Shown: positions 1 through 64,000 of the stretch, in pieces
Numbering within the stretch: position 1 is the first letter of the stretch
How the letters are laid out: each line of letters opens with the position of its first letter
Source of the DNA: Membranipora membranacea
Lineage: Eukaryota; Bryozoa; Gymnolaemata; Cheilostomatida; Membraniporidae
Length of the DNA stretch: 64,000 nt
Assembly: GCA_914767715.1 (NCBI GenBank)
Contig: OU612069.1
Location: 14,813,387 to 14,877,386 of the forward strand
Reading direction: 5' to 3'
Translations under genes and position numbers: made by a program
The notes under the pieces: generated by a model
Seen by the model: the letters and a program-made list of their open reading frames with translations, nothing else
Databases searched by the model: none
What the model was told of the DNA's origin: nothing

Positions 1-416
1 CTAAGTTGATCAAATGCTAGAGATTATGTTAAGTCTTCACAAAACAGGCAAATTTTGATGGCTGATTGACTCCTTGTGTTTCGTTTACAAGCAATTTAAA
101 GTCAGAACAGTTTTCCAGCCATACAGATGTTTTACTCATCATAATGGGTCATTCACTCACCATTGGGGTTGAAGTGCTCAGTCGTTTTGATTGAGGACCA
201 CTCGGTGTCAAAGTCGGTGAGCTAGTTCTTTTTTGTAAGACAGTGGAAGTCTGTTAAAGGAAGATTTAGATGGTTAGAGCTTCACATCAACAAAGAGTGT
301 AACAGCTTAAAAGTGCCTGCTTGTTCAGTCATGGCCACATTTCCAATCATTCACATCATTGATCTACTGGTGATTGTGAGTTGACAAACTTGTTGGATAG
401 GCTCATAGCCATATGG

Positions 417-510
417 AGTTACAAGCATGTATACTTTGCCACTTTCTATGATCATAGACATTGGCAATGTATACATGCTTGTAACTCAATGAACTAAGTT
501 TAGTTCATTG
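417..510. repeat. two adjacent hairpins (foldback sequence)
   Basis: The first hairpin has 18-bp perfect outer arms (AGTTACAAGCATGTATAC at 417-434 and its complement at 469-486). The pairing continues inward to about 441/462 with one mismatch, and the loop contains the palindrome CTATGATCATAG at 446-457. A second hairpin follows directly, with 11-bp arms CAATGAACTAA (487-497) and TTAGTTCATTG (500-510). This looks like a short foldback or MITE remnant; no target duplication was identified. Confidence 0.6.
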
Positions 511-673
511 GTGTACCTAACTGCTTGACAAATAGCACTGGTTGTCAGGAAAATCCCCGTTGTCATTGACTATCCACCACTGAATTAGATTCTTCTCTTA
601 GAATGGAAATAGTATCATTGCGTTATACGGTTAGGACACTAAACACAGGGACCCATCTGACTGTTATCTGATT

Positions 674-798
674 GGCTGTCCCTAGTAGCATGAATAATTA
701 GCCTGAGCAATAGTCTTGTTTACAAAATTGCACACAGTAATTATACCCCATACGGTGTCGATGATTAGGGCATTTCTAGATTGCTACTAGGGACTGGC
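674..798. repeat. short inverted repeat, possible MITE
   Basis: A segment of about 125 bp is bounded by inverted copies of a sequence containing CCCTAGTAGCA (near 680-690) and TGCTACTAGGG (near 782-792), with partial extension to GGCT/AGCC at the outer ends. No coding potential is seen inside. The structure suggests a small non-autonomous DNA element, but no target duplication was established. Confidence 0.35.
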
Positions 799-1317
799 TA
801 TTTTTGCAAGCCCTTTGTTTTGCAAAAGAAAGCTAATGATGCTATTCCAGATATGGAATTCAATGCTATCCACACATGGAAATCCCAAATAGTTATGTTC
901 AAGGTAGTTTCAGTTTGTATGGAAAGTGAAACTACCACTTAAATCATTTTGGTGCCTTTTTTTAAAAGAGAGTCATGACCAATTGTGAGAGCTTTTTGTT
1001 CTAAGGAACCAATTAGCAGGATGTATCAACTATTGAACTAATCAGAGTAGTGTTTAGTGAGCAATAATTTCAGACAATACTACAGTTACAGACGAGGAAC
1101 CTAAGGTGTTGCACTGATAATAAATTAAAGAAGGTGAGTAAGATGAACTAGTATGATTATTTTACTTGAAGCATTCAAACAGATGAAAGAAATGTGAACA
1201 GTTGCGCCTTATTTAACATTGATTCATGGCATGAACTTGCTTGAACTGTAGCTGTTTGTTGCACTGGCAAATGAATTAAACACCCACCATGAAAAAATGA
1301 CATCTATTCCACACGAC

Positions 1318-1409
1318 CACAGGTCTACTACAAAACCTGGGATTTTGGAGTAGACCTGTGATCAGGGAGAATTAATTTATTCTCCCTGCTGTGATCTATT
1401 AATTTATAG
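1318..1409. repeat. cluster of three hairpins
   Basis: Three palindromes lie end to end: arms CACAGGTCTACT (1318-1329) and AGTAGACCTGTG (1349-1360); arms CAGGGAGAAT (1363-1372) and ATTCTCCCTG (1379-1388); and an AT-rich imperfect palindrome around 1396-1409. They are probably a foldback-element remnant lying downstream of the last recognised exon of the minus-strand gene. Nothing else recognisable was seen between positions 1 and 1490 apart from the two structures listed separately. Confidence 0.5.
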
Positions 1410-1544
1410 AGGTATAATATATGTATATATATTTCTAACAAACATCAGTCGGAAGTTATTCTTTACTCAAGTTGTTACTCCTTGGTTAGATCAATGGTTA
1501 GATTGGCAAGTAGGCCTTATTATGAAAAAAAAATTAACCCATAC

Positions 1545-2099
1545 CTGTAGTGACTTGTAGTAGCTCCGCAGCTCTACTAATACTGAATAGTCAGAAGTAA
1601 ACATGTTTAGATCTTGATAATCCAGCTTTCGGAATACTTCAACTGAGTTTATTTTGTGCTCTACAATTAACAGGAACATGATTAGCTTATCTTATCCACT
1701 ATACTTATCCATGACATTTCTGCTGAGGGTCGCATCACAATGTCACTTCTGTGCTGGGGGTAGAATATAATGGTCGGTGGCTACTTAGGTGAAAACAGTC
1801 TGAAACTAACATTGTATGCCTAGTACAGCAATCATTCACTCTTGCTGTGGAAATTTTTCTCATCAACTACTTATAAACAAGTTTTAAACCAGTAGGCTAT
1901 TTAAGTTAGGATAAATCTTTCTAATTCCAAAACCAATGAACTTCATTCCAAAACCTGATGAATTAAATACCGAAAATGCACAGTCATTGTTCTTACCTTG
2001 AGCTATGCTGACAACATTCTGCCCAAATTGATGAAGTATGTGTTCATCAAATTCAAAATCCTCCTCTAGTAATGTTGACATGGCTCCTGTTATGCTCAT
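1545..2099 (-). CDS. unrecognised gene, first two exons (3' part outside window or unseen)
   Basis: Two exons fit together on the minus strand. Exon 1 (2099-1997) begins with ATG, encodes an acidic stretch (residues such as LEEDFEFDEHIL), and ends in phase 1 at a CAAG/GTAAGA donor. Exon 2 (1660-1545) follows a good TTGTAG acceptor, continues in the matching phase with VEVFRKLDYQDLNMF and a tyrosine-rich end, and closes at CAG/GTATGG in phase 0. Both exons stay open only in this frame. No further exon was identified before position 1, so the gene is incomplete here. The family is not recognised. It starts 275 bp from the divergent C2H2 gene, which suggests shared promoter sequence. Confidence 0.55.
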
Positions 2100-2373
2100 C
2101 GTTGCAATGCGGTGATGTAATGATTACACTTCTAGCAATGACTTAAACTATAAACAGTAACCAATTTTGTATGCTATTATTTCTTCACCTTAATCTCCCC
2201 ATTGTAAAGGCTCCATCACATAAGTTCTAAGCAAAATATATTTGCTCTAAAATTGTTATTACTTTTCTTTGAAGACTATTCTCTGCCACTGTTTGCTGTT
2301 CATGGTGTGAACAACTGATAGCATCTCTGAAGATAATTGAAGTTAAAGAAAGGATATTCTGTTGCAATAAACA
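2100..2373. promoter_or_regulatory. probable bidirectional promoter region
   Basis: This 274-bp gap separates the start codon of the minus-strand gene (2099) from that of the plus-strand C2H2 gene (2374). Both genes must be controlled from here or from their short 5' leaders. No canonical TATA box is obvious; the assignment rests on the head-to-head arrangement. Confidence 0.4.
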
Positions 2374-5300
2374 ATGGAGTCAGGTAAGTTGTTCTGAACC
2401 CGTTTGCTATGCCTGCCTGCACACATTTCCATTTTGCTTGCAAATGTAGGCCTATTCCCTACCCTACCCTTCCCTACCCCAATGGATGTTGATAATATAA
2501 TCTAATACAGCAATGTTTTGGCTATAAATCTATTACCTCTTCACCTTCGGAGATCGTCTCAGATGCAGATCCAATAGTTGAGAATTTTGTCTGAGATTCA
2601 AAGAATGTGATGAAACTATAGGCTTAAAAATAACGAACATATATTAATTCCATGGATAATATCTAGTTTTTCAGTGCATAGTGAAATATGAAAAGAGCAA
2701 CCATTAAGTTAAAAGACTGACCATTTTCTTCCAAATGTGGAAGAGCACAGTAAATTGTGCAGGTTGTTCATTTAGTTTTGCAGATTTGAATGAGTACTGA
2801 TGTAGGTCCTTCCATTTGACCACCTATTAAAACTATGTGTGAAATGCCCTAATTACCCATTATTCCTATATCTTCAAGGATCTACTGATTAAGCAGACAA
2901 TTTTACATGCTCTTTTCAAGTTCAGCCATATCATTTTTTTAGCTTCTGTCACCGAAAACCAAAGTGCGAGTCCACTGAAATGCTCATATTGTCATCTTCA
3001 GTTCAGGGATCTTAGTGTGCGACGGTTGATGACTCATCTACGTGAGACACATCACAAGGGATACAGAGGTATTCCGGATCAGCTGGTGAGTTATGATCCA
3101 AGTTACATATTTATTAACAGTGACATAATACATACAATTTTCAAAGAGCGATATCATAATCACAATGGTCCCATGTTGCAATTTCGGAGTAATTGCCATT
3201 AAAGTCATATTCCGATTGTGACGAATGACTTTTTCGACGGAATACACATACCGGTTGAATCTAACTAAATCCAATTAGGCGTGGCTGAATGGTCAGCGAG
3301 CGCTTGCACAAAATGACTTCAAAGGGTGCTGACGAGGGAGATCCTGGTTCAGTCCCAGCAGCGGCAGTTGTTTTTCAGGTTTTTCCATCATGGAAATTGT
3401 TAGCATTCATCGTTCAAAATCGAATTAAACCATGGGACCATAGTGAATGAAATTTCAAAACCATATTTTGTTGTCTCAGAAACACCCATCAGAATTGAAT
3501 TGCTTAGCTATCGAATTCAAGCAGTAGGGTTTGGTCATTTGACTTAGCTGAAGGAGTTGTAAATATTTAAGAAAAAGACCTGGCTTTGAGCACTGCACTG
3601 TCAACTCTATAGTGTTTAACTCATGGTTTAGGAATTGGGTATTGACAATTAAGCATAGAATTGAGGGTCTTTATCAATAGCTCTAATTTGTAAGCTGATG
3701 CACTAGTTCTTTGTTTCATATTCTCATGTTCCCATACTTTCTAGAGAGTAAAGAGATAGGTTAATTTTAAAACTTCGAAAGGCAACTGCAATATTTTGTC
3801 ACACTAAAGATTCTTGCCTGGACCAGCTTTATGCTGCTAGAGTTATGAGTATTATAATTGGGCACGCAAACTTAAGTTTTGGTGCAGTTGTATCCCCTTT
3901 TTCATAATGATACCTTGCAATTGCAAGTCATTGCTCTAGTAGTGAGGTAAAAATAGCTCAATGTTCTCCAAATCCACTCACGAATACATCTTAGTTAGCA
4001 ACTACAGATGTTGCCGGTTTTTGCCACTGAGTGTTCTTTGTGAGTGAGTTGAATAGCTTAGCTATTGAATTCTAGCATTAAGTCACAGTAGGGTTTGGTC
4101 ATTGAACTTAGCTGAAGGAGTTGTAAAAATTTTAGAAAACTAATTGTGTAAATCCATGACATAATGGAATCTGATTGTGCATGGCTAGTGTTTACATCAT
4201 TAAGACTATTATCATTGGGCATGAAAATTGAGTTTTAGAGAACTTAATGTTTTTTGTAAAGGAAAATTTCATGTAATACAGTGTAGATCACTTGCAGATA
4301 ATTTTTCTAGCAGTCAGCGGAAAAATATCCCATGGTCTCCCATTAAGATAGGCCAAAATCACAACCACATCCTCTTAAATCGCAATTATAGGGCTAGCTG
4401 GTTTTGCCATGGATAGTTCCCACCAGCTATATTTAGGTGTGTCCTGTCTCTGTTATTATATATTTGCACATTCAGCCAGATAATTCTATCAGTTCAGTAC
4501 CAGCTTGTCAACTCTATAGTGTTAAACTCATGGTTTAGGGCTTGGGTATTGACAATAAGCATAGAATTTAGTGCCTTTATCAATAGCTCTAATTTGTGAG
4601 CTGATGCACTAGTTCTTTGTTTCATATTATCATGTTCCCATACTTTCTAGAGAGTAGAGAGATAGATTAATTTTTAAATATTCAAAAGGCAACTGCAATA
4701 TTTTGTCACACTAAAATTACTTCCCTGGACAAGCTTTGTGCTAGCCTTGTTCACGTGACCACGGGTCTTGGTTTTTTTTGGCCGCATGAACAAGGCTAGC
4801 TTTATGCTGCTAGAGTTATGAGTATTATGCCAATTTAATTTTTGGGGTTGTTATGGCCACTTTTTCACAATGATGCCGTGCAATCGCAAGTCATTTCTCT
4901 AGTAATGAGTAAAAATTCTCTCTATGTTCTCCAAAATTCAACAGTGGAAACATCTTAGTAAGCAATTACAGGTGTTGCCGGTTTTTACCGCTGAGTGTTC
5001 TTGCCAATTATGATAGCTGTGTCGGGTGTCTCTTATTAAAGCTCCTACACACTGAGTGAGTTTATTTTATCCGTACAGTACCATGCAACTGACATTGATT
5101 ACATTCTGTACAACTGTATTAGTAGCAATTAGCATATTAGAATGTAAGAGTAAAAGAGTACAAGTCTTTTACACCTTAGTAAAGTAGCAGTTGGAGGTGA
5201 AACTCATAAACTTCAAATGCCACATTTCAGTATTATGATAACAGGTTATCACATAGTAAAGATATATATGAATATATTATATATATATCCTTACTCTGTG

Positions 5301-8300
5301 AGGGTATGCTCCAGCACAGTCTCGTGGGTAGGTAGAATGTTGACTTAACCTGGTTAGAACCCAGTTAGAACCCAGTAAGTTTGAAGATTTCAATTCTTAT
5401 TGTATACTAACAGTAACATGCAGCTGAGCAAAAATTGTATGACAAAAATTGTGTACAGTTGTTGAAAAGTTCCGGCACTACAAAAACCTCCAGCTGCCAC
5501 CTGGGTAGCACTTGGTGACTGAATTGAATGCCATGTAATCAAAGCCCTAAATCTTACACTTGAATTGAATCAGCATAAAATCTGAATGTGAAAATTATGC
5601 AAATTGCTACTGCAAATCACAGAAGTAGCTGTCTTCTGTCGCGCCTACAATCAGTTTTTAAAACTGGCTACCTGCAACCCCTGTTATCTCAAGTCATCGT
5701 AGGTTGTATTGTACAGATGAAGCGAACTTGCTGGATATGAAGGTATATCTTCAGACACAGGACACATACCTACCATGGCTGGCAAGGACAACCAGATAGC
5801 CCTGTAGTTGCAATTTAAAAGGATGTGCTTGCAGTTGAGATTATGGATTATTTTAATGTGAGAAGACAGTGAATATTAATCCACTGACTGCTAGAGAAAT
5901 GACCTTTTAGTGATCTGCATGGTGCTAAATACATGGGGAAATGGCTATGTGTGCAAATAATATAACTTCATTGCAAATGATAAAGTCAATGATCTGCCTT
6001 TTAGCTTTTGCTAACCGATTGCGTTCTTTGTGCCATGAATTTACTCATTTGAGCACTGCATTGTCCACTCTAGAGGTATTATAGCTCTTTGGATATATCC
6101 CTGTCGCCTGTCTGAATACTATATGGTAAAGCATGTAGATCTTGCGGCACCAGGCGATTAGTGCTGCAAGAGTTGTGGGTTTGAATCACATTGGGGGAGC
6201 TTTAAAGGTTGACTGTGCCAGCCCCCAGCGCCCTCGGGTGTATACCTCTTTCTGGTAAAGCATGTAGATTGTTCGATATGCCAGAAAAGTGCTCTTGAAT
6301 AACTTCGCTTGAATTTTTCAGCTTGTGTGCCTATGCTGAACAGCAAAATTTCGTTTACAAAAACTCTTGTGACGTTTTCAAAATTGTTAGAATTTTTTTC
6401 AACAAGTCATTTGGCTGCTCAAAGATAATATCGATGTCCTCCTCATTTGCATTGTTTTGATAATTGTTTATTTCAGCAATGTGGAAACTGTACATTTAAC
6501 ACGACGGGTACAAGAAAGTTCACCAACCATGTCACAAGTAAACACGGGCCAAATTCTAAGATTCAGCAGAGCAATTTCCCAGGTATGCGTCCTAACTGTG
6601 GAAAGTGGAATGAGAACTTGCAGGTCAAGAAGTTTGTCTTAAATACTGACTTCAATATAATAGGAGGATTGAACTGAGATTTGCTATCTTGGTTCTAAAA
6701 ACAATGACTTACCGATTGAAAAATAACTCTGTATGTGACTGGCATTTACATTGCGGAAAAGGACTTCACGATGCCCGTGCCAAGTACCAGTGTTATTTTA
6801 TAATTTATAGAAGGCAAATGTTCTCATGATTCAAATGTAGAAGAGACAAACTACACAAAAACTCCTGAGGACGTATCTCAGCCAGAACAAATGTTGCCGA
6901 CTGCACTAGGTGAGCTGAAGACATGTTATCCATCCTCAATACAGTTTCATTCTAATCTAATCTGACTTCCCTTCTGTTCAAGAAAGCGTCCATGAGCAAG
7001 GAGACCCATTGTGCATTGGCTGGGCTTGAATGTGACATAAAAGTCAATGAATTTATTTTGGACCCTTTAAAAGCTGTAATTAATATGCCTTGATGAATGT
7101 ATGCAGGTCAATGTCCAGAGCCTTCAGTAGATGATATGTGTCAGGAAGATGCCGACAACACATGTGCTGATATACAAATGGACGGGTCCGCTCACATAGA
7201 ATCGTTTGTCTCAAGGTTGGTTCCCATCCATCGTTTTACTGGCGATTGATTTGCTTGTCGAAAATCAGATAAATGGCGATGATCGATGTGACCTGCAAAT
7301 CACATTGCGTAACAATGCTACTCAATGTGGAAAATCTGGTGGAGTACCAACGGTGAACACATAAATTAAGTACAAACTCTGACTGGGCTAAGTTAGTACC
7401 CAGTTACTCATTGTACACAGCAATAAATTTTATTCAGCGAATAATAAAAATGACAGTTGAAGTCTCACAAATACACTCTTATTCTGTCAATATGTCTGAG
7501 ATGGCTAACTATAATAAAAAACTATGCACTGGCACTATCAGCTGCTAAATTATATTTCCCAGATTCGTACTAGAGTTATACAGTAAAGGAAGCACAACTC
7601 GGTCGACCATTCAACATGTTATAGAAGCAACTTCGGAGCTGATGAACACCATTTTGGAGGATGTTCGCCGAAGATCTGAGGAGCTAGTGAAAGGCTGGTT
7701 AATATTCTCTATTTCATCTTTTCCTAAGCTAAAAACTAATGCGGATGAACCAGAATTGTTTTTGTCATAGTTTAATTGCTTCTAGGAACAGTTTTAATGA
7801 AAGTGACATTGACCATGTCGATTTTAGGGTTAATCGATACATGGGAACAGCATTTAGGTTTACTTCCGGTAGCATCGTCATTCAAATTCAGGAATCGTGT
7901 TGATTAGCTTTGGTAGCATATGATGGCGTAGATGAATGGTTAGTGAAAAAGACTGGCGGCAGTTCTTTTTTTAAGTTTTATCATAATAGAAATCGTAAGC
8001 ATTCTTCATTTGATTCGTGAGCGGACAAGCCATTTGCTTTCAAACCCCAATAACATGATCAATTGATAGGTATGAATCTCCATTTATGATCAATGTGGTT
8101 TAGGCGACGGAGACAAATGAATGATATTAGGAAAGCTACCTTATTTTTGTCAGCGCCATATAATCAAAAATTGTTGCCTCCAGCTGATATGCTGCCAACC
8201 ACATAAGAATTAAAGTGTAGTTGATACACGATAGATGATTAATCAATGGTCCAAAAAACAGAGTTGCTTATGGGCTGTATTGTACAGATCTGTTCACGAA

Positions 8301-10054
8301 TAAATTATTGCCGGACCCCATCTCCGTCGTAGCTGTATCATATCGTAGCTTCTTATAAACCAAATGATCAGTGAAATTTGAATATAAAATTAAGTTTGTA
8401 TATAAATGAATTGACTTGTGTTCTTGTAGATTTCATGATAAGAAGAACAAACCTTCAGCTATTTTGTTGGAGCGTGGGGAAGTCAAGGTCAGACAGACAT
8501 CATCTCAGATGTGGTGTTTGCTGAGGTTGCTACCTTTTATGATCGGGAGTGTGATAGGCAAGGGGGATGAGAAATGGGAAGTGTACCTTCAACTGAGAGA
8601 GATTGTGGAATATATATTCAGTCCCGTGACAACTGAATCTTCAACCTATGTGCTGGAATGGCTTGTCCAGGTTCACCATGAGAACTTTTTATCGGTGCGT
8701 TGATCAGTTTTATCATTGAGGGATTTATGTAGATTTGCCAGCATTCCAGTTGTCCCGTTTCTACTGGTGAGCCTGTGGTGGCGGGAAACGCATGCTTGAT
8801 CTAGGACTGATGTACTAAATGAGCTCTTGTATCCTTATAATAAACAATGTTCCCAGTTGTCATCAAACCTGATTATTTGGCATGAGCTTATATATTCTTA
8901 ACCCTATTAGCCATCACAGCTGTCCTTTTATTTACAGATATACCCAGGAGAGACACTGACGCCCAAGCATCATTTCATGACCCATTATGGACAGGCGGTG
9001 CGACGTAATGGCCCACTAAGTGATTATTGGTGCATCAGATTTGAAGCCAAGCATAAGATGGCTAAACTAGTCGCATCATCATCATGTGAGTAAAGAGAGT
9101 CTTTGGTTATGAGTACTGCTATCAAATATGATCAAATGATGTTGCCAATTTGAAAAATAGAAACCTTACGATATTATTGTTGTGTGTTAGATCGTGTATG
9201 CAGAAATCATATGAATCAGTTTTACAATTGTTGACCGCTGACCTAGAAGCAGTTTGATCCAGTGTGCCTACAAACCAGGTGGTCCTCTTCTATTGGTTAG
9301 TCGCAGCAATGGGACCAGTGGAGGGGGAACAACTCCAAATACTGGCGAATGGACCAAACTTGGACCTACTTGGACCTGCTTGGACTACCTCTGACCCAAC
9401 AATCATTTTACATCGTTATATGCATGCTATAGATAATTAATAAAATATTAATCAGTCAGAATTTAACCATAAACACGAAAAAAATTATATTCAACCCCCC
9501 ACTAACAGCTACATCCTCACACTAAATAATTCCATAACAATACTCACAACATCAGCGCATTCAGCATTCACAACAAACATTAATATTATACAGAGATTGT
9601 TTAACTCCTGATGCTTTTTGCTCCATCCACAGGTAATTTCATCAATGTACCTAAGACAGTAGCCACCAGATACCAGCTCAACTCATTCCACCACTGGAGC
9701 AAGCAGGTTGATTTGGTAACTCCGCCAACATCGTATCATCATAAAGGAGGGGTTGTCACATCAGTGGATTATAAAGGGAGTAGCTACCATGTTGGAATGG
9801 CAGTCTGCTTATCTGTGCTGGATGATGGTCAGCCAGAAATATGGATCATTGACAAGATACTCAATGGCCCAATGCTAGTGTGCTATTCTGCCAGCGTAGA
9901 TTATGACCCCAACATAAGGGCATATCTAATATCTGACACAAATAAGAATAATGTAAGTAATATTATGATAAGTGCCCTTAGGAACAAAGCACCAATGGAC
10001 ATTCTTTACTATAAAAACAGTAAAGTTATATCACAGCGAGGAGTATTTGTTTAG
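2374..10054 (+). CDS. C2H2 zinc-finger protein with CACTA-transposase-like C-terminal domain
   Basis: Ten exons join without a frame break into 502 codons plus stop: 2374-2383, 2943-3085, 6477-6582, 6811-6909, 7107-7215, 7563-7697, 7786-7857, 8430-8694, 8938-9085 and 9633-10054, all with GT-AG borders. Finger 1 is C17-C20-H35-H40 and finger 2 is C53-C56-H69-H74. A low-complexity acidic linker follows, then a helical region (about 155-200), a domain around 230-313 (MWCLLRLLPFMIG), and the block LTPKHHFMTHY...GPLSDYWCIRFEAKH at about 320-352. That block aligns with the DUF4218-like part of the transposase at 33-35 kb in this window. This general type of uncharacterised protein occurs in many invertebrates and fishes. 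The upstream catalytic part of a CACTA transposase is absent, so it is either a domesticated gene or an accessory protein of another element. Function is unknown; DNA binding is inferred from the fingers. An AATAAA lies 273 bp past the stop. Confidence 0.8.
3277..3430 (+). repeat. tRNA-derived SINE in intron 2 of the C2H2 gene
   Basis: A tRNA-like head contains an A-box-like TGGCTGAATGG (3282-3292) and a B-box-like GGTTCAGTCCC (3346-3356). A tail follows (GCGGCAG, T-rich tract, CATGGAAATTGTTAGCATTC). The tail recurs at 7929-8025, showing a dispersed family rather than a single tRNA gene. Confidence 0.6.
4141..4500 (+). repeat. dispersed repeat, copy 1 (copy 2 at 43770-44170)
   Basis: About 360 bp with the same landmarks in the same order as 43770-44170: GTGTAAATCCATGACA, the CAGTCAGYGGAAAA region, an AAAATCWCAACCRCA stretch, CTCTTAAATCGCAATTA or its variant, and ATATTTAGGTGTGTCCTGT near the end. 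It interrupts copy two of the local tandem duplication, so it probably inserted after the duplication. No open reading frame of note. Class unknown. Confidence 0.6.
4740..4800. repeat. foldback element with 14-bp perfect arms
   Basis: GCTAGCCTTGTTCA (4740-4753) and its exact complement (4787-4800) bracket a 33-bp loop. Comparison with the uninterrupted first copy of the surrounding duplication (near 3828) shows that this segment is extra sequence between GGACAAGCTTTGTGCTAG and GCTTTATGCTGCTAGAG, so it is an insertion. Confidence 0.6.
6124..6269 (+). mobile_element. short tRNA-like SINE with 17-bp target-site duplication
   Basis: The 17-bp direct repeat TGGTAAAGCATGTAGAT at 6124-6140 and 6253-6269 flanks a 112-bp insert. 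The insert carries a B-box-like GGTTTGAATC (6178-6187) and an A-box-like GGCGATTAGTG upstream, consistent with a retroposed tRNA-related SINE. It lies in intron 2 of the C2H2 gene, about 200 bp before exon 3. Confidence 0.65.
7929..8025 (+). repeat. internally deleted copy of the SINE at 3277
   Basis: The head ATGGCGTAGATGAATGGTTAG resembles GGCGTGGCTGAATGGTCAG of the 3277 copy, and the tail GGCGGCAGTTSTTTTT...AGAAATCGTAAGCATTC matches its tail. The middle, including the B-box, is missing. It sits in the intron between 7857 and 8430 of the C2H2 gene. Confidence 0.5.
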
Positions 10055-10326
10055 TTGTGTGATGGTGCGATTTCCAATTTTATCACTGTCTTGTCATACT
10101 TAGGAAACTTTTCTCTGTATATGAGAGGTCAGTTGGCATATTTCTATTGCATACAGATTTGAGATTATGACATTGTGCCGCTCCAATCCCAGTTATAACA
10201 TGTAACAACTTTTTATTTGGACTGTACTCCATTCATGCTGTATATACTCTTTATTATATAAAATTTGTAATTTCACTTGCAGCTGAATGCACTCAAGCTG
10301 ATTTTTTCTATTACAACTTCAGACTG

Positions 10327-10332
10327 AATAAA
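10327..10332 (+). terminator. polyadenylation signal AATAAA
   Basis: A canonical AATAAA lies 273 bp after the stop codon of the C2H2 gene and is the probable 3' end signal of its transcript. Confidence 0.45.
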
Positions 10333-11933
10333 ATTATCCAGGGATTTACAGTATACTTACCTTGTGCCTTACGGTCTGTCAAGTCTTGAATTTTTATGAA
10401 TGGCAAACTTCACACACACACAGCTAGGGTCTTAACAACCACTACTCAAACGCTATGTAAGTAAATATATTTTGTGACAATACGGCATGCTAAAAGGAGG
10501 ACAACTCCTAAATAATAAATTAAAATCTGATTGCAATTGCTAGCGATTGGCTGTGATGGTAGGGGGTCTCAGCACACAACACTGTTGCCTTAACTATAGG
10601 ATATATATTCATATAGATTATCTCAAATCAAGTACCAAAATAAATAGGCTAATTCTACATATAACTGTGACAATGTATTGTGAACATGACAAGGGAAGTA
10701 TTCATCAAACTATTCCCAAAAAAAACTGTGAGGAAACAGATACAAAGAACTTTGCATGAAAGTTGTTGTTATAACCAGGCGTTCCAGATACGAATCTAGT
10801 TGTGGCATAATTGCTGTTATACATGGAATCAGTCAGATTATAATTTTAAGATTTGTCTTGTGTATGAGCTTTAGGCCTACTGAGCCAATCTATTACTCAT
10901 TCTGGTCAATGATTAAGTTTGCATGGTTGGGAGGGTCAGTGCCTGTACGTTTGTCAGTCAGTGGGAAATTCCACACGTGAAGATAAATCACGTTCTACAT
11001 GGAAACAACGGAGGGGTTACTCAGGGATAAAGAATATAGGATAGAATATAATGTTATAATCTCCCTTCGCATCTCCCTAGGCCGTAATAGTGCTTTCTCA
11101 TACCAAGGCTAAACTCTATGTAATCATACATTAGTTCACAACTAGCAGACCAGCTCTTTTTTGGAGGAGAGCATGTTCAGCTAATTATACGTTTGGGAGG
11201 GTTTTGAATTGATAATGCTTCAATATCAATCTTATAGTGATTAGAAATGAATCCACCGTGCGATTCATAACTGGTTTTAATATAGAACCGTTTATTGTAT
11301 TGTTGTGAAACTACTGAGGATTCATCCAAATGATAATACCTGCTTTGAATAGAATTAATTGCTTGCAGGTAATCACTTACGCCAATAGTGGTCTAGAACT
11401 AAGCGCTCCATGGTTTCAAATTTAGATGTAAATTGACACCTTCTATTGATTATATCTAGAACAACAATGTTTATCATTCAACTTGTGAAGGATCTCCCCT
11501 GATCTGACCATGGTTTCAAAATTAACCTGATTAGAATTTTACAGGAAAGAATAGTTTTGAAACTTTGTTCAGTTCATGTCTAATAGATGCAAGTGTTGCT
11601 CTGGTCATGTGGTCAATTAGAATATGTGCATTGGCTCAAAACAATATTTTAATTGGATTGAATGCGAGGAAGTTTAACTTGATACTTTCAAAGGATTATT
11701 TCAAGGTTATGATTTTTGAGTGTGTAGTTCTCAACTCTGATCCCATTGAACTTATATCATCCAACCCAAATCAAGCTGCCATCCTAGTTAGCACAAAACA
11801 TGTGTGTTCGGGTTGTTGGAACTTACATGGCCCTCTGTATTGCCCCCAACATTTACTGCACACATTTTCTCAATAAATAACTGTCATAACATCTTAAATT
11901 ATTTATCAACGAAAACTATTTTGAATCCTGCAG
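10333..11933. other. intergenic, no supported gene
   Basis: AT-rich sequence with several short open frames but no recognisable motif or splice-compatible exon. No exon 1 resembling those of the other lectin genes was found upstream of the pseudogene at 11934. Confidence 0.5.
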
Positions 11934-12692
11934 GTATCAAAAACAAGTTCTGCTCATGACCTTTACCCAGCGCAAAATGGCGTTGATGGCAACTATGCTA
12001 CCTTCTTTCACACTAAGGAGGGAATTTTGAGCATATGGTCGAGAGTTGACCTCAGCCAAAGTTACTCTATTCAAGCAGTCAACTTGATCAACAGGATTTT
12101 TCAAGGTAAGTAGGATCTTGGTCATAGCAATAGCCCAGTTAATGGAATGTGACATAATTTTGTCACCATATTCAAGCTTATTATGGTCACATATATGAAT
12201 ATCCAAACATGTGGAGTTTGAGAGTTTGTTTCGAATATTGTGAGCATTTAATTGAACCATCAGTAAAAGGGCAATGTATTCAGAGATAAAAAGGTGTATG
12301 ACCTATATCCATATTTTTTCATTTTTTGAGGTTTTTTGAAATTTTACAATGAGCAGTAGATGTTCAAAAGAATCTAGAGTGCGATCATTACTGAATGATT
12401 TAATTGAATTAGTACAAGAAACGTGGTCAGTTTCTAATGCAGAAAAGAGTTTCCAAATTGTATTTCTCTATCCATCAATTACCTTGTATGTCTTTGGTAT
12501 AGAGCGAAGAATCTTTTGGTGACATTAGGATACACTTCCGAAAGACTTTTCTTCACAGATAACTCAGGACCAGAGAACCCATGTGGACGAATACATGGAC
12601 AGCTCAATGCTTCAGCTTACATTACCTGCACTACAGTCATGTTTGGACAGTTGGTACAAGTTCAAAACGATCTTGTACAGAATGAGGTTTAA
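11934..12692 (+). pseudogene. decayed F-type lectin gene (L1), exons 2 and 3 only
   Basis: The exon 2 relic (11934-12105) keeps YPAQNGVDGN, FFHT and INLINR-like landmarks and a good CAAG/GTAAG donor. Its phase at the CAG acceptor differs from every intact copy, and the usual WWRVDL is changed to IWSRVDL. The exon 3 relic (12493-12692) reads WYRAKNLLVTL, then NPCGRIHGQLNASAYITC and LVQVQNDLVQNEV before a premature stop at 12690-12692. Beyond the stop the same frame continues with HLAE, a remnant of the normal C-terminus. The acceptor before exon 3 reads TTGTAT where intact copies have an AG. No exon 1 is present. Five independent defects make a functional product unlikely. Confidence 0.8.
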
Positions 12693-12780
12693 CATCTAGC
12701 TGAAGGTTTTGAACAATAATTTTCTGACACTAATCATAGGCACTGTGTCTCTGGAATCGTTTGTCATATATGTTCATCTA

Positions 12781-12977
12781 GGGGGACTTTCAATTACAAT
12801 CAGCCAAAATCCCAATCTGCTCGCTCACACAATCAGTGAGCGAGACCTGCTAGGGTCTGGCTCACAAATCGTTCACTCATTGATGGAATTATATACTTTC
12901 TGAGGGAGCGATTTGAGATCAAATTTTTCTAACTGAAAGATTAAGTGAGTGATAACTTGGAGCGATGTGATAGTGAT
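12781..12977 (+). mobile_element. MITE, degraded copy (better copy at 58960-59159)
   Basis: Begins GGGGGACTTTCAATTA and follows the reverse complement of the 58960-59159 element: CAGCCAAAATC, a TGATGGAATTATATA region, GAGCGATTT, AAGTGAGTGATAA and GCGATGTGATAGTGATG occur in the same order. The right terminal inverted repeat is lost. Confidence 0.6.
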
Positions 12978-13959
12978 GCTATGCAAAAACAAGTTTCAAA
13001 TACCTTTTACCGAATGTTAGTACCAGTAGACTTTGTGATATGTCACCGACTAAATTACTAAATAAAATGAATTTGATCTGAGTCTCAGTCGATCTGTGAT
13101 AGTGCCTTGTTATGGTCTGTTTACTTAATTACCCAAATCATTTACAAAGTCACATGATTAAAAAAGCTAGCTTTTAACCATATCGCTATTATTTCTACCC
13201 TATAAGAAGTTTGTGAGACTTAACATGACAAAGAAATTACCACTGTGGCAGCACAAATATTCATAAGCATCCATACCAAATACATTTCGGCCACAATAAT
13301 CCTATATTTTCCATTGGTGCACTTTTTTTATCTATCTTTTTTTTTATAATTAAATGCTTAACAATAGAATGTGCAAACAATTCATTTTCTCGATTCTCTT
13401 AAATGTTTGGCAGTACGAGCTGAATTGCTATTACCAAATGATACTGATTGTGATAACTGGTCAATACTGTTACATGAATGATTGTGATCACAGATCTCTC
13501 TAGCCTGTCTTGATGAGCTTTGTCTGTGGGGGTGGGGGGGGGGGTGTTTGTCACGACAGGTTAAAGTCTCTCATGCTAGCAGTCATTCCTGATTTGGTAC
13601 TGACGCACCATACATCCTAGCCAAATGCTTGCAGATCACGATTAAAAATTACCACAGGTCCGCTGAAAGTTTGCACACCCGACATGCAGTAAAATATTGT
13701 GAGTCTTACATGCCATGCCATCTACATCTATTTAATGAAACTAGCCCAATCCTCTGATACAATGCGGCTTATGACTAAAGGGGACAGTTACAAATGCTTT
13801 TAAGTGCAGACTGCAGACTATTGAAGAAATTTATTGTGGATAACAATATTAGAAAACATGGTAGATAAAATCAATTGATTTACATGAGTAGGAGAAGGGT
13901 GTTATGTCATTTCTAATAGTTTGCCATAATTTTAATTCTATAGAATGTATATTGACCAA
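12978..13959. other. intergenic, no supported gene
   Basis: AT-rich DNA with a short G-run (about 13527-13544) and no open frame or motif that I can support. The last part grades into the tandem array. Confidence 0.5.
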
Positions 13960-16760
13960 AGGCAAAACCGTCGTTTGTCAATACGATGCGGTCAATGATC
14001 AGAGGGAAGAGTTAAAATCACTTTGAAGCACTTTTGCACCCTTAGTTTTTGTGGATAACAATGATAGACAACAGCAATTGATTTACATCAGCGAGACAAG
14101 GAGCATTTTGTCTATTCTGGTAATTTACCTAAAAGGGCAACCAAGGTTTCAAACAACTTCTCATTGATGTCCATTGATTAATAGCAGATTGCACCTTCTG
14201 CATGGGGAAAAAGACAAAATATAATTCGGATGATTATTCAGCCAGAATTCTTGTGAAACATTTCTTCCATTAGGTACTCAAACTCAGCTAAAAGAGAATA
14301 CCACATAGCAGTTTCCTGTTCCTGTTATTATTTAGCCTGTGCTCTATAATTATTACAGCAAAGTCTTGAAACCTCCCCTAAACTGAAGTGTTACCCAGCT
14401 TAGAGTCAGCAACTACTTTGAGTTTTGCATCGCGTAATGCACAGAGCTGATGCTGCCCAGCACATTATTTGCTACCCATTAACGCATTGCTGCGAAACCT
14501 TGGTTGCCCTTTAATTATCATTATTATTGGAGAATCTGTATTGACAAAAGGCAAAACTGCAGCTCGTCATGATTCGGAAGAGGATTAAAGGGATGAGTTA
14601 CAAGCACTTTTAAGTGTATGCTGTTGACTTGGTCAGAAATTTATTGTGTATAGCAATGATATAATTTATTATAATATTATTAATATATATATATATATAT
14701 AGATAAAAACAGTTGATTCAACGGAGTCAAACAAAGGTTCCGCTGTCTGATAGTTTAGCATATTGATATTTTTTGTAGTACACATGAATATACCAAAGGC
14801 AAACTAAAGCTTTTCATCATGATTGGAAAGAGCATTAAAGGGAAGAGTTACAAGCATTTTTTAGTGCAGAGTGCAGACTGGATCAAAACAGCATTGATGT
14901 TAACGATGACAGATAAAAAAAACTGATTTACCTAATTGAGAAAAGGGGTGTTCTGTCTTTATAGATACATTGTGATATTTTTCTAGTATCTATTTTGATC
15001 AAAGGTAAAACTGCCGCCTGTCAATATGATGCGGTAGATGATCAAAGGGAAGAGTGACAATCACTTTTAAGTGTAGGGTGTAGACTGGGTCAGAAAGTGA
15101 GACAGACTGACTGGATAAGTGTAATGTGGATAATAATGATGGAAAGACAATCGATTAATTGGAGTTAAACAAGTGGGCTTTTGTCTCCTCAGATAATTTA
15201 CCATAATTAAATTCCTGGAGAATCCATGTTGACAAAAGGCAAAACTGCTGCCTGTCAATATGATGTGGTAGATGATCAAAGGGAAGAGTTACAAGCACTT
15301 TTAAAAAACAGACTGTTGCAATATTGTATTGTCACTGACAATGGTAGATAAAGTCGATTGATTTACATAAGTGAGATAAGGGGCGTTCTGTCTTTGCTCA
15401 TAGTTACATAATGATATTTTGCAGTATCCATTTTTGATCAAAAGTATACTCTCTGCCCGTCAGTATGATGCGGCTAAAGATGAAAGGGGAGAGTTACAAG
15501 CACTTTTAAAAAACAGACTGTTGCAATACTGTATTGCCACTACCGATAATAGATAAAATCGATTGATTTGCATGAGTGAGACAAGGCGTGTTCTGTCTTT
15601 GCTAATAGTTACATAATTATATTTTGCAATATATATATTGATCAAAGGCAAAACTGCCGCTTGTCAATATGATGCGGTAGAAGATCAAAGGAAAGAGTTA
15701 AAAGCACTTTTAAGTGCAGGGCACAGACTGGGTCAGAAAGACATTGTGGTAAACAATGATGTAGATAACATCAAATTAATTAACTGGATTGAGGCAAAGG
15801 GTATTCTTTCTCTTCTGATAGTTTACCATAATGATAAAGTTGGTAGTTATCTTAATTAACCAAAGGGTAGACTACAAACTATTTTGTGTGCAGACTGTTG
15901 TAAAATATACTACGGCTGACAATGAAAAATATAATCGACTGACAGACAAGGGGTGTACTGTCTCTTCTGATAGACCGGATATCAAGGATAGATTAAAGCA
16001 AGCGATTAACTCTAAGACTGCAGCTTGTCAATATGATGTGGTCAATAATCATGTGGAACAGTTACAAGCACCTTTGAGTGCATGCTGCAAACTTACTCAG
16101 AAATGTGTCGAGGATAACAGAAATAGAAAACAGCAATTAATTTATATGAGTGAGAGAAGGGGCGTTTTGTCTTTTCCTATAGTTTTCCATAATTATATTC
16201 CTGGAGAATCTTTATTGATCAGAGGCATACCTTCTGCCCGCCAATATGATGCGGTTAGGATCAAAAGGAAGATTTGCAAGCACTTTAAGATGCAGACTTT
16301 TGTAAAAGTGTACTGCGGCTAAAAATGATAGATAAAATCAATTGATTTACATGAGTGAGTCAAGGGGTGTTCTGTCTTTTCTGATAGTTAACCATAAATT
16401 ATTGATATTTTAATAGAATCTATATTCACCAAATAAAAAACTAACGATTGTCAATATGATGCGGTATATGATCAAAGGGAAGAGTCACAAGCACTTTAAA
16501 TTGCAGGATGCAGACTGGGTCAGAAAGTGATTCCGACAGACTGGATAAGTGTAATGTGGATAACAATGATGAAATCAGTAATTGATTAATTGGAGATAAA
16601 CAAGTGGGCTTTTGTTTCTTCAGCTAATTTACCACAATTTTATTTCTGAATAATCCATGATGACGAAAGGCATACCTTCTACCCATCAATATGATACGGT
16701 TAGGATAAAAAGAAGAGTTACAAGCACTTTTAAGTGCAGACTGCAGACTGTAGCGGAAAT
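13960..16760 (+). repeat. tandem array of ~205-235 bp units with a recurring coding-like motif
   Basis: At least eleven units are anchored on a variant of CAATATGATGCGG at about 13981, 14569, 14819, 15024, 15258, 15462, 15667, 16031, 16244, 16454 and 16689. Most spacings are 204-250 bp, with two larger gaps where units are degraded or missing. Each unit repeats in order: an ATYGATTTACATGAGTGAG block, a TTCTGTCT block, an AT-rich stretch, WYTGATCAAAGGCAAAACTGC, the anchor, then GAAGAGTTACAAGCAC and a CAGACTG block. In several units the anchor region is open as KTAACQYDAVEDQR followed by ELxALLSAG; in others it is broken by stops. Intergenic satellite-like DNA is the default reading. Descent from a repeated exon is possible. 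Confidence 0.8.
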
Positions 16761-17023
16761 TTATTTTGGATATAATTGATAGATAAAAGTAATAATATTG
16801 AGTAAACAGAGAAAGTGGATAATATTGTTCACTCAGCCATCCTTGCGCATTATTGTACCAATAAGAACATTTACTAAGATTTGTGCGTTGTTAAGCAGAA
16901 CGAATGTTGACTAACAACCATCTCATCCGATGTTTATAATTTATTACATAGCCTTGATATCGTTTTCATCATTTCTTGATTTAACAGAAATCAGTGCACT
17001 TGCAAACATTCAGGGGTAGCACT

Positions 17024-18825
17024 ATGTATGTAAATATTGTTAACATCATTGTTGCAAGTTTGCTTCTGCTATTTTCAAAATGTGAGCCAAACACAGTTAT
17101 TCCTACAAGCATGGTATTTCAGAGTACATGGTTTCCGATCAGCTGGTATTTTGAGATATCCAGTGTTGGAAGTCGTATAGAATGCGTATTTTCACTGTTG
17201 AAACAAGACAGGTTTGCAGCATTCAACTTTAAGCAAGGAAAATGCTATTTATATATGATCCCCGGTTGTCTTGTCTTCAATCATACATCGCTGCTGCGTC
17301 AGAGTGAAAACACAACTCAAGTGTTTATCACATCAGATGGAATGAATACAGAGCGGTCACAAACATCAACAAGAAATTTAGCACGCGGTGAGTGAGTATG
17401 GGTTGATTAGAGGGTTGATTAAAATAAGGTATCTGATCGCCGACCACATCCCAAAGCAAGGGTGGTAAATTATTAGCTGCCTTAGTGTCGAGGTTGCAAT
17501 ATCTGTGCCAGGTTGCTCTCAGTTTGCAGGCAGGTCGAAGCACTCATTGTGGCCAATCTAACCCCAGTATTTGATGGACGGCGGTGGGATTCAAACCCAC
17601 GACCTGCAACATTTTCATGCTAAATGAAGGGCGCTCTAACCCACTGAGCCACCTCCTACTCCAAATGTGTACCAGTCATCGCTTAGCATTATAAGTTCAG
17701 TGAACATTGAACCAACTTCCACAGATTGATTTTTAATAGGAAATTAGACACATCTGTGCAACAAGAGAACCCAAGATGGCAGACATAACAATGTGCTTAT
17801 CTCTATTTTAATTCAATTTTTAAGTACAATCAATTAGATTTCAGATAATCGGTCACTACAATTTCCTAAAACGCAAATAAAATACATCGCATGTTTAGTA
17901 TGTTACTGTGAATGGTGTATACCCTAACACAATTTTATTTCAGGCAAAACTGCACTGATGATTTCAACCTACGGCAACATCCACCAATACCCAGCAAGTA
18001 AAGGCGTAGATGGAGACTTTAACAACTTCTTTCATACATTGGGTCAGCCTGGAGACTGGTGGAGAGTAGATCTTGGTTTCAGCCACTGCATTCAGGGGGT
18101 GAACTTGGTAAACCGAAAAGACAGTAGTAAGTAAAGCTTTGCAAGCATCTTTGATTATATTAAGTGCCGATCCTTAGACCTTAATTTTTGCTGATATTTT
18201 AGAAAACGGAAATTTAATTGAAAGGAATTATGAGAATGAAACCATAAATCGAGAAGTTACCCGTTTGTTGGATAAAATATTCAAACCTTTATGAAATTTC
18301 ATAGCTATCCTCAATTTTTCACCGCCTCTACATGCAAACTTTCAAAATCGAAACATTGTATCTCACTGAATTCGGTCTAGTGTGTTGCTGATGATTGCAT
18401 ATCTTGCTATATCAAAGATTTGATAGGTGATTTCGGGTATATACCATAGCCTCAATCTTATTTTTATCTTCAGGCTTTATTACTATTTCCTGAAAATTTG
18501 CAAGGCCACGCCAAAAACCATACATTTAGTACCCAGCTGAAAAGTTAACATCAAGCTGGTAATAATTGCTCTATCTCATCTGCTTGTAGTCTACTGGGTC
18601 AGAACAAACAACCTTCAGATAACAGTAGCAGATACAGAGGAAAGAATTTTCTTCACAGATGATTTAGGACCAGACAATTTATGTGGAATCGTACATGGAC
18701 AGCTCAATGCTTCAGCTTACATTACCTGTAGTACTCATATGTCAGGAAGACTGGTACAAGTTCAAAATGATGTTGTACAGCAGTGGGCTTTAGCTCTGGC
18801 AGAAGTACAAGTGTTTGGGTTTTAA
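17024..18825 (+). CDS. secreted PAN-like/F-type lectin (L2)
   Basis: Three exons, 17024-17387, 17944-18126 and 18590-18825, join in phase 1 to give 260 aa. Exon 1 encodes a hydrophobic signal peptide (about residues 1-20) and a PAN/apple-like domain (IECVFSLLKQDRFAAFNF, then CYLY). Exons 2-3 encode a fucolectin-type domain: YPASKGVDGD, FFHT, WWRVDL, NLVNRKD, then DNLCGIVHGQLNASAYITC and a C-terminal LAEVQVFGF. Of the family motif H-X(24-26)-R-X-D-X4-R/K, this copy keeps H, 26 residues, R-K-D, and an R one residue later than canonical, so sugar binding is plausible. The likely role is an extracellular carbohydrate-binding (innate immune) protein. The ATG at 17024 is chosen because it opens the signal peptide. 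The AATAAA at 18921 may end the transcript. Confidence 0.85.
17420..17665 (-). repeat. tRNA-derived SINE in intron 1 of L2
   Basis: Read on the minus strand, the head is GGAGGTGGCTCAGTGGGTTAG (A box), then GGTTTGAATCCC (B box, plus-strand 17586-17597) and CGCCGTCCATCAA, with a non-tRNA body reaching to about 17420. The same head type occurs on the plus strand at 22389, which marks a dispersed SINE family. The left boundary is uncertain. Confidence 0.65.
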
Positions 18826-20508
18826 ACAAGACTTGGTACTCTTTATCAAATATGTTTAATTGATATTAAACGTGTCGACCTGTACTAAACATGATAAACT
18901 TTGGTGACTACAGATACATTACAATAAACATCTTTCATCTTGGTCGGGTCAGTTCAGATAACCCAATATACCATCATACTATCAGCTCTCCATTGTTATA
19001 TGTATGTCTTTTATTGGTTACAATTTTTTTACAGTGCAACTTGCAGTTTCTGAATTGTTCAAATGCAAACTGCATATCATAACGTTTTCCATCATACAGT
19101 GTGTGTGTGAGACTTTGTGAAAACAAATTCAAAGTACATGCAACCAATGAAGAATCAGATGTGTTTTTCTTTTTGAAGATTCACACACTTGTGTTCATTT
19201 GCAGCACATAAACTTTCGGAGTTATATTGTTTTGTTGACCCCCAACGAATTGCACGCAAAAATAAATCTCATATGATAAATTGTTATATCTGAACCACAT
19301 TTTAGCATGTAATGCAGTACAATAACATTACACTGCAAATTTCCTTAATTATATACGAAATTCAGCTTCTAAAAATTTTAAACATGATCCTTCACTAGTT
19401 TAATGTTACTACAAGACGCCCCACGTCTTAGACTATTAATTTAAGCCCACTTATAAAGGACTTTTTACCACAGCTACCATCAGGAAAATATATGACAATA
19501 CAATACAGGTTTTATTGGGGGAAAGACATTTTTTACGCACCATGATTTTAACCCTCAATGATATTTTTTAAACCCAATCCACGATAAGATGTCAGCTTTT
19601 CTTATGTACTTTTTACTTCCATTTGAACAGCAGGGTATTAAACAGCTAATTTCGCTACATTCTTGTATGTGAGTGATAAATAAACCAATCAATCAATCAA
19701 TCGATCAATCAATGAATCGATCAATTGATCAATTGATCAATCGATCAATCAATCAATAAATCAACTGTATTTTCAACTTGGCATCATTCTATATAGGAAA
19801 ATAAATCAAAGCCAATTATCACAGTTTAAGACAATATCCTTAAGGACATTTTCAGTCTATGAAATCAATTTGTTGAAGTGTGCTTTAATGACTTAGCACC
19901 AGAAGCTTACTTCATATTAACTATCGCAGTGCAAAAGCGCAGAGCCGACACCATATATGTTGATGTTTATTTAACAGTATGGTGTAACAATGATTTTTCA
20001 AAGTTTTGTAGCAATGATTGACATCATTTATCATTCATGTTGCGTAAACAAACAGTTTTCATAGGAACCATTAGGGACATGAGCACAATATATACCTGCA
20101 TGGCAAAAATTGTAATATCAGCACCCATCAAGAGCTACAGAGTAATAGCACTTTTAATTCAACAGTAATTTGTAGTTTTTTGTGTGTAGAATTGATGGAT
20201 CATTGTTATAAAAGAATTTCCATTTATGACCGCGACGCATTTCTAAAGTAGTAAATTAGTATGATGAAATACAATGACGTTGGACACTGCCATTTGACAT
20301 ATTTCTTTGAGTTCATGTTTAATGATTTGTTTAAATGAATGCATCAGCCATCACTAATCATGTTTAAAATGATATAATTGTCAGGTATCAACACATGCTT
20401 AATGTTTAGCATCAAATATAAAATTGAGAAACATATTTTTTATCATGTGTGTTGAGACATGTAATTTTATCCAGATAGTCATTGAGACATTGCTTTTAGT
20501 TCTTGATC
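18826..20508. other. L2 3' flank / original upstream region of L3
   Basis: No gene is supported. If the transposon at 20512-47638 is removed, this segment becomes the 5' flank of L3, so it should contain the ancestral L3 promoter in its last few hundred bases. No clear TATA box was identified near 20508. Confidence 0.5.
19684..19766 (+). repeat. (AATC)n simple repeat
   Basis: Tandem AATC/GATCAATT-type tetranucleotides with scattered substitutions (CAATCAATCAATCGATCAAT and similar). Confidence 0.9.
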
Positions 20509-20511
20509 ACA
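20509..20511. other. target-site duplication ACA, left copy
   Basis: The three bases ACA directly precede the CACTG end of the transposon. The same ACA follows its CAGTG end at 47639-47641. A 3-bp duplication is the hallmark of CACTA-type insertion. Confidence 0.8.
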
Positions 20512-20785
20512 CACTGCGTTTCATGCCTCTGAATTGTCTGACAATTCTGTACAATTCTAGAATTGTCGAGATTTGACCCATTTACAATGAACCAACCAGC
20601 TTTCCATTATCATTTAATTAAACCTGCCTGCTAAATAAATTACATTCACTATTGTGTTGTTATAGAATGAGCCTTCACAGTGTATGACAATATAATATAA
20701 TAGGCTTGATTTTACATGTAATGTGTTTCTATGTAATGACAAGACCACCTATACTATGTTCTAATAAAGATAACTCATGTAAACT
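20512..20785 (+). repeat. left terminal inverted repeat of the CACTA element
   Basis: Matches the reverse complement of 47361-47638. The match is near-perfect from 20512 to about 20603, continues with small indels through AATTACATTCACTATTGTG and GGCTTGATTTTACATGTAAT, and fades after TGTTCTAATAAAGATAA (about 20757-20773). Confidence 0.9.
20531..20567. promoter_or_regulatory. subterminal palindrome pair, probable transposase-binding sites
   Basis: Two adjoining palindromes, GAATTGTCTGACAATTC and ACAATTCTAGAATTGT, start 19 bp inside the left end. An identical pair lies at 47583-47619. Short subterminal motifs repeated near both ends are bound by TnpA-type proteins in plant CACTA elements; the role here is inferred. 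Confidence 0.55.
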
Positions 20786-22237
20786 TCACCCTCACAAACA
20801 AAACACTTAACACTCAGCGAGAACCTACAATAATTTAGATAGAAACATTGAACTTGCCTGTGGCAGGGTTGCCAACTGCAACCATAGCAAAACTGACAAA
20901 TTTACTTTAAAATGGGCTAAGCACTAGGGCTGCAGTATTCTCTTTTCTGACTTGTATTCCCAATACAAGTTAGAGACGGTAAGCTCAACTTGATTTAAAT
21001 AAGTCATTAAAAGTCTTCCAGGATCAGGGTACAGTTAAATTTTCAAGTTACTTGTCATGTACTGAGGTTAATTAATGAAAGGTCTAAGAATGAATACTGA
21101 CATTATACAGAGTGACAGTGTATTAGATACCAAACATAGTCAGAATTCATACTGCAAGACTGTTCATTTTTGTTATTGTAACGATTTATTGCTGCATTTT
21201 ATTCCACCGAGCTGCTTCCTTCAAATATAGAACAATAACTCACAGCTGACCATATATGTCCTAAAAACAGAATATCCATCTTATTGCGCTCCAATGATAG
21301 ATTCAGCTCCTTGCTGGCACACACAGACAGGTCTTCCTTATTCATAGTACGAGTTTGGTCAGCCAAAGATAAAGCTCCCGGACTGTAATAAATCCGTAAT
21401 CCATATTCATCATAGGTGCGTTTCTAAACTGCTACACCGCTGACTGTCTATCATAACATGTACCGGTAGCATCGTGTCCTGAAAATGAGACAAAATACAT
21501 GTTCTTAATAAATAGCTGTCTGTTTGGAGAAATCAAATCAATAGAACATAACCTGATGTGATGTGACCCACCAAGTTGACATATCTGCATAAATATTAAA
21601 AATCAGTTTGCTGTTAAAATGATTCAACTTACCCTTTGGAATGCCTGAACGGAAAGTCAACAATGCCAAATGAGGGAAACTAGAATTCACTTTCAGCTGG
21701 CAGAATAGTCATGTGACTATATTGTGCCTTCCTCAGTCATATCTGCTCTGATCATTTGAAGATAGAGCGTACCATCAGGAATTGAACGAGTGCTTGCGTT
21801 CAAGGGAACGCTTTCACCCAAGTACTCACTTGCACATGCTAATTGTCCATTGAATGAGTGATTTTCCAGGTATTTATCACAAAACCTAATAGTAAGACAA
21901 TGAACGCCTATTTACTATTGAGAACAAAATTCTATAGGCACAGTTTTCGGTTGTGGATGCCCAGCAACATCATTTTGCTTTTGACTATCAACTGTTTTTA
22001 ATAAAAAATCACCAATAAGCTCAAAGAATTGTCTTCTGTTTTTGAAGGAGGGGGCAACTCTTGTGCTATCATGATCTAAGCGGGGAGTTCGCGACAAAAT
22101 TACTAGTCTAAGTCGGCATTCTCAGGCATCAAGTTGAAGATATTTATTGTAGAATAGATGATACCTGCACAAAGCTCTTTGATTATACATAGTCAGACTA
22201 AGCTAAATAAAAAATTAACAGCAACATAAACAAAACA
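20786..22237. other. non-coding left arm of the element
   Basis: About 1.45 kb between the left inverted repeat and the end of gene B. No exon is supported. A TTTATT at 22143-22148 reads AATAAA on the minus strand, 90-95 bases past the gene B stop, and could be its polyadenylation signal. Confidence 0.5.
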
Positions 22238-25200
22238 TTAAATATCAGGCTTCACAACACAGTTGTTGTTCCAGATCTTGAGAGAAGGTACTCTTTTCGA
22301 AAGTTTCTCTTGCTTGAGGCACATGACACCTCGTCTTCTGTCGAGCTGAAAGAGAACAAACCGATATGAATAATAGGTACATGTTCAAGAGTGGGAGGTG
22401 GCCCAGTTGGTTAGAGCGCCTTTCCTTCAGCATGCAGGTTCAAATCCCAACGCAGTCCATCAACTACGAGTTTCGGGCGTTCATCATGGTTTTCATTCTC
22501 CACTCTCTGGGTATGAACATTCACACTGTTATATGAGTTGAACTCTTATCCAACAACACTATGACTGCCGAAAATCTTATACGGTAGAGGTAGCTCTTAT
22601 TAGAAAAATTTTCAATTTTGTTGTCTACATATATATCAGTTAGTAGAGAGTATACCCTGAATATTGTGAAACTAAGCAGCAGAAATATCAACCATTTACC
22701 TCTTTGATGTGTCTTGCTGCATTATCTGATACAAATGTTAGCCTGACCACTTCTGTTTCATCCTCCGAGCTCATAAGCTCATACACCAACGGAAAAAGTT
22801 CACCCTCTTCTGGCAGTTGTGCCCTTTTTCGACCTTCAAGCTTCTATAAAGTAGCATTTATAATTTGTTTCAGAAATCTTGTTTTGGAGTCAAATGCATT
22901 AGGTATATGTATCATTTTCTTGGGAATACCTGGAGGTATTGTCATCAATTTATTGAATAGAAATTCCCAATTCATCCCTGTATACAAACGTTGCCAACCA
23001 ACCCATATATTCTTATATTTTTAAGTGCTGCAAAACAAACAAGAAACCCAATGGGTCAGCAGCAATGCTTCTAGTGTACACTGATGTTTTGTTAATCTTC
23101 CAGCCTCAATGATACAATGATAATATATCAAATTTGGGAGACCCCTTGTCTTACCAGATGTTTCTTTTTATTAACTCTCTCCCTCGAAATCTCTCTTTCC
23201 GACTTGACCCTACAGCTCTGTTGGATCCTTCTGTAGGACATCTTCGAGATGGTCAAGCTGTCAGCTTTCGAGTAGCCTCTTGCCGTCATGGCATCAGTGA
23301 AGAGAAGTCCTACTCTGGTATTATTCTCTGACTGGAAGCTGGAAAGAGAGGCTCTCAATAATCAAACAGAACCAAAGAACCACAAAATAAATTGAGTATT
23401 TATGTAGAACAAAGTTAACTTACTCAAGACAGAATAAAATATCTTTGCTTATGAGCATGGTAAGGAGTTATTTTATCTTTCTCACTTGACCGCACCAGCT
23501 TATTTCAATTCAAAGAATTAAATCATTCAATTATTGACAACATTCCGGATAAACGTTGCCCTTATCGCACTTAGAAAATAAAACGGACAGGCCACTTTCG
23601 ATTTCTACTGCCATAGAAAAGCTCATTAGAGCCAGGGATAAGGCATTCAAAAAGAGATGCAAGTTCTGGAAAGTTTTGCATGCTTTGGTACAACGTAGTA
23701 TCAGAGGCAGTAAAAGGGCATTAATAAGAAATAAACTGAATGAAAACCAGAAAACTATAGAGTGGTGTTCAAAATTAAAATCAGTGATAGATCCTAAGGA
23801 AACAAACCGTGCAGACAGGCTTTCTACAACAGAAGTCAGTGTAATGAGAACCTCTTTATTCTGTGGTAAACTAAATCATCTGTTCGAATACTGGAGTATG
23901 ACATACATTCAGAGCCTCTAAGTCTTGGTGAAACTAAACATCTCATGAACAAGTTGGATGTTGGGAAGTCAACATCATCTGAAGACTTTCCAACATGTGT
24001 CTCAGTGGAAGGTAAAGAAGATGGGTTGCTTGCCTCCTAATGATATATTAAATTGGATGCTGTTTGCATCGGAATTTCCAAATAAAGGGAAGAGAATGCA
24101 AAGCCGACAAATCCCTAAGGTTGCTTGCCCGTCCAATTACAAAGGCTATCGGCCAGTGTCAATATTGTTTCACCTGGGAAAGCTTTCTGAGGAGGTAATA
24201 ATAAACAATATGAGATCCAAATTCGCAGAAGTAATAGAGCCATCACAGCTTGCTTGCCAGCCCACTCTGATCACGTGAGAATGAGAATCTCTGATCGATA
24301 GAGAGTGAACTAATTCTCTTAGCATGAGTACCATCACAAGGAAGTTGGTGTGACGACCCAAGTTAATTTTACTTATTAGGAGCGGGTACATGTTAGGTAC
24401 CTGTACTAAATTGACTCTAACGATCGGAGATACACATGATAATAGTATAGTCATGAAGACAGTTTGTTACCAGCCGCACACTGGGACAGTCGACGCCTTG
24501 ATCAAACTGCATGATGATTCCACATCAGAGCTTGACAACTCAAATGTAAAGTACATTCAAAATGCCACCTTGGGCTTTATTGAGGCATTCGATCGACCGC
24601 AACCTGCTGTGCCCATCAAGAAATTGGAAGGATACAAGTTCAAACCCTCTTATCATCTCACTTATATCTTACTTTTCGGCAGGGGGGAAGTCTGGGGGCT
24701 CGGACTTGGTAAAGAGAAGTCACGGTACATTAGCACCAAGGTTGGCGCTCCTCAGGTACCAAACAGGACCAATTCTATGGCTCTTGTATTCCAACAACCT
24801 GTCTGCGGATGGCTTTAACCACATGAAATATGTGACGGTACAACGTTTTAAACCTCTAGTGTTAACCTCAGCCACACGTCAGCGGCCTCAGTATTAACGA
24901 CACAACCACGGGCCGCTTATTATAACATGCAGCTGAATTCTGAAAAGCCTGAGGTCATGAACACCAAACTTAGCTATAGGTTAAAGTATGAACAATATGT
25001 AGTGATTGATAATCGCTCAGTGTCCCCTAATGCCTACACAAAATTCCTTGGAGTTTTGAAAAAAAAGCTATCACTAAACAAACGTGTAGATCTTTAGTTA
25101 CAAAGTGTAGCTCTATACTTTTTCCCAATGAAGTTACTTAAGACTATTGGTTTAGACTAGCAGGGATAATCGATGTTTTATTTTACTATCATCAGATCAA

Positions 25201-28200
25201 TACTGGGCTATGCCATTCCAGCTAGAAAAAATCCAAAGATCTGCCTGGTCTTCATTTTTGACATGTTCTATGCTCATTTCTTAAGATCGTTGCTAACGAG
25301 GCACACCCTCATTTTATAGATTAATTTTTGACAATTCTACCCGAATAACTTCTCTAGCAAATGTATTTTCAGACCCAAGCTATGTCGTACTGAAAAAAAG
25401 GACGTAAGAGCTTTTTCATGAATTACCATGACAACAGATTGATATAGAAGGAACAACCTTATAGTTGCTTTTTTTAAAACTTTTTCACCACACATGTCAC
25501 ACCACCGCATTGCATTCAAAACCACCGTCTTTGATGATGACAGAATGAAATAAACCCAATCCAAATCCAACATTTTGGGAAAACAACCTCATACATTGAG
25601 ACAATGCAATGGAAAGATGGGGTATTGAAACAAAATCAGTATTCATGAATTGCCCTGGGTGTTGCAACCATCAACTTCATGAGGTTTATATGTGAACACT
25701 TTCAAGAGTTGATTTTGGTGCTGAAACTTCTTTTTGCTACCCACAGAGGCTTGGTATGTAGAGACAATATACAAGTATCAAAGTAAATATCAAATATAAT
25801 ATAAGTACATACCTCTCGTTGCCATCAAACTCTTCGTGGAGGACCCCATACACTTTCCTTCCAATAGAGAAATCCTCTTTTGTTAGCTTTCTTGCGTTGT
25901 TGTTTGTTGATACTGATGTTATAATCTTGGCTGAAATAAAAACACCGGTTTTTCAATCTAGAAGCAGCTAGGGCAGCTCTTCTTTCATGTTGTTTGTAGG
26001 TAAGAGAAGTGAGGTTAAAGGTACGATGGCCAATGAACTAAACTGTTATGTTCATTGCTTAAACCTACATTGTGGTGACTGAAGCTAAGGCAGGTACAAT
26101 AGTTTAACCTATTTATGTCCGTAGTGCAACCAACAGTGAACTGTGGTATGCTGTGGTGTGGTGTGGTGCGGTGCGGTGCGGTGCGGGGTGGAGTGGTACA
26201 GTACGGTGTGGTATAGTATATGAACGCTGAACCTACCTAGTCCGTTGATCTTTGCTTGACAATCAATATGGTCTGGGTATGCTGGTCTGGAGGTGTCCCC
26301 AAAACTACCTATTGACGCTACAATGTAACATTATATTATGAATTATAGTACGATAATGATAATATAGGGAAAACGAGTAATACTATCACACCTGGTTTAA
26401 AACTATTATAAATCTTAATGATACAATGTGTCTGTTATACACGAGGTCTCAATATGGTACTGTCAGGCAGGGCATCCGACCAAAGTAGCTCCTATGGCAC
26501 ATCAGTACAAAGGCTGTTGACCCTGAGAGAAAAATCTCATTTAAGGGGTTTCTAACATGGTATCATGACTATTAACAATTGAAAGTCTTAGGAGCAATTC
26601 AAAATAATTATGGTTTGGACCCTCAAACGACGAGATGTTTGCAGCAATATCCTTAGTTCTTGAGTTGTTGAATGGACAGAACATTAAAATCACAACATAA
26701 GATGCGTTTATAGGGTAAGGGAAAGAGATATATCAGCTAGTTTCTAGGTTCTCTAGCAACCAAACCTCTAAGTGGCGCTATTACAACAATACTCACAGAT
26801 ATCTGTGCAAGACAGGTTATCACTCGACGATTTGCGCTGAGAAGACAAGCTATAACCACTGGTACTGCTATGCGGAGTGGAAACTAGAAAAAATATTCAT
26901 CATGGAGAATAAATCAATAGTAGTGGACATCAATGACAGAGCCTTAACATTTTCTGGTATAAAGGATGCAGTTAATATCTGTGAAATCGAGATAGGGGTG
27001 GTTCATTACCCGTAGGTCAATGGCTCCAGAGGATGATCAGACCACACAAATGTCCCATCCTGTGGTGAACAACAAATGTACATATATAGTTATATATATT
27101 CATAAATATATATATGTATCATTTATCAGACGTGAGAGACCGCTTCCTTCAAAACATACTTTATATTTTGAATTGTAGTTTCTTAGTTTGTAACTGTGTC
27201 ACAGAGCCCTACCCTTCGTTTGTAAAACGACACAAAACCAAATGTTTTGGAGAAAGCCCTTGTGTTTCAGTGATGCCATACTTTGCAATGGGGAAGAGCT
27301 GAAATAAATTTGGTTGGCTAGTTAGGCAGGTTATCGGATTGACAGCATTAAGTTTTTAACATATCATATTAAAACACATACCACAGAGGGGTTTAGGTGC
27401 TGCCGACTCTTGTATCTGCTGCTGGTTTACTGCTTTGCTGGTGGTATTATTGGTGTAGAGTGTGGAATCTGCGAAACAATAGGAAAACTTAATAAGTACT
27501 AGTTACTGTGTAGTGTGTACAAAAGTAACAGGCAACTCCCTTGGAATCATTTGTCATTGTAGACTAGATTTTGTTGATTATGGTGAAAGAGGGTTGAAAA
27601 TAGGTCCTAAATACAGAAACAATAGTAGTCATCAAGAATGCTATATCATAGCTTAAAATGCGAATAGACACTTTTAATTTACTCAACTGCAAAATTCATT
27701 TCAGGAGAAGGCCATAGAAAACATAGACCTGTTAAAACACCTAGACATGATTTATCACTATGTGTTCAATGTTTCATCGAATATTTAGCCAAAAAAGGCA
27801 ATAATGATCTTTTTTTAAATTATTCGAAAACTTATAACAGCAACCGAAACACACTGTTCCTGTTGGCGGCTACATATAGAATAGTTATCATTAACCATTT
27901 TACAAAGTTGATTCCTTTTTACATCATTAATTCAAAACCGACCCTACTCCCCGTATCCAGATCTACCAACCTGCTTTATTTCATAAGATCAGGAGAAATA
28001 ATGAAATATTTCTCCACTCGGAATAAATACTACAAACCACAAGTAATTAATTCTGCATGGTGTGAGCATAACCATACCTAAATAATTTGTGGAAAATTAA
28101 ATTAAACAAACTCCTCATTTTGGTGATAGAAACTTAGTTGGGCGGCATTATTTCATTCTTCTAGAAATCGATCCCTGCATCCTGGAATGGCACAGTCCCA

Positions 28201-29917
28201 ACTTCATCCATGTCCCACCCACTATCCTACTAAACCTGTGTACTTACCAGTTTCACAAGATCAAACCCATAAGAATAGCTAAGACAGTACATATATCATA
28301 AGTATCAGACAGCTTACCCCATTTGTAATCAGGCATGGTCTTTGGAAAACGTGCACAGTTGAAGGAGAGATCCCCAAAAGCAAGATTCATATTGTAAACG
28401 CTAATATAACTGCCTGTAATGTATCCTTGACGTATCATACTCTATCAATACAAAACCACTTACCACAGAGGAGTTTGGGTTCTGTTGACTTTGTTATCTG
28501 TTGGTTAAGTGGTTTGCTGGTAAGATTGGTTTTCTTGGTGTGGGGTGTGGATTCTGAAAAACAATATGGAAACTTAGTGAGTACTAGTTAGTGTGTAGTG
28601 TATGTACAAAGAAACAGGCAACTGCCTCGGAAATTTTGACCGCATGGGGAGAGTTGATAAAAGGCCTCAATTGTAGAACCAATTGAAGTCATCAAGGATG
28701 CTATATTGAAGCTTGATATGTGAGTACATGAATGTAGCTTTCTTTACGGCCTAAAATGATGATAATGCAAAACGCAGTTTATTCTGAAGTTATGATAATA
28801 TTCTGTCCATGAGAAGGTTTTGCATGGGGAGATTCACAAAACTATACTGAAAACCATTTTTGCAAAATATTTTTAAGCCAAATCCTAACGTGGTGATACA
28901 AAAACTCGACTGGGCAGCATACATCCTGAATCGCCACTGTCCTAACTTGAATAATTTCACCCTACCTAAAACACCCTACCCTAACTCAATATTCCAGCAC
29001 AAACATGATCTTTTTCGGTATAACCTTAGGTTGAATTTGACACCAAAGTTTACCGCCTCGTATTCAGATCTAACCACGTTGCTATGGTCTGACTGAGCGT
29101 CCACAATAATACCTCACAGATTTGTACTAAGCTCAACTTCATCCTTGAATTCCCAACAATGGCCGGTTCTAGAAATCTTGAGACACCAGCCGCAAAAATT
29201 GCTCTAGATATGGTTGTAATTAAACTAAAATCAAAATGATGGTACCAATTTAAAGCTGGAACCTGAGCTATAACATGCAATAGATAACTCAAAATCCTTT
29301 TCCCATTGCAAATGCCGGGTTTTGATGTGCTGCATCACATATGTCCCATCGATATTGTAAAGCTTACCACATATAGAATTGGGAATGGCCTTCGGAATAC
29401 GGTTTACAGTTGAAAATGAGACCTTCCCTCTCTTTTTCGATTTTGCCTCGTTTTCTTTTGTGCCATACACCTCGTCAAACAACTTGTCTAGGTGGAACTC
29501 CTTAGCGCTCGTACTTGCCTTCTTGGATTTTAAAGGCCTGCAAATATCATAATACACAAAATGTCATGGAGACTACATGTTATAAGATTTACCCCTTGAC
29601 TTCTGACATAGATATGTAAGTTTCAAAGGAATATTTTACCACCAAGTTAACATGCTTGTTAAAATCGAGAATAACCTGTTATTGCTCCTTGCTAACATAC
29701 ATGTTGAAAAGTGAGAACAATCCAGTGTGTTGTGATGGAGACCAGAGGACTGGATCACTATTGATAAACACTATATTTGTACAATAATCAACAAAAGATT
29801 TTTCAACTCTATCAAAGTGATACACAAATAGTAGATGACTTACGCTACGCCAGGATTATTTCTTTCCTCCTCAATAATTTCAGCCGCTGAGAAGAGTTTT
29901 CGTGATCGTGTTGACAT
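22238..29917 (-). CDS. unknown 412-aa protein of the CACTA element (gene B, possible TnpA analogue)
   Basis: Eleven exons join in frame from ATG to TAA: 29917-29844, 29537-29368, 28553-28464, 28413-28318, 27468-27382, 26883-26797, 26317-26237, 25930-25813, 23338-23155, 22843-22700 and 22345-22238, all GT-AG. The N-terminus (MSTRSRKLFSAAEIIEEERN) is followed by a lysine-rich region with a likely nuclear signal (KSKKRGK). Next comes a serine/threonine-rich middle in which related small phase-1 exons recur (ESTPHT, DSTLYT and VSTPHS starts; RIPKAIPNSICG versus RFPKTMPDYKWG ends). The basic C-terminal part includes KLTKEDFSIGRKVYGVLH, SYRRIQQSCRVKSERE and LDRRRGVMCL. No known domain is recognised. 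It lies 552 bp downstream of the transposase stop on the same strand. Its position in the element and its basic tail suggest a DNA-binding accessory protein, which is an inference. Confidence 0.75.
22389..22530 (+). repeat. tRNA-derived SINE in the last intron of gene B
   Basis: A-box-like TGGCCCAGTTGG (22399-22410) and B-box GGTTCAAATCCC (22437-22448) are followed by GCAGTCCATCAACTACG. The head belongs to the same family as the SINE in L2 intron 1. The right boundary is approximate. Confidence 0.65.
23556..25262 (+). mobile_element. degenerate non-LTR retrotransposon (LINE) reverse-transcriptase relic
   Basis: Plus-strand fragments in changing frames follow the order of a LINE reverse transcriptase. 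They run from a basic linker (23590-23790), to CPSNYKGYRPVSILFHLGKL (24126 onward), the catalytic-region relic GFIEAFDRP (about 24573), a remnant of the GxPQGTxLGPILW motif (GPILWLLYSNNLS, about 24767-24806), a KTEVM-like segment (24940s), a FLGV motif (about 25040) and FTIIRSILGYA (about 25185). Many stops and frameshifts are present and neither end is intact. It lies in the large intron of gene B (25812-23339), opposite to that gene. Confidence 0.75.
26148..26215 (+). repeat. (GGTGT/GGTGC)n simple repeat
   Basis: Pentanucleotide-like tandem GGTGTGGTGCGGTGCGGTGC with flanking variants, in an intron of gene B just before the 26317-26237 exon. It is the most GC-rich stretch in the region. Confidence 0.85.
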
Positions 29918-30468
29918 GGCTGCTATACTCAAGATAATGTTACTCGCAATGAATGATGATGCTAAGCAAAACAACCCATGTCGATGCGGAAAATCGGCGA
30001 ATAGAAACGTCTGATACCAGCTTAGAATCCACAAAGTGCATTATCAATTAATTGCCTGTAGATAGTTATCAGATAACGATGTTTTAGCTGTCAAATGAAT
30101 TGGGTATGGAAGAAACAATCACCTCTACAGACACCATACACAATGAGGACAAGAGATTTAGTGATGAGAATACTGCACAACCAAATTTCAATTATGGTTT
30201 GCAAATTAAGAGTACAGGGTAGGGGGTGTCAGCAGCGATATGAGATTGAGATTAACAACAAGGGATCTTCCATATCTATTATTCTCAATCATTTATTATC
30301 AATGACAATAGGTGATGTAAGAGTGTCTTAGAAGTGACAAAAAGAGTACATTGTTTTATGAGTAACTCAACCAGTAAGCTTTTCTATCAAAACAAAGCAT
30401 AAGGTTGAATATTATAAAAACAAAATATTAGTTAGCCATGCATAGATGGCTCATTATTGATGCACAAT

Positions 30469-33400
30469 TCAATATGCATATCTACTTGGCCTCTTTTCAG
30501 TTGAATACTGGCTTACACCCTGTATTTTCCTGCTGCTGATTGTCAACTGACATTGGATCAGATAGGGGGAAAAGGCTCGAGGACATATTCTCTTGAACTG
30601 CCAGGTCTTAATAAGCCCCTCAGCTTCCTCCCTCAGTAGGGTATGCAGCTCATGCCCAACGATCACCATAAAAGCGTCATTAACTTTCACTGTCTGAGTT
30701 ATCAAGATGGCTTCAGTTTTTAACCAAATTGCATTTCCTCTTCTGATTTCTTCTCCGAATACCCACATAGCTTTCACCCCATCTATCTGGAACACCGCTG
30801 GAATTTCTTTCTGAAAATACATTTATAAACATCTTAATATATTTGTACATTGCCATTCAAGCTCATACTCACACTCATACAAAACTGAATGTTTTAGATT
30901 ATAGCAGCATAAATGGAACACCCTATTTATGTAACCTTTATATGGAAATTTCGGATCATAAGCTGGTGTGTGCATCTTTTGCTTACAAAAGGCATGCCTA
31001 GGATTTTAACATTTTCTACCACCAATTTTCTACTCATATGCCACCAATTTTCATGATCATAAAAGAAACCATCGTGACATAGTATTATTTAGGCCTATTA
31101 AATCAAAAACTGACAATGAATTTGCCAGTTAAACTTTCATTGCCTTATTAAGCTCACATTCAATTTTCTGTTATTTCCACTCATCAAACCGTTTAATGGT
31201 GGCTTATCAAAGCAATAGAAGTTCTTTAGAAATTATGTCACACATGTGTAGCGGGAATACCAATAAAATGTGGACATCTGCTAAGAGTTTCATCAGAATT
31301 TACACCAATGGTCCAGATCAAAAAACTAGACGGATAGTGAGCTGCTCTTCTGTAGCATCCAAATGTACTGACAGTGTTTAATTTAGCTATGCATCGAGAT
31401 AGCAGCGTCGTGTTTGTCCGTCAGTCATTTAGCAGGCAGAAAATTTGATCTGCTTGCATATCCACGAGATTTGTCCCTCTGACCCTGCAGTGAACAACCA
31501 TTCCATCCACCCAATGCTTCTCTTGCCATTCAAAAATAGACATGGTTCGTCAGTGCACTCATGCAATTACCATCAGTCAATAATTTTATTGACAGTCAAT
31601 CAAAAACTCCTTTCTATCTGGTTACCCAACTAAGCTGACATTCGGATACCTCTGAGATATAATTATAAATGTATAAATGTTATTATGAATGTATGTATGT
31701 AAGAAGAGTAAATAATGGTACGGGAGAGAATTACCCAAATAAATTAATCAAAATAAAAAGAGTGTGAATTATATATAAGACCAACCTGCCCTCTGCCAGC
31801 ATATAAACCTTCATTGGATTTTAAATTCCGCCCATTCAATATTCACTTAACAAAAATATCCCTAAATTTATTTCCACATCAAATTTTAAGGTGTTTGCAA
31901 AGTTCTAAATGAAAACATATATTAAGGATTTTTAAAAGTTTTTATTACCTGATTGATAATTTTACCAGTGTTACTATTCTTAGCCAGAGCGCTAAATTTA
32001 AATCGGGGAATATTTTCATCCTGTAGGGTATTAGGGATATGGGTAGGTGTGAATTGCAAGTTATGAGTACCATCAGTTGGACTCAAATGGCTCTCTGTGG
32101 ATTCTGTTCTACACATTAGGGAGTTACAGACAGAGATCAATTGCTTCAGGGTTTCCAACCTTGGGAAACTTGAATCAAACGGAAATGAGCAACATGTTGC
32201 AGACTCTAGAGGTACATAGGTACAAAATGATTTGATGCACAGTTTGTTAATTATCGCTCCACCATGTCCAAGGGACCAGTAATACCGATATCACAGGTAA
32301 TAAGTTGTATAAAAGATCCAATGTTCTGAAATGCCATACACTTTACAAGGTTCAATGCATCCTGCTTGTGTTTTACCTACTGTCTCTCGACTTGTGATGA
32401 CTGCTATGATGTTTTTAAAGTTCACAGTACTAAAATTCCATGGATGACCAGATGGCAAAATACCTTCAAATCAAACCCTACCCAAAAACCATTGGTGTTT
32501 TTTTCTATTTTTTACATGTCTGACAGCTAGATTGATCAGATGCAATCAATTGAATAAAATTCTTGGCAAATCCTTCAATTTTTCATATTCTATGTACCAT
32601 ATTTCATAAAAATGCAATGTGCTACAGTGAACAAGTGGATAGCACAATGTTGTTCCGGAACGAGAAATGCACTGATTTAGGGAGGACGCTGAACCTGTAT
32701 CAAACAGCCAATAGTTTCCAGTCTAGAGTATTTATGAACAGTTTAAGGTTTTAACTCTCAAAATGATTCGGGCACCCCGACCAATCATTGACCGATAGAC
32801 CAGCGGGTTGAAGGAAACAGGGAGACAGATTAGCATGTTCAGATTTTGCAATACCGATTTATACAAAAATGTTCAAAGCATGCTATCAATATTATATACA
32901 CACATATCATACGAGACAGGACGTGAACGATACTAATCACAATAAAAAACTTTTGTGTAAACTTACCTCTCTCATATAATTGTATATAGCTCGCTTTTCT
33001 TCTCTCGTAAGGGTTATGTCTCTTTCAATATGGAGGGGCAGTCCTTCAGATGACAGAAGAGGGGCCTCAACTCTAAGCTGGAAGCGAATAGCTGGTGGCA
33101 CTGTGTGGAACTGTGAAGGTGGCTTTGGAATAGCAGTTTGCTTTAGCTGGTCAGTCTGCCTCATAACCTAAAACCAAGTGCCAACCGATGGGTCATAACA
33201 CAGCATGATGATATTGCTTATGATAATCAGCAACAAACATTGATGTTAAACAATTATGAAAAATGCAGTTTTTATATTTCGCTTAATCTGGGATGAATAC
33301 GACTCTACTAACATAACTCAAAGTCGGTCTTTGATAACAATAAACTTTCAACACGTTCTCTCAGAAGCTAACTGACCTGAGGTGCAATCTGGTGGTTATT

Positions 33401-36400
33401 AACCTTGATGTTCTTTAATGTCCTATTGTACCTTTCATAAGGGAAGCACCTGTAAATAGAACGTCATAGGCTAATCAGAGATTAATCCTGTAATATTGAA
33501 AACGTCGGCGATGACTTATTCATGAATTCACCCCTGAACCTCCAACCTCCACATCACCACATTGGAAACACTATGGTTTTGTAGGTAGGCAATAGGAATG
33601 AGGCCAGGCCTCGAACCCACCCAAATTTTATAGGTCTTGCAAAGTATTACCACCCTTTATTCCTTCACGGCATTATTGTATGGTGGGAGGCAACAACCAA
33701 AACCAACCATATTATTGATAAAATATACGGATCAGCCCTAATGTCTGCAACAAGAGCATTTTGAACTGCCCCACATTAGCTTTAGAGATCATCCTTAACA
33801 TCCTTCCTCTTGAGATTAAGGCCTCGCAGTTTGCCATTAACAGCTGGTACAGTCTGATCAGAAACAAGCATAATATAATAATACCCCATGCAAATCACGG
33901 AATCAACCAGTAAATCCACTCACCCATCTGATTTCATTTCACAAGTCAAAAACTGATCTTTCCAAGTGATAAAGTCAGATTTTATACCCAGCAAAAGAGC
34001 AGTGGCTTGAGGATGAACTCGCCACTAACAAATATGAAATATGCTCCTACACTGATGTGTCATCCAATGAATTGGGGTTGGAGTCAAAGCTCTCAAGCAC
34101 TCAGGTTTAGCCCGAGTTACTCGGGTTTTTGGGTTCAACTCAGGGGATTTTAGAATTTTGCCTCATATTCATCAAAGTTTGGGAATTCCTCTCGGTGTGG
34201 CCTAGTTGTATGATTATAAAGAAACAATTTTGTATTGTGATATACGAAATACATTAAACAGGATGAATTTTACAGTGATTCTATATTAATGATCTGCTAA
34301 CAACTCTAAAAAACCAGTATCATTCATGTGTAGAGGCCTAAAATTATTGCTCGCTAGGCTTTGGTGACCGGACCCATTGAGGAGGCTAACATAGCTCCAA
34401 AACTCCAAGCTGTTTGTGCACAGGGTGTTACACGGCTTTGAAATGCCATCTGCAACACGGTATCAGCAAAACTCAGGTTTTCGGTCCTCCCAGATTGAGA
34501 GCCCTGGTTGGAGTGGGCATATTCTCCAAGGTAAAAGATGAAGACGCTTATCTCCAAAACGCAAACCAAAATGTTTCCATTCCACTATCTGATACATCAA
34601 TTGTTTTTTTCAATCTGAAATGCTTGCAATAGCCACTGCTGCTGTTATGCTTTTGAAACTTGATTGTAAAAAGCTATTATATCTTATAGCATATCAGCAC
34701 TACAACCCTTCAAGATCAAGCAATAAGAACCAAGACCAAACTAGACTGTATGAAAAGGATAAGCCAACTGGCCTTAACTAACCATCTAGGCCTCATATGG
34801 GTGCCTGGACACACAGGTGTACATGGTAGTCATCTCCATTAGTCCCGATCATGTCCCTCTTATTCCTTAAAGTCCCATGAAAACCCAAACAAAGCAATGG
34901 ATGCAAAAACAGGTGCATTCAAAATGGCTCCAAACCCAAAAATGTAAAGACACTAAAATATTTTTGCTCACCCTAAATATGAAGAGCCTTTCAAAATGAC
35001 CAAATCTACGCAAACTACTTACCTGACACAATGAACACAATCACAGGCCGTGCACAGTTCAGGTCTCACCTGACTAAAATAAGATTAGCCCAAATACACA
35101 TCAAGGTTCCAGATCATGTTGACTTTTTTCGTCAGTCATGCAAGGTTGATAACCATCAGATGCAAGAGAAAACTTGCTTTCCGGGGCCTTTGAGTACCTC
35201 TTCCGGTACACTGATAATACAATATTTTTGTGTTATCCCCTACTGAAGACAAGACAAGATCCCTCCCAACCACTTAGGGTTTTAGCATTCGCTGTGTTGG
35301 TACAGATAACGATTCATTAACAGGCCGGTGGGCTAGAGCGGAATAACAATAAACATACCAGTTACTCGGTGCTGGACCGAACCGCCTTATTCCATTGGAG
35401 AGATGGAGCATCATATGCGAGTTGCAGGTTAATGCAGCAGGCCCAAACACTCGGCTCATGGCCTCTAGAAATGTCTCGCACAAACCATCTAGCCGCTCCA
35501 GTTCAGCTTCAGATACGCATCTAAAGTAAAAATGACTTAGGTTTCAATGTGTCATGTCCCTTGTTTACAACAAATGAAGACATTGGTATCAAAATTGAGA
35601 AAAAGGTTCATCATAATATTGGTATGAAATAATCTCAGCCAAACTTCAAGTAATGCAGCTGAAATTGTTTGGTATTTTTGCGTGAGAATGAGGAGCTTTC
35701 GTGATAAGACACACCTGACAGAGGACAACATACCTAGACATGGCTATCTTCATGATTATTTTCAGCTGATAAACCAGGTTAAGCTTGCGGAGGCTGACTG
35801 TCCCATGCAATGTGTGAGAGTAGCTTTCATAGAGAGTTTTGAAGTCCTTAGACGTGAGACTTGAGCCGGACACCAGTCTGCCGATCAGCGGTTGGGGTGC
35901 CTGCGCACTAGTGAGGTTAACACCTAGCACCTGCAGATTCGGATCACACAATGAGAACAGTCTTTTTGCGACACCTAAGAGTGAGGAATACCCAGCATAA
36001 GTACATGAAATATGTTTACAAGCAATCACTGATGGTGTTAGTGTGAACATAATATCAGGATTTCAACTGTTTTCATTCAAACCCAAGCTAGGCCGCAGAC
36101 ATGCAGTAAGATCTATACAGCTTGTGAAAACTTGGTAGAAACATAACTCATATCATGGCGCAAAATTAGTAATTATCAAACTAGACAAAGGTTACCTGAA
36201 CAGAGATTATGCATTGTATCCACTGCATGGTCATTTACTGGCTGGAAGTACGGCAGCATTAACATAGCTGTATCTCTGAAAAGAGAATTATAACACAACA
36301 TACATAAAAAAATGGGACATTGGAAAAAATTAATATTCAGAGCGGGTGAACATAATCTTAAGAGGCCAGTCGTAAATAAAGTCATGTTGTTTGACTGTCT

Positions 36401-39400
36401 ATCTAAGAATCTGATGCTGAAACTGTTGGTACGGCAATCCCTGGGTAATGTTGAATATGTGAAATGTAATTGGCATTTGGTAGGTTTTTATACATCTTGT
36501 AGTATGATAGTCCTGAAATGAGCTATATTTGAATAATACTAAATACATAGGTACATACTTGTAACCTGTTGTCTTAGAAATATTTTCTTGCTCAGTCTTT
36601 GTGTGGGCAGCTGATATCTCAGCGGCAACTCTGATGTGGTTCCGATGTGATCTGTCGATGCCGACTTGTTTCTTATCCACGAGAAGGTTGGCATCACAGA
36701 GTGAACAACCTGCAATTAGTGACAGTTAGTAAGCATTTGGCTGAAAATATTATTGACCTAAGCAAAACCAAAATGAAGGTAGAAATTTCTTTATACAACA
36801 TTGAAATGCAATTTATGAATTTCTGTGACCTACACCTGTTTTAAAGCACTAATTCATTGAACAATTGCAAGACTGTAAGAAATGTTAATGCTCCTTCCTT
36901 GGTGATAAAGCCAAGACAAAAGACATCTTACTTTTTCACTTTACGCAAACTGAATCTGACTGAGGAGAACATTAAAATTGATAAATTCACATAAATATGC
37001 ATCAGTTTTACACCTTGTAAAAGTACAGTTATAGTTCGCTAGGTAATAACCTTGTGCCGCACTGTGCCCCATAAGTCCCATTGCAGCTCTTGTGGCAGGC
37101 AAATCAGACACACAGTTGAAGAGACGAACCCTGAAACTCTCTTCACCAATGGTAAACTCTTGAGCTCGGATGAGATCTTGCACCTTTGAGTATAAAAAAA
37201 TCGGAAACGGTTATTGTGACTGGTTGGCTAGTTGGTTCATGGATATGAACCTGTTGTGATGAAGAATCCTTTAAATCATGTATGTCTATTTAGCGACTTT
37301 TGGGGCAAATTATTGATTGCGGTACAGATAATGGGGAATTCCCAATTCTGCAAGAGAGCGAAAATTGGACTTTTTTTATATCAGATAGCTGGAATCTGAG
37401 ATCAGAATAATGTAGGCAATGTACACCTTGTCGGATTTTGAGAAAATTAGTCTCAACTTTTTCTTTGGTAAGGGTGCAGTTGGTTAAACAAAATGCCTCT
37501 TTCGGCCAGTGGCCAAATTTGCCGAAGTTGTCTTGTCTTATGAGGGAGACTGAGATAGATGATAGAATAAATCAGTCGGAATACAGGTATATATGGCACC
37601 CATCATATTCAGAGTCCCCTGACCAATCTGATTAAGCGTATATTGGTAGTAAATTGTGTTTTAAGGTTTGGATATATATCTATTTTGAGTGTATTCTTTC
37701 TAATTATTGATTAATTTTTGCATAAAAAAAATGAGAATTTTAATCCGCTAATGCACCGAATTCAGGACAGGATGACTCGTCAGCGATGTTTCTTCGGTTT
37801 AAGTGTTCTCTGAATGGACCATGGCCTGTGATAGTATTTACAGCATAATACAGAAGTTGCATCAGGGGCTTTTATATTTGACCCTTGATATGTCTAGTAG
37901 TGGTTTTAGTTTTTGTACGGTTTTTTGAATGTAACCACTTTTCTTCAAAGGCGCTGTAAGCTAGTTCTTTGAAGTTTTCTTTTATGACTTTTATAGGGGG
38001 ATCAGGATCGAGGGTATCAAGCACACCTTCGAGGTAGGCAAGCTCAACACACCGACATTTGCCGAGGTTGAGCACGGCTGTTTTAAATTGTGCAAGTGGT
38101 GAGATTTGCGAACCAATTCTAGGCCTAGCTATCGCTCAATACCTTGGTTGACAGAATAAAGAGGTGGGCAAATTTATCTCAATGATTTCCAGTGTCCATT
38201 GCTCAATAGGTTAGTAACTTCAAACATAGTGTATTTATTGTTTAAGTGCAAATACACCTATAGAGTTTGATCAATGAGCTTTTGTATCGGAACAATGTGT
38301 AATATTCCAGTTGCACTAAAGAGCAATTACTCAAAATTACTAGCGAAAATTACTACATAGCAAAGGCTGTTGTAAACCTCTGGTATTGCATTTTAGAAGA
38401 CATTGCTAGACAACAAGACGGAAATGGAAATGTGTTTTGCTTCAGCGTAATGATCAATGAATGATGTGTTCATGAATTGTGAACTTTTACTAGCATCCAA
38501 TAATTCAAGCCTAATCTGTAGGTGGCCAGAGAGCATCTTAATTATAAAACCCCTGAAGAATGATGTGTGCAGCTTTTTTGACTGTCAGTATTGGATTGAA
38601 TTCAAGTTATCACAGTCCTAAGTACCTACCATAACTGAGAGAATCTCGTTGAGTTGTCCTTTTGCAGGCTCAGAAGGTCCTGGTATACAACCTGTGTGAA
38701 TGCAAAAAGCTGTCAGGATATGGAAAATACTCACGCAGACAATGTCACATGAACAGTTAGTTTTAGTGAAGAACAGGATCACTCTGCTTACGCATCAATC
38801 CTCATGTGGAAGCATTCCGTCATCATGTACACTGGGTGCATATTCAATTTAAAAAAATCATCCCTACGATGTGATTAAGTCTTACTAAAGGTTTGCCTTT
38901 TCCTCTACCTGTCACACCTGCACATCTTTGCGTAACAGGAGTTTACAGGATTGAGAGTTTACTTGGAAAACCTGACAAGAAGTGAATCTTACCAATTATG
39001 AGAATGTTTTCTTCTTCATATCTCAGGTGTCTCGGCAAATTCAGAATCGACATGTAGATAGCACCAAAACTGTAAACACCTCGATTAAAAGGGTTAAACC
39101 AATCGATGTTGAATTGTAGTTGGAGGTTAGTATGTCCTGGCTCATTTAACCATGCCATCTGCTCAGTCCACTTCTCTCCATCATACACATCTGTGTAATG
39201 ACATCCTGAGTCACGGGTTCTCCATAAATCACACCTGAAATACAATTTAAGTTTTAGCTATTGTTTTGAATAAAAAAAACTATAATTGGTTTTACATGGA
39301 GTAGGGCCTTATAGTTTAGTTCTTTTGTAAAGCCAAATTCTGAGTAGTCTGATATCATTGAACTGTAAAGACTGCAACACCAACAACAGTTCATATGTAA

Positions 39401-42071
39401 ACTCAAGGCTTGATATCCTCTGCCTTTTGATTTACCTCAGCAATATTTGCTCTCCAATAGAAATCCTAAAAATATTTTTGTAGGCGCACTGCAGCAAAAT
39501 TAAATAAGTTATCAGGGAGGTGAGTGAGGTGAAGAAAGAGACTTTCTGTAGTTTTTTTATAGTCTGACATTCTAAAATCACACCAGTAGTGTGGCGTGCT
39601 AATATTTCACTATCCTTATAGATACCCCAGAGAAGAAAATAAGAAAGACTCTATGAGGTAGTCTGAGTTGGTGATACTGCCAGTTTGAATCTTAAGAAAC
39701 ATCTAAATGAATATGGTGATCTGGAATCAAGTCAACATTTTACCTGCATGCCTAGTTTGGAATATAGGCCAGAGTTGCTATACTTATTTTGTCAGGGCCT
39801 CCCTGTTAAACAGTGTTTAAGCTTTTTAGCTTGCTGTTTCCTGTCTTCAATTTGGAGCATGGGGGCCAACCTTTTTTTTTAAAATAGGCCAAATTGTGCA
39901 CAGAAATTTTACTCAAGACTGCATCATCATTTTCAGACAGATTTATCCGTAATAAAAATTCAGCTGTACAGAAATGCTGGTTTATCTAATATTCTGAAGT
40001 TTTGTGAAAACATGTTACCTCATGGCTTCTGAGATTTGATTTTGTACATGTCTGTATCCCTGTGTTTTATGTATATGGCAAAGAGCAGGGTGGGTGAGGG
40101 AGAGGAGCTGTTGCAAGGGAGAAATTTTAGCAAATGAATATGAAATGCGAGGCAATGTGAAACATTTTAGCCAAATGCAGGAGCACATGTACCATGAGAA
40201 CATTTTGATACAAAGCTACCTTTCTTAGTCAATTGACAGGTTCGAAAAAAATAATGCACAATTAATTCAACTTTTTGACAGACATAAGACCCCAAAAAGG
40301 CCGCACTGGCACAAAGGTCATAGTTTGCCGACAGCTGATTGATTTAATACAGAGTGCCACCAATCCTACACCAAAGAACAGTGATCCTGAAAGCAGAGGC
40401 AGTGCCTACAATATTTCTAAACCACTCCATGGTTTATTCTACCAGCTACAGCTTATTAGAAAGGAACTAGTTATCGTGACAGCAGATTGTCGGACAAGAA
40501 TGTTCTTGTGATTTGTTTGTGTATTTGCCAAAACTTCATGGTTTAAAAAAGAAGCAGTTGAAAAACAGTGATTTATATAAAAACTCTGTTCCTATGCTGC
40601 CTCTTGTAAATTAAACACAACAGTAGGTAGTTGTATTCGACTTTCTATTAATCAACATTCAACTTATCACAACAAACTGCTGAATTTTGTACAATTTTCA
40701 AAATCAAATAAAAAACCAAATTTGCCAAATCAAGCTCTTTTGTACTGATCGAGTATCTTCACATTGCAACTCAACAGCTGTTCAAAATTATTCAGACCTA
40801 ACATCATACTGGCAAAGGCGAACTTTGACTATATCAGTAAAGCTACCATGAACCGAAACGCCTCTGTCCAATCTGAAGCTAATGCATGCTTAGTACATTC
40901 TTGTCCAATACATTGAGGTACATTATGTCCAGGATGTTTGCCCAGTGAGCCCATCAACTCAACATACATACTGATCAGACAGGTCACTAAACTAGAGTTT
41001 CCATGTATCTCCGATGTTTAGAAAATAAGATACTCACAGTTCATTGAAATTTGGTATCCTTGATATGATGTCTGTCAGGGCTCGAGATACTGGCTTGTAG
41101 GCAAACAGTTCAACTCTTGTAGGCTTTGGTGAGTTACACACACTTCCGTCATATCGGATATTCTTACATATCTCTGGAAAGCTGTTAGGATAAACCTTTT
41201 TGCACATCGTGCAAATTGGCATTGTCATAAATCCATCAGATATGTCTACAAACAGGAAAAATAATATTAGCAATTAAGTCATAAACAAGGTATAGCCAAC
41301 ACAATAAATTGTCTAAAACGAGCTATATCAGGGGAGGAGTAAAAAAAAGTAAGATTCGTGCAGATGGAACAAACATGCCGCAATGTGATAGACACAAAAA
41401 GTAAGGGTTTATGACAGTCATTGCATATGCACGTAAATTAATCTGACTTAGTACATTACGGTACAATTTTTTTTTTTTACTAAAACTTGTCTTCAAAAGG
41501 CCCTTCTAACTCATCAGAAAAGCAAGAAAACCCAACTCATGCTCAGTTGCAATTTCATTATCCTAAAGCAATCCGTTTGTCTGCAAGTGTGCGTCTACAG
41601 TATTGACAAAAGCTCACCAGCTGCATTCTTTAGGCTTCTAGATGAGACAGGCACACGAGTTTTAGTGACTTCGGTAAAGAGGCGACTTGTTTCTTGTGTT
41701 GCGCGCTCCGACATATTGTGCTGCGAAGAGAGTCGAAGAATCTTTCGAGCCATCTCAGACTGCTCCAACTATAAATCACAAAAGTGAATTGTTGTTAATG
41801 ACCTGTATAAGGTATGAGGGACCTTTCATTTTTCTGCCAAACAGGGTGCAATGATTGGACCTAATTAGGTCCCATGGTTCAATTAACATGAGTTAAACCT
41901 TTCCAATCTTTACCATTTCGTATAGGTAGTCAAATTTCTTTAACAAGTGGATGATACTCTTTAGTTTGGAATTTGTCTCAACAAACCTCATTGTGTTCCT
42001 GGTTAGCCATTTTTGGTTGCTAATGATTTGTTCTTTTCTAAATTTGCAGTACCTCCGCAAGTTTTCTATAT
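30469..42071 (-). CDS. CACTA (Tnp2/Transposase_21-type) transposase, 5' exon(s) not found (gene A)
   Basis: Fourteen exons join in one frame to a TGA at 30469: 42071-41914, 41768-41618, 41245-41038, 39234-38993, 38691-38630, 37183-37051, 36709-36559, 36275-36196, 35974-35734, 35520-35359, 33449-33377, 33167-32967, 32203-31949 and 30810-30469 (819 codons). In order they encode a coiled N-terminal region, a cysteine knuckle (CTMCKKVYP then two more C), CDLWRTRD, FNIDWFNPFNR with a candidate first catalytic D, IPGPSEP, DLPATRAAMGLMGHSAAQG joined to CSLCDANL, YFQPVNDHAVDTMHN with a candidate second D, and a DUF4218-like SHMMLHL...IRRFGPAPSNW joined to CFPYERYN with a candidate E. This order is that of CACTA transposases. 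It would cut and paste the element in the nucleus. The first exon must end in phase 1 upstream of 42071. The exon at 32203 uses the second AG of a CTAGAG acceptor. Introns hold a LINE relic. Confidence 0.88.
34440..34990 (+). mobile_element. LINE relic with RNase H-like end
   Basis: Plus-strand fragments across several frames resemble the C-terminal half of a LINE ORF2 with an RNase H domain: a DTSIVFF region near 34600, QAIRTKTKL near 34720, LALTNHLGLIWVPGHTGVHG near 34773-34830, and a KWLQTQKCKDTKIFL tail near 34923-34970. The WVPGHxGxxG motif is characteristic. Frameshifts and stops are present. It sits in the intron of gene A between 35358 and 33450. Confidence 0.65.
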
Positions 42072-45000
42072 CTGATGAAAACAGAGAAATGCCACAATAG
42101 AAGAAAAGTGGAAATAGGAAAATTATAATGACAATGGGCAATTACAGCAAAGCTTGGGGATGTCACTAAGCAGCGTCAACAAGAGCTTAGTATTGTTTGC
42201 GGTTATAGTTTTTGATAAAGCACAATGATGTCGCAAACTAAGTGTAAATGATATTATCGCATAAGTCAAAGCATCTGAACATGTTCTATCAAAGATAAAT
42301 ATCATAATAAACCTAGACAGAACTATGTATATTCAATATTGAGGCACATAATTCAAAAGATAAGAGGGAAAATATGACTGCGAAAAAAAGTTGGCACCTT
42401 TTGCCAACTCTCTCGTGGACATGAAGAGCTTTCCAAATACTTGTGGGGGGAATGGGATGAGTTAGTTGTTAATCTACGCCCAGCCGCAAATATATGTGTT
42501 GATATCTCAGGGGAAGGTTTCATAACATCATGAAAATTCTTTCATGTGGTGTCGACATCGCAAGATAATGATATGGATTTTACTGAATTTAACATTGACT
42601 AATCAAATAACAGCTGCTTCATAAATGCAGGCATTTTACTTGTAGAATGTCTGGTTCAATTTTCAACTTAGATAAAAGGTAAACACAACGTCTTATGGTA
42701 TTGCACTCATTGACTTTAGCATGACCTTGAAATTCAACTTGATGGAAATCACAATTAGCAGTAGGAGTATTTAGACTGGATAGGTACACTGGATGGACAA
42801 CATTGATGATTTTGTACAGAAAACTATAAATCAGTGGCTGTATTGACAGCCAACGGGAACTTGACAAATTCATGCTTCAAGATACCTATACATGACCATG
42901 TGACTAGAGTGTTTATCTATCACGTGGAATCCGTGTCAAAATCGACACCTGAACCAATGAACTTCCTCGGAAGAGGGAGTTCATTGCCTGAACATATCTC
43001 TGTTATCTCTGTTATTGAATTAGGCCACTGTTTAAAAAAAATTGCAGACTTGGAATATATCATTACCTGTGTAAAATTGAGCCAAAGACCTCTCTATCTC
43101 TTACTGCTATGTCAGTTGTAGCTGTTTTTCTCTCTCCCTTTGCTGGTCCTTGTGTGAGTGATGTTTATGCTAACAGAAACCGCGGTTAAATGTTGAAAAT
43201 AGCTACAACATGATTGCCACAATGAATGTTAAGCTGATAGCTTGAGTGTCATAAACAGAGAGGTTACCCTAATTATTCCTAATTACTTAATTACCTATGT
43301 TTCATTGTGTAGCAGTTGATAATTATCTAATGAAGTGGGGATTTGTTATTCCTTTACACCCATTCAATACACTGTCGACAATTTATCTTTTGGACCAGGA
43401 GAGACAGGGTGTCTCTGTACCCCGACCTGTATATTGCTGTGCTTATATTGGATAACCTTATATGGTGGGTGTTCTGAGTTTGAGAATGTCCATATTTATA
43501 GATTGTGTTTAAGTTGGATTATAGTCCTAACACTTCGTTGACACAACCATTTATAGTTGGGTGCAGGGCACTAGTAACCCTGTATGTAATGAATAATGAA
43601 GTAAAGTTTTTATAAGACCTACTTCCGGAACTTTGGATGAGCAATAATAATTAAGATATAAATCGTATGAGCAAGCCTTACTGAATTCTCAGGTTTGTGA
43701 TTTCCAAAGTTTGGCCACTATGAACTATCAACTCGAGAGTGGGCGATGTTGTCGCTGCCCTATTTAATCACTGTGTAAATCCATGACAAAAAAAAATTCT
43801 GGTTGCACATGCCTATTATCCATACATGTATCATCAACGCTGTCATAATGAATATTAAATTTGGGCCTGAAAAAGTATTTTTGAGATCACTATATGTGGC
43901 ATCTTTTTCAGACAGGTTCACACATTAAGCCCACACCAGGCAGTTCAATCACAGGTTGTCGTCTACCAGTCAGTGGAAAATCCTTCTGTGTTTCCCCTTT
44001 AAAATAAGCCAAAATCTCAACCGCAAACTCATCATCTTAAATCGTAATCAGACAGGCTGGTTCTTGACACTATAGTTCTTGCCAGCCATATTAGGTGTGT
44101 CCTGTGTCAACTACGTACTGTTACACCACTGGTGAGATTGTTTCATCTTTTCAGTACTAGTCAATGGTAGTGAATTCCATGATTTACAACTAACCTGTGG
44201 AAAACCTGACTGGAGGTGAATGGTTGACGGCTTTGAAACTGCCATTTGTAGTAGCGATTACCAAACAAGAACACTAAACCTTGCAGTCCAGAAATTCTTG
44301 ATTTCTGAATATAAAGATCTGAATCTTAAAAATTTATATGAATTTTTAAAGACCTAAGAAAATTGCCTACTGTATTACCTCCTATCAGCTTTTCCATAGG
44401 TCTACGTCTGGATAAAAAAAGTCATGGTAAGTAATCAGTACTTCTGTATATATATATCTGTCAGATATCCTATATTTATGGTTGATAATGTTACCATGCC
44501 AATATCGAAATAAGTTCGAGTTCAGATATTTTAGCTTATTCAAAACAAATTACACAGAAGAACTTTCAACTGTGGGCAAAAGAAAATACCTGCACTTCCT
44601 TATCATGGTGATACCTGCCATAATTTCTTAATGAATAGGCATGCTCAATTATGATAATTTAATATCAAGTCATTGATGCAAGCACCAATTATGCCCAGAC
44701 AGACTTCATTGTGACATAGATTTGCACCATAATTGAGTAGAACATTCAAAGGACTTCATTGTCCTCTCTACGGATTAATTCTTGTGAACATCAAGTAAAT
44801 CCTTGGTATTAAAATAAAGCCAGGCCAGCTGGGTATTTTGGTTATGTAAGATGAAAGCTTACAGCATGTTAGACCAGAACAATACACACCACAAAAACAT
44901 GCCAAATCTTTTTTCAAACATATTTTAACTCGAAATGGGGATATGCTTCAAACGTAAATGCCACAAGATTTCAGAGGAATGGATAACCGGCAATTTATTG

Positions 45001-47210
45001 TGCCCTTGGTTAAATTGGTGATTGAATTCAGTTAGATGGTTAGTAGGTGATGGCAGTAGAAGTGCAAACTGAACAGAGGGAAAGATATGACTGTCCTATC
45101 AATATCTAAGTAACGTTGTTCCATTGTGTGGTGGAACTTTTCATGAAGACAGGGGCCCGGCCGATAGAGACTTCACTAATTATTTCATTCTGTCTACAAA
45201 CACTGATTGTTGGGCATCAAAACATTTGGTCGTTTTGCGGTTGCGAACCGCCCTACACATTCTGATCCGTTTTCCTTTCAACATAATAAAAATTGACAAA
45301 CTAATTTTCATGTCCTGCTCTGGATTGTAGTTATGAGATTTACAAACGGCCAATCCTTGATCTTCCTGGGTACCAACTATGCAGCCTGTAGTTTGCCCAT
45401 ATCCAATAAAAGTTTGTGGTGGTTTATACTTAATTCGGGCAAAAATTAAAGGCCCGCAAGTTCCCAGGCGCCTATGCCATGAAGCCTCCCATCCGAACTG
45501 AAGCTTTGTTGAAAAACTAAAGTTAGGTGGATTATCTCCACTCTCTGTCATTCTTTTACCTTATTGTTAGCATTAATTTTTATCGCCACCATGAAATTGG
45601 ATGCATAATACAAACTTCTGGCAAGTTCCCTGGTTCTTGGTCAGTGAGACATTCCAAAACAAATGATGCAATGCTCTATAGTAATGGTAGGAGTATCGAA
45701 GCCTTTTTCTTGTCCGCATTTAGAGAGAACACAGATTATTAATTCGGTCTGACGGAGTTCTTCTTAGAGTGAAAATATTTGATTATAGAGTGTATAGCTG
45801 ACAATCGCTATTCTCTAAGATGGGATTAGTAGAAATAGCAACAATCATTCTTTTAGCATGCTTAATTACACAGATCTAAGAGCGATGGTAGGCAAACTTT
45901 CCTGTATCCTAGTATTGTCAATGATGCATAGAGCGTAACATATGGTGGGGAAACCTCTTTTATATATGATATAGCTTGCTGATGCAACCAACTGTCACAG
46001 CCAGGCCAGTGGTATGTAGGACAATTCAGGGGTAGACTCAGAGCGCTCAATATTACACATAACCGTGATGCATTGAAGAATCTAAATTTCAACCATACAT
46101 CCCGACACATTGTCTCCCAATGCAATCAAATATCTTCTTTAGTTCAAAGTTGCAAAGTTTACATACTAAAACTTTTATGGTTCAAATGCTTATGAAATAT
46201 ATTCATGATAATTAAAAATGAAACATGACACTCTGATGTCCACGCTGATGTCCAAGCTAATGTCATAAAAATATAGCCGGTAGACAAGTATATAGACAAT
46301 ATTGTCAACGGAAGGTTGGTGGATTTTTTTACGATTCAACTCCAGGTGGGTGTAACCTCATGTACCCATATAATGATGCGGCATAGTTTCCGTCCTACAA
46401 TAAGCCTATCACCTGAGTGAAAAGGTGTTAATCGTATGGGTTTCGATAATATGTAATGGTTTACCTGTCGCTATTTATTTGCAATACCTATCAATAACAA
46501 TTTTTTATCTTGATGGTGATACAACGCTGATCACAAATAAATCATCTTTTGCTCCCTAAAACAATCAAGCCGTTTAGGTGGCCTAACTTACCATTGTGAG
46601 AGAGTTGATGCTAATCACAAATCAATCTCTGGTCCCACCAATGAAGGTACCATTGATAACAAGCCTGGGAGTTGCACGCTCCTTCATTTTGTTTGCCAGA
46701 GATGGGAGAACTCCAAAAAGACACTCGCATATCACCCCTAAAAATTGACTTGACTTAATGGATCTCAAGACGATGATTATATTTTTTTTACATTGTTTTG
46801 ACAGAAAAGCTGACTATATACAGTACAATTCTCAAGCAATGATGCAAAGAGTGGCAGTAAAAAGAGTGATTAAGCTTATCACTCCCGAGATTAATAATTG
46901 ATGCAAACAACAATAATGCCAATGATACCATCCATATCCGCGCTGCTCCAGCTGATCATTTTCTTTATTTGAATTGATCATCAAGAAAGCGAGACTATAT
47001 GGTTGGGACAACACAGATTGACACTGTCTGCGATCAACTGTTCAAATAAATTTTGATTTCCATTACATGGTTGACAATACTTTTGTATTGAACTATATCA
47101 TTAACACACAATGATGACAATCTTATGGCAGGTATAAATGTAAGCAAGCCATGCCTGTTTATGCCATGCCATGCCTATATTAATTGTTGGATGAACCTCT
47201 TTTTTTTTAG
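42072..47210. other. right arm of the element; no gene resolved
   Basis: The missing first exon(s) of the transposase and its promoter should lie here. I could not find an ATG exon ending in phase 1 with confidence. One dispersed repeat copy (43770-44170) is present. A 123-codon minus-strand open frame at 45551-45180 has no recognisable motif and no matching splice phase. Confidence 0.5.
43770..44170 (+). repeat. dispersed repeat, copy 2 (copy 1 at 4141-4500)
   Basis: Shares GTGTAAATCCATGACA, CAGTCAGTGGAAAA, an AAAATCTCAACCGCA stretch, CATCTTAAATCGTAATCAGA and CATATTAGGTGTGTCCTGT with the copy at 4141, in the same order and orientation. One copy is inside the CACTA element and one outside, so this is a genome-wide family. 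Confidence 0.6.
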
Positions 47211-47321
47211 CAAATGTGACAATTTTGATAGCGGCAGGTGACAATCCTGACCATCGAGTTATCATAGTACTCTATGATCCAGACATGTGCAATGATATTA
47301 GAGGGAGGTTTTTGCTGAGTG
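47211..47321 (+). other. orphan plus-strand exon-like segment inside the right end of the transposon
   Basis: An acceptor preceded by an eight-base T run (TTTTTTTTAG) is followed by 111 open bases and a consensus donor GAGTG/GTAAGT. In the phase shared by all lectin introns it encodes NVTILIAAGDNPDHRVIIV, then LYDPDMCNDIRGRFLLSG. The segment faintly recalls the start of lectin exon 3 (NLTVTIA... then NLCGRIHG) and lies 352 bp before the L3 start codon on the same strand. No partner exon was found on either side. It may be a captured host exon, a relic of a gene carried by the element, or an exon that becomes spliced into L3 transcripts. Confidence 0.45.
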
Positions 47322-47360
47322 GTAAGTGTTTAGTTTTCTTTGGGAGGGTGAGATGTTGGT

Positions 47361-47638
47361 TTACAAAAATGGTTTATCTTTATCTTTATTAGAACATTCA
47401 AGTTGTCTAGGCATCTACAGAGAAACACATTACATGTAAAATCAAGCCTATTATATTACATTATCTGACACTGTGAAGGCTCATTCTATAACAACACAAT
47501 AGTGAATGTAATTTATTTAGCAGGCAGGGTTAATTAGACAATAATGGAAGCTGGTTGGTTCATTGTAAATGGGTCAAATCTCGACAATTCTAGAATTGTA
47601 CAGAATTGTCAGACAATTCAGGGGCATGAAACGCAGTG
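47361..47638 (-). repeat. right terminal inverted repeat of the CACTA element
   Basis: Reverse complement of 20512-20785. It contains the same palindrome pair (47583-47619) and ends in CAGTG at 47638, followed by ACA. Confidence 0.9.
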
Positions 47639-47641
47639 ACA
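47639..47641. other. target-site duplication ACA, right copy
   Basis: Matches ACA at 20509-20511 on the other side of the element. The L3 start codon lies 31 bp further on. Confidence 0.8.
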
Positions 47642-47672
47642 GTAATGTTGCAAAATTTCCATTAGATACAAA

Positions 47673-49649
47673 ATGTATCTTAACATTGTTACAATATACA
47701 AAATTCTTTCCTTGGTTCTTATCGTTAACAGAATTGAGGCGTATCTACCTACAGGCGTAGTTTTTGGGAGCACCTGGCTACCACGGCATTGGGATTTTGA
47801 GATAATCCATGTAGGAAGTAATATCGAATGCGCATTTTCACTGCTGATTCAAGACAGGTTTTCAGCATTCTACTTCAAGCAAGGGACATGCTATCTGTAT
47901 TATCAGCTCTCGGGGTGTAAAAGCATCAACCATACATCACCGACGATTGAAACCGAGAACACAACTCAGGTTTACCTTAAGCCGTTGTCCCAGCTTCATC
48001 AATATCAAACACAACAAACTGTGAATTTAGCACTCGGTGAGTTTGCTCAGGTTTGATCCACCTATTATCTATGTTCTATGATCTTTTTGTGTTTTTTTCT
48101 TGAACTAAGGTACTTTCAGTATTCTTTGCCGAGTATAACAAGCTGGATCAGTAGTGCTGTTTCAAGTGTACCAGCCCGTTTTGGAATTTTTGGAAATATC
48201 GAAGCAATCAACCAGTACTAATTTTGGCCAGACGATTCCACCTCTAGCCTGGAGGGCAAGCCATTCCTGCTTGATATCCAGATCCCTAAAACTCAACTAT
48301 TTCATGATATTTGATACCCGCTTCAGCTCTACTGAGAGAGGAATGCTTTATGTAAAAGTAGGGAAACTTACCTTTTTAACCCTCAGGTGAATGAAGTTTA
48401 GTTGAATGCTTCTCAGATAGTGTTAACAAATAGGAAACCACTATACACTCTTCACTGCATTAGGATCTGGAACATAAGAGCAATATTCAGGTCAGTTGTG
48501 GATACTGCTTTTCCTATAAATTTGTTATGCTAAGTTGTAGCTGTATATGGGGTCAAATAGTAAATAATCATCTAACAACTTTGTAACGATATAATTTTAG
48601 GTAAACGTGCCATGTTGAGTTCCATCCACCCTCCTGGTGACAAATATCCAGCAGAAAATGGCATAGATGGAAACATTAATACTTTCTTTCACACCGAACC
48701 AATGTTATCCGGAGCGTGGTGGCGAATTGACCTAGACTACAGTCATTGTATACAAGCTGTCAACCTGATCAACAGAAATAACCAAAGTAAGTTAGATCAT
48801 TGATATGAATTCTTGGATTAGTTGGAAAATACACAGTACGGCTATTTTGGAGTAATTACATCGGTATATAACTTTGTGTCAGGACAGTAATTAGATCTAG
48901 ATAAAATTCTGGTAGCTTTAATGTTAAGCATTGACTGAAGCCCTTGTAACGACTTTTTAAAACTCAGGCAAGCTACTTGGCAAATTTTCACACGGGATCA
49001 GCTGTAGCATTACTGAACATTTGGACCAATCAAAGATGAGAAACTGTTTCCAGCAGTCTTGCATGAATTGAAATATGCTTTTTCATGGTCATATATGTAC
49101 CCCTTCGAACCATGAACAAACATCAGCGAGTGAGATTAGATAGACTACAACTATATGAAAATTAATGAGTGAACTTTGGTCACATTTTTCTGATATTTAA
49201 AAAAGGTAAATCCAATGTTTGGTTTTGTGTTATTTAAGGAATAAATTTTAAAACAGCAGGTAAATATGTCTCTGCCACCTTGTGTAATTATTCTAAAATA
49301 CTGTAACATAACTATACCTGGCGTTGTGAAACCATGTGATAGGAAACAGCATGCCAAAACGTTCGGTAATGCAAATCTCCAGCCTGTCGACGTATCGTAA
49401 CATTTTATTTTTGCAGGGACATGGTCGAAGGCAAAGAATCTTCTGATAACAGTAGCAGAGACAGTTGAAAGTATCTTCTTCTTATATTCAGGACCAGATA
49501 ATTTATGTGGGCGCACACACGGATCGCTGAATGAGTCAGCTTACATAGCCTGTGACACTGTCATGTCAGGAAAGTTGGTGCAAGTTCAAAATGATTTTGA
49601 GCAAGAAGACAGTTTACAGCTTGCTGAAATTCAGGTGTTAGGGTTTTAA
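47673..49649 (+). CDS. secreted PAN-like/F-type lectin (L3) with transposon at its 5' end
   Basis: Exons 47673-48036, 48601-48786 and 49417-49649 join in phase 1 to 260 aa. Exon 1 has a signal-like N-terminus (MYLNIVTIYKILSLVLIV) and a PAN-like domain closest to L2 and L6 (IECAFSLLIQDRFSAFYF). The lectin domain has YPAENGIDGN, FFHT, WWRIDL, NLINRNN, DNLCGRTHGSLNESAYIAC and LAEIQVLGF. The Asp of the R-X-D sugar motif is replaced by Asn. The DDSG stretch seen in L4 and L5 is reduced to LYSG here. The coding sequence is unbroken, but everything more than 31 bp upstream of the ATG is transposon, so expression must use a transposon-derived or cryptic promoter, or is lost. Confidence 0.85.
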
Positions 49650-51241
49650 ACAATGGCAAATTACATGATATATCTACAATAGGAATGCATGACTACAAGT
49701 TGCCTGGAAAAGGACTTGGTTTTTGCCAAAGGTTTATTCTCAATGAAAATAGCTTGTCAAGTTATGCGGAGCAAAGTGAATGGTTGTGATGAATGAACCT
49801 TACTAGTCACACCCCAATATTATTATCAGCAAATTGGTATAAATAATAATGATAATTTATATTTTAACTAAGTGTATCGTACAAAAACGTTTGTGGATTT
49901 ACATGAGTGAGACAAAGGAAACATAATGCCTGGCATGATTAAATAATCTAGAATAGAATTTTTTGTTCACAACATTTTATGAAATTTTATAAAGTCATGT
50001 CCAATAGTTCAGGCAGTGAAACAAACTAACCAATGTTTATTAGCTTGGACTGTTACAATTGCTGTACTCACTGAAGCAGAGTCTGTGTTCTGTTAATTTT
50101 CTTGCTTTTCAATATCTTGTTTCTATGATAAGTTACCATGTTAAAATCTATGGTCTTCTGCACTAATCAGACTTTATATCTGAATCATCAGTACCTTTGA
50201 TGTTACCTAGTCACACATTAAGATTAACAATTGCACTCAACAATTTGCTACTTATTCTTTGCAAGATGGTGTCTGCCTCAGCTGCAAAAACATTGCACCT
50301 TTTATTTATGAAAGAAAGTAAAATGCGACCAGTAAGTTGTCTGCTCTTTTATTTAGGTGGGATAACTTTCCATTGTCCTCATGGTCTTGTTTGCTCTAAT
50401 GATATTTGTTGCTCTTTGTTTTTATATCAGCCACTTCCTTAGCTTTGTAATCGGTATTCCTTTCATGAGTGGTCTACTAGGAGATCGTGTAATGGCATTG
50501 TTGTTGACTGGATGGTATGTTTGGAGCCTACCCTGATTGGTGCTGCTCTTTGTTGTCATGATCTCAATCCTCACTATTAGCATCTCACTTGATCGCTGGT
50601 GTACCAGCCTCACTGTACCCTTGCCGCCTTCCTCTATCTTGTCATAATAATCAGCACCTACCACAGATATCTCAAATGTGGAATACCTCTCAATGACTTT
50701 GTGTTTTACTTTAACAGCATTCTGTCTTACTGACTGACTGACTTGTAGCATAGGTTATCTTGATTTCCTTTAAAGAGCTACCATCTACAATCAGCAAAAA
50801 GTCAAGTTCATATTCATTTTCTGTGTTCTCTCTGTGCATTCCAATGAATGCTCATACTGCTGGCCTCCCAATTTTGACAACAACCCTTAATAACAATTGA
50901 TACTAACAGGTGGGGAAATTATGCTAAATACTGCCAGGTATGCATATACCCTTATTTTCAATAGGTTTCTATGATGGAGGACTAGTAAAGTACTTTTAAT
51001 AAACACATATAGTTCACTACGTGGTACTGGCACCCCGTTATTATGAATCTCACTGTCAGCCCCAGCAGTTGTTAATCAGTGAAATAAGATATTTCTTGTT
51101 CCTCACAATGGAGAAGAATATATATTAAATGTTTAATACAAGTTATTTTCAGTGCCATTTATTCTTCATGTAAAATAATATTGAGTGATGAATAGCTTAT
51201 TTCACATAAAAATAAGTGAACAAGAAATTTATGCAGCTAAA
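49650..51241. other. intergenic, no supported gene
   Basis: Nothing coding was recognised. Around 49880-49920 a short match (GGATTTACATGAGTGAGACAAAG) to the tandem-array unit of 14-16.8 kb lies downstream of L3, showing that the array sequence is not confined to one place. Confidence 0.45.
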
Positions 51242-51545
51242 TACTTGGTGATAGTAAGCAAACATCATTGATATGAATTAATGGACAACATACACAGCAT
51301 GGCTATTTGTTGAGATCATCCATCAGTATAATTATATAACTTTGTGACAGTAACAAATTTATCTAGCTAAAAAGTCTTGCAGTTTTTGCGCCATGTACTG
51401 CTTGATGTCCAATAACAACCTCAAAAACTAGAGCAGACTGCTCGACAAACGTAAAAGGGGTTGGATATATTGCACCATTGAATTTGCGGGCCAATCATAG
51501 ATAAAGATGCATTGCAGCAAGCATACATAAAAAGCCATATGCTTG
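51242..51545 (+). pseudogene. ghost of a lectin gene: relic of intron 2 only
   Basis: The segment follows L3 intron 2 (about 48797-49075): TTGATATGAATTMWTGGA, ACACAGYAYGGCTATTT, TATAACTTTGTG, then an AATTTATCTAGCTA/AATTAGATCTAGATA block and a CCAATCAWAGAT block occur in the same order. The flanking exons are gone, so this is a remnant of another tandem lectin copy between L3 and L4. Confidence 0.55.
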
Positions 51546-52304
51546 AGTTGGTTCAGATTTTTTCCGTAATCCATATAATATTAAACATTCAATGGCAAAG
51601 AAAAGGGCAATCGTTAGACCGGATAAGTTTTACCAGGAATCTTTCAACCTTGGCATCTTTTCATGAGAATAAGCTATGCATTATCAGACAACCAAAATTA
51701 CCTACAAATATTCATATTTCCAGTGTAAACCAAAACACAATTGTGTTAATTCGGTCCATTTATTTGTCTTTATTAGTCGTTGTATTAAAAAAAACTTTGC
51801 AAATATATCATATGCACTTATCTCATGAACAAAGCAAGTATCAACACAATCATTAAGTTATCTATTTGTTACGCAATTATTATTCAATACTAAGGCTTTG
51901 CCCACAAGTGCAATTGACAATTGCGGCGCTCGATATCATAGACTGTAGTTTGCAAATGTTTCCCAGCCAAACCATCATTGCAATGGGCTTGTATGGTTTT
52001 TAATGATTTCTTAAATCGTAAAGAGAATAGTATAAATAATACATGAATAATTGATATTAAATTGTGAGAGATAAATTCATGGCTCAACCTGAAAAATCAC
52101 CTGAACTGAAAAAAACATCTTAACTGAAATGCGATCTGGATCTGATACATTCATTTGTTTGGTATAAGTAGGCCTACTTATAAATATATAAATATTTATG
52201 TATCATTTGCCTGTCACGATGACCTTGCTTTGTCGACTGAATTAAACTGCACAAAAATAGAACTTGGCAATACCGAAGCATTGAAACCCTTGCAATTACC
52301 GGAC

Positions 52305-52311
52305 TATAAAA
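52305..52311 (+). promoter_or_regulatory. TATA box of lectin gene L4
   Basis: TATAAAA lies 88 bp before the L4 start codon. The surrounding block (CTTGCAATTACC...ACTGAAAT) is conserved upstream of L5, where the box reads TATTAAA at 55367-55373. Confidence 0.5.
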
Positions 52312-52392
52312 CTGAAATCATTGACGGTTTAATTTTATTGTCAGTTTGAGGACATATTTTACTCTCTATTCAACACGCGAGGTTGCAACGTC

Positions 52393-53746
52393 ATGCTATC
52401 TCACAAGTTTCGACTGCTACTGATTTTTGTTTTCTCTGGCAGTTTTTCTTACGTAGAACCATTTATAAACAAAGCTATCTCATCCATGTTCCAGCAAGTA
52501 AGGCTAGACAATGATAGATTATGCTGGAGTAGGAAATCATTTATCACCAAAACCGACCGGGAGTGTGTGTCTCTGTTCCTGCGGCTTGATCAGATATCTG
52601 GAGCATTCAACTTTGAGAATGAAACCTGTTACATTTACAGAATATGGATTGAGAACCGAACGTCTCTGATATCTCTGGGAGAGAATACAACAGAGTTGTT
52701 TGCTAAATCTAGTGAAGTGAATCAACCTAGACTATTGCAACCAATGAGTAATTTAGCAATTGGTAAGTGTTCGAGTAAAGTTAAAAGTATTTTAATTTCA
52801 ACTGTGATCCAAGTAAGCTATCAATAGTTTATCTTATTACAGCATACTTCAGTGTCAATCACTGATTGATTAGCGAATATTTAATCGAATCTAATATTGC
52901 TTTCCTGCCTTTTATCAGGCAAATTCACTCAGAAGCTAAAGCAATCCAACAAAAATCTCTCCCTACTGGGGACCAGAGCTCAAGAGTCTTGTGGCACCAC
53001 ACTGCCATACCATTACAATATTCATAAGCAATGGGAATCCACAATACTCATAAGGCATTATTTCTAATTCAGGCAAGATTGCAACAATGAGCACCAACTA
53101 CCATTCTACCGTGTACACAGCTCACGATGGAAATGATGAGAACATCGACACCTTCTTTCATACAAGCACCCTTGGAGGATGGTGGAGGGTTGACCTTGAT
53201 TCCAGTTATTGTATTCAATCTGTCAATCTGGTCAACAGAAATGAACCAGGTAGGATATTAGGATATAGGGAAGTGTCGGGAATAAAATATTTTCAGCTTA
53301 TATGTCAGCTCATTGGTACTATCAAAGAAAAACTCCCGGGCAGTTAGCGCAAGCAATATAATTAAGCCACTTCACTGACCCTCAGCATCTTGACAGGTGT
53401 ATTTGCCATGCTGGTAAGTTTTTTACTATCACGTATTCATGTAGTAATGTTGTAGTGAGCAAATTTGTTCTGGTGCAGAATGTGAGTACTGTTATTTTTT
53501 ATTCTTGTAGTTACATGGTTTAAAGCGCAGAACCTTCTGATAACAGTAGCAGACACTGTTGACAGCCTTTTCTTCACAGATGATTCAGGAGAGGATAATT
53601 TATGTGGACGCATACATGGACAGCTAAATGCTTCAGCTTACATTACCTGTAATACAGTCATGTATGGAAAATTGGTACAAGTTGAAAACGATCCTGCTTT
53701 AAATGAATTTTTTCATCTGGCCGAAGTTGAAGTGTTTGGGTTTTAA
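52393..53746 (+). CDS. secreted PAN-like/F-type lectin (L4)
   Basis: Exons 52393-52762, 53073-53249 and 53511-53746 join in phase 1 to 260 aa. Exon 1 starts with a clear signal peptide (MLSHKFRLLLIFVFSGSFSY). Its PAN-like domain is of a different subtype from L2/L3/L6, with RLDNDRLCW, TKTDRECVSLFL and FNFENETCYIYRIW. The lectin domain has FFHT, WWRVDL, NLVNRNE, DDSGEDNLCGRIHGQLNASA and LAEVEVFGF. The R-X-D aspartate is replaced by glutamate. Three potential N-glycosylation sites (NET, NRT and NTT) lie near the end of exon 1. The 5' flank matches that of L5 for about 350 bp, which indicates a tandem duplication including promoters. Introns are short (310 and 261 bp). Confidence 0.88.
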
Positions 53747-54189
53747 AATGTTATGAAAGCAAAAACAACCACAGTTCATATGGATTAGCTCAATTGCAAT
53801 GAAAAAAAATAGTATCATCAATTTCAAAAATCGAAATCCCTGAGTCTGGAAGGGTTTAGATTCTAGAATATTTTATCTCTCCTGTGAAAGATTTATACGA
53901 AAATCTTTTGAATCAGCCTTCCTTGACATTTTTTTTGCTATCGACAATTTATATAAAGGCCTCACAATTTATCCGGAAATTATATGGTTCCACAACCAAC
54001 GAGATGTATTCTATTAGCAGCACCAATATATTTATTTAGCGACTGTAAATTGAATAATTGACTGCTATAGGTAATTTTGAGCTTTCCTAAACGTTCTAAA
54101 AACTCCCGTTCATATTTTTGACTTTTCACAAGTGTAGTATAACTTGAGCTTTCCGGCAACATGATGATATTTAGGCATCGCCCTGCTGT

Positions 54190-54272
54190 TGAGAAAGTTT
54201 GCAAAAGTTCAAAACCATTTTGGGCGGGTAAGTTATCTACATCTGCCAGACTTGCAAGTATTTGGGTTTGAA
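54190..54272 (+). pseudogene. relic of a lectin exon 3 tail
   Basis: About 80 bp resemble the end of lectin exon 3: TTGCAAAAGTTCAAAACCAT corresponds to the LVQVQND segment, and the next part ends CTTGCAAGTATTTGGGTTTG, the equivalent of LAEVQVFGF. Nothing upstream matches. It lies 450 bp downstream of L4 and marks a deleted copy between L4 and L5. Confidence 0.6.
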
Positions 54273-55366
54273 ATATCCTTAAGAATCGCCAAATGTTTTA
54301 CATAGGTGTTGTATTATTATATTGACATATAGCTGACATATAGTTAATGTGACCATTGTATTGCTGCTATAAATTGCTACCTGGTACCCTTTATTGAGCC
54401 GTTTTTGGTAGGGTCGTCTGGCTCATTATGTTCACATCATCTTATTTAACAAACCATTGTTAGTGAACTTGTTGTGAGAATATCCTCTAAATAGCGCAAT
54501 AAACATGAAAAAAACAAAATATTTGATTAGTAATTAGCGATGATGTTTTCAAATAAAATATAACACCTCAATCAGATCAATATTATACCATTACCCATCA
54601 TAGTGTATTAAATTGATGCTTCATTTGTTGACTGAGTTCTGTTCTGTTCTGCTTCCTCATAAATAATTTAATGGCGTTTCAACTAACAATTTACACTTAG
54701 CTATTAGCACCTAGGCAAAGTTTCTGTTATTGAATAACTAGGGATCCAATTTTCGGGTTAAAAAATAAGTAGATCAATTGTGGTTAGCTGAACCCATGAG
54801 TTTTACAGCAGGAAACCTCATGACTCATATACAATTTTGCTAGAGTATGGTCTCATCTTTAGATGACCAAGGGAAGTTACTCCAAAAAACCTCATTAATG
54901 TTATCGAAAACTATTGGCTTCACTCACATTTGGATAATTAGCTATTTTCATCAAAAACAGGGAAAATGATAAGCAATGAAAATGAGTAAAGTTCTAAGTT
55001 TAATGGAAGCCAAGTTTGGTTTTCATATATGAGCTGCTCTGCAGGTCTGAGTGATGTGTTACCAATTCAAGTTTTGAGACAGCAGCTTGACTCAAATAGG
55101 TTTTATGATTTTTTAATTCTTAAAGAGAATAATATAAATAATGCATGAATAATTTATATTATTTCATGATGGATTCGGGCTTAAATGAAAATAACACCTG
55201 AACTGAAAAACTCACAACACCTTCACTGAAACAAAACTTTATTAGATATATTGATCTAGCAATCGCCTGGTACAGTAACCTTGCCTGTTTCAAGTTGTCA
55301 ACTGGATTAAACTACACAGATCGCACTCGAACAACCCAGGCATGGAATCACTTGCAATTACCAGCC
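54273..55366. other. intergenic and L5 5' flank
   Basis: No gene is supported. From about 55105 to 55380 the sequence is homologous to the L4 5' flank (about 52003-52325), including AAAGAGAATARTATAAATAAT and CACCTGAACTGAAAAA. It is probably the regulatory region shared by L4 and L5. Confidence 0.55.
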
Positions 55367-55400
55367 TATTAAACTGAAATGACTTGATAAAAGCAACACC

Positions 55401-57822
55401 ATGTTCGCTTACAAGTTTCACCTACTACTGTCATATGTATACTTTGGCAGTCTTACTTACATCGAAACGCTGTTACACAAGGCTACCACAGCAACATACC
55501 ATCAAATAAGACTAGACAATGACCATTTCTGCTGGATCGGTGTATCCTTCCACACCAAAACTGATCTGGAGTGTGCGTCTCTATTTCTGATTCGCGATCA
55601 AAAATCCGAAGCATTCAACTTCGAGAATAAAATCTGTTACTTTTATAGAATATGGATTAATCAGAACCAGACTTCACAGAGGCGTCAGGGTACAAACACA
55701 ACATATTTGTTCGCCAAATCTAGTGAAGTGAATGAGCATAGTCTATCGCAACCGATAGGCAATTTAGCCCTTGGTAGGTGGTTTAAGAAATCAGTTATAT
55801 GAAATTAATTTTTTGTATGATTAATTGTAACCGAAGTAAGCAATAATGATAATTTCTATGGTTCCAAGCCTCATCCATTGTCAGTGATATTTTGAATGTA
55901 GTAATCAACTCACAGTTTTAAAAAAATTTGTAATATCAAGAATGATTTTATTATACTGAGTCAATCACAGTAGACAAGCAAGCAGTCTCAAGTAATCAAA
56001 TTTCACTTGGATGAATGGTGAATGGAGTGAATGCTGAAACAATAACGCTGACACAATAGGTGTAAGCCCAAGATCCCTGTGGCACCACGACACCTAACCA
56101 GAGGAGGGTCAATGATATTAATTAGCTTAACCATTCATTTGTCTATCTATTTCAGGTAAAATTGCGATGATAAGTACTACCTACGGGGCGGACGCGTACC
56201 CAGCACAGAATGGCATCGACGGGGACATCAACACCTTTTTTCATACAGACACTGGGACCCCTGGAGACTGGTGGAGAGTTGACCTCGAGTCCAGTTATTG
56301 TATTCAATCTGTCAACGTGATCAACAGAAATGGTCAAGGTAGTATAATGGGATAAGGAATCTTTTAGGAACAATTTGTTTGTTTTAGAACGCAAGCCATA
56401 ATCCATAATCATTGTAAGCAACAAAATAAGATTATTGGTTTGAAGATAAATATATGTTCTATGCTAAACTGTTAGAGGATACAGTTCAGTGTTGATAGGT
56501 AATGAAAACATGAGCTGTTGTACATAACTAGTAGGGAACGTAGTGCCTATACTGTCATGGTGAACAATTCACCACCAAACTAAGACATAGATCAAAAGTC
56601 TCACTGGGCACACAGCGAAACATGAGAGGAAACATTGGGTACTGAACATGCCAATTCATACAGAGATTTGATACAATTAGTACCCAATATAAAGTCAAAT
56701 CAATGGGTGTTTTGAGCATCGAGATGCCAAATTGCAGATCAAGCATATAACAGTTAAATGGTAGTTGGTCAAAATTCCGTGTGGCATTGAAGATTATTTT
56801 TGTAGCACTAGAATAAGAGTCTTCTGCTTGCACACCAAATTAAGACAACAATCTCTAATTTGTCTCGCCAAAACACTACTTTTTTGAGGAAAAGCGTGCA
56901 GCTTTTTAAAAAGTGCAACCAATACCCATAACCAATAAGTCTCTTATGATAAGATAGTATGTAAGTCACCAGTTATATTGACTCCTTACTTACTAATCCA
57001 TTCATTGATTATCTTAACATTATAAATAATTAATGTTCTCAATTTCATATGCAAAGGCAAATTTGAGTTCATATTAAAGTGGTTCACAGACGGGGCGTGA
57101 AAACCAGCTTTGCCTGAGCGATTTGTTTCCATTATAGTCCAAGTCCCTCTCCTTTTCATTGCGAGATCTATATGGTAAAAATCATTTTTAAAATGTGGAT
57201 AGCTAATAGCCTATGTATCCTAGCAAAAAATGACAAAAATATGGTGTATAGCTTGAAGGTTGGAAATTTCAAAAAAGTTGGTAATCAGTCTTTAGAATAA
57301 ATACAGAATGAATTATGACCTATCAAAGGTGGTTATGCCTGCATCACAAAACTCGATTGTAACTTATATAAATACTGAAATTAGCAGGTGGCCAGATTGA
57401 TAAATTTCCCCGCCATTTGTGCAATGACAAATCAAGACGCAATGAGCAAAGCAAGTGTCACAAGTTCATAGCTCATCAGTGGACAACTTTAGACAAACAT
57501 ATTGATAAATTAGTTGTTGGGCAGAGAATTATTGATTTATAATATAGCAACTAGTTGATAAATAATGAAATCCCTTTTGTTTGCAGAAAGTTGGTATAGA
57601 GCAAAAAATCTTACGGTAACAATAGCAGTGACTGCTGAAAGACTTTTCTACACAGATGATTCTGGAGAGGATAATTTATGTGGACGCATACATGGTCAAC
57701 TCAATGCTTCAGCTTACATTACCTGCAATACTGTCATGTTTGGAAATTTGGTACAAGTTCAGAATGATCTTGTGTGGGTAGGTAGTCTACACCTGGGGGA
57801 GGTGCAAGTGTTTGGGTTTTAA
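55401..57822 (+). CDS. secreted PAN-like/F-type lectin (L5)
   Basis: Exons 55401-55773, 56156-56338 and 57587-57822 join in phase 1 to 263 aa. The signal peptide (MFAYKFHLLLSYVYFGSLTY) and PAN-like domain (RLDNDHFCW, TKTDLECASLFL, FNFENKICYFYRIW) pair it with L4. The lectin domain reads YPAQNGIDGDINTFFHT, WWRVDL, NVINRNG, ESWYRAKN, DDSGEDNLCGRIHGQLNASA and LGEVQVFGF. The aspartate of R-X-D is replaced by glycine. The second intron is 1248 bp, against 261 bp in L4. The predicted product is secreted and carbohydrate-binding in fold; ligand specificity cannot be read from the sequence. An AATAAA near 57909 may be its polyadenylation signal. Confidence 0.88.
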
Positions 57823-58959
57823 ATTATTCCAGGCATTTTTAGTAATGTAATGTGCAGGTTGCATACGCAACTAACAATTTATGGTAACAATAGTGAATAT
57901 TCTAATCTAATAAAGTATAAGATTGGAATCATTAAGTATACCATCCCAATCTCAGTTCTACATCACACAGTCAATGCTTAAATATATAGCAGACCAAAAC
58001 TGCTGCCTCCTTTATAATTAACTATTCCAGTAAAAAGCCACACAAATGTAGAGTAGCTGTAGCAGGGAAATAAGCTATAAAATAATCTAAACTATCAATA
58101 AACTAAACTTATAAATTTTTGTTTCAGTGAAAGTGCTGTTAGTTTTTCAGCTCAGGTGTTGTTTTAGGTTTGGCCCTGAATTTCACCATCATGAACTATT
58201 ATCAATTATTCATGTGTTGTTTATATTATTCACTTTGAGCTTTAAGAAATCATTAATCCTGCATTAGCCTATCAAAACGCTGAAATGTCTGGGCATTATT
58301 TTCACATTGCAGTCAATGAATCCTCTATTTGAATCAAGCTGCTGTCTGTACTTGGAATGATAACACCGAGACCTGCATAGCAACCCAGCTATGAAAACCA
58401 AACTGAGCTATCAATAACCTTAGAATTTTAGTCATTTTCACCCTAATCATCTCCCCTAATTTTGGCGAAACAAGTCAAATGTGAGCAAAACCCCTAGCTG
58501 TTGGTAATACCAATGATGGAATAAATAAATAGTGTAAAGATTTCTTTAATACTTTTGTATTGTTTCTAAGATTTATGTATGTATTTTATAATTAATATGT
58601 TTTAATGTCAATGCTTATAATATTACAAACTATATCCACCGATATGTTGACCGAGTTCAAATTTCCTAGCGTTCTTTTGGCATGTGAATTATTGAGATTT
58701 AAAATTTGGTCTGCTTGACGTTGCAGCGCTATTCTTATAACAAGATCTGCAGACCTTTATTTTTCTGTGAAGACTATTCCAGTTTATTTACTGGATTTTG
58801 TGACATTGAATGTTTGATTTCTGTCATAATGACAAAATTAGGGCTGAGCAGTCTAAAAATATAATTAAATAAACAAGAATTCTATATAATTTCTCTCCAT
58901 AATGTGCTAATAACTGATCTTATCTAATTAGTATCCTCAGAAGTCATCTTTCAAACCAG
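57823..58959. other. intergenic, no supported gene
   Basis: L5 3' flank, AT-rich, with no exon or motif I can support. Confidence 0.5.
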
Positions 58960-59159
58960 GGGGGTCTTTCAATTAGAAAGAGTGATCCTTTACTAAGGCA
59001 AGTTATCACTATCACATCACTATCACATTGCTCAAAATTATCACTCACTTGGTGTTTCAATTAGAGAAAATCGCTCCCAGATTGCTCACTCAGAATGTAT
59101 ATAGTTCCATCAAGTGACTGTGCGATCTGATTTTGGCTGTTTCTAATTGAAAGACCCCC
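58960..59159. mobile_element. 200-bp MITE with 20-bp terminal inverted repeats
   Basis: Begins GGGGGTCTTTCAATTAGAAA and ends with its exact complement. The interior has GTGATAACTTGCC-type and GAGCGATT-type repeats but no open frame. AG occurs on both sides and could be a 2-bp target duplication. A degraded copy lies at 12781-12977. Confidence 0.75.
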
Positions 59160-62100
59160 AGTATCAATATTAAACTGATATCTAGGCTAATATTATTAGC
59201 AAGTATTCAGGTTATACCACACTTTAAGTTCGCCATGTTGGTGTACAGCACTATTCAATTGGTTTTCAAAGTTCAACATGTCAACATAATCTTGGAAACC
59301 TGTTCGCTCTTTAGTCTGTATGAGATATAATCTATTCAACCTGTTGTCTTATATTAAAGAAAAAGTCAAAATCTATCAAAACACAGGAACTGACAAGATT
59401 GAAATTACTATTACGATGCCATATCGAATTTTTGTGTTTAAACAACCCTCACATCGCGTGGCATTTTTGTTCATGGGAATATATAGATGATTCCATTCAT
59501 TTGCTGATTATTAATTGGAGTGAGGAAGAAGTGGGGTAGGATGATGTTATTGACTGTGCTTGCTTAATGAAAGGATGGTGATTCTGACAACATAGTGCTG
59601 AAGTCAAAATAAATTAATTTTGGTCATTATGTCATTGACAGACTTCAATTTTTGTGACTGAAAAGTGTCCGTTCGAGCAGCACTCTGTCCATAGGAAACA
59701 CCAGACACAACTGCCAGTAAACATCATGCCTCTGCAAAATCTCCATTTTTACTCGTCTGATGGTTAGACACACTAATCAGACGGTGATTGTATCACTGTT
59801 TTCAATAAGAGAGTAATATAAAACAAATTACTCTGGATCCCTGGCGACCCCTGGCGACTAGTTACATGGTATACAGGCAATACATTTAATAACGCTAGTG
59901 AGCATCAGTCGCACATCAGAACATAGTCAAATGTGGATTGGCTCTATCAAACTACAATGATGGACAAGTCATCGGTGCCCACAGAAGCCATGAAAAGAAG
60001 CAAAACAAATTTGTATAACATTAGGAATTTGTTTATTGTTTGTTTCCAAATTAATGAGGATGCTCACTATTCTCGTCTATAATCGCAGATTTGATTATGG
60101 CACACACTGATATCCAATTTGCCATAAGTCAATTCACAAAGCAGCATTACTTTTCATTTGTAAACAAACCCTATATCGGAGATGAGTCAGTTTCATTTTA
60201 TAAATGGTCAAAATTTAAAAGCATTGGATAAAAAGTGACCTCTAGTAGGTACTCTGTTCCCCATGCTGTATTGAATTCTCCGAGCACATCTGTATTTCAC
60301 TCTTTGAATCACCGAGCCCTCCAGTTCCTGTAATCAGGTTAACACATGCATGATATGTTATGGCATGTTCAGGCTATAAGATATGATTTTTTATATCAGA
60401 ATATACTCAGTCAACCTTTTCTCAGACGATATATTAAAGATTAGAGTGAAGTATGAATCAAGTGTTACACAAAAATGAGCCTATCTTCACCAAAAATAGT
60501 TGAAGGGGATCTCAAACTTTCAGCATAATTAATGTTTATTTTTGACATTGTACGTTATGCAAGGCTCAGTGCAGGTTGTGAAACCTTTTGCGCATGGTAC
60601 TGCTGCAAATGACCTGGGTGCGGTAGTAGTGGAGCCTGGTAATAGAGTAAGAGAGTATCATATACATGTTGCTAAGGATAGTGATACAGATACTAAGGGG
60701 TAGAAAATTGTCATGGTCTTCACAATAAACAGGGTTTGCTTACCTATTTCAAATTTATCACTTTATATCCAACTTCCAATGCCTTTGGGTTGGTCAAATT
60801 TTTGAAAGCTTTTAAACTTTTTGACATTTGGGCTAAATCGCAGCAGAGCCGTTCACTCAGGTATAGTTTAAATTTTCATCAAGCTCAGTGACTAATGAGA
60901 TACCCCTTGTAAGTCCTATTCGACGTGGCGAGAAGCTATCAGAGATTAATTTTAGCAGTTATATGATCGGTAGTCCCCGCAAATCGCAGAAGGTGGAGGG
61001 GAGCTGGTGAAAACATGCAATTCACCCGCAATTCACCCGCAATTCACCCGCAATTCACCCGCAATTCAACCGCAATTCACCCGCAATTCACAAGATAATG
61101 TAATCAATATCTCATTTTACAGAGACAACCTCAAAGTGCTTTTTACATCACAGCTATGCTCCTGTAATCAATGCGCAAATTATTGAAAACGTTAAGATTT
61201 GTCAAGTAAGTTTTATGTTGGTTGTGTGAAAAAGATACAATTTCTAACCAACTGAAAATCACAATTTCTCACCGGTTGCTCCTCAATATCATAAAACTGA
61301 AATTAGATATAGGATGATCAAAAACTTGGCAATCAGTCATCCACACCAATTACTGATTTTAAAGCCCTTCAGTGAAAAGGTCATATTTTAGTAATTCTAA
61401 AATACCAAAGCAGCAATCTATGAAATTTCAAACAATAAATTGCCTGTTCAGTTGTCACAGTTTGTCTGGTGAAATGTGTGGTTTGTTGATGATTGTGAGT
61501 GATCAACTGTTATAAAACTTGTCATATTTACAGCCTTTGTATGTTTCTTGTGGCATTCTGTCACCAATTCTCTCTGCGTAATGGCCAGACAGAACCAGCT
61601 GATTTCACCGGGCCACCAGGTTTATGGGACAGGGCAGTCACCAAACTACCTGTAGACACCCCTAGTGATAGGAGCAGAAACTAGACTAACAGTTATGTCT
61701 ATGTAGACAGCAAGGTAAGATTTATACCTATACATCATGTGCCCTTTGACAAAACATCCCTCATCTCAGGGTTGCTCAGTATACAAGCATACTGCAAGCA
61801 GACCCATCTTATCCTAACTGCTGTTAAAACCCAATATGGTCACCTTTTTTTTTGTTTAATATTACAATACCAGATGTGGCAGTACACAATCTGGACCGTG
61901 GGCCTGTGGTTGTGACACCAGTTTGATCTTCTGTCAATTAGCAGACAGTTTGATCACCATTTAATAATTACCTTTGAAGCCGACCAATCCACCTACAAGT
62001 TTTATTTTTTTCTTTTCTTGCAATTTTTTAAACCTGTGGCAGCTTTAATATGATAGTGATAATCATTCTGCCACACAAAATCTAGATAATATTTTTAGGT

Positions 62101-63670
62101 TGAAATATATAGCAATTATCAAATCTAAATGCAAAAAATGCAAAAAATACTTCATCCATATGTATACTCTCACAAAACTATGATCACTATAAACCTATTG
62201 ATCATGTTTCTTGTTTGTCAAGTTATATATGAGCTAAAAAAATGTTAAGTTGAGAACAGATTTCCTGTCTGTAACATTGTGGCAGGAAATATGTCTGCCC
62301 CCTTAGTCTAACTTTGCCGTCCTTAGCATAATCAACATTATTTTCCAAGATAGTGATTGCTATATTAACCCCGTTACTCAACACTCTTGCAAATATATGT
62401 GATATTGATCAGGATGAGGATGTAATGTGTGTGTAATGTTTCAAGTACACACTGTATAGATTGTGGCAAAAATGTGTGCAGAATTGACAGTTTTTTTATG
62501 CAAAGTGGTACACATTTATCGCTCATATAGACAGTTGTCTGAACTCTAATTTATGCCTCAATTCGGAGTTCGCCTCTCTCCAGTTTGGTACTTTTAACCC
62601 ATGCCGTATAGAAAAAACCTGCAGAAAGAGGGTTATATTGAAAACCGCTAATACTAGGATAGAAATGATTTTCGATTTTGAGTCGGCACCATTGAAAACC
62701 CTGTGAGACAGGGTTTCCAAATCATTGGAGGCTTGAATGTTGATAAATCTTAATTTTAGTGACGAAACTCATGAAAGATTCTGCCAAATTGTCCGCAAAA
62801 CAGGCGGAAAATGCTATAATTGACGATCCAAATACTAAAATTATTTCCCAAACTATGTCCATATGAGTTTTCAATGTTGCAGATTCTGAATCAAAAATAA
62901 TTTTTACCTATTATAAGCGGTTTTCAAGATAACCCTCTTTTCAGCACGTTTTTCCCATGAGGCCTAAATCAGAGCTCAGAAAACTGTCTATTGTGTTGTG
63001 AAATAAGAGCGTAACGGTTTTTAATGAAGTTTTTTCTAGTCATGTTTATTGACTGAGGGTATGCAATCAAGAATCAATGGACATGATGGAAAAAATAAAT
63101 TTGCTTGATATTAATAATACAGGTTTCAGGTTGAGCGACCTGTACTTGAAAGAAACAAGTGCAGTATGTAGTTTCTAGTAGAATTGTTGCAATAATAGTG
63201 AGCTGATAAATACAGCGATATATGCATCCTGATTGGCACAATACAATGATGTTATCCGTTGTTTTTTATCAGTTCAAGTCAATTATTTGGTCCGTCCTAT
63301 CAGTGGGAATCATGACACACTTACTGGAAAGCTGTTGGTGGTTAGGCACTTTTAAGTGCAACACATTCCGCTTATGAATATTGCTTTAAGTCTGAATGAC
63401 GTACCCTGAGTTTTAGCATTATTGTTCCAAGCAATATTTTTTAAAGCATTTTTTATCAGTTTGTGTAAAGCTTTCAACTTATCCCTATAGCAGTTCATGG
63501 ACATGATTAAAATAATACAGTTGCTGTATCTTTCAGAGACAGGTTTCCACTGATGAACAGAATATTTTACTTTTAATCAATACTGTGTTGAGTCTGAATA
63601 TTATTTTCCTCATTTTTTGATATCATATAATCCAGAAAGCATGCAGACTGTTCAATGATATCTTATTATC
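59160..63670. other. intergenic, no supported gene
   Basis: About 4.5 kb without a recognisable exon. One minisatellite (61017-61091) is listed separately. The last few hundred bases are the 5' flank of L6; no clear match to the L4/L5 flank was seen. Confidence 0.5.
61017..61091 (+). repeat. 11-bp minisatellite, about 7 copies
   Basis: The unit CAATTCACCCG is repeated head to tail, with one CAATTCAACCG variant in the fifth copy. Confidence 0.95.
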
Positions 63671-64000
63671 ATGTATCTAAGTATTATTCTGATTATTGCT
63701 GCAATTCTTTCCCACTCGTTTTGTGTTGACGGAAAAAACTCGGCTCTACCATCAGGCATTGTTTTTCAGAGCACCGGGCTACTACTTGACTGGAGTTTTG
63801 AGGTAATCGATGTTGGAAGTCACATAGAATGTGCGTTTTCCCTGCTGAAACAAGATAAGTTTGCAGCATTTCACTTCAAACAAGGAAGATGCTACTTATA
63901 TATGTTGCCTTCATGTGGCAACTTCAATCTTACATCACTGATGCGTAAAAGAGACAACACAACTAAAGTTTATCTTAAGTCAGATGGAATAGTAATGAAG
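63671..64000 (+). CDS. secreted PAN-like/F-type lectin (L6), first exon, cut by window end
   Basis: The ATG at 63671 opens a signal peptide (MYLSIILIIAAILSHSFCV), followed by a PAN-like domain of the L2/L3 subtype: GIVFQSTGLLLDWSFEVIDV, IECAFSLLKQDKFAAFHF and CYLYMLPSC. The frame is open to the end of the window. The donor and the lectin-domain exons should lie beyond position 64000. The resemblance to L2 exon 1 is strong over the whole length. Confidence 0.8.
   Translation, partial: MYLSIILIIAAILSHSFCVDGKNSALPSGIVFQSTGLLLDWSFEVIDVGSHIECAFSLLKQDKFAAFHFKQGRCYLYMLPSCGNFNLTSLMRKRDNTTKVYLKSDGIVMK

Follow-up and report, generated by a model that had tools for sequence, protein, structure and literature searches.

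SmTRC1 of Schistosoma mansoni, an animal relative of the CACTA transposons, resembles the element described here in encoding a Transposase_21 protein of similar length (560 aa) and in yielding distinct proteins from spliced transcripts, and differs from it, as its published description has it, in a length of 4.5 kb, 54-bp repeats that start with CCC and direct repeats of 2 bp, present in 7 of 14 copies (PMC1636069). Closer in size is Tgmt*, a 20.5-kb CACTA element of soybean, which is likewise oversized and putatively autonomous, with a 3-bp duplication, a Tnp2 protein, repeated motifs near its ends and a second product described as little like those of other CACTA elements (PMC2613891). It differs in being a plant element with imperfect 13-bp CACTA repeats and asymmetric subterminal repeats, and in the single, alternatively spliced gene of 14.6 kb that its description reports (PMC2613891).

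The bryozoan Membranipora membranacea carries an element that almost certainly belongs to the same CACTA/EnSpm family of cut-and-paste DNA transposons, its whole 27-kb length being the mobile unit. Within the window (the 64,000-nucleotide stretch of DNA that was analysed) it occupies positions 20512-47638, or 27,127 bp, from CACTG at 20512-20516 to CAGTG at 47634-47638. An earlier note, made from the sequence alone, had reported these termini and the flanking ACA, and both are where it placed them. The ends are laid out as follows:

20509..20511, left copy of the target-site duplication, ACA
20512..20823, plus strand, left terminal inverted repeat, starting CACTG; its inner part is gapped and more diverged
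20531, 20541, 20551 and 20560 (20531..20566), four 7-bp motifs GAATTGT/ACAATTC, 9-10 bp apart, candidate protein-binding sites
47309..47638, minus strand, right terminal inverted repeat, ending CAGTG
47584, 47593, 47603 and 47613 (47584..47619), four 7-bp motifs GAATTGT/ACAATTC, mirroring the left end
47639..47641, right copy of the target-site duplication, ACA

The long inverted repeats with a single outer substitution also stand: the arms match over 91 nt at 99% and a further 134 nt at 93%, and a gapped alignment has just one substitution across its 89 outer columns, its similarity reaching the limit of the 330 nt supplied (312 x 330). A 27-nt pattern taken from the tip, allowed up to three mismatches, matched only the two element ends, and nothing in 100 shuffles. 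Eight of the 22 copies of GAATTGT/ACAATTC in the window fall within the two terminal 60 bp; these repeats lie inside the inverted repeat and are fewer than in the plant CACTA elements compared, as far as the sources describe them.

A search of the host genome with the element's ends (40 of 410 candidates scored) listed at least 42 repeat matches, and 16 of the 42 listed were followed. Further copies with the same ends were found, at least five copies being long, this one included. Eight copies were fetched, 97-99% alike: five measure 27.1-27.5 kb, their repeats paired at that spacing and their interior conserved, and three are deletion forms of 20.7, 20.4 and ~9.5 kb. The four other 27-kb copies align to 26,914-27,127 of the 27,127 bases at 97.7-98.7% identity. 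CACTG and CAGTG stand at the two ends of seven of the eight, the eighth being without its left tip; perfect 3-bp target-site duplications likewise flank seven, mostly different ones, and the 100-base flanks, judged by eye, look unlike one another. The duplications are:

This window, ACA
C10:1.30M, CAA
C8:16.47M, TTT
C3:19.53M, TCA
C5:5.79M, AGT
C10:7.32M, AGT
C11:6.90M, CAG

Since 27-kb copies sit at other places with new 3-bp duplications, the whole 27 kb is a mobile unit, which has moved repeatedly and fairly recently. On CACTA/EnSpm identity, as the earlier note had proposed, the ends, the duplications at seven copies, the repeats, the Pfam matches and the motifs agree.

The transposase gene, Tnp2, was modelled on the minus strand as 11 exons joined by ten GT-AG introns, giving 1,719 nt and 572 aa from ATG to stop:

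41618..41753, minus strand, exon 1, from the ATG at 41753 (context GAGATGG)
41038..41245, minus strand, exon 2, short zinc-finger-like cysteine region
38993..39234, minus strand, exon 3, candidate catalytic D in the NIDWF motif; strongest homology
38630..38691, minus strand, exon 4
37051..37183, minus strand, exon 5, candidate catalytic D in the SDLPA motif
36559..36709, minus strand, exon 6, C(2)C motif
36196..36275, minus strand, exon 7, DTMHN motif
35734..35974, minus strand, exon 8
35359..35520, minus strand, exon 9, H(3)H motif, DUF4218-like
33377..33449, minus strand, exon 10, candidate catalytic E in the YERYN motif
32937..33167, minus strand, exon 11, terminal to the stop or else spliced at a strong donor after 32967

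Several of its splice sites score weakly, for example those of exons 3, 5, 6 and 11; a possible further exon at 31 kb lacked splice sites and was left out, and low variability between copies pointed to no others. Three Pfam families exceed their cut-offs in the 572-aa model: DUF1258 (6.1e-10), Transposase_21 (PF02992; 4.9e-7, 29.6 bits against a cut-off of 28.6, a margin of 1.0 bits) and DUF4218 (PF13960; 3.4e-6, 27.3 bits against 27, a margin of 0.3 bits). Relatives at E<=1e-3 numbered 17 among 5,353 candidates, the best at 9.4e-59 with 32% identity over 81%; solved structures gave no match at E<=1. The protein carries D, D, C2C, H3H and E motifs, and the catalytic residues, chosen on our own reading of the sequence, would place GCSLC (C(2)C) and HMMLH (H(3)H) between SDLPA and YERYN, that is, between the second D and the last E. 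This is the arrangement described for the CMCT group of EnSpm, Mirage, Chapaev, Transib and others, with C(2)C and H(3-4)H in that interval (PMC12730594); the motif is common to several superfamilies. Eight Transposase_21 proteins (P0009-P0016) share 29-34% identity with Tnp2 and have the same motifs in the same order, with PF02992 in all eight and PF06869 in five; they differ in being longer, at 624-845 aa, several with N- and C-terminal regions not found in the 572-aa protein. Among the 25 proteins found in searches for Tnp2 relatives, the two with a named host are fungal.

Whether such a protein still works bears on the best-surviving alternative, that this is a genuine CACTA family which amplified recently and is now dead, no copy encoding an active transposase today; we regard this as possible but less likely than not. 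It is favoured by changes at 20 of the 88 positions invariant in eight relatives (a further 5 are gapped), and by the terminal regions of the longer relatives, which profiles did not find in the expected order (best 5.8 and 11.7 bits). Size points the same way, for the efficiency of DNA transposition is reported to drop above 6 kb of cargo, although artificial constructs of 100-200 kb have been moved (PMC6431247). Among the five long copies the Tnp2 frame is open in three, that of the second gene in four and both in two (this copy and C3), so that three carry at least one damaged gene. Against a dead family stand those two copies with both frames open, the comparable length of the SmTRC1 protein as published (PMC1636069), and signs of constraint. 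Between copies, Tnp2 shows 12 synonymous and 12 nonsynonymous changes (nonsynonymous/synonymous ratio 0.29), and gene 2 shows 9 and 11 (ratio 0.34), with 3 more codons bearing several changes; among 1000 control pseudo-genes taken from non-coding sequence, 5 gave a ratio as low as that of Tnp2 and 28 as low as that of gene 2. Judged from these substitutions both genes look selectively constrained and the element is plausibly autonomous, a suggestion of the earlier note that the constraint and the two doubly open copies strengthen.

The second gene, also on the minus strand, was modelled as 8 exons, 975 nt and 324 aa:

29844..29917, minus strand, exon 1, from the ATG at 29917 (context GCAGCCATGT)
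29368..29537, minus strand, exon 2
28464..28553, minus strand, exon 3, phase 1-1, duplicated in tandem with exon 4
27382..27468, minus strand, exon 4, phase 1-1, duplicated in tandem with exon 3
25813..25930, minus strand, exon 5
23155..23338, minus strand, exon 6
22700..22843, minus strand, exon 7, SSEDE acidic stretch
22238..22345, minus strand, exon 8, to the stop codon, with AATAAA following at 22148

Its protein found no relative in one database search and no domain in a Pfam scan. The best exon chain in the region scores 44.0, where 40 shuffles gave no more than 25.0 and the opposite strand gave 25.3. Compared with the 8 modelled exons, this automatic chain has four exactly, shares the donor for two, omits two and adds four others. 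The exons are as variable between copies as the introns (27/975 against 189/6,705 positions). A hAT remnant considered at 29.8-30.0 kb (Dimer_Tnp_hAT, E 0.061, 13.6 bits) fell below the cut-off of 21.4, reading across a frame change brought no real gain (E 0.052, 13.8 bits), and the stretch was kept as exon 1.

The gene-2 exons might instead be the downstream (3') portion of the Tnp2 transcript, a single gene whose alternative splicing would produce TnpD-like and TnpA-like proteins, as has precedent in En/Spm, SmTRC1 and soybean Tgmt* according to their descriptions. We think this less likely than two genes. The two genes do lie on the same strand and in order, a 7.7-bit donor after 32967 is passed over when exon 11 is read as terminal, and a phase-compatible chain runs via 30810-30552 and 29961-29844; however, the ATG at 29917 stands in good context, several AATAAA signals lie between the genes, and exon 30810-30552 scores weakly at its splice sites and is of ordinary variability from copy to copy (7/259). 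On the preferred two-gene model the earlier claim of two multi-exon minus-strand genes holds, both being present and open in further copies. Their coding lengths are 1,719 and 975 nt; the 1,239 and 2,459 first given were not reproduced.

A chance flanking of 27 kb of host DNA by two separate small elements, each supplying one inverted repeat, is effectively refuted by the identical 27-kb arrangement elsewhere with new 3-bp duplications, even though the inner parts of the arms differ more than the outer, not significantly (p 0.052).

For the CACTA element as modelled, the transposase would bind and cut the CACTG ends, and staggered cuts at insertion would give the 3-bp duplication. By analogy with TnpA in En/Spm, the gene-2 protein may bind the GAATTGT motifs at both ends and assemble or regulate the complex.

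By arithmetic from the models, exons make up 9.9% of the element and introns ~13.8 kb, or 51%, so that the introns, said earlier to form most of its length, account for just over half. The other transposons said to lie within them drew no support from either scan: among 30 chosen pieces inside the element (some repeated) Pfam placed only two Tnp2 drafts above cut-off, and inverted pairs of at least 22 nt within 6 kb yielded only one, of 23 nt at 83%. Reverse-transcriptase-like pieces at 23.5-25.1 kb on the plus strand were seen by eye only, without Pfam support.

About 35 bp separate the ACA target from the likely start codon of the F5/8-type lectin-like gene downstream of it, and the effect of so close an insertion could be measured. 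The lectin-like neighbours, which match below the Pfam cut-off, and the spliced genes point to an animal host. An empty site sought by paralogy in the window was not found: the match of the joined flanks to the paralogous exons at 17102-17322 and 63745-63979 is confined to the downstream side of the junction.

A mostly non-coding 27-kb unit that has repeatedly moved makes the ~6 kb cargo limit testable, and would be an example, in an animal, of a transposase whose TnpA-like partner has evolved past recognition. A literature search returned, in titles and abstract openings, no animal CACTA element above 20 kb, and one may still be in print. We suggest only tentatively that this is the largest animal CACTA element yet described and still autonomous, 27 kb and 90% non-coding with its full length kept through repeated transposition, that its orphan TnpA-like protein arose partly by exon duplication and co-evolved with helically spaced GAATTGT sites, and that its right end may double as promoter for the lectin-like gene 35 bp from it. 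Enlarged CACTA elements are also known as the En/Spm families of 16-20 kb in Chondrus crispus (cited in PMC6431247), which differ in belonging to a red alga and in having, as summarised there, 4-5 open reading frames, whereas the element here is ~90% non-coding by our models (PMC6431247). Set beside the examples compared, 4.5 to 9.2 kb in animals and 16-20.5 kb in the alga and soybean as their sources give them, the word 'giant' used in the earlier note is fair: what is new is a family member notable for its size, of a kind already known.

The element claimed in the earlier note, with CACTG...CAGTG termini, flanking ACA triplets and long inverted repeats near-identical in their outer part, is present at window positions 20512-47638, where ACA stands on either side as the target duplication of a CACTA/EnSpm transposon whose outermost bases are CACTG and CAGTG. 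Its inverted arms pair at 99% over 91 nt and at 93% over 134 nt more; in a gapped alignment likeness continues across all of the 330 nt supplied, and the outermost 89 columns contain one substitution. A 27-nt tip pattern (up to three mismatches) occurs twice in the 64 kb, at the two element tips, and never in 100 shuffles. GAATTGT or its complement lies at bases 20, 30, 40 and 49 from each end, these terminal sites being 8 of the 22 in the window, and their spacing of about one helical turn suggests candidate binding sites on one face of the DNA.

Searching the host assembly (339,339,785 bases, 18 contigs) with the left 291 bases of the element gave at least 42 matches (40 of 410 candidates scored). 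Among the matches listed, 16 form eight pairs by spacing and orientation, namely the window copy and seven others, all fetched, and statements about copies cover these pairs; 16 further matches are unpaired, and another 10, at 76-79% identity over 229-246 query bases (e.g. G000:C7:5024015, C6:1591772 and C4:8839192, named by assembly and contig), perhaps represent a second, older, related subfamily with similar ends. Five of the eight copies measure 27.1-27.5 kb (27,127 bases in the window; 27,117, 27,246, 27,522 and 27,455 elsewhere), and three are shorter and lack internal parts (20,679, 20,372 and ~9.5 kb, the last having lost its left tip); in alignable parts, identity to the window copy is 97.3-98.7%. 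Because there are five long copies, and because perfect 3-bp duplications flank seven of the eight (ACA, CAA, TTT, TCA, AGT, AGT, CAG), the mobile unit is the whole 27 kb, a length that predates the spread of these copies. Insertion with 3-bp duplication is evident at seven copies. By family precedent, movement would be cut-and-paste, the transposase acting on the CACTG ends, the partner on the terminal repeats, and staggered 3-bp insertion producing the duplication. The copies on contigs C3 and C5 have in common three stretches (~226, 135-142 and 157-158 bases) absent from the window, C10 and C8 copies, so that the long copies perhaps comprise two subfamilies:

Window 33544, 35088 and 43040: sites of the C3/C5-only stretches, from comparison between the long copies

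The transposase gene, Tnp2, was modelled as eleven minus-strand exons from 41753 to 32937, with ten GT-AG introns and a single frame from ATG to stop (572 aa); core exons were located through Tnp2 motifs and exon borders set by splice scores and phase, several splice sites being weak in the simple scoring matrix. Two independent tests bear on the model: Transposase_21 (4.9e-7), DUF1258 (6.1e-10) and DUF4218 (3.4e-6, by 0.3 bit) all exceed their curated Pfam cut-offs, and a search of 5,353 candidates found 17 relatives at E<=1e-3, the best at 9.4e-59 with 32% identity over 81% coverage. Eight relatives agree without exception at 88 columns; the residue here is identical at 63 of these, changed at 20 and gapped at 5. 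The protein retains NIDWF, SDLPA, C(2)C, H(3)H and YERYN in the order given for the group in one study (PMC12730594), and within them we infer candidate catalytic residues. The N- and C-terminal regions of several longer relatives were not found with profiles run across the element (best 5.8 and 11.7 bits). The 11.7-bit C-terminal-motif match, at 47174-47037 (-), scores higher than any of 20 triplet shuffles (largest 9.7). It sits 464 bases in from the right end and upstream of the transposase, where a C-terminal region would not be expected, and is perhaps chance or a relic. The gene may continue beyond the last modelled exon, because a strong donor follows 32967 within it.

The second gene has eight exons from an ATG at 29917 to a stop at 22238 (324 aa). 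A chain search of its region, using codon scores learned from ten exons of the transposase, reached 44.0, where the opposite strand gave 25.3 and none of 40 shuffles passed 25.0; the model is approximate, since the best automatic chain agrees with it only in part (four of eight exons exact, two sharing a donor, two omitted, four extra). Exons 3 and 4 are tandem duplicates of a phase 1-1 exon, their flanks also matching:

27366-27546 and 28448-28632: duplication with gene-2 exons 3 and 4, ~1,085 bp apart

No Pfam family matched, and none of 963 word-sharing candidates was a relative at E<=10, in a search that sees only proteins with common 5-residue words and similar length. TnpA-type partners of different plant CACTA elements have little mutual similarity (PMC2613891); by that precedent an orphan is what would be expected of such a partner, and is not proof of one.

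Both genes are open in two of the five long copies (window, C3), Tnp2 in three (with C5) and gene 2 in four (with C10 and C8). The C10 copy has two incompletely matched Tnp2 exons, C8 an early Tnp2 stop and C5 a changed frame in gene 2, and exons are missing from all three short copies. For Tnp2, compared between four copies (C10 excluded for its damaged exons), synonymous and nonsynonymous changes, each counted once, number 12 apiece (ratio 0.29); for gene 2, compared between five, they number 9 and 11, with three multiply changed codons in addition (ratio 0.34). Ratios as low arose in 5 and 28, respectively, of 1000 pseudo-genes built from non-coding stretches of that alignment. Variable positions are fewer in Tnp2 exons (30/1,719) than introns (203/7,098), and not lower in gene-2 exons (27/975 versus 189/6,705). 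From these ratios against controls and this exon-intron variability, selective constraint is well supported for Tnp2 and moderately supported for gene 2.

The element, in a host that is probably an animal, sits among several copies of a lectin-like gene and ends ~35 bp short of the likely start codon (near 47673) of one copy that reads away from the transposase. Joined exons of this family give a match to F5_F8_type_C_2 (1.2e-4) that stays below the cut-off; its genes have a short, possibly secreted first exon. At 8911-9090 (+), in a region with open pieces between 6429 and 10051, one translated stretch is similar to a late portion of another Tnp2-like transposase (relative P0007 matches at 8956-9045, E 0.015), possibly a second, decayed CACTA-type gene; five open pieces in that range gave no Pfam match above cut-off.

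Features surrounding the element
16985-18805, 47646-49650, 52333-53747, 55383-57823, 63745-63979: tandem lectin-like family, F5/8-type domain
13759-16783: diverged direct-repeat array, units roughly 85-205 bp
15225-15713: 205-bp unit, 2.4 copies, inside that array
3650-4742: direct-repeat pair at a distance of ~907 bp, with identities of 93% and 87%

Coding exons occupy 2,694 of the element's 27,127 bases (9.9%), introns ~13.8 kb and the remainder ~10.6 kb; a scan of the 5.6 kb that precede the first ATG gave no exon chain beyond the gene-2-region shuffle range (best 12.3). The earlier picture of a giant CACTA element, mostly introns with other transposons nested in them, stands for size and, barely, for introns (~13.8 of 27.1 kb); nested transposons are not supported, none being recognised in the element by inverted-pair search or a Pfam scan of chosen pieces. 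In kind the element is ordinary; unusual are a length kept in five copies, two open and apparently constrained genes, and recent spread. The animal CACTA examples consulted span 4.5 to 9.2 kb (PMC1636069), and the algal and soybean ones 16-20.5 kb (PMC6431247, PMC2613891), against 27 kb here.
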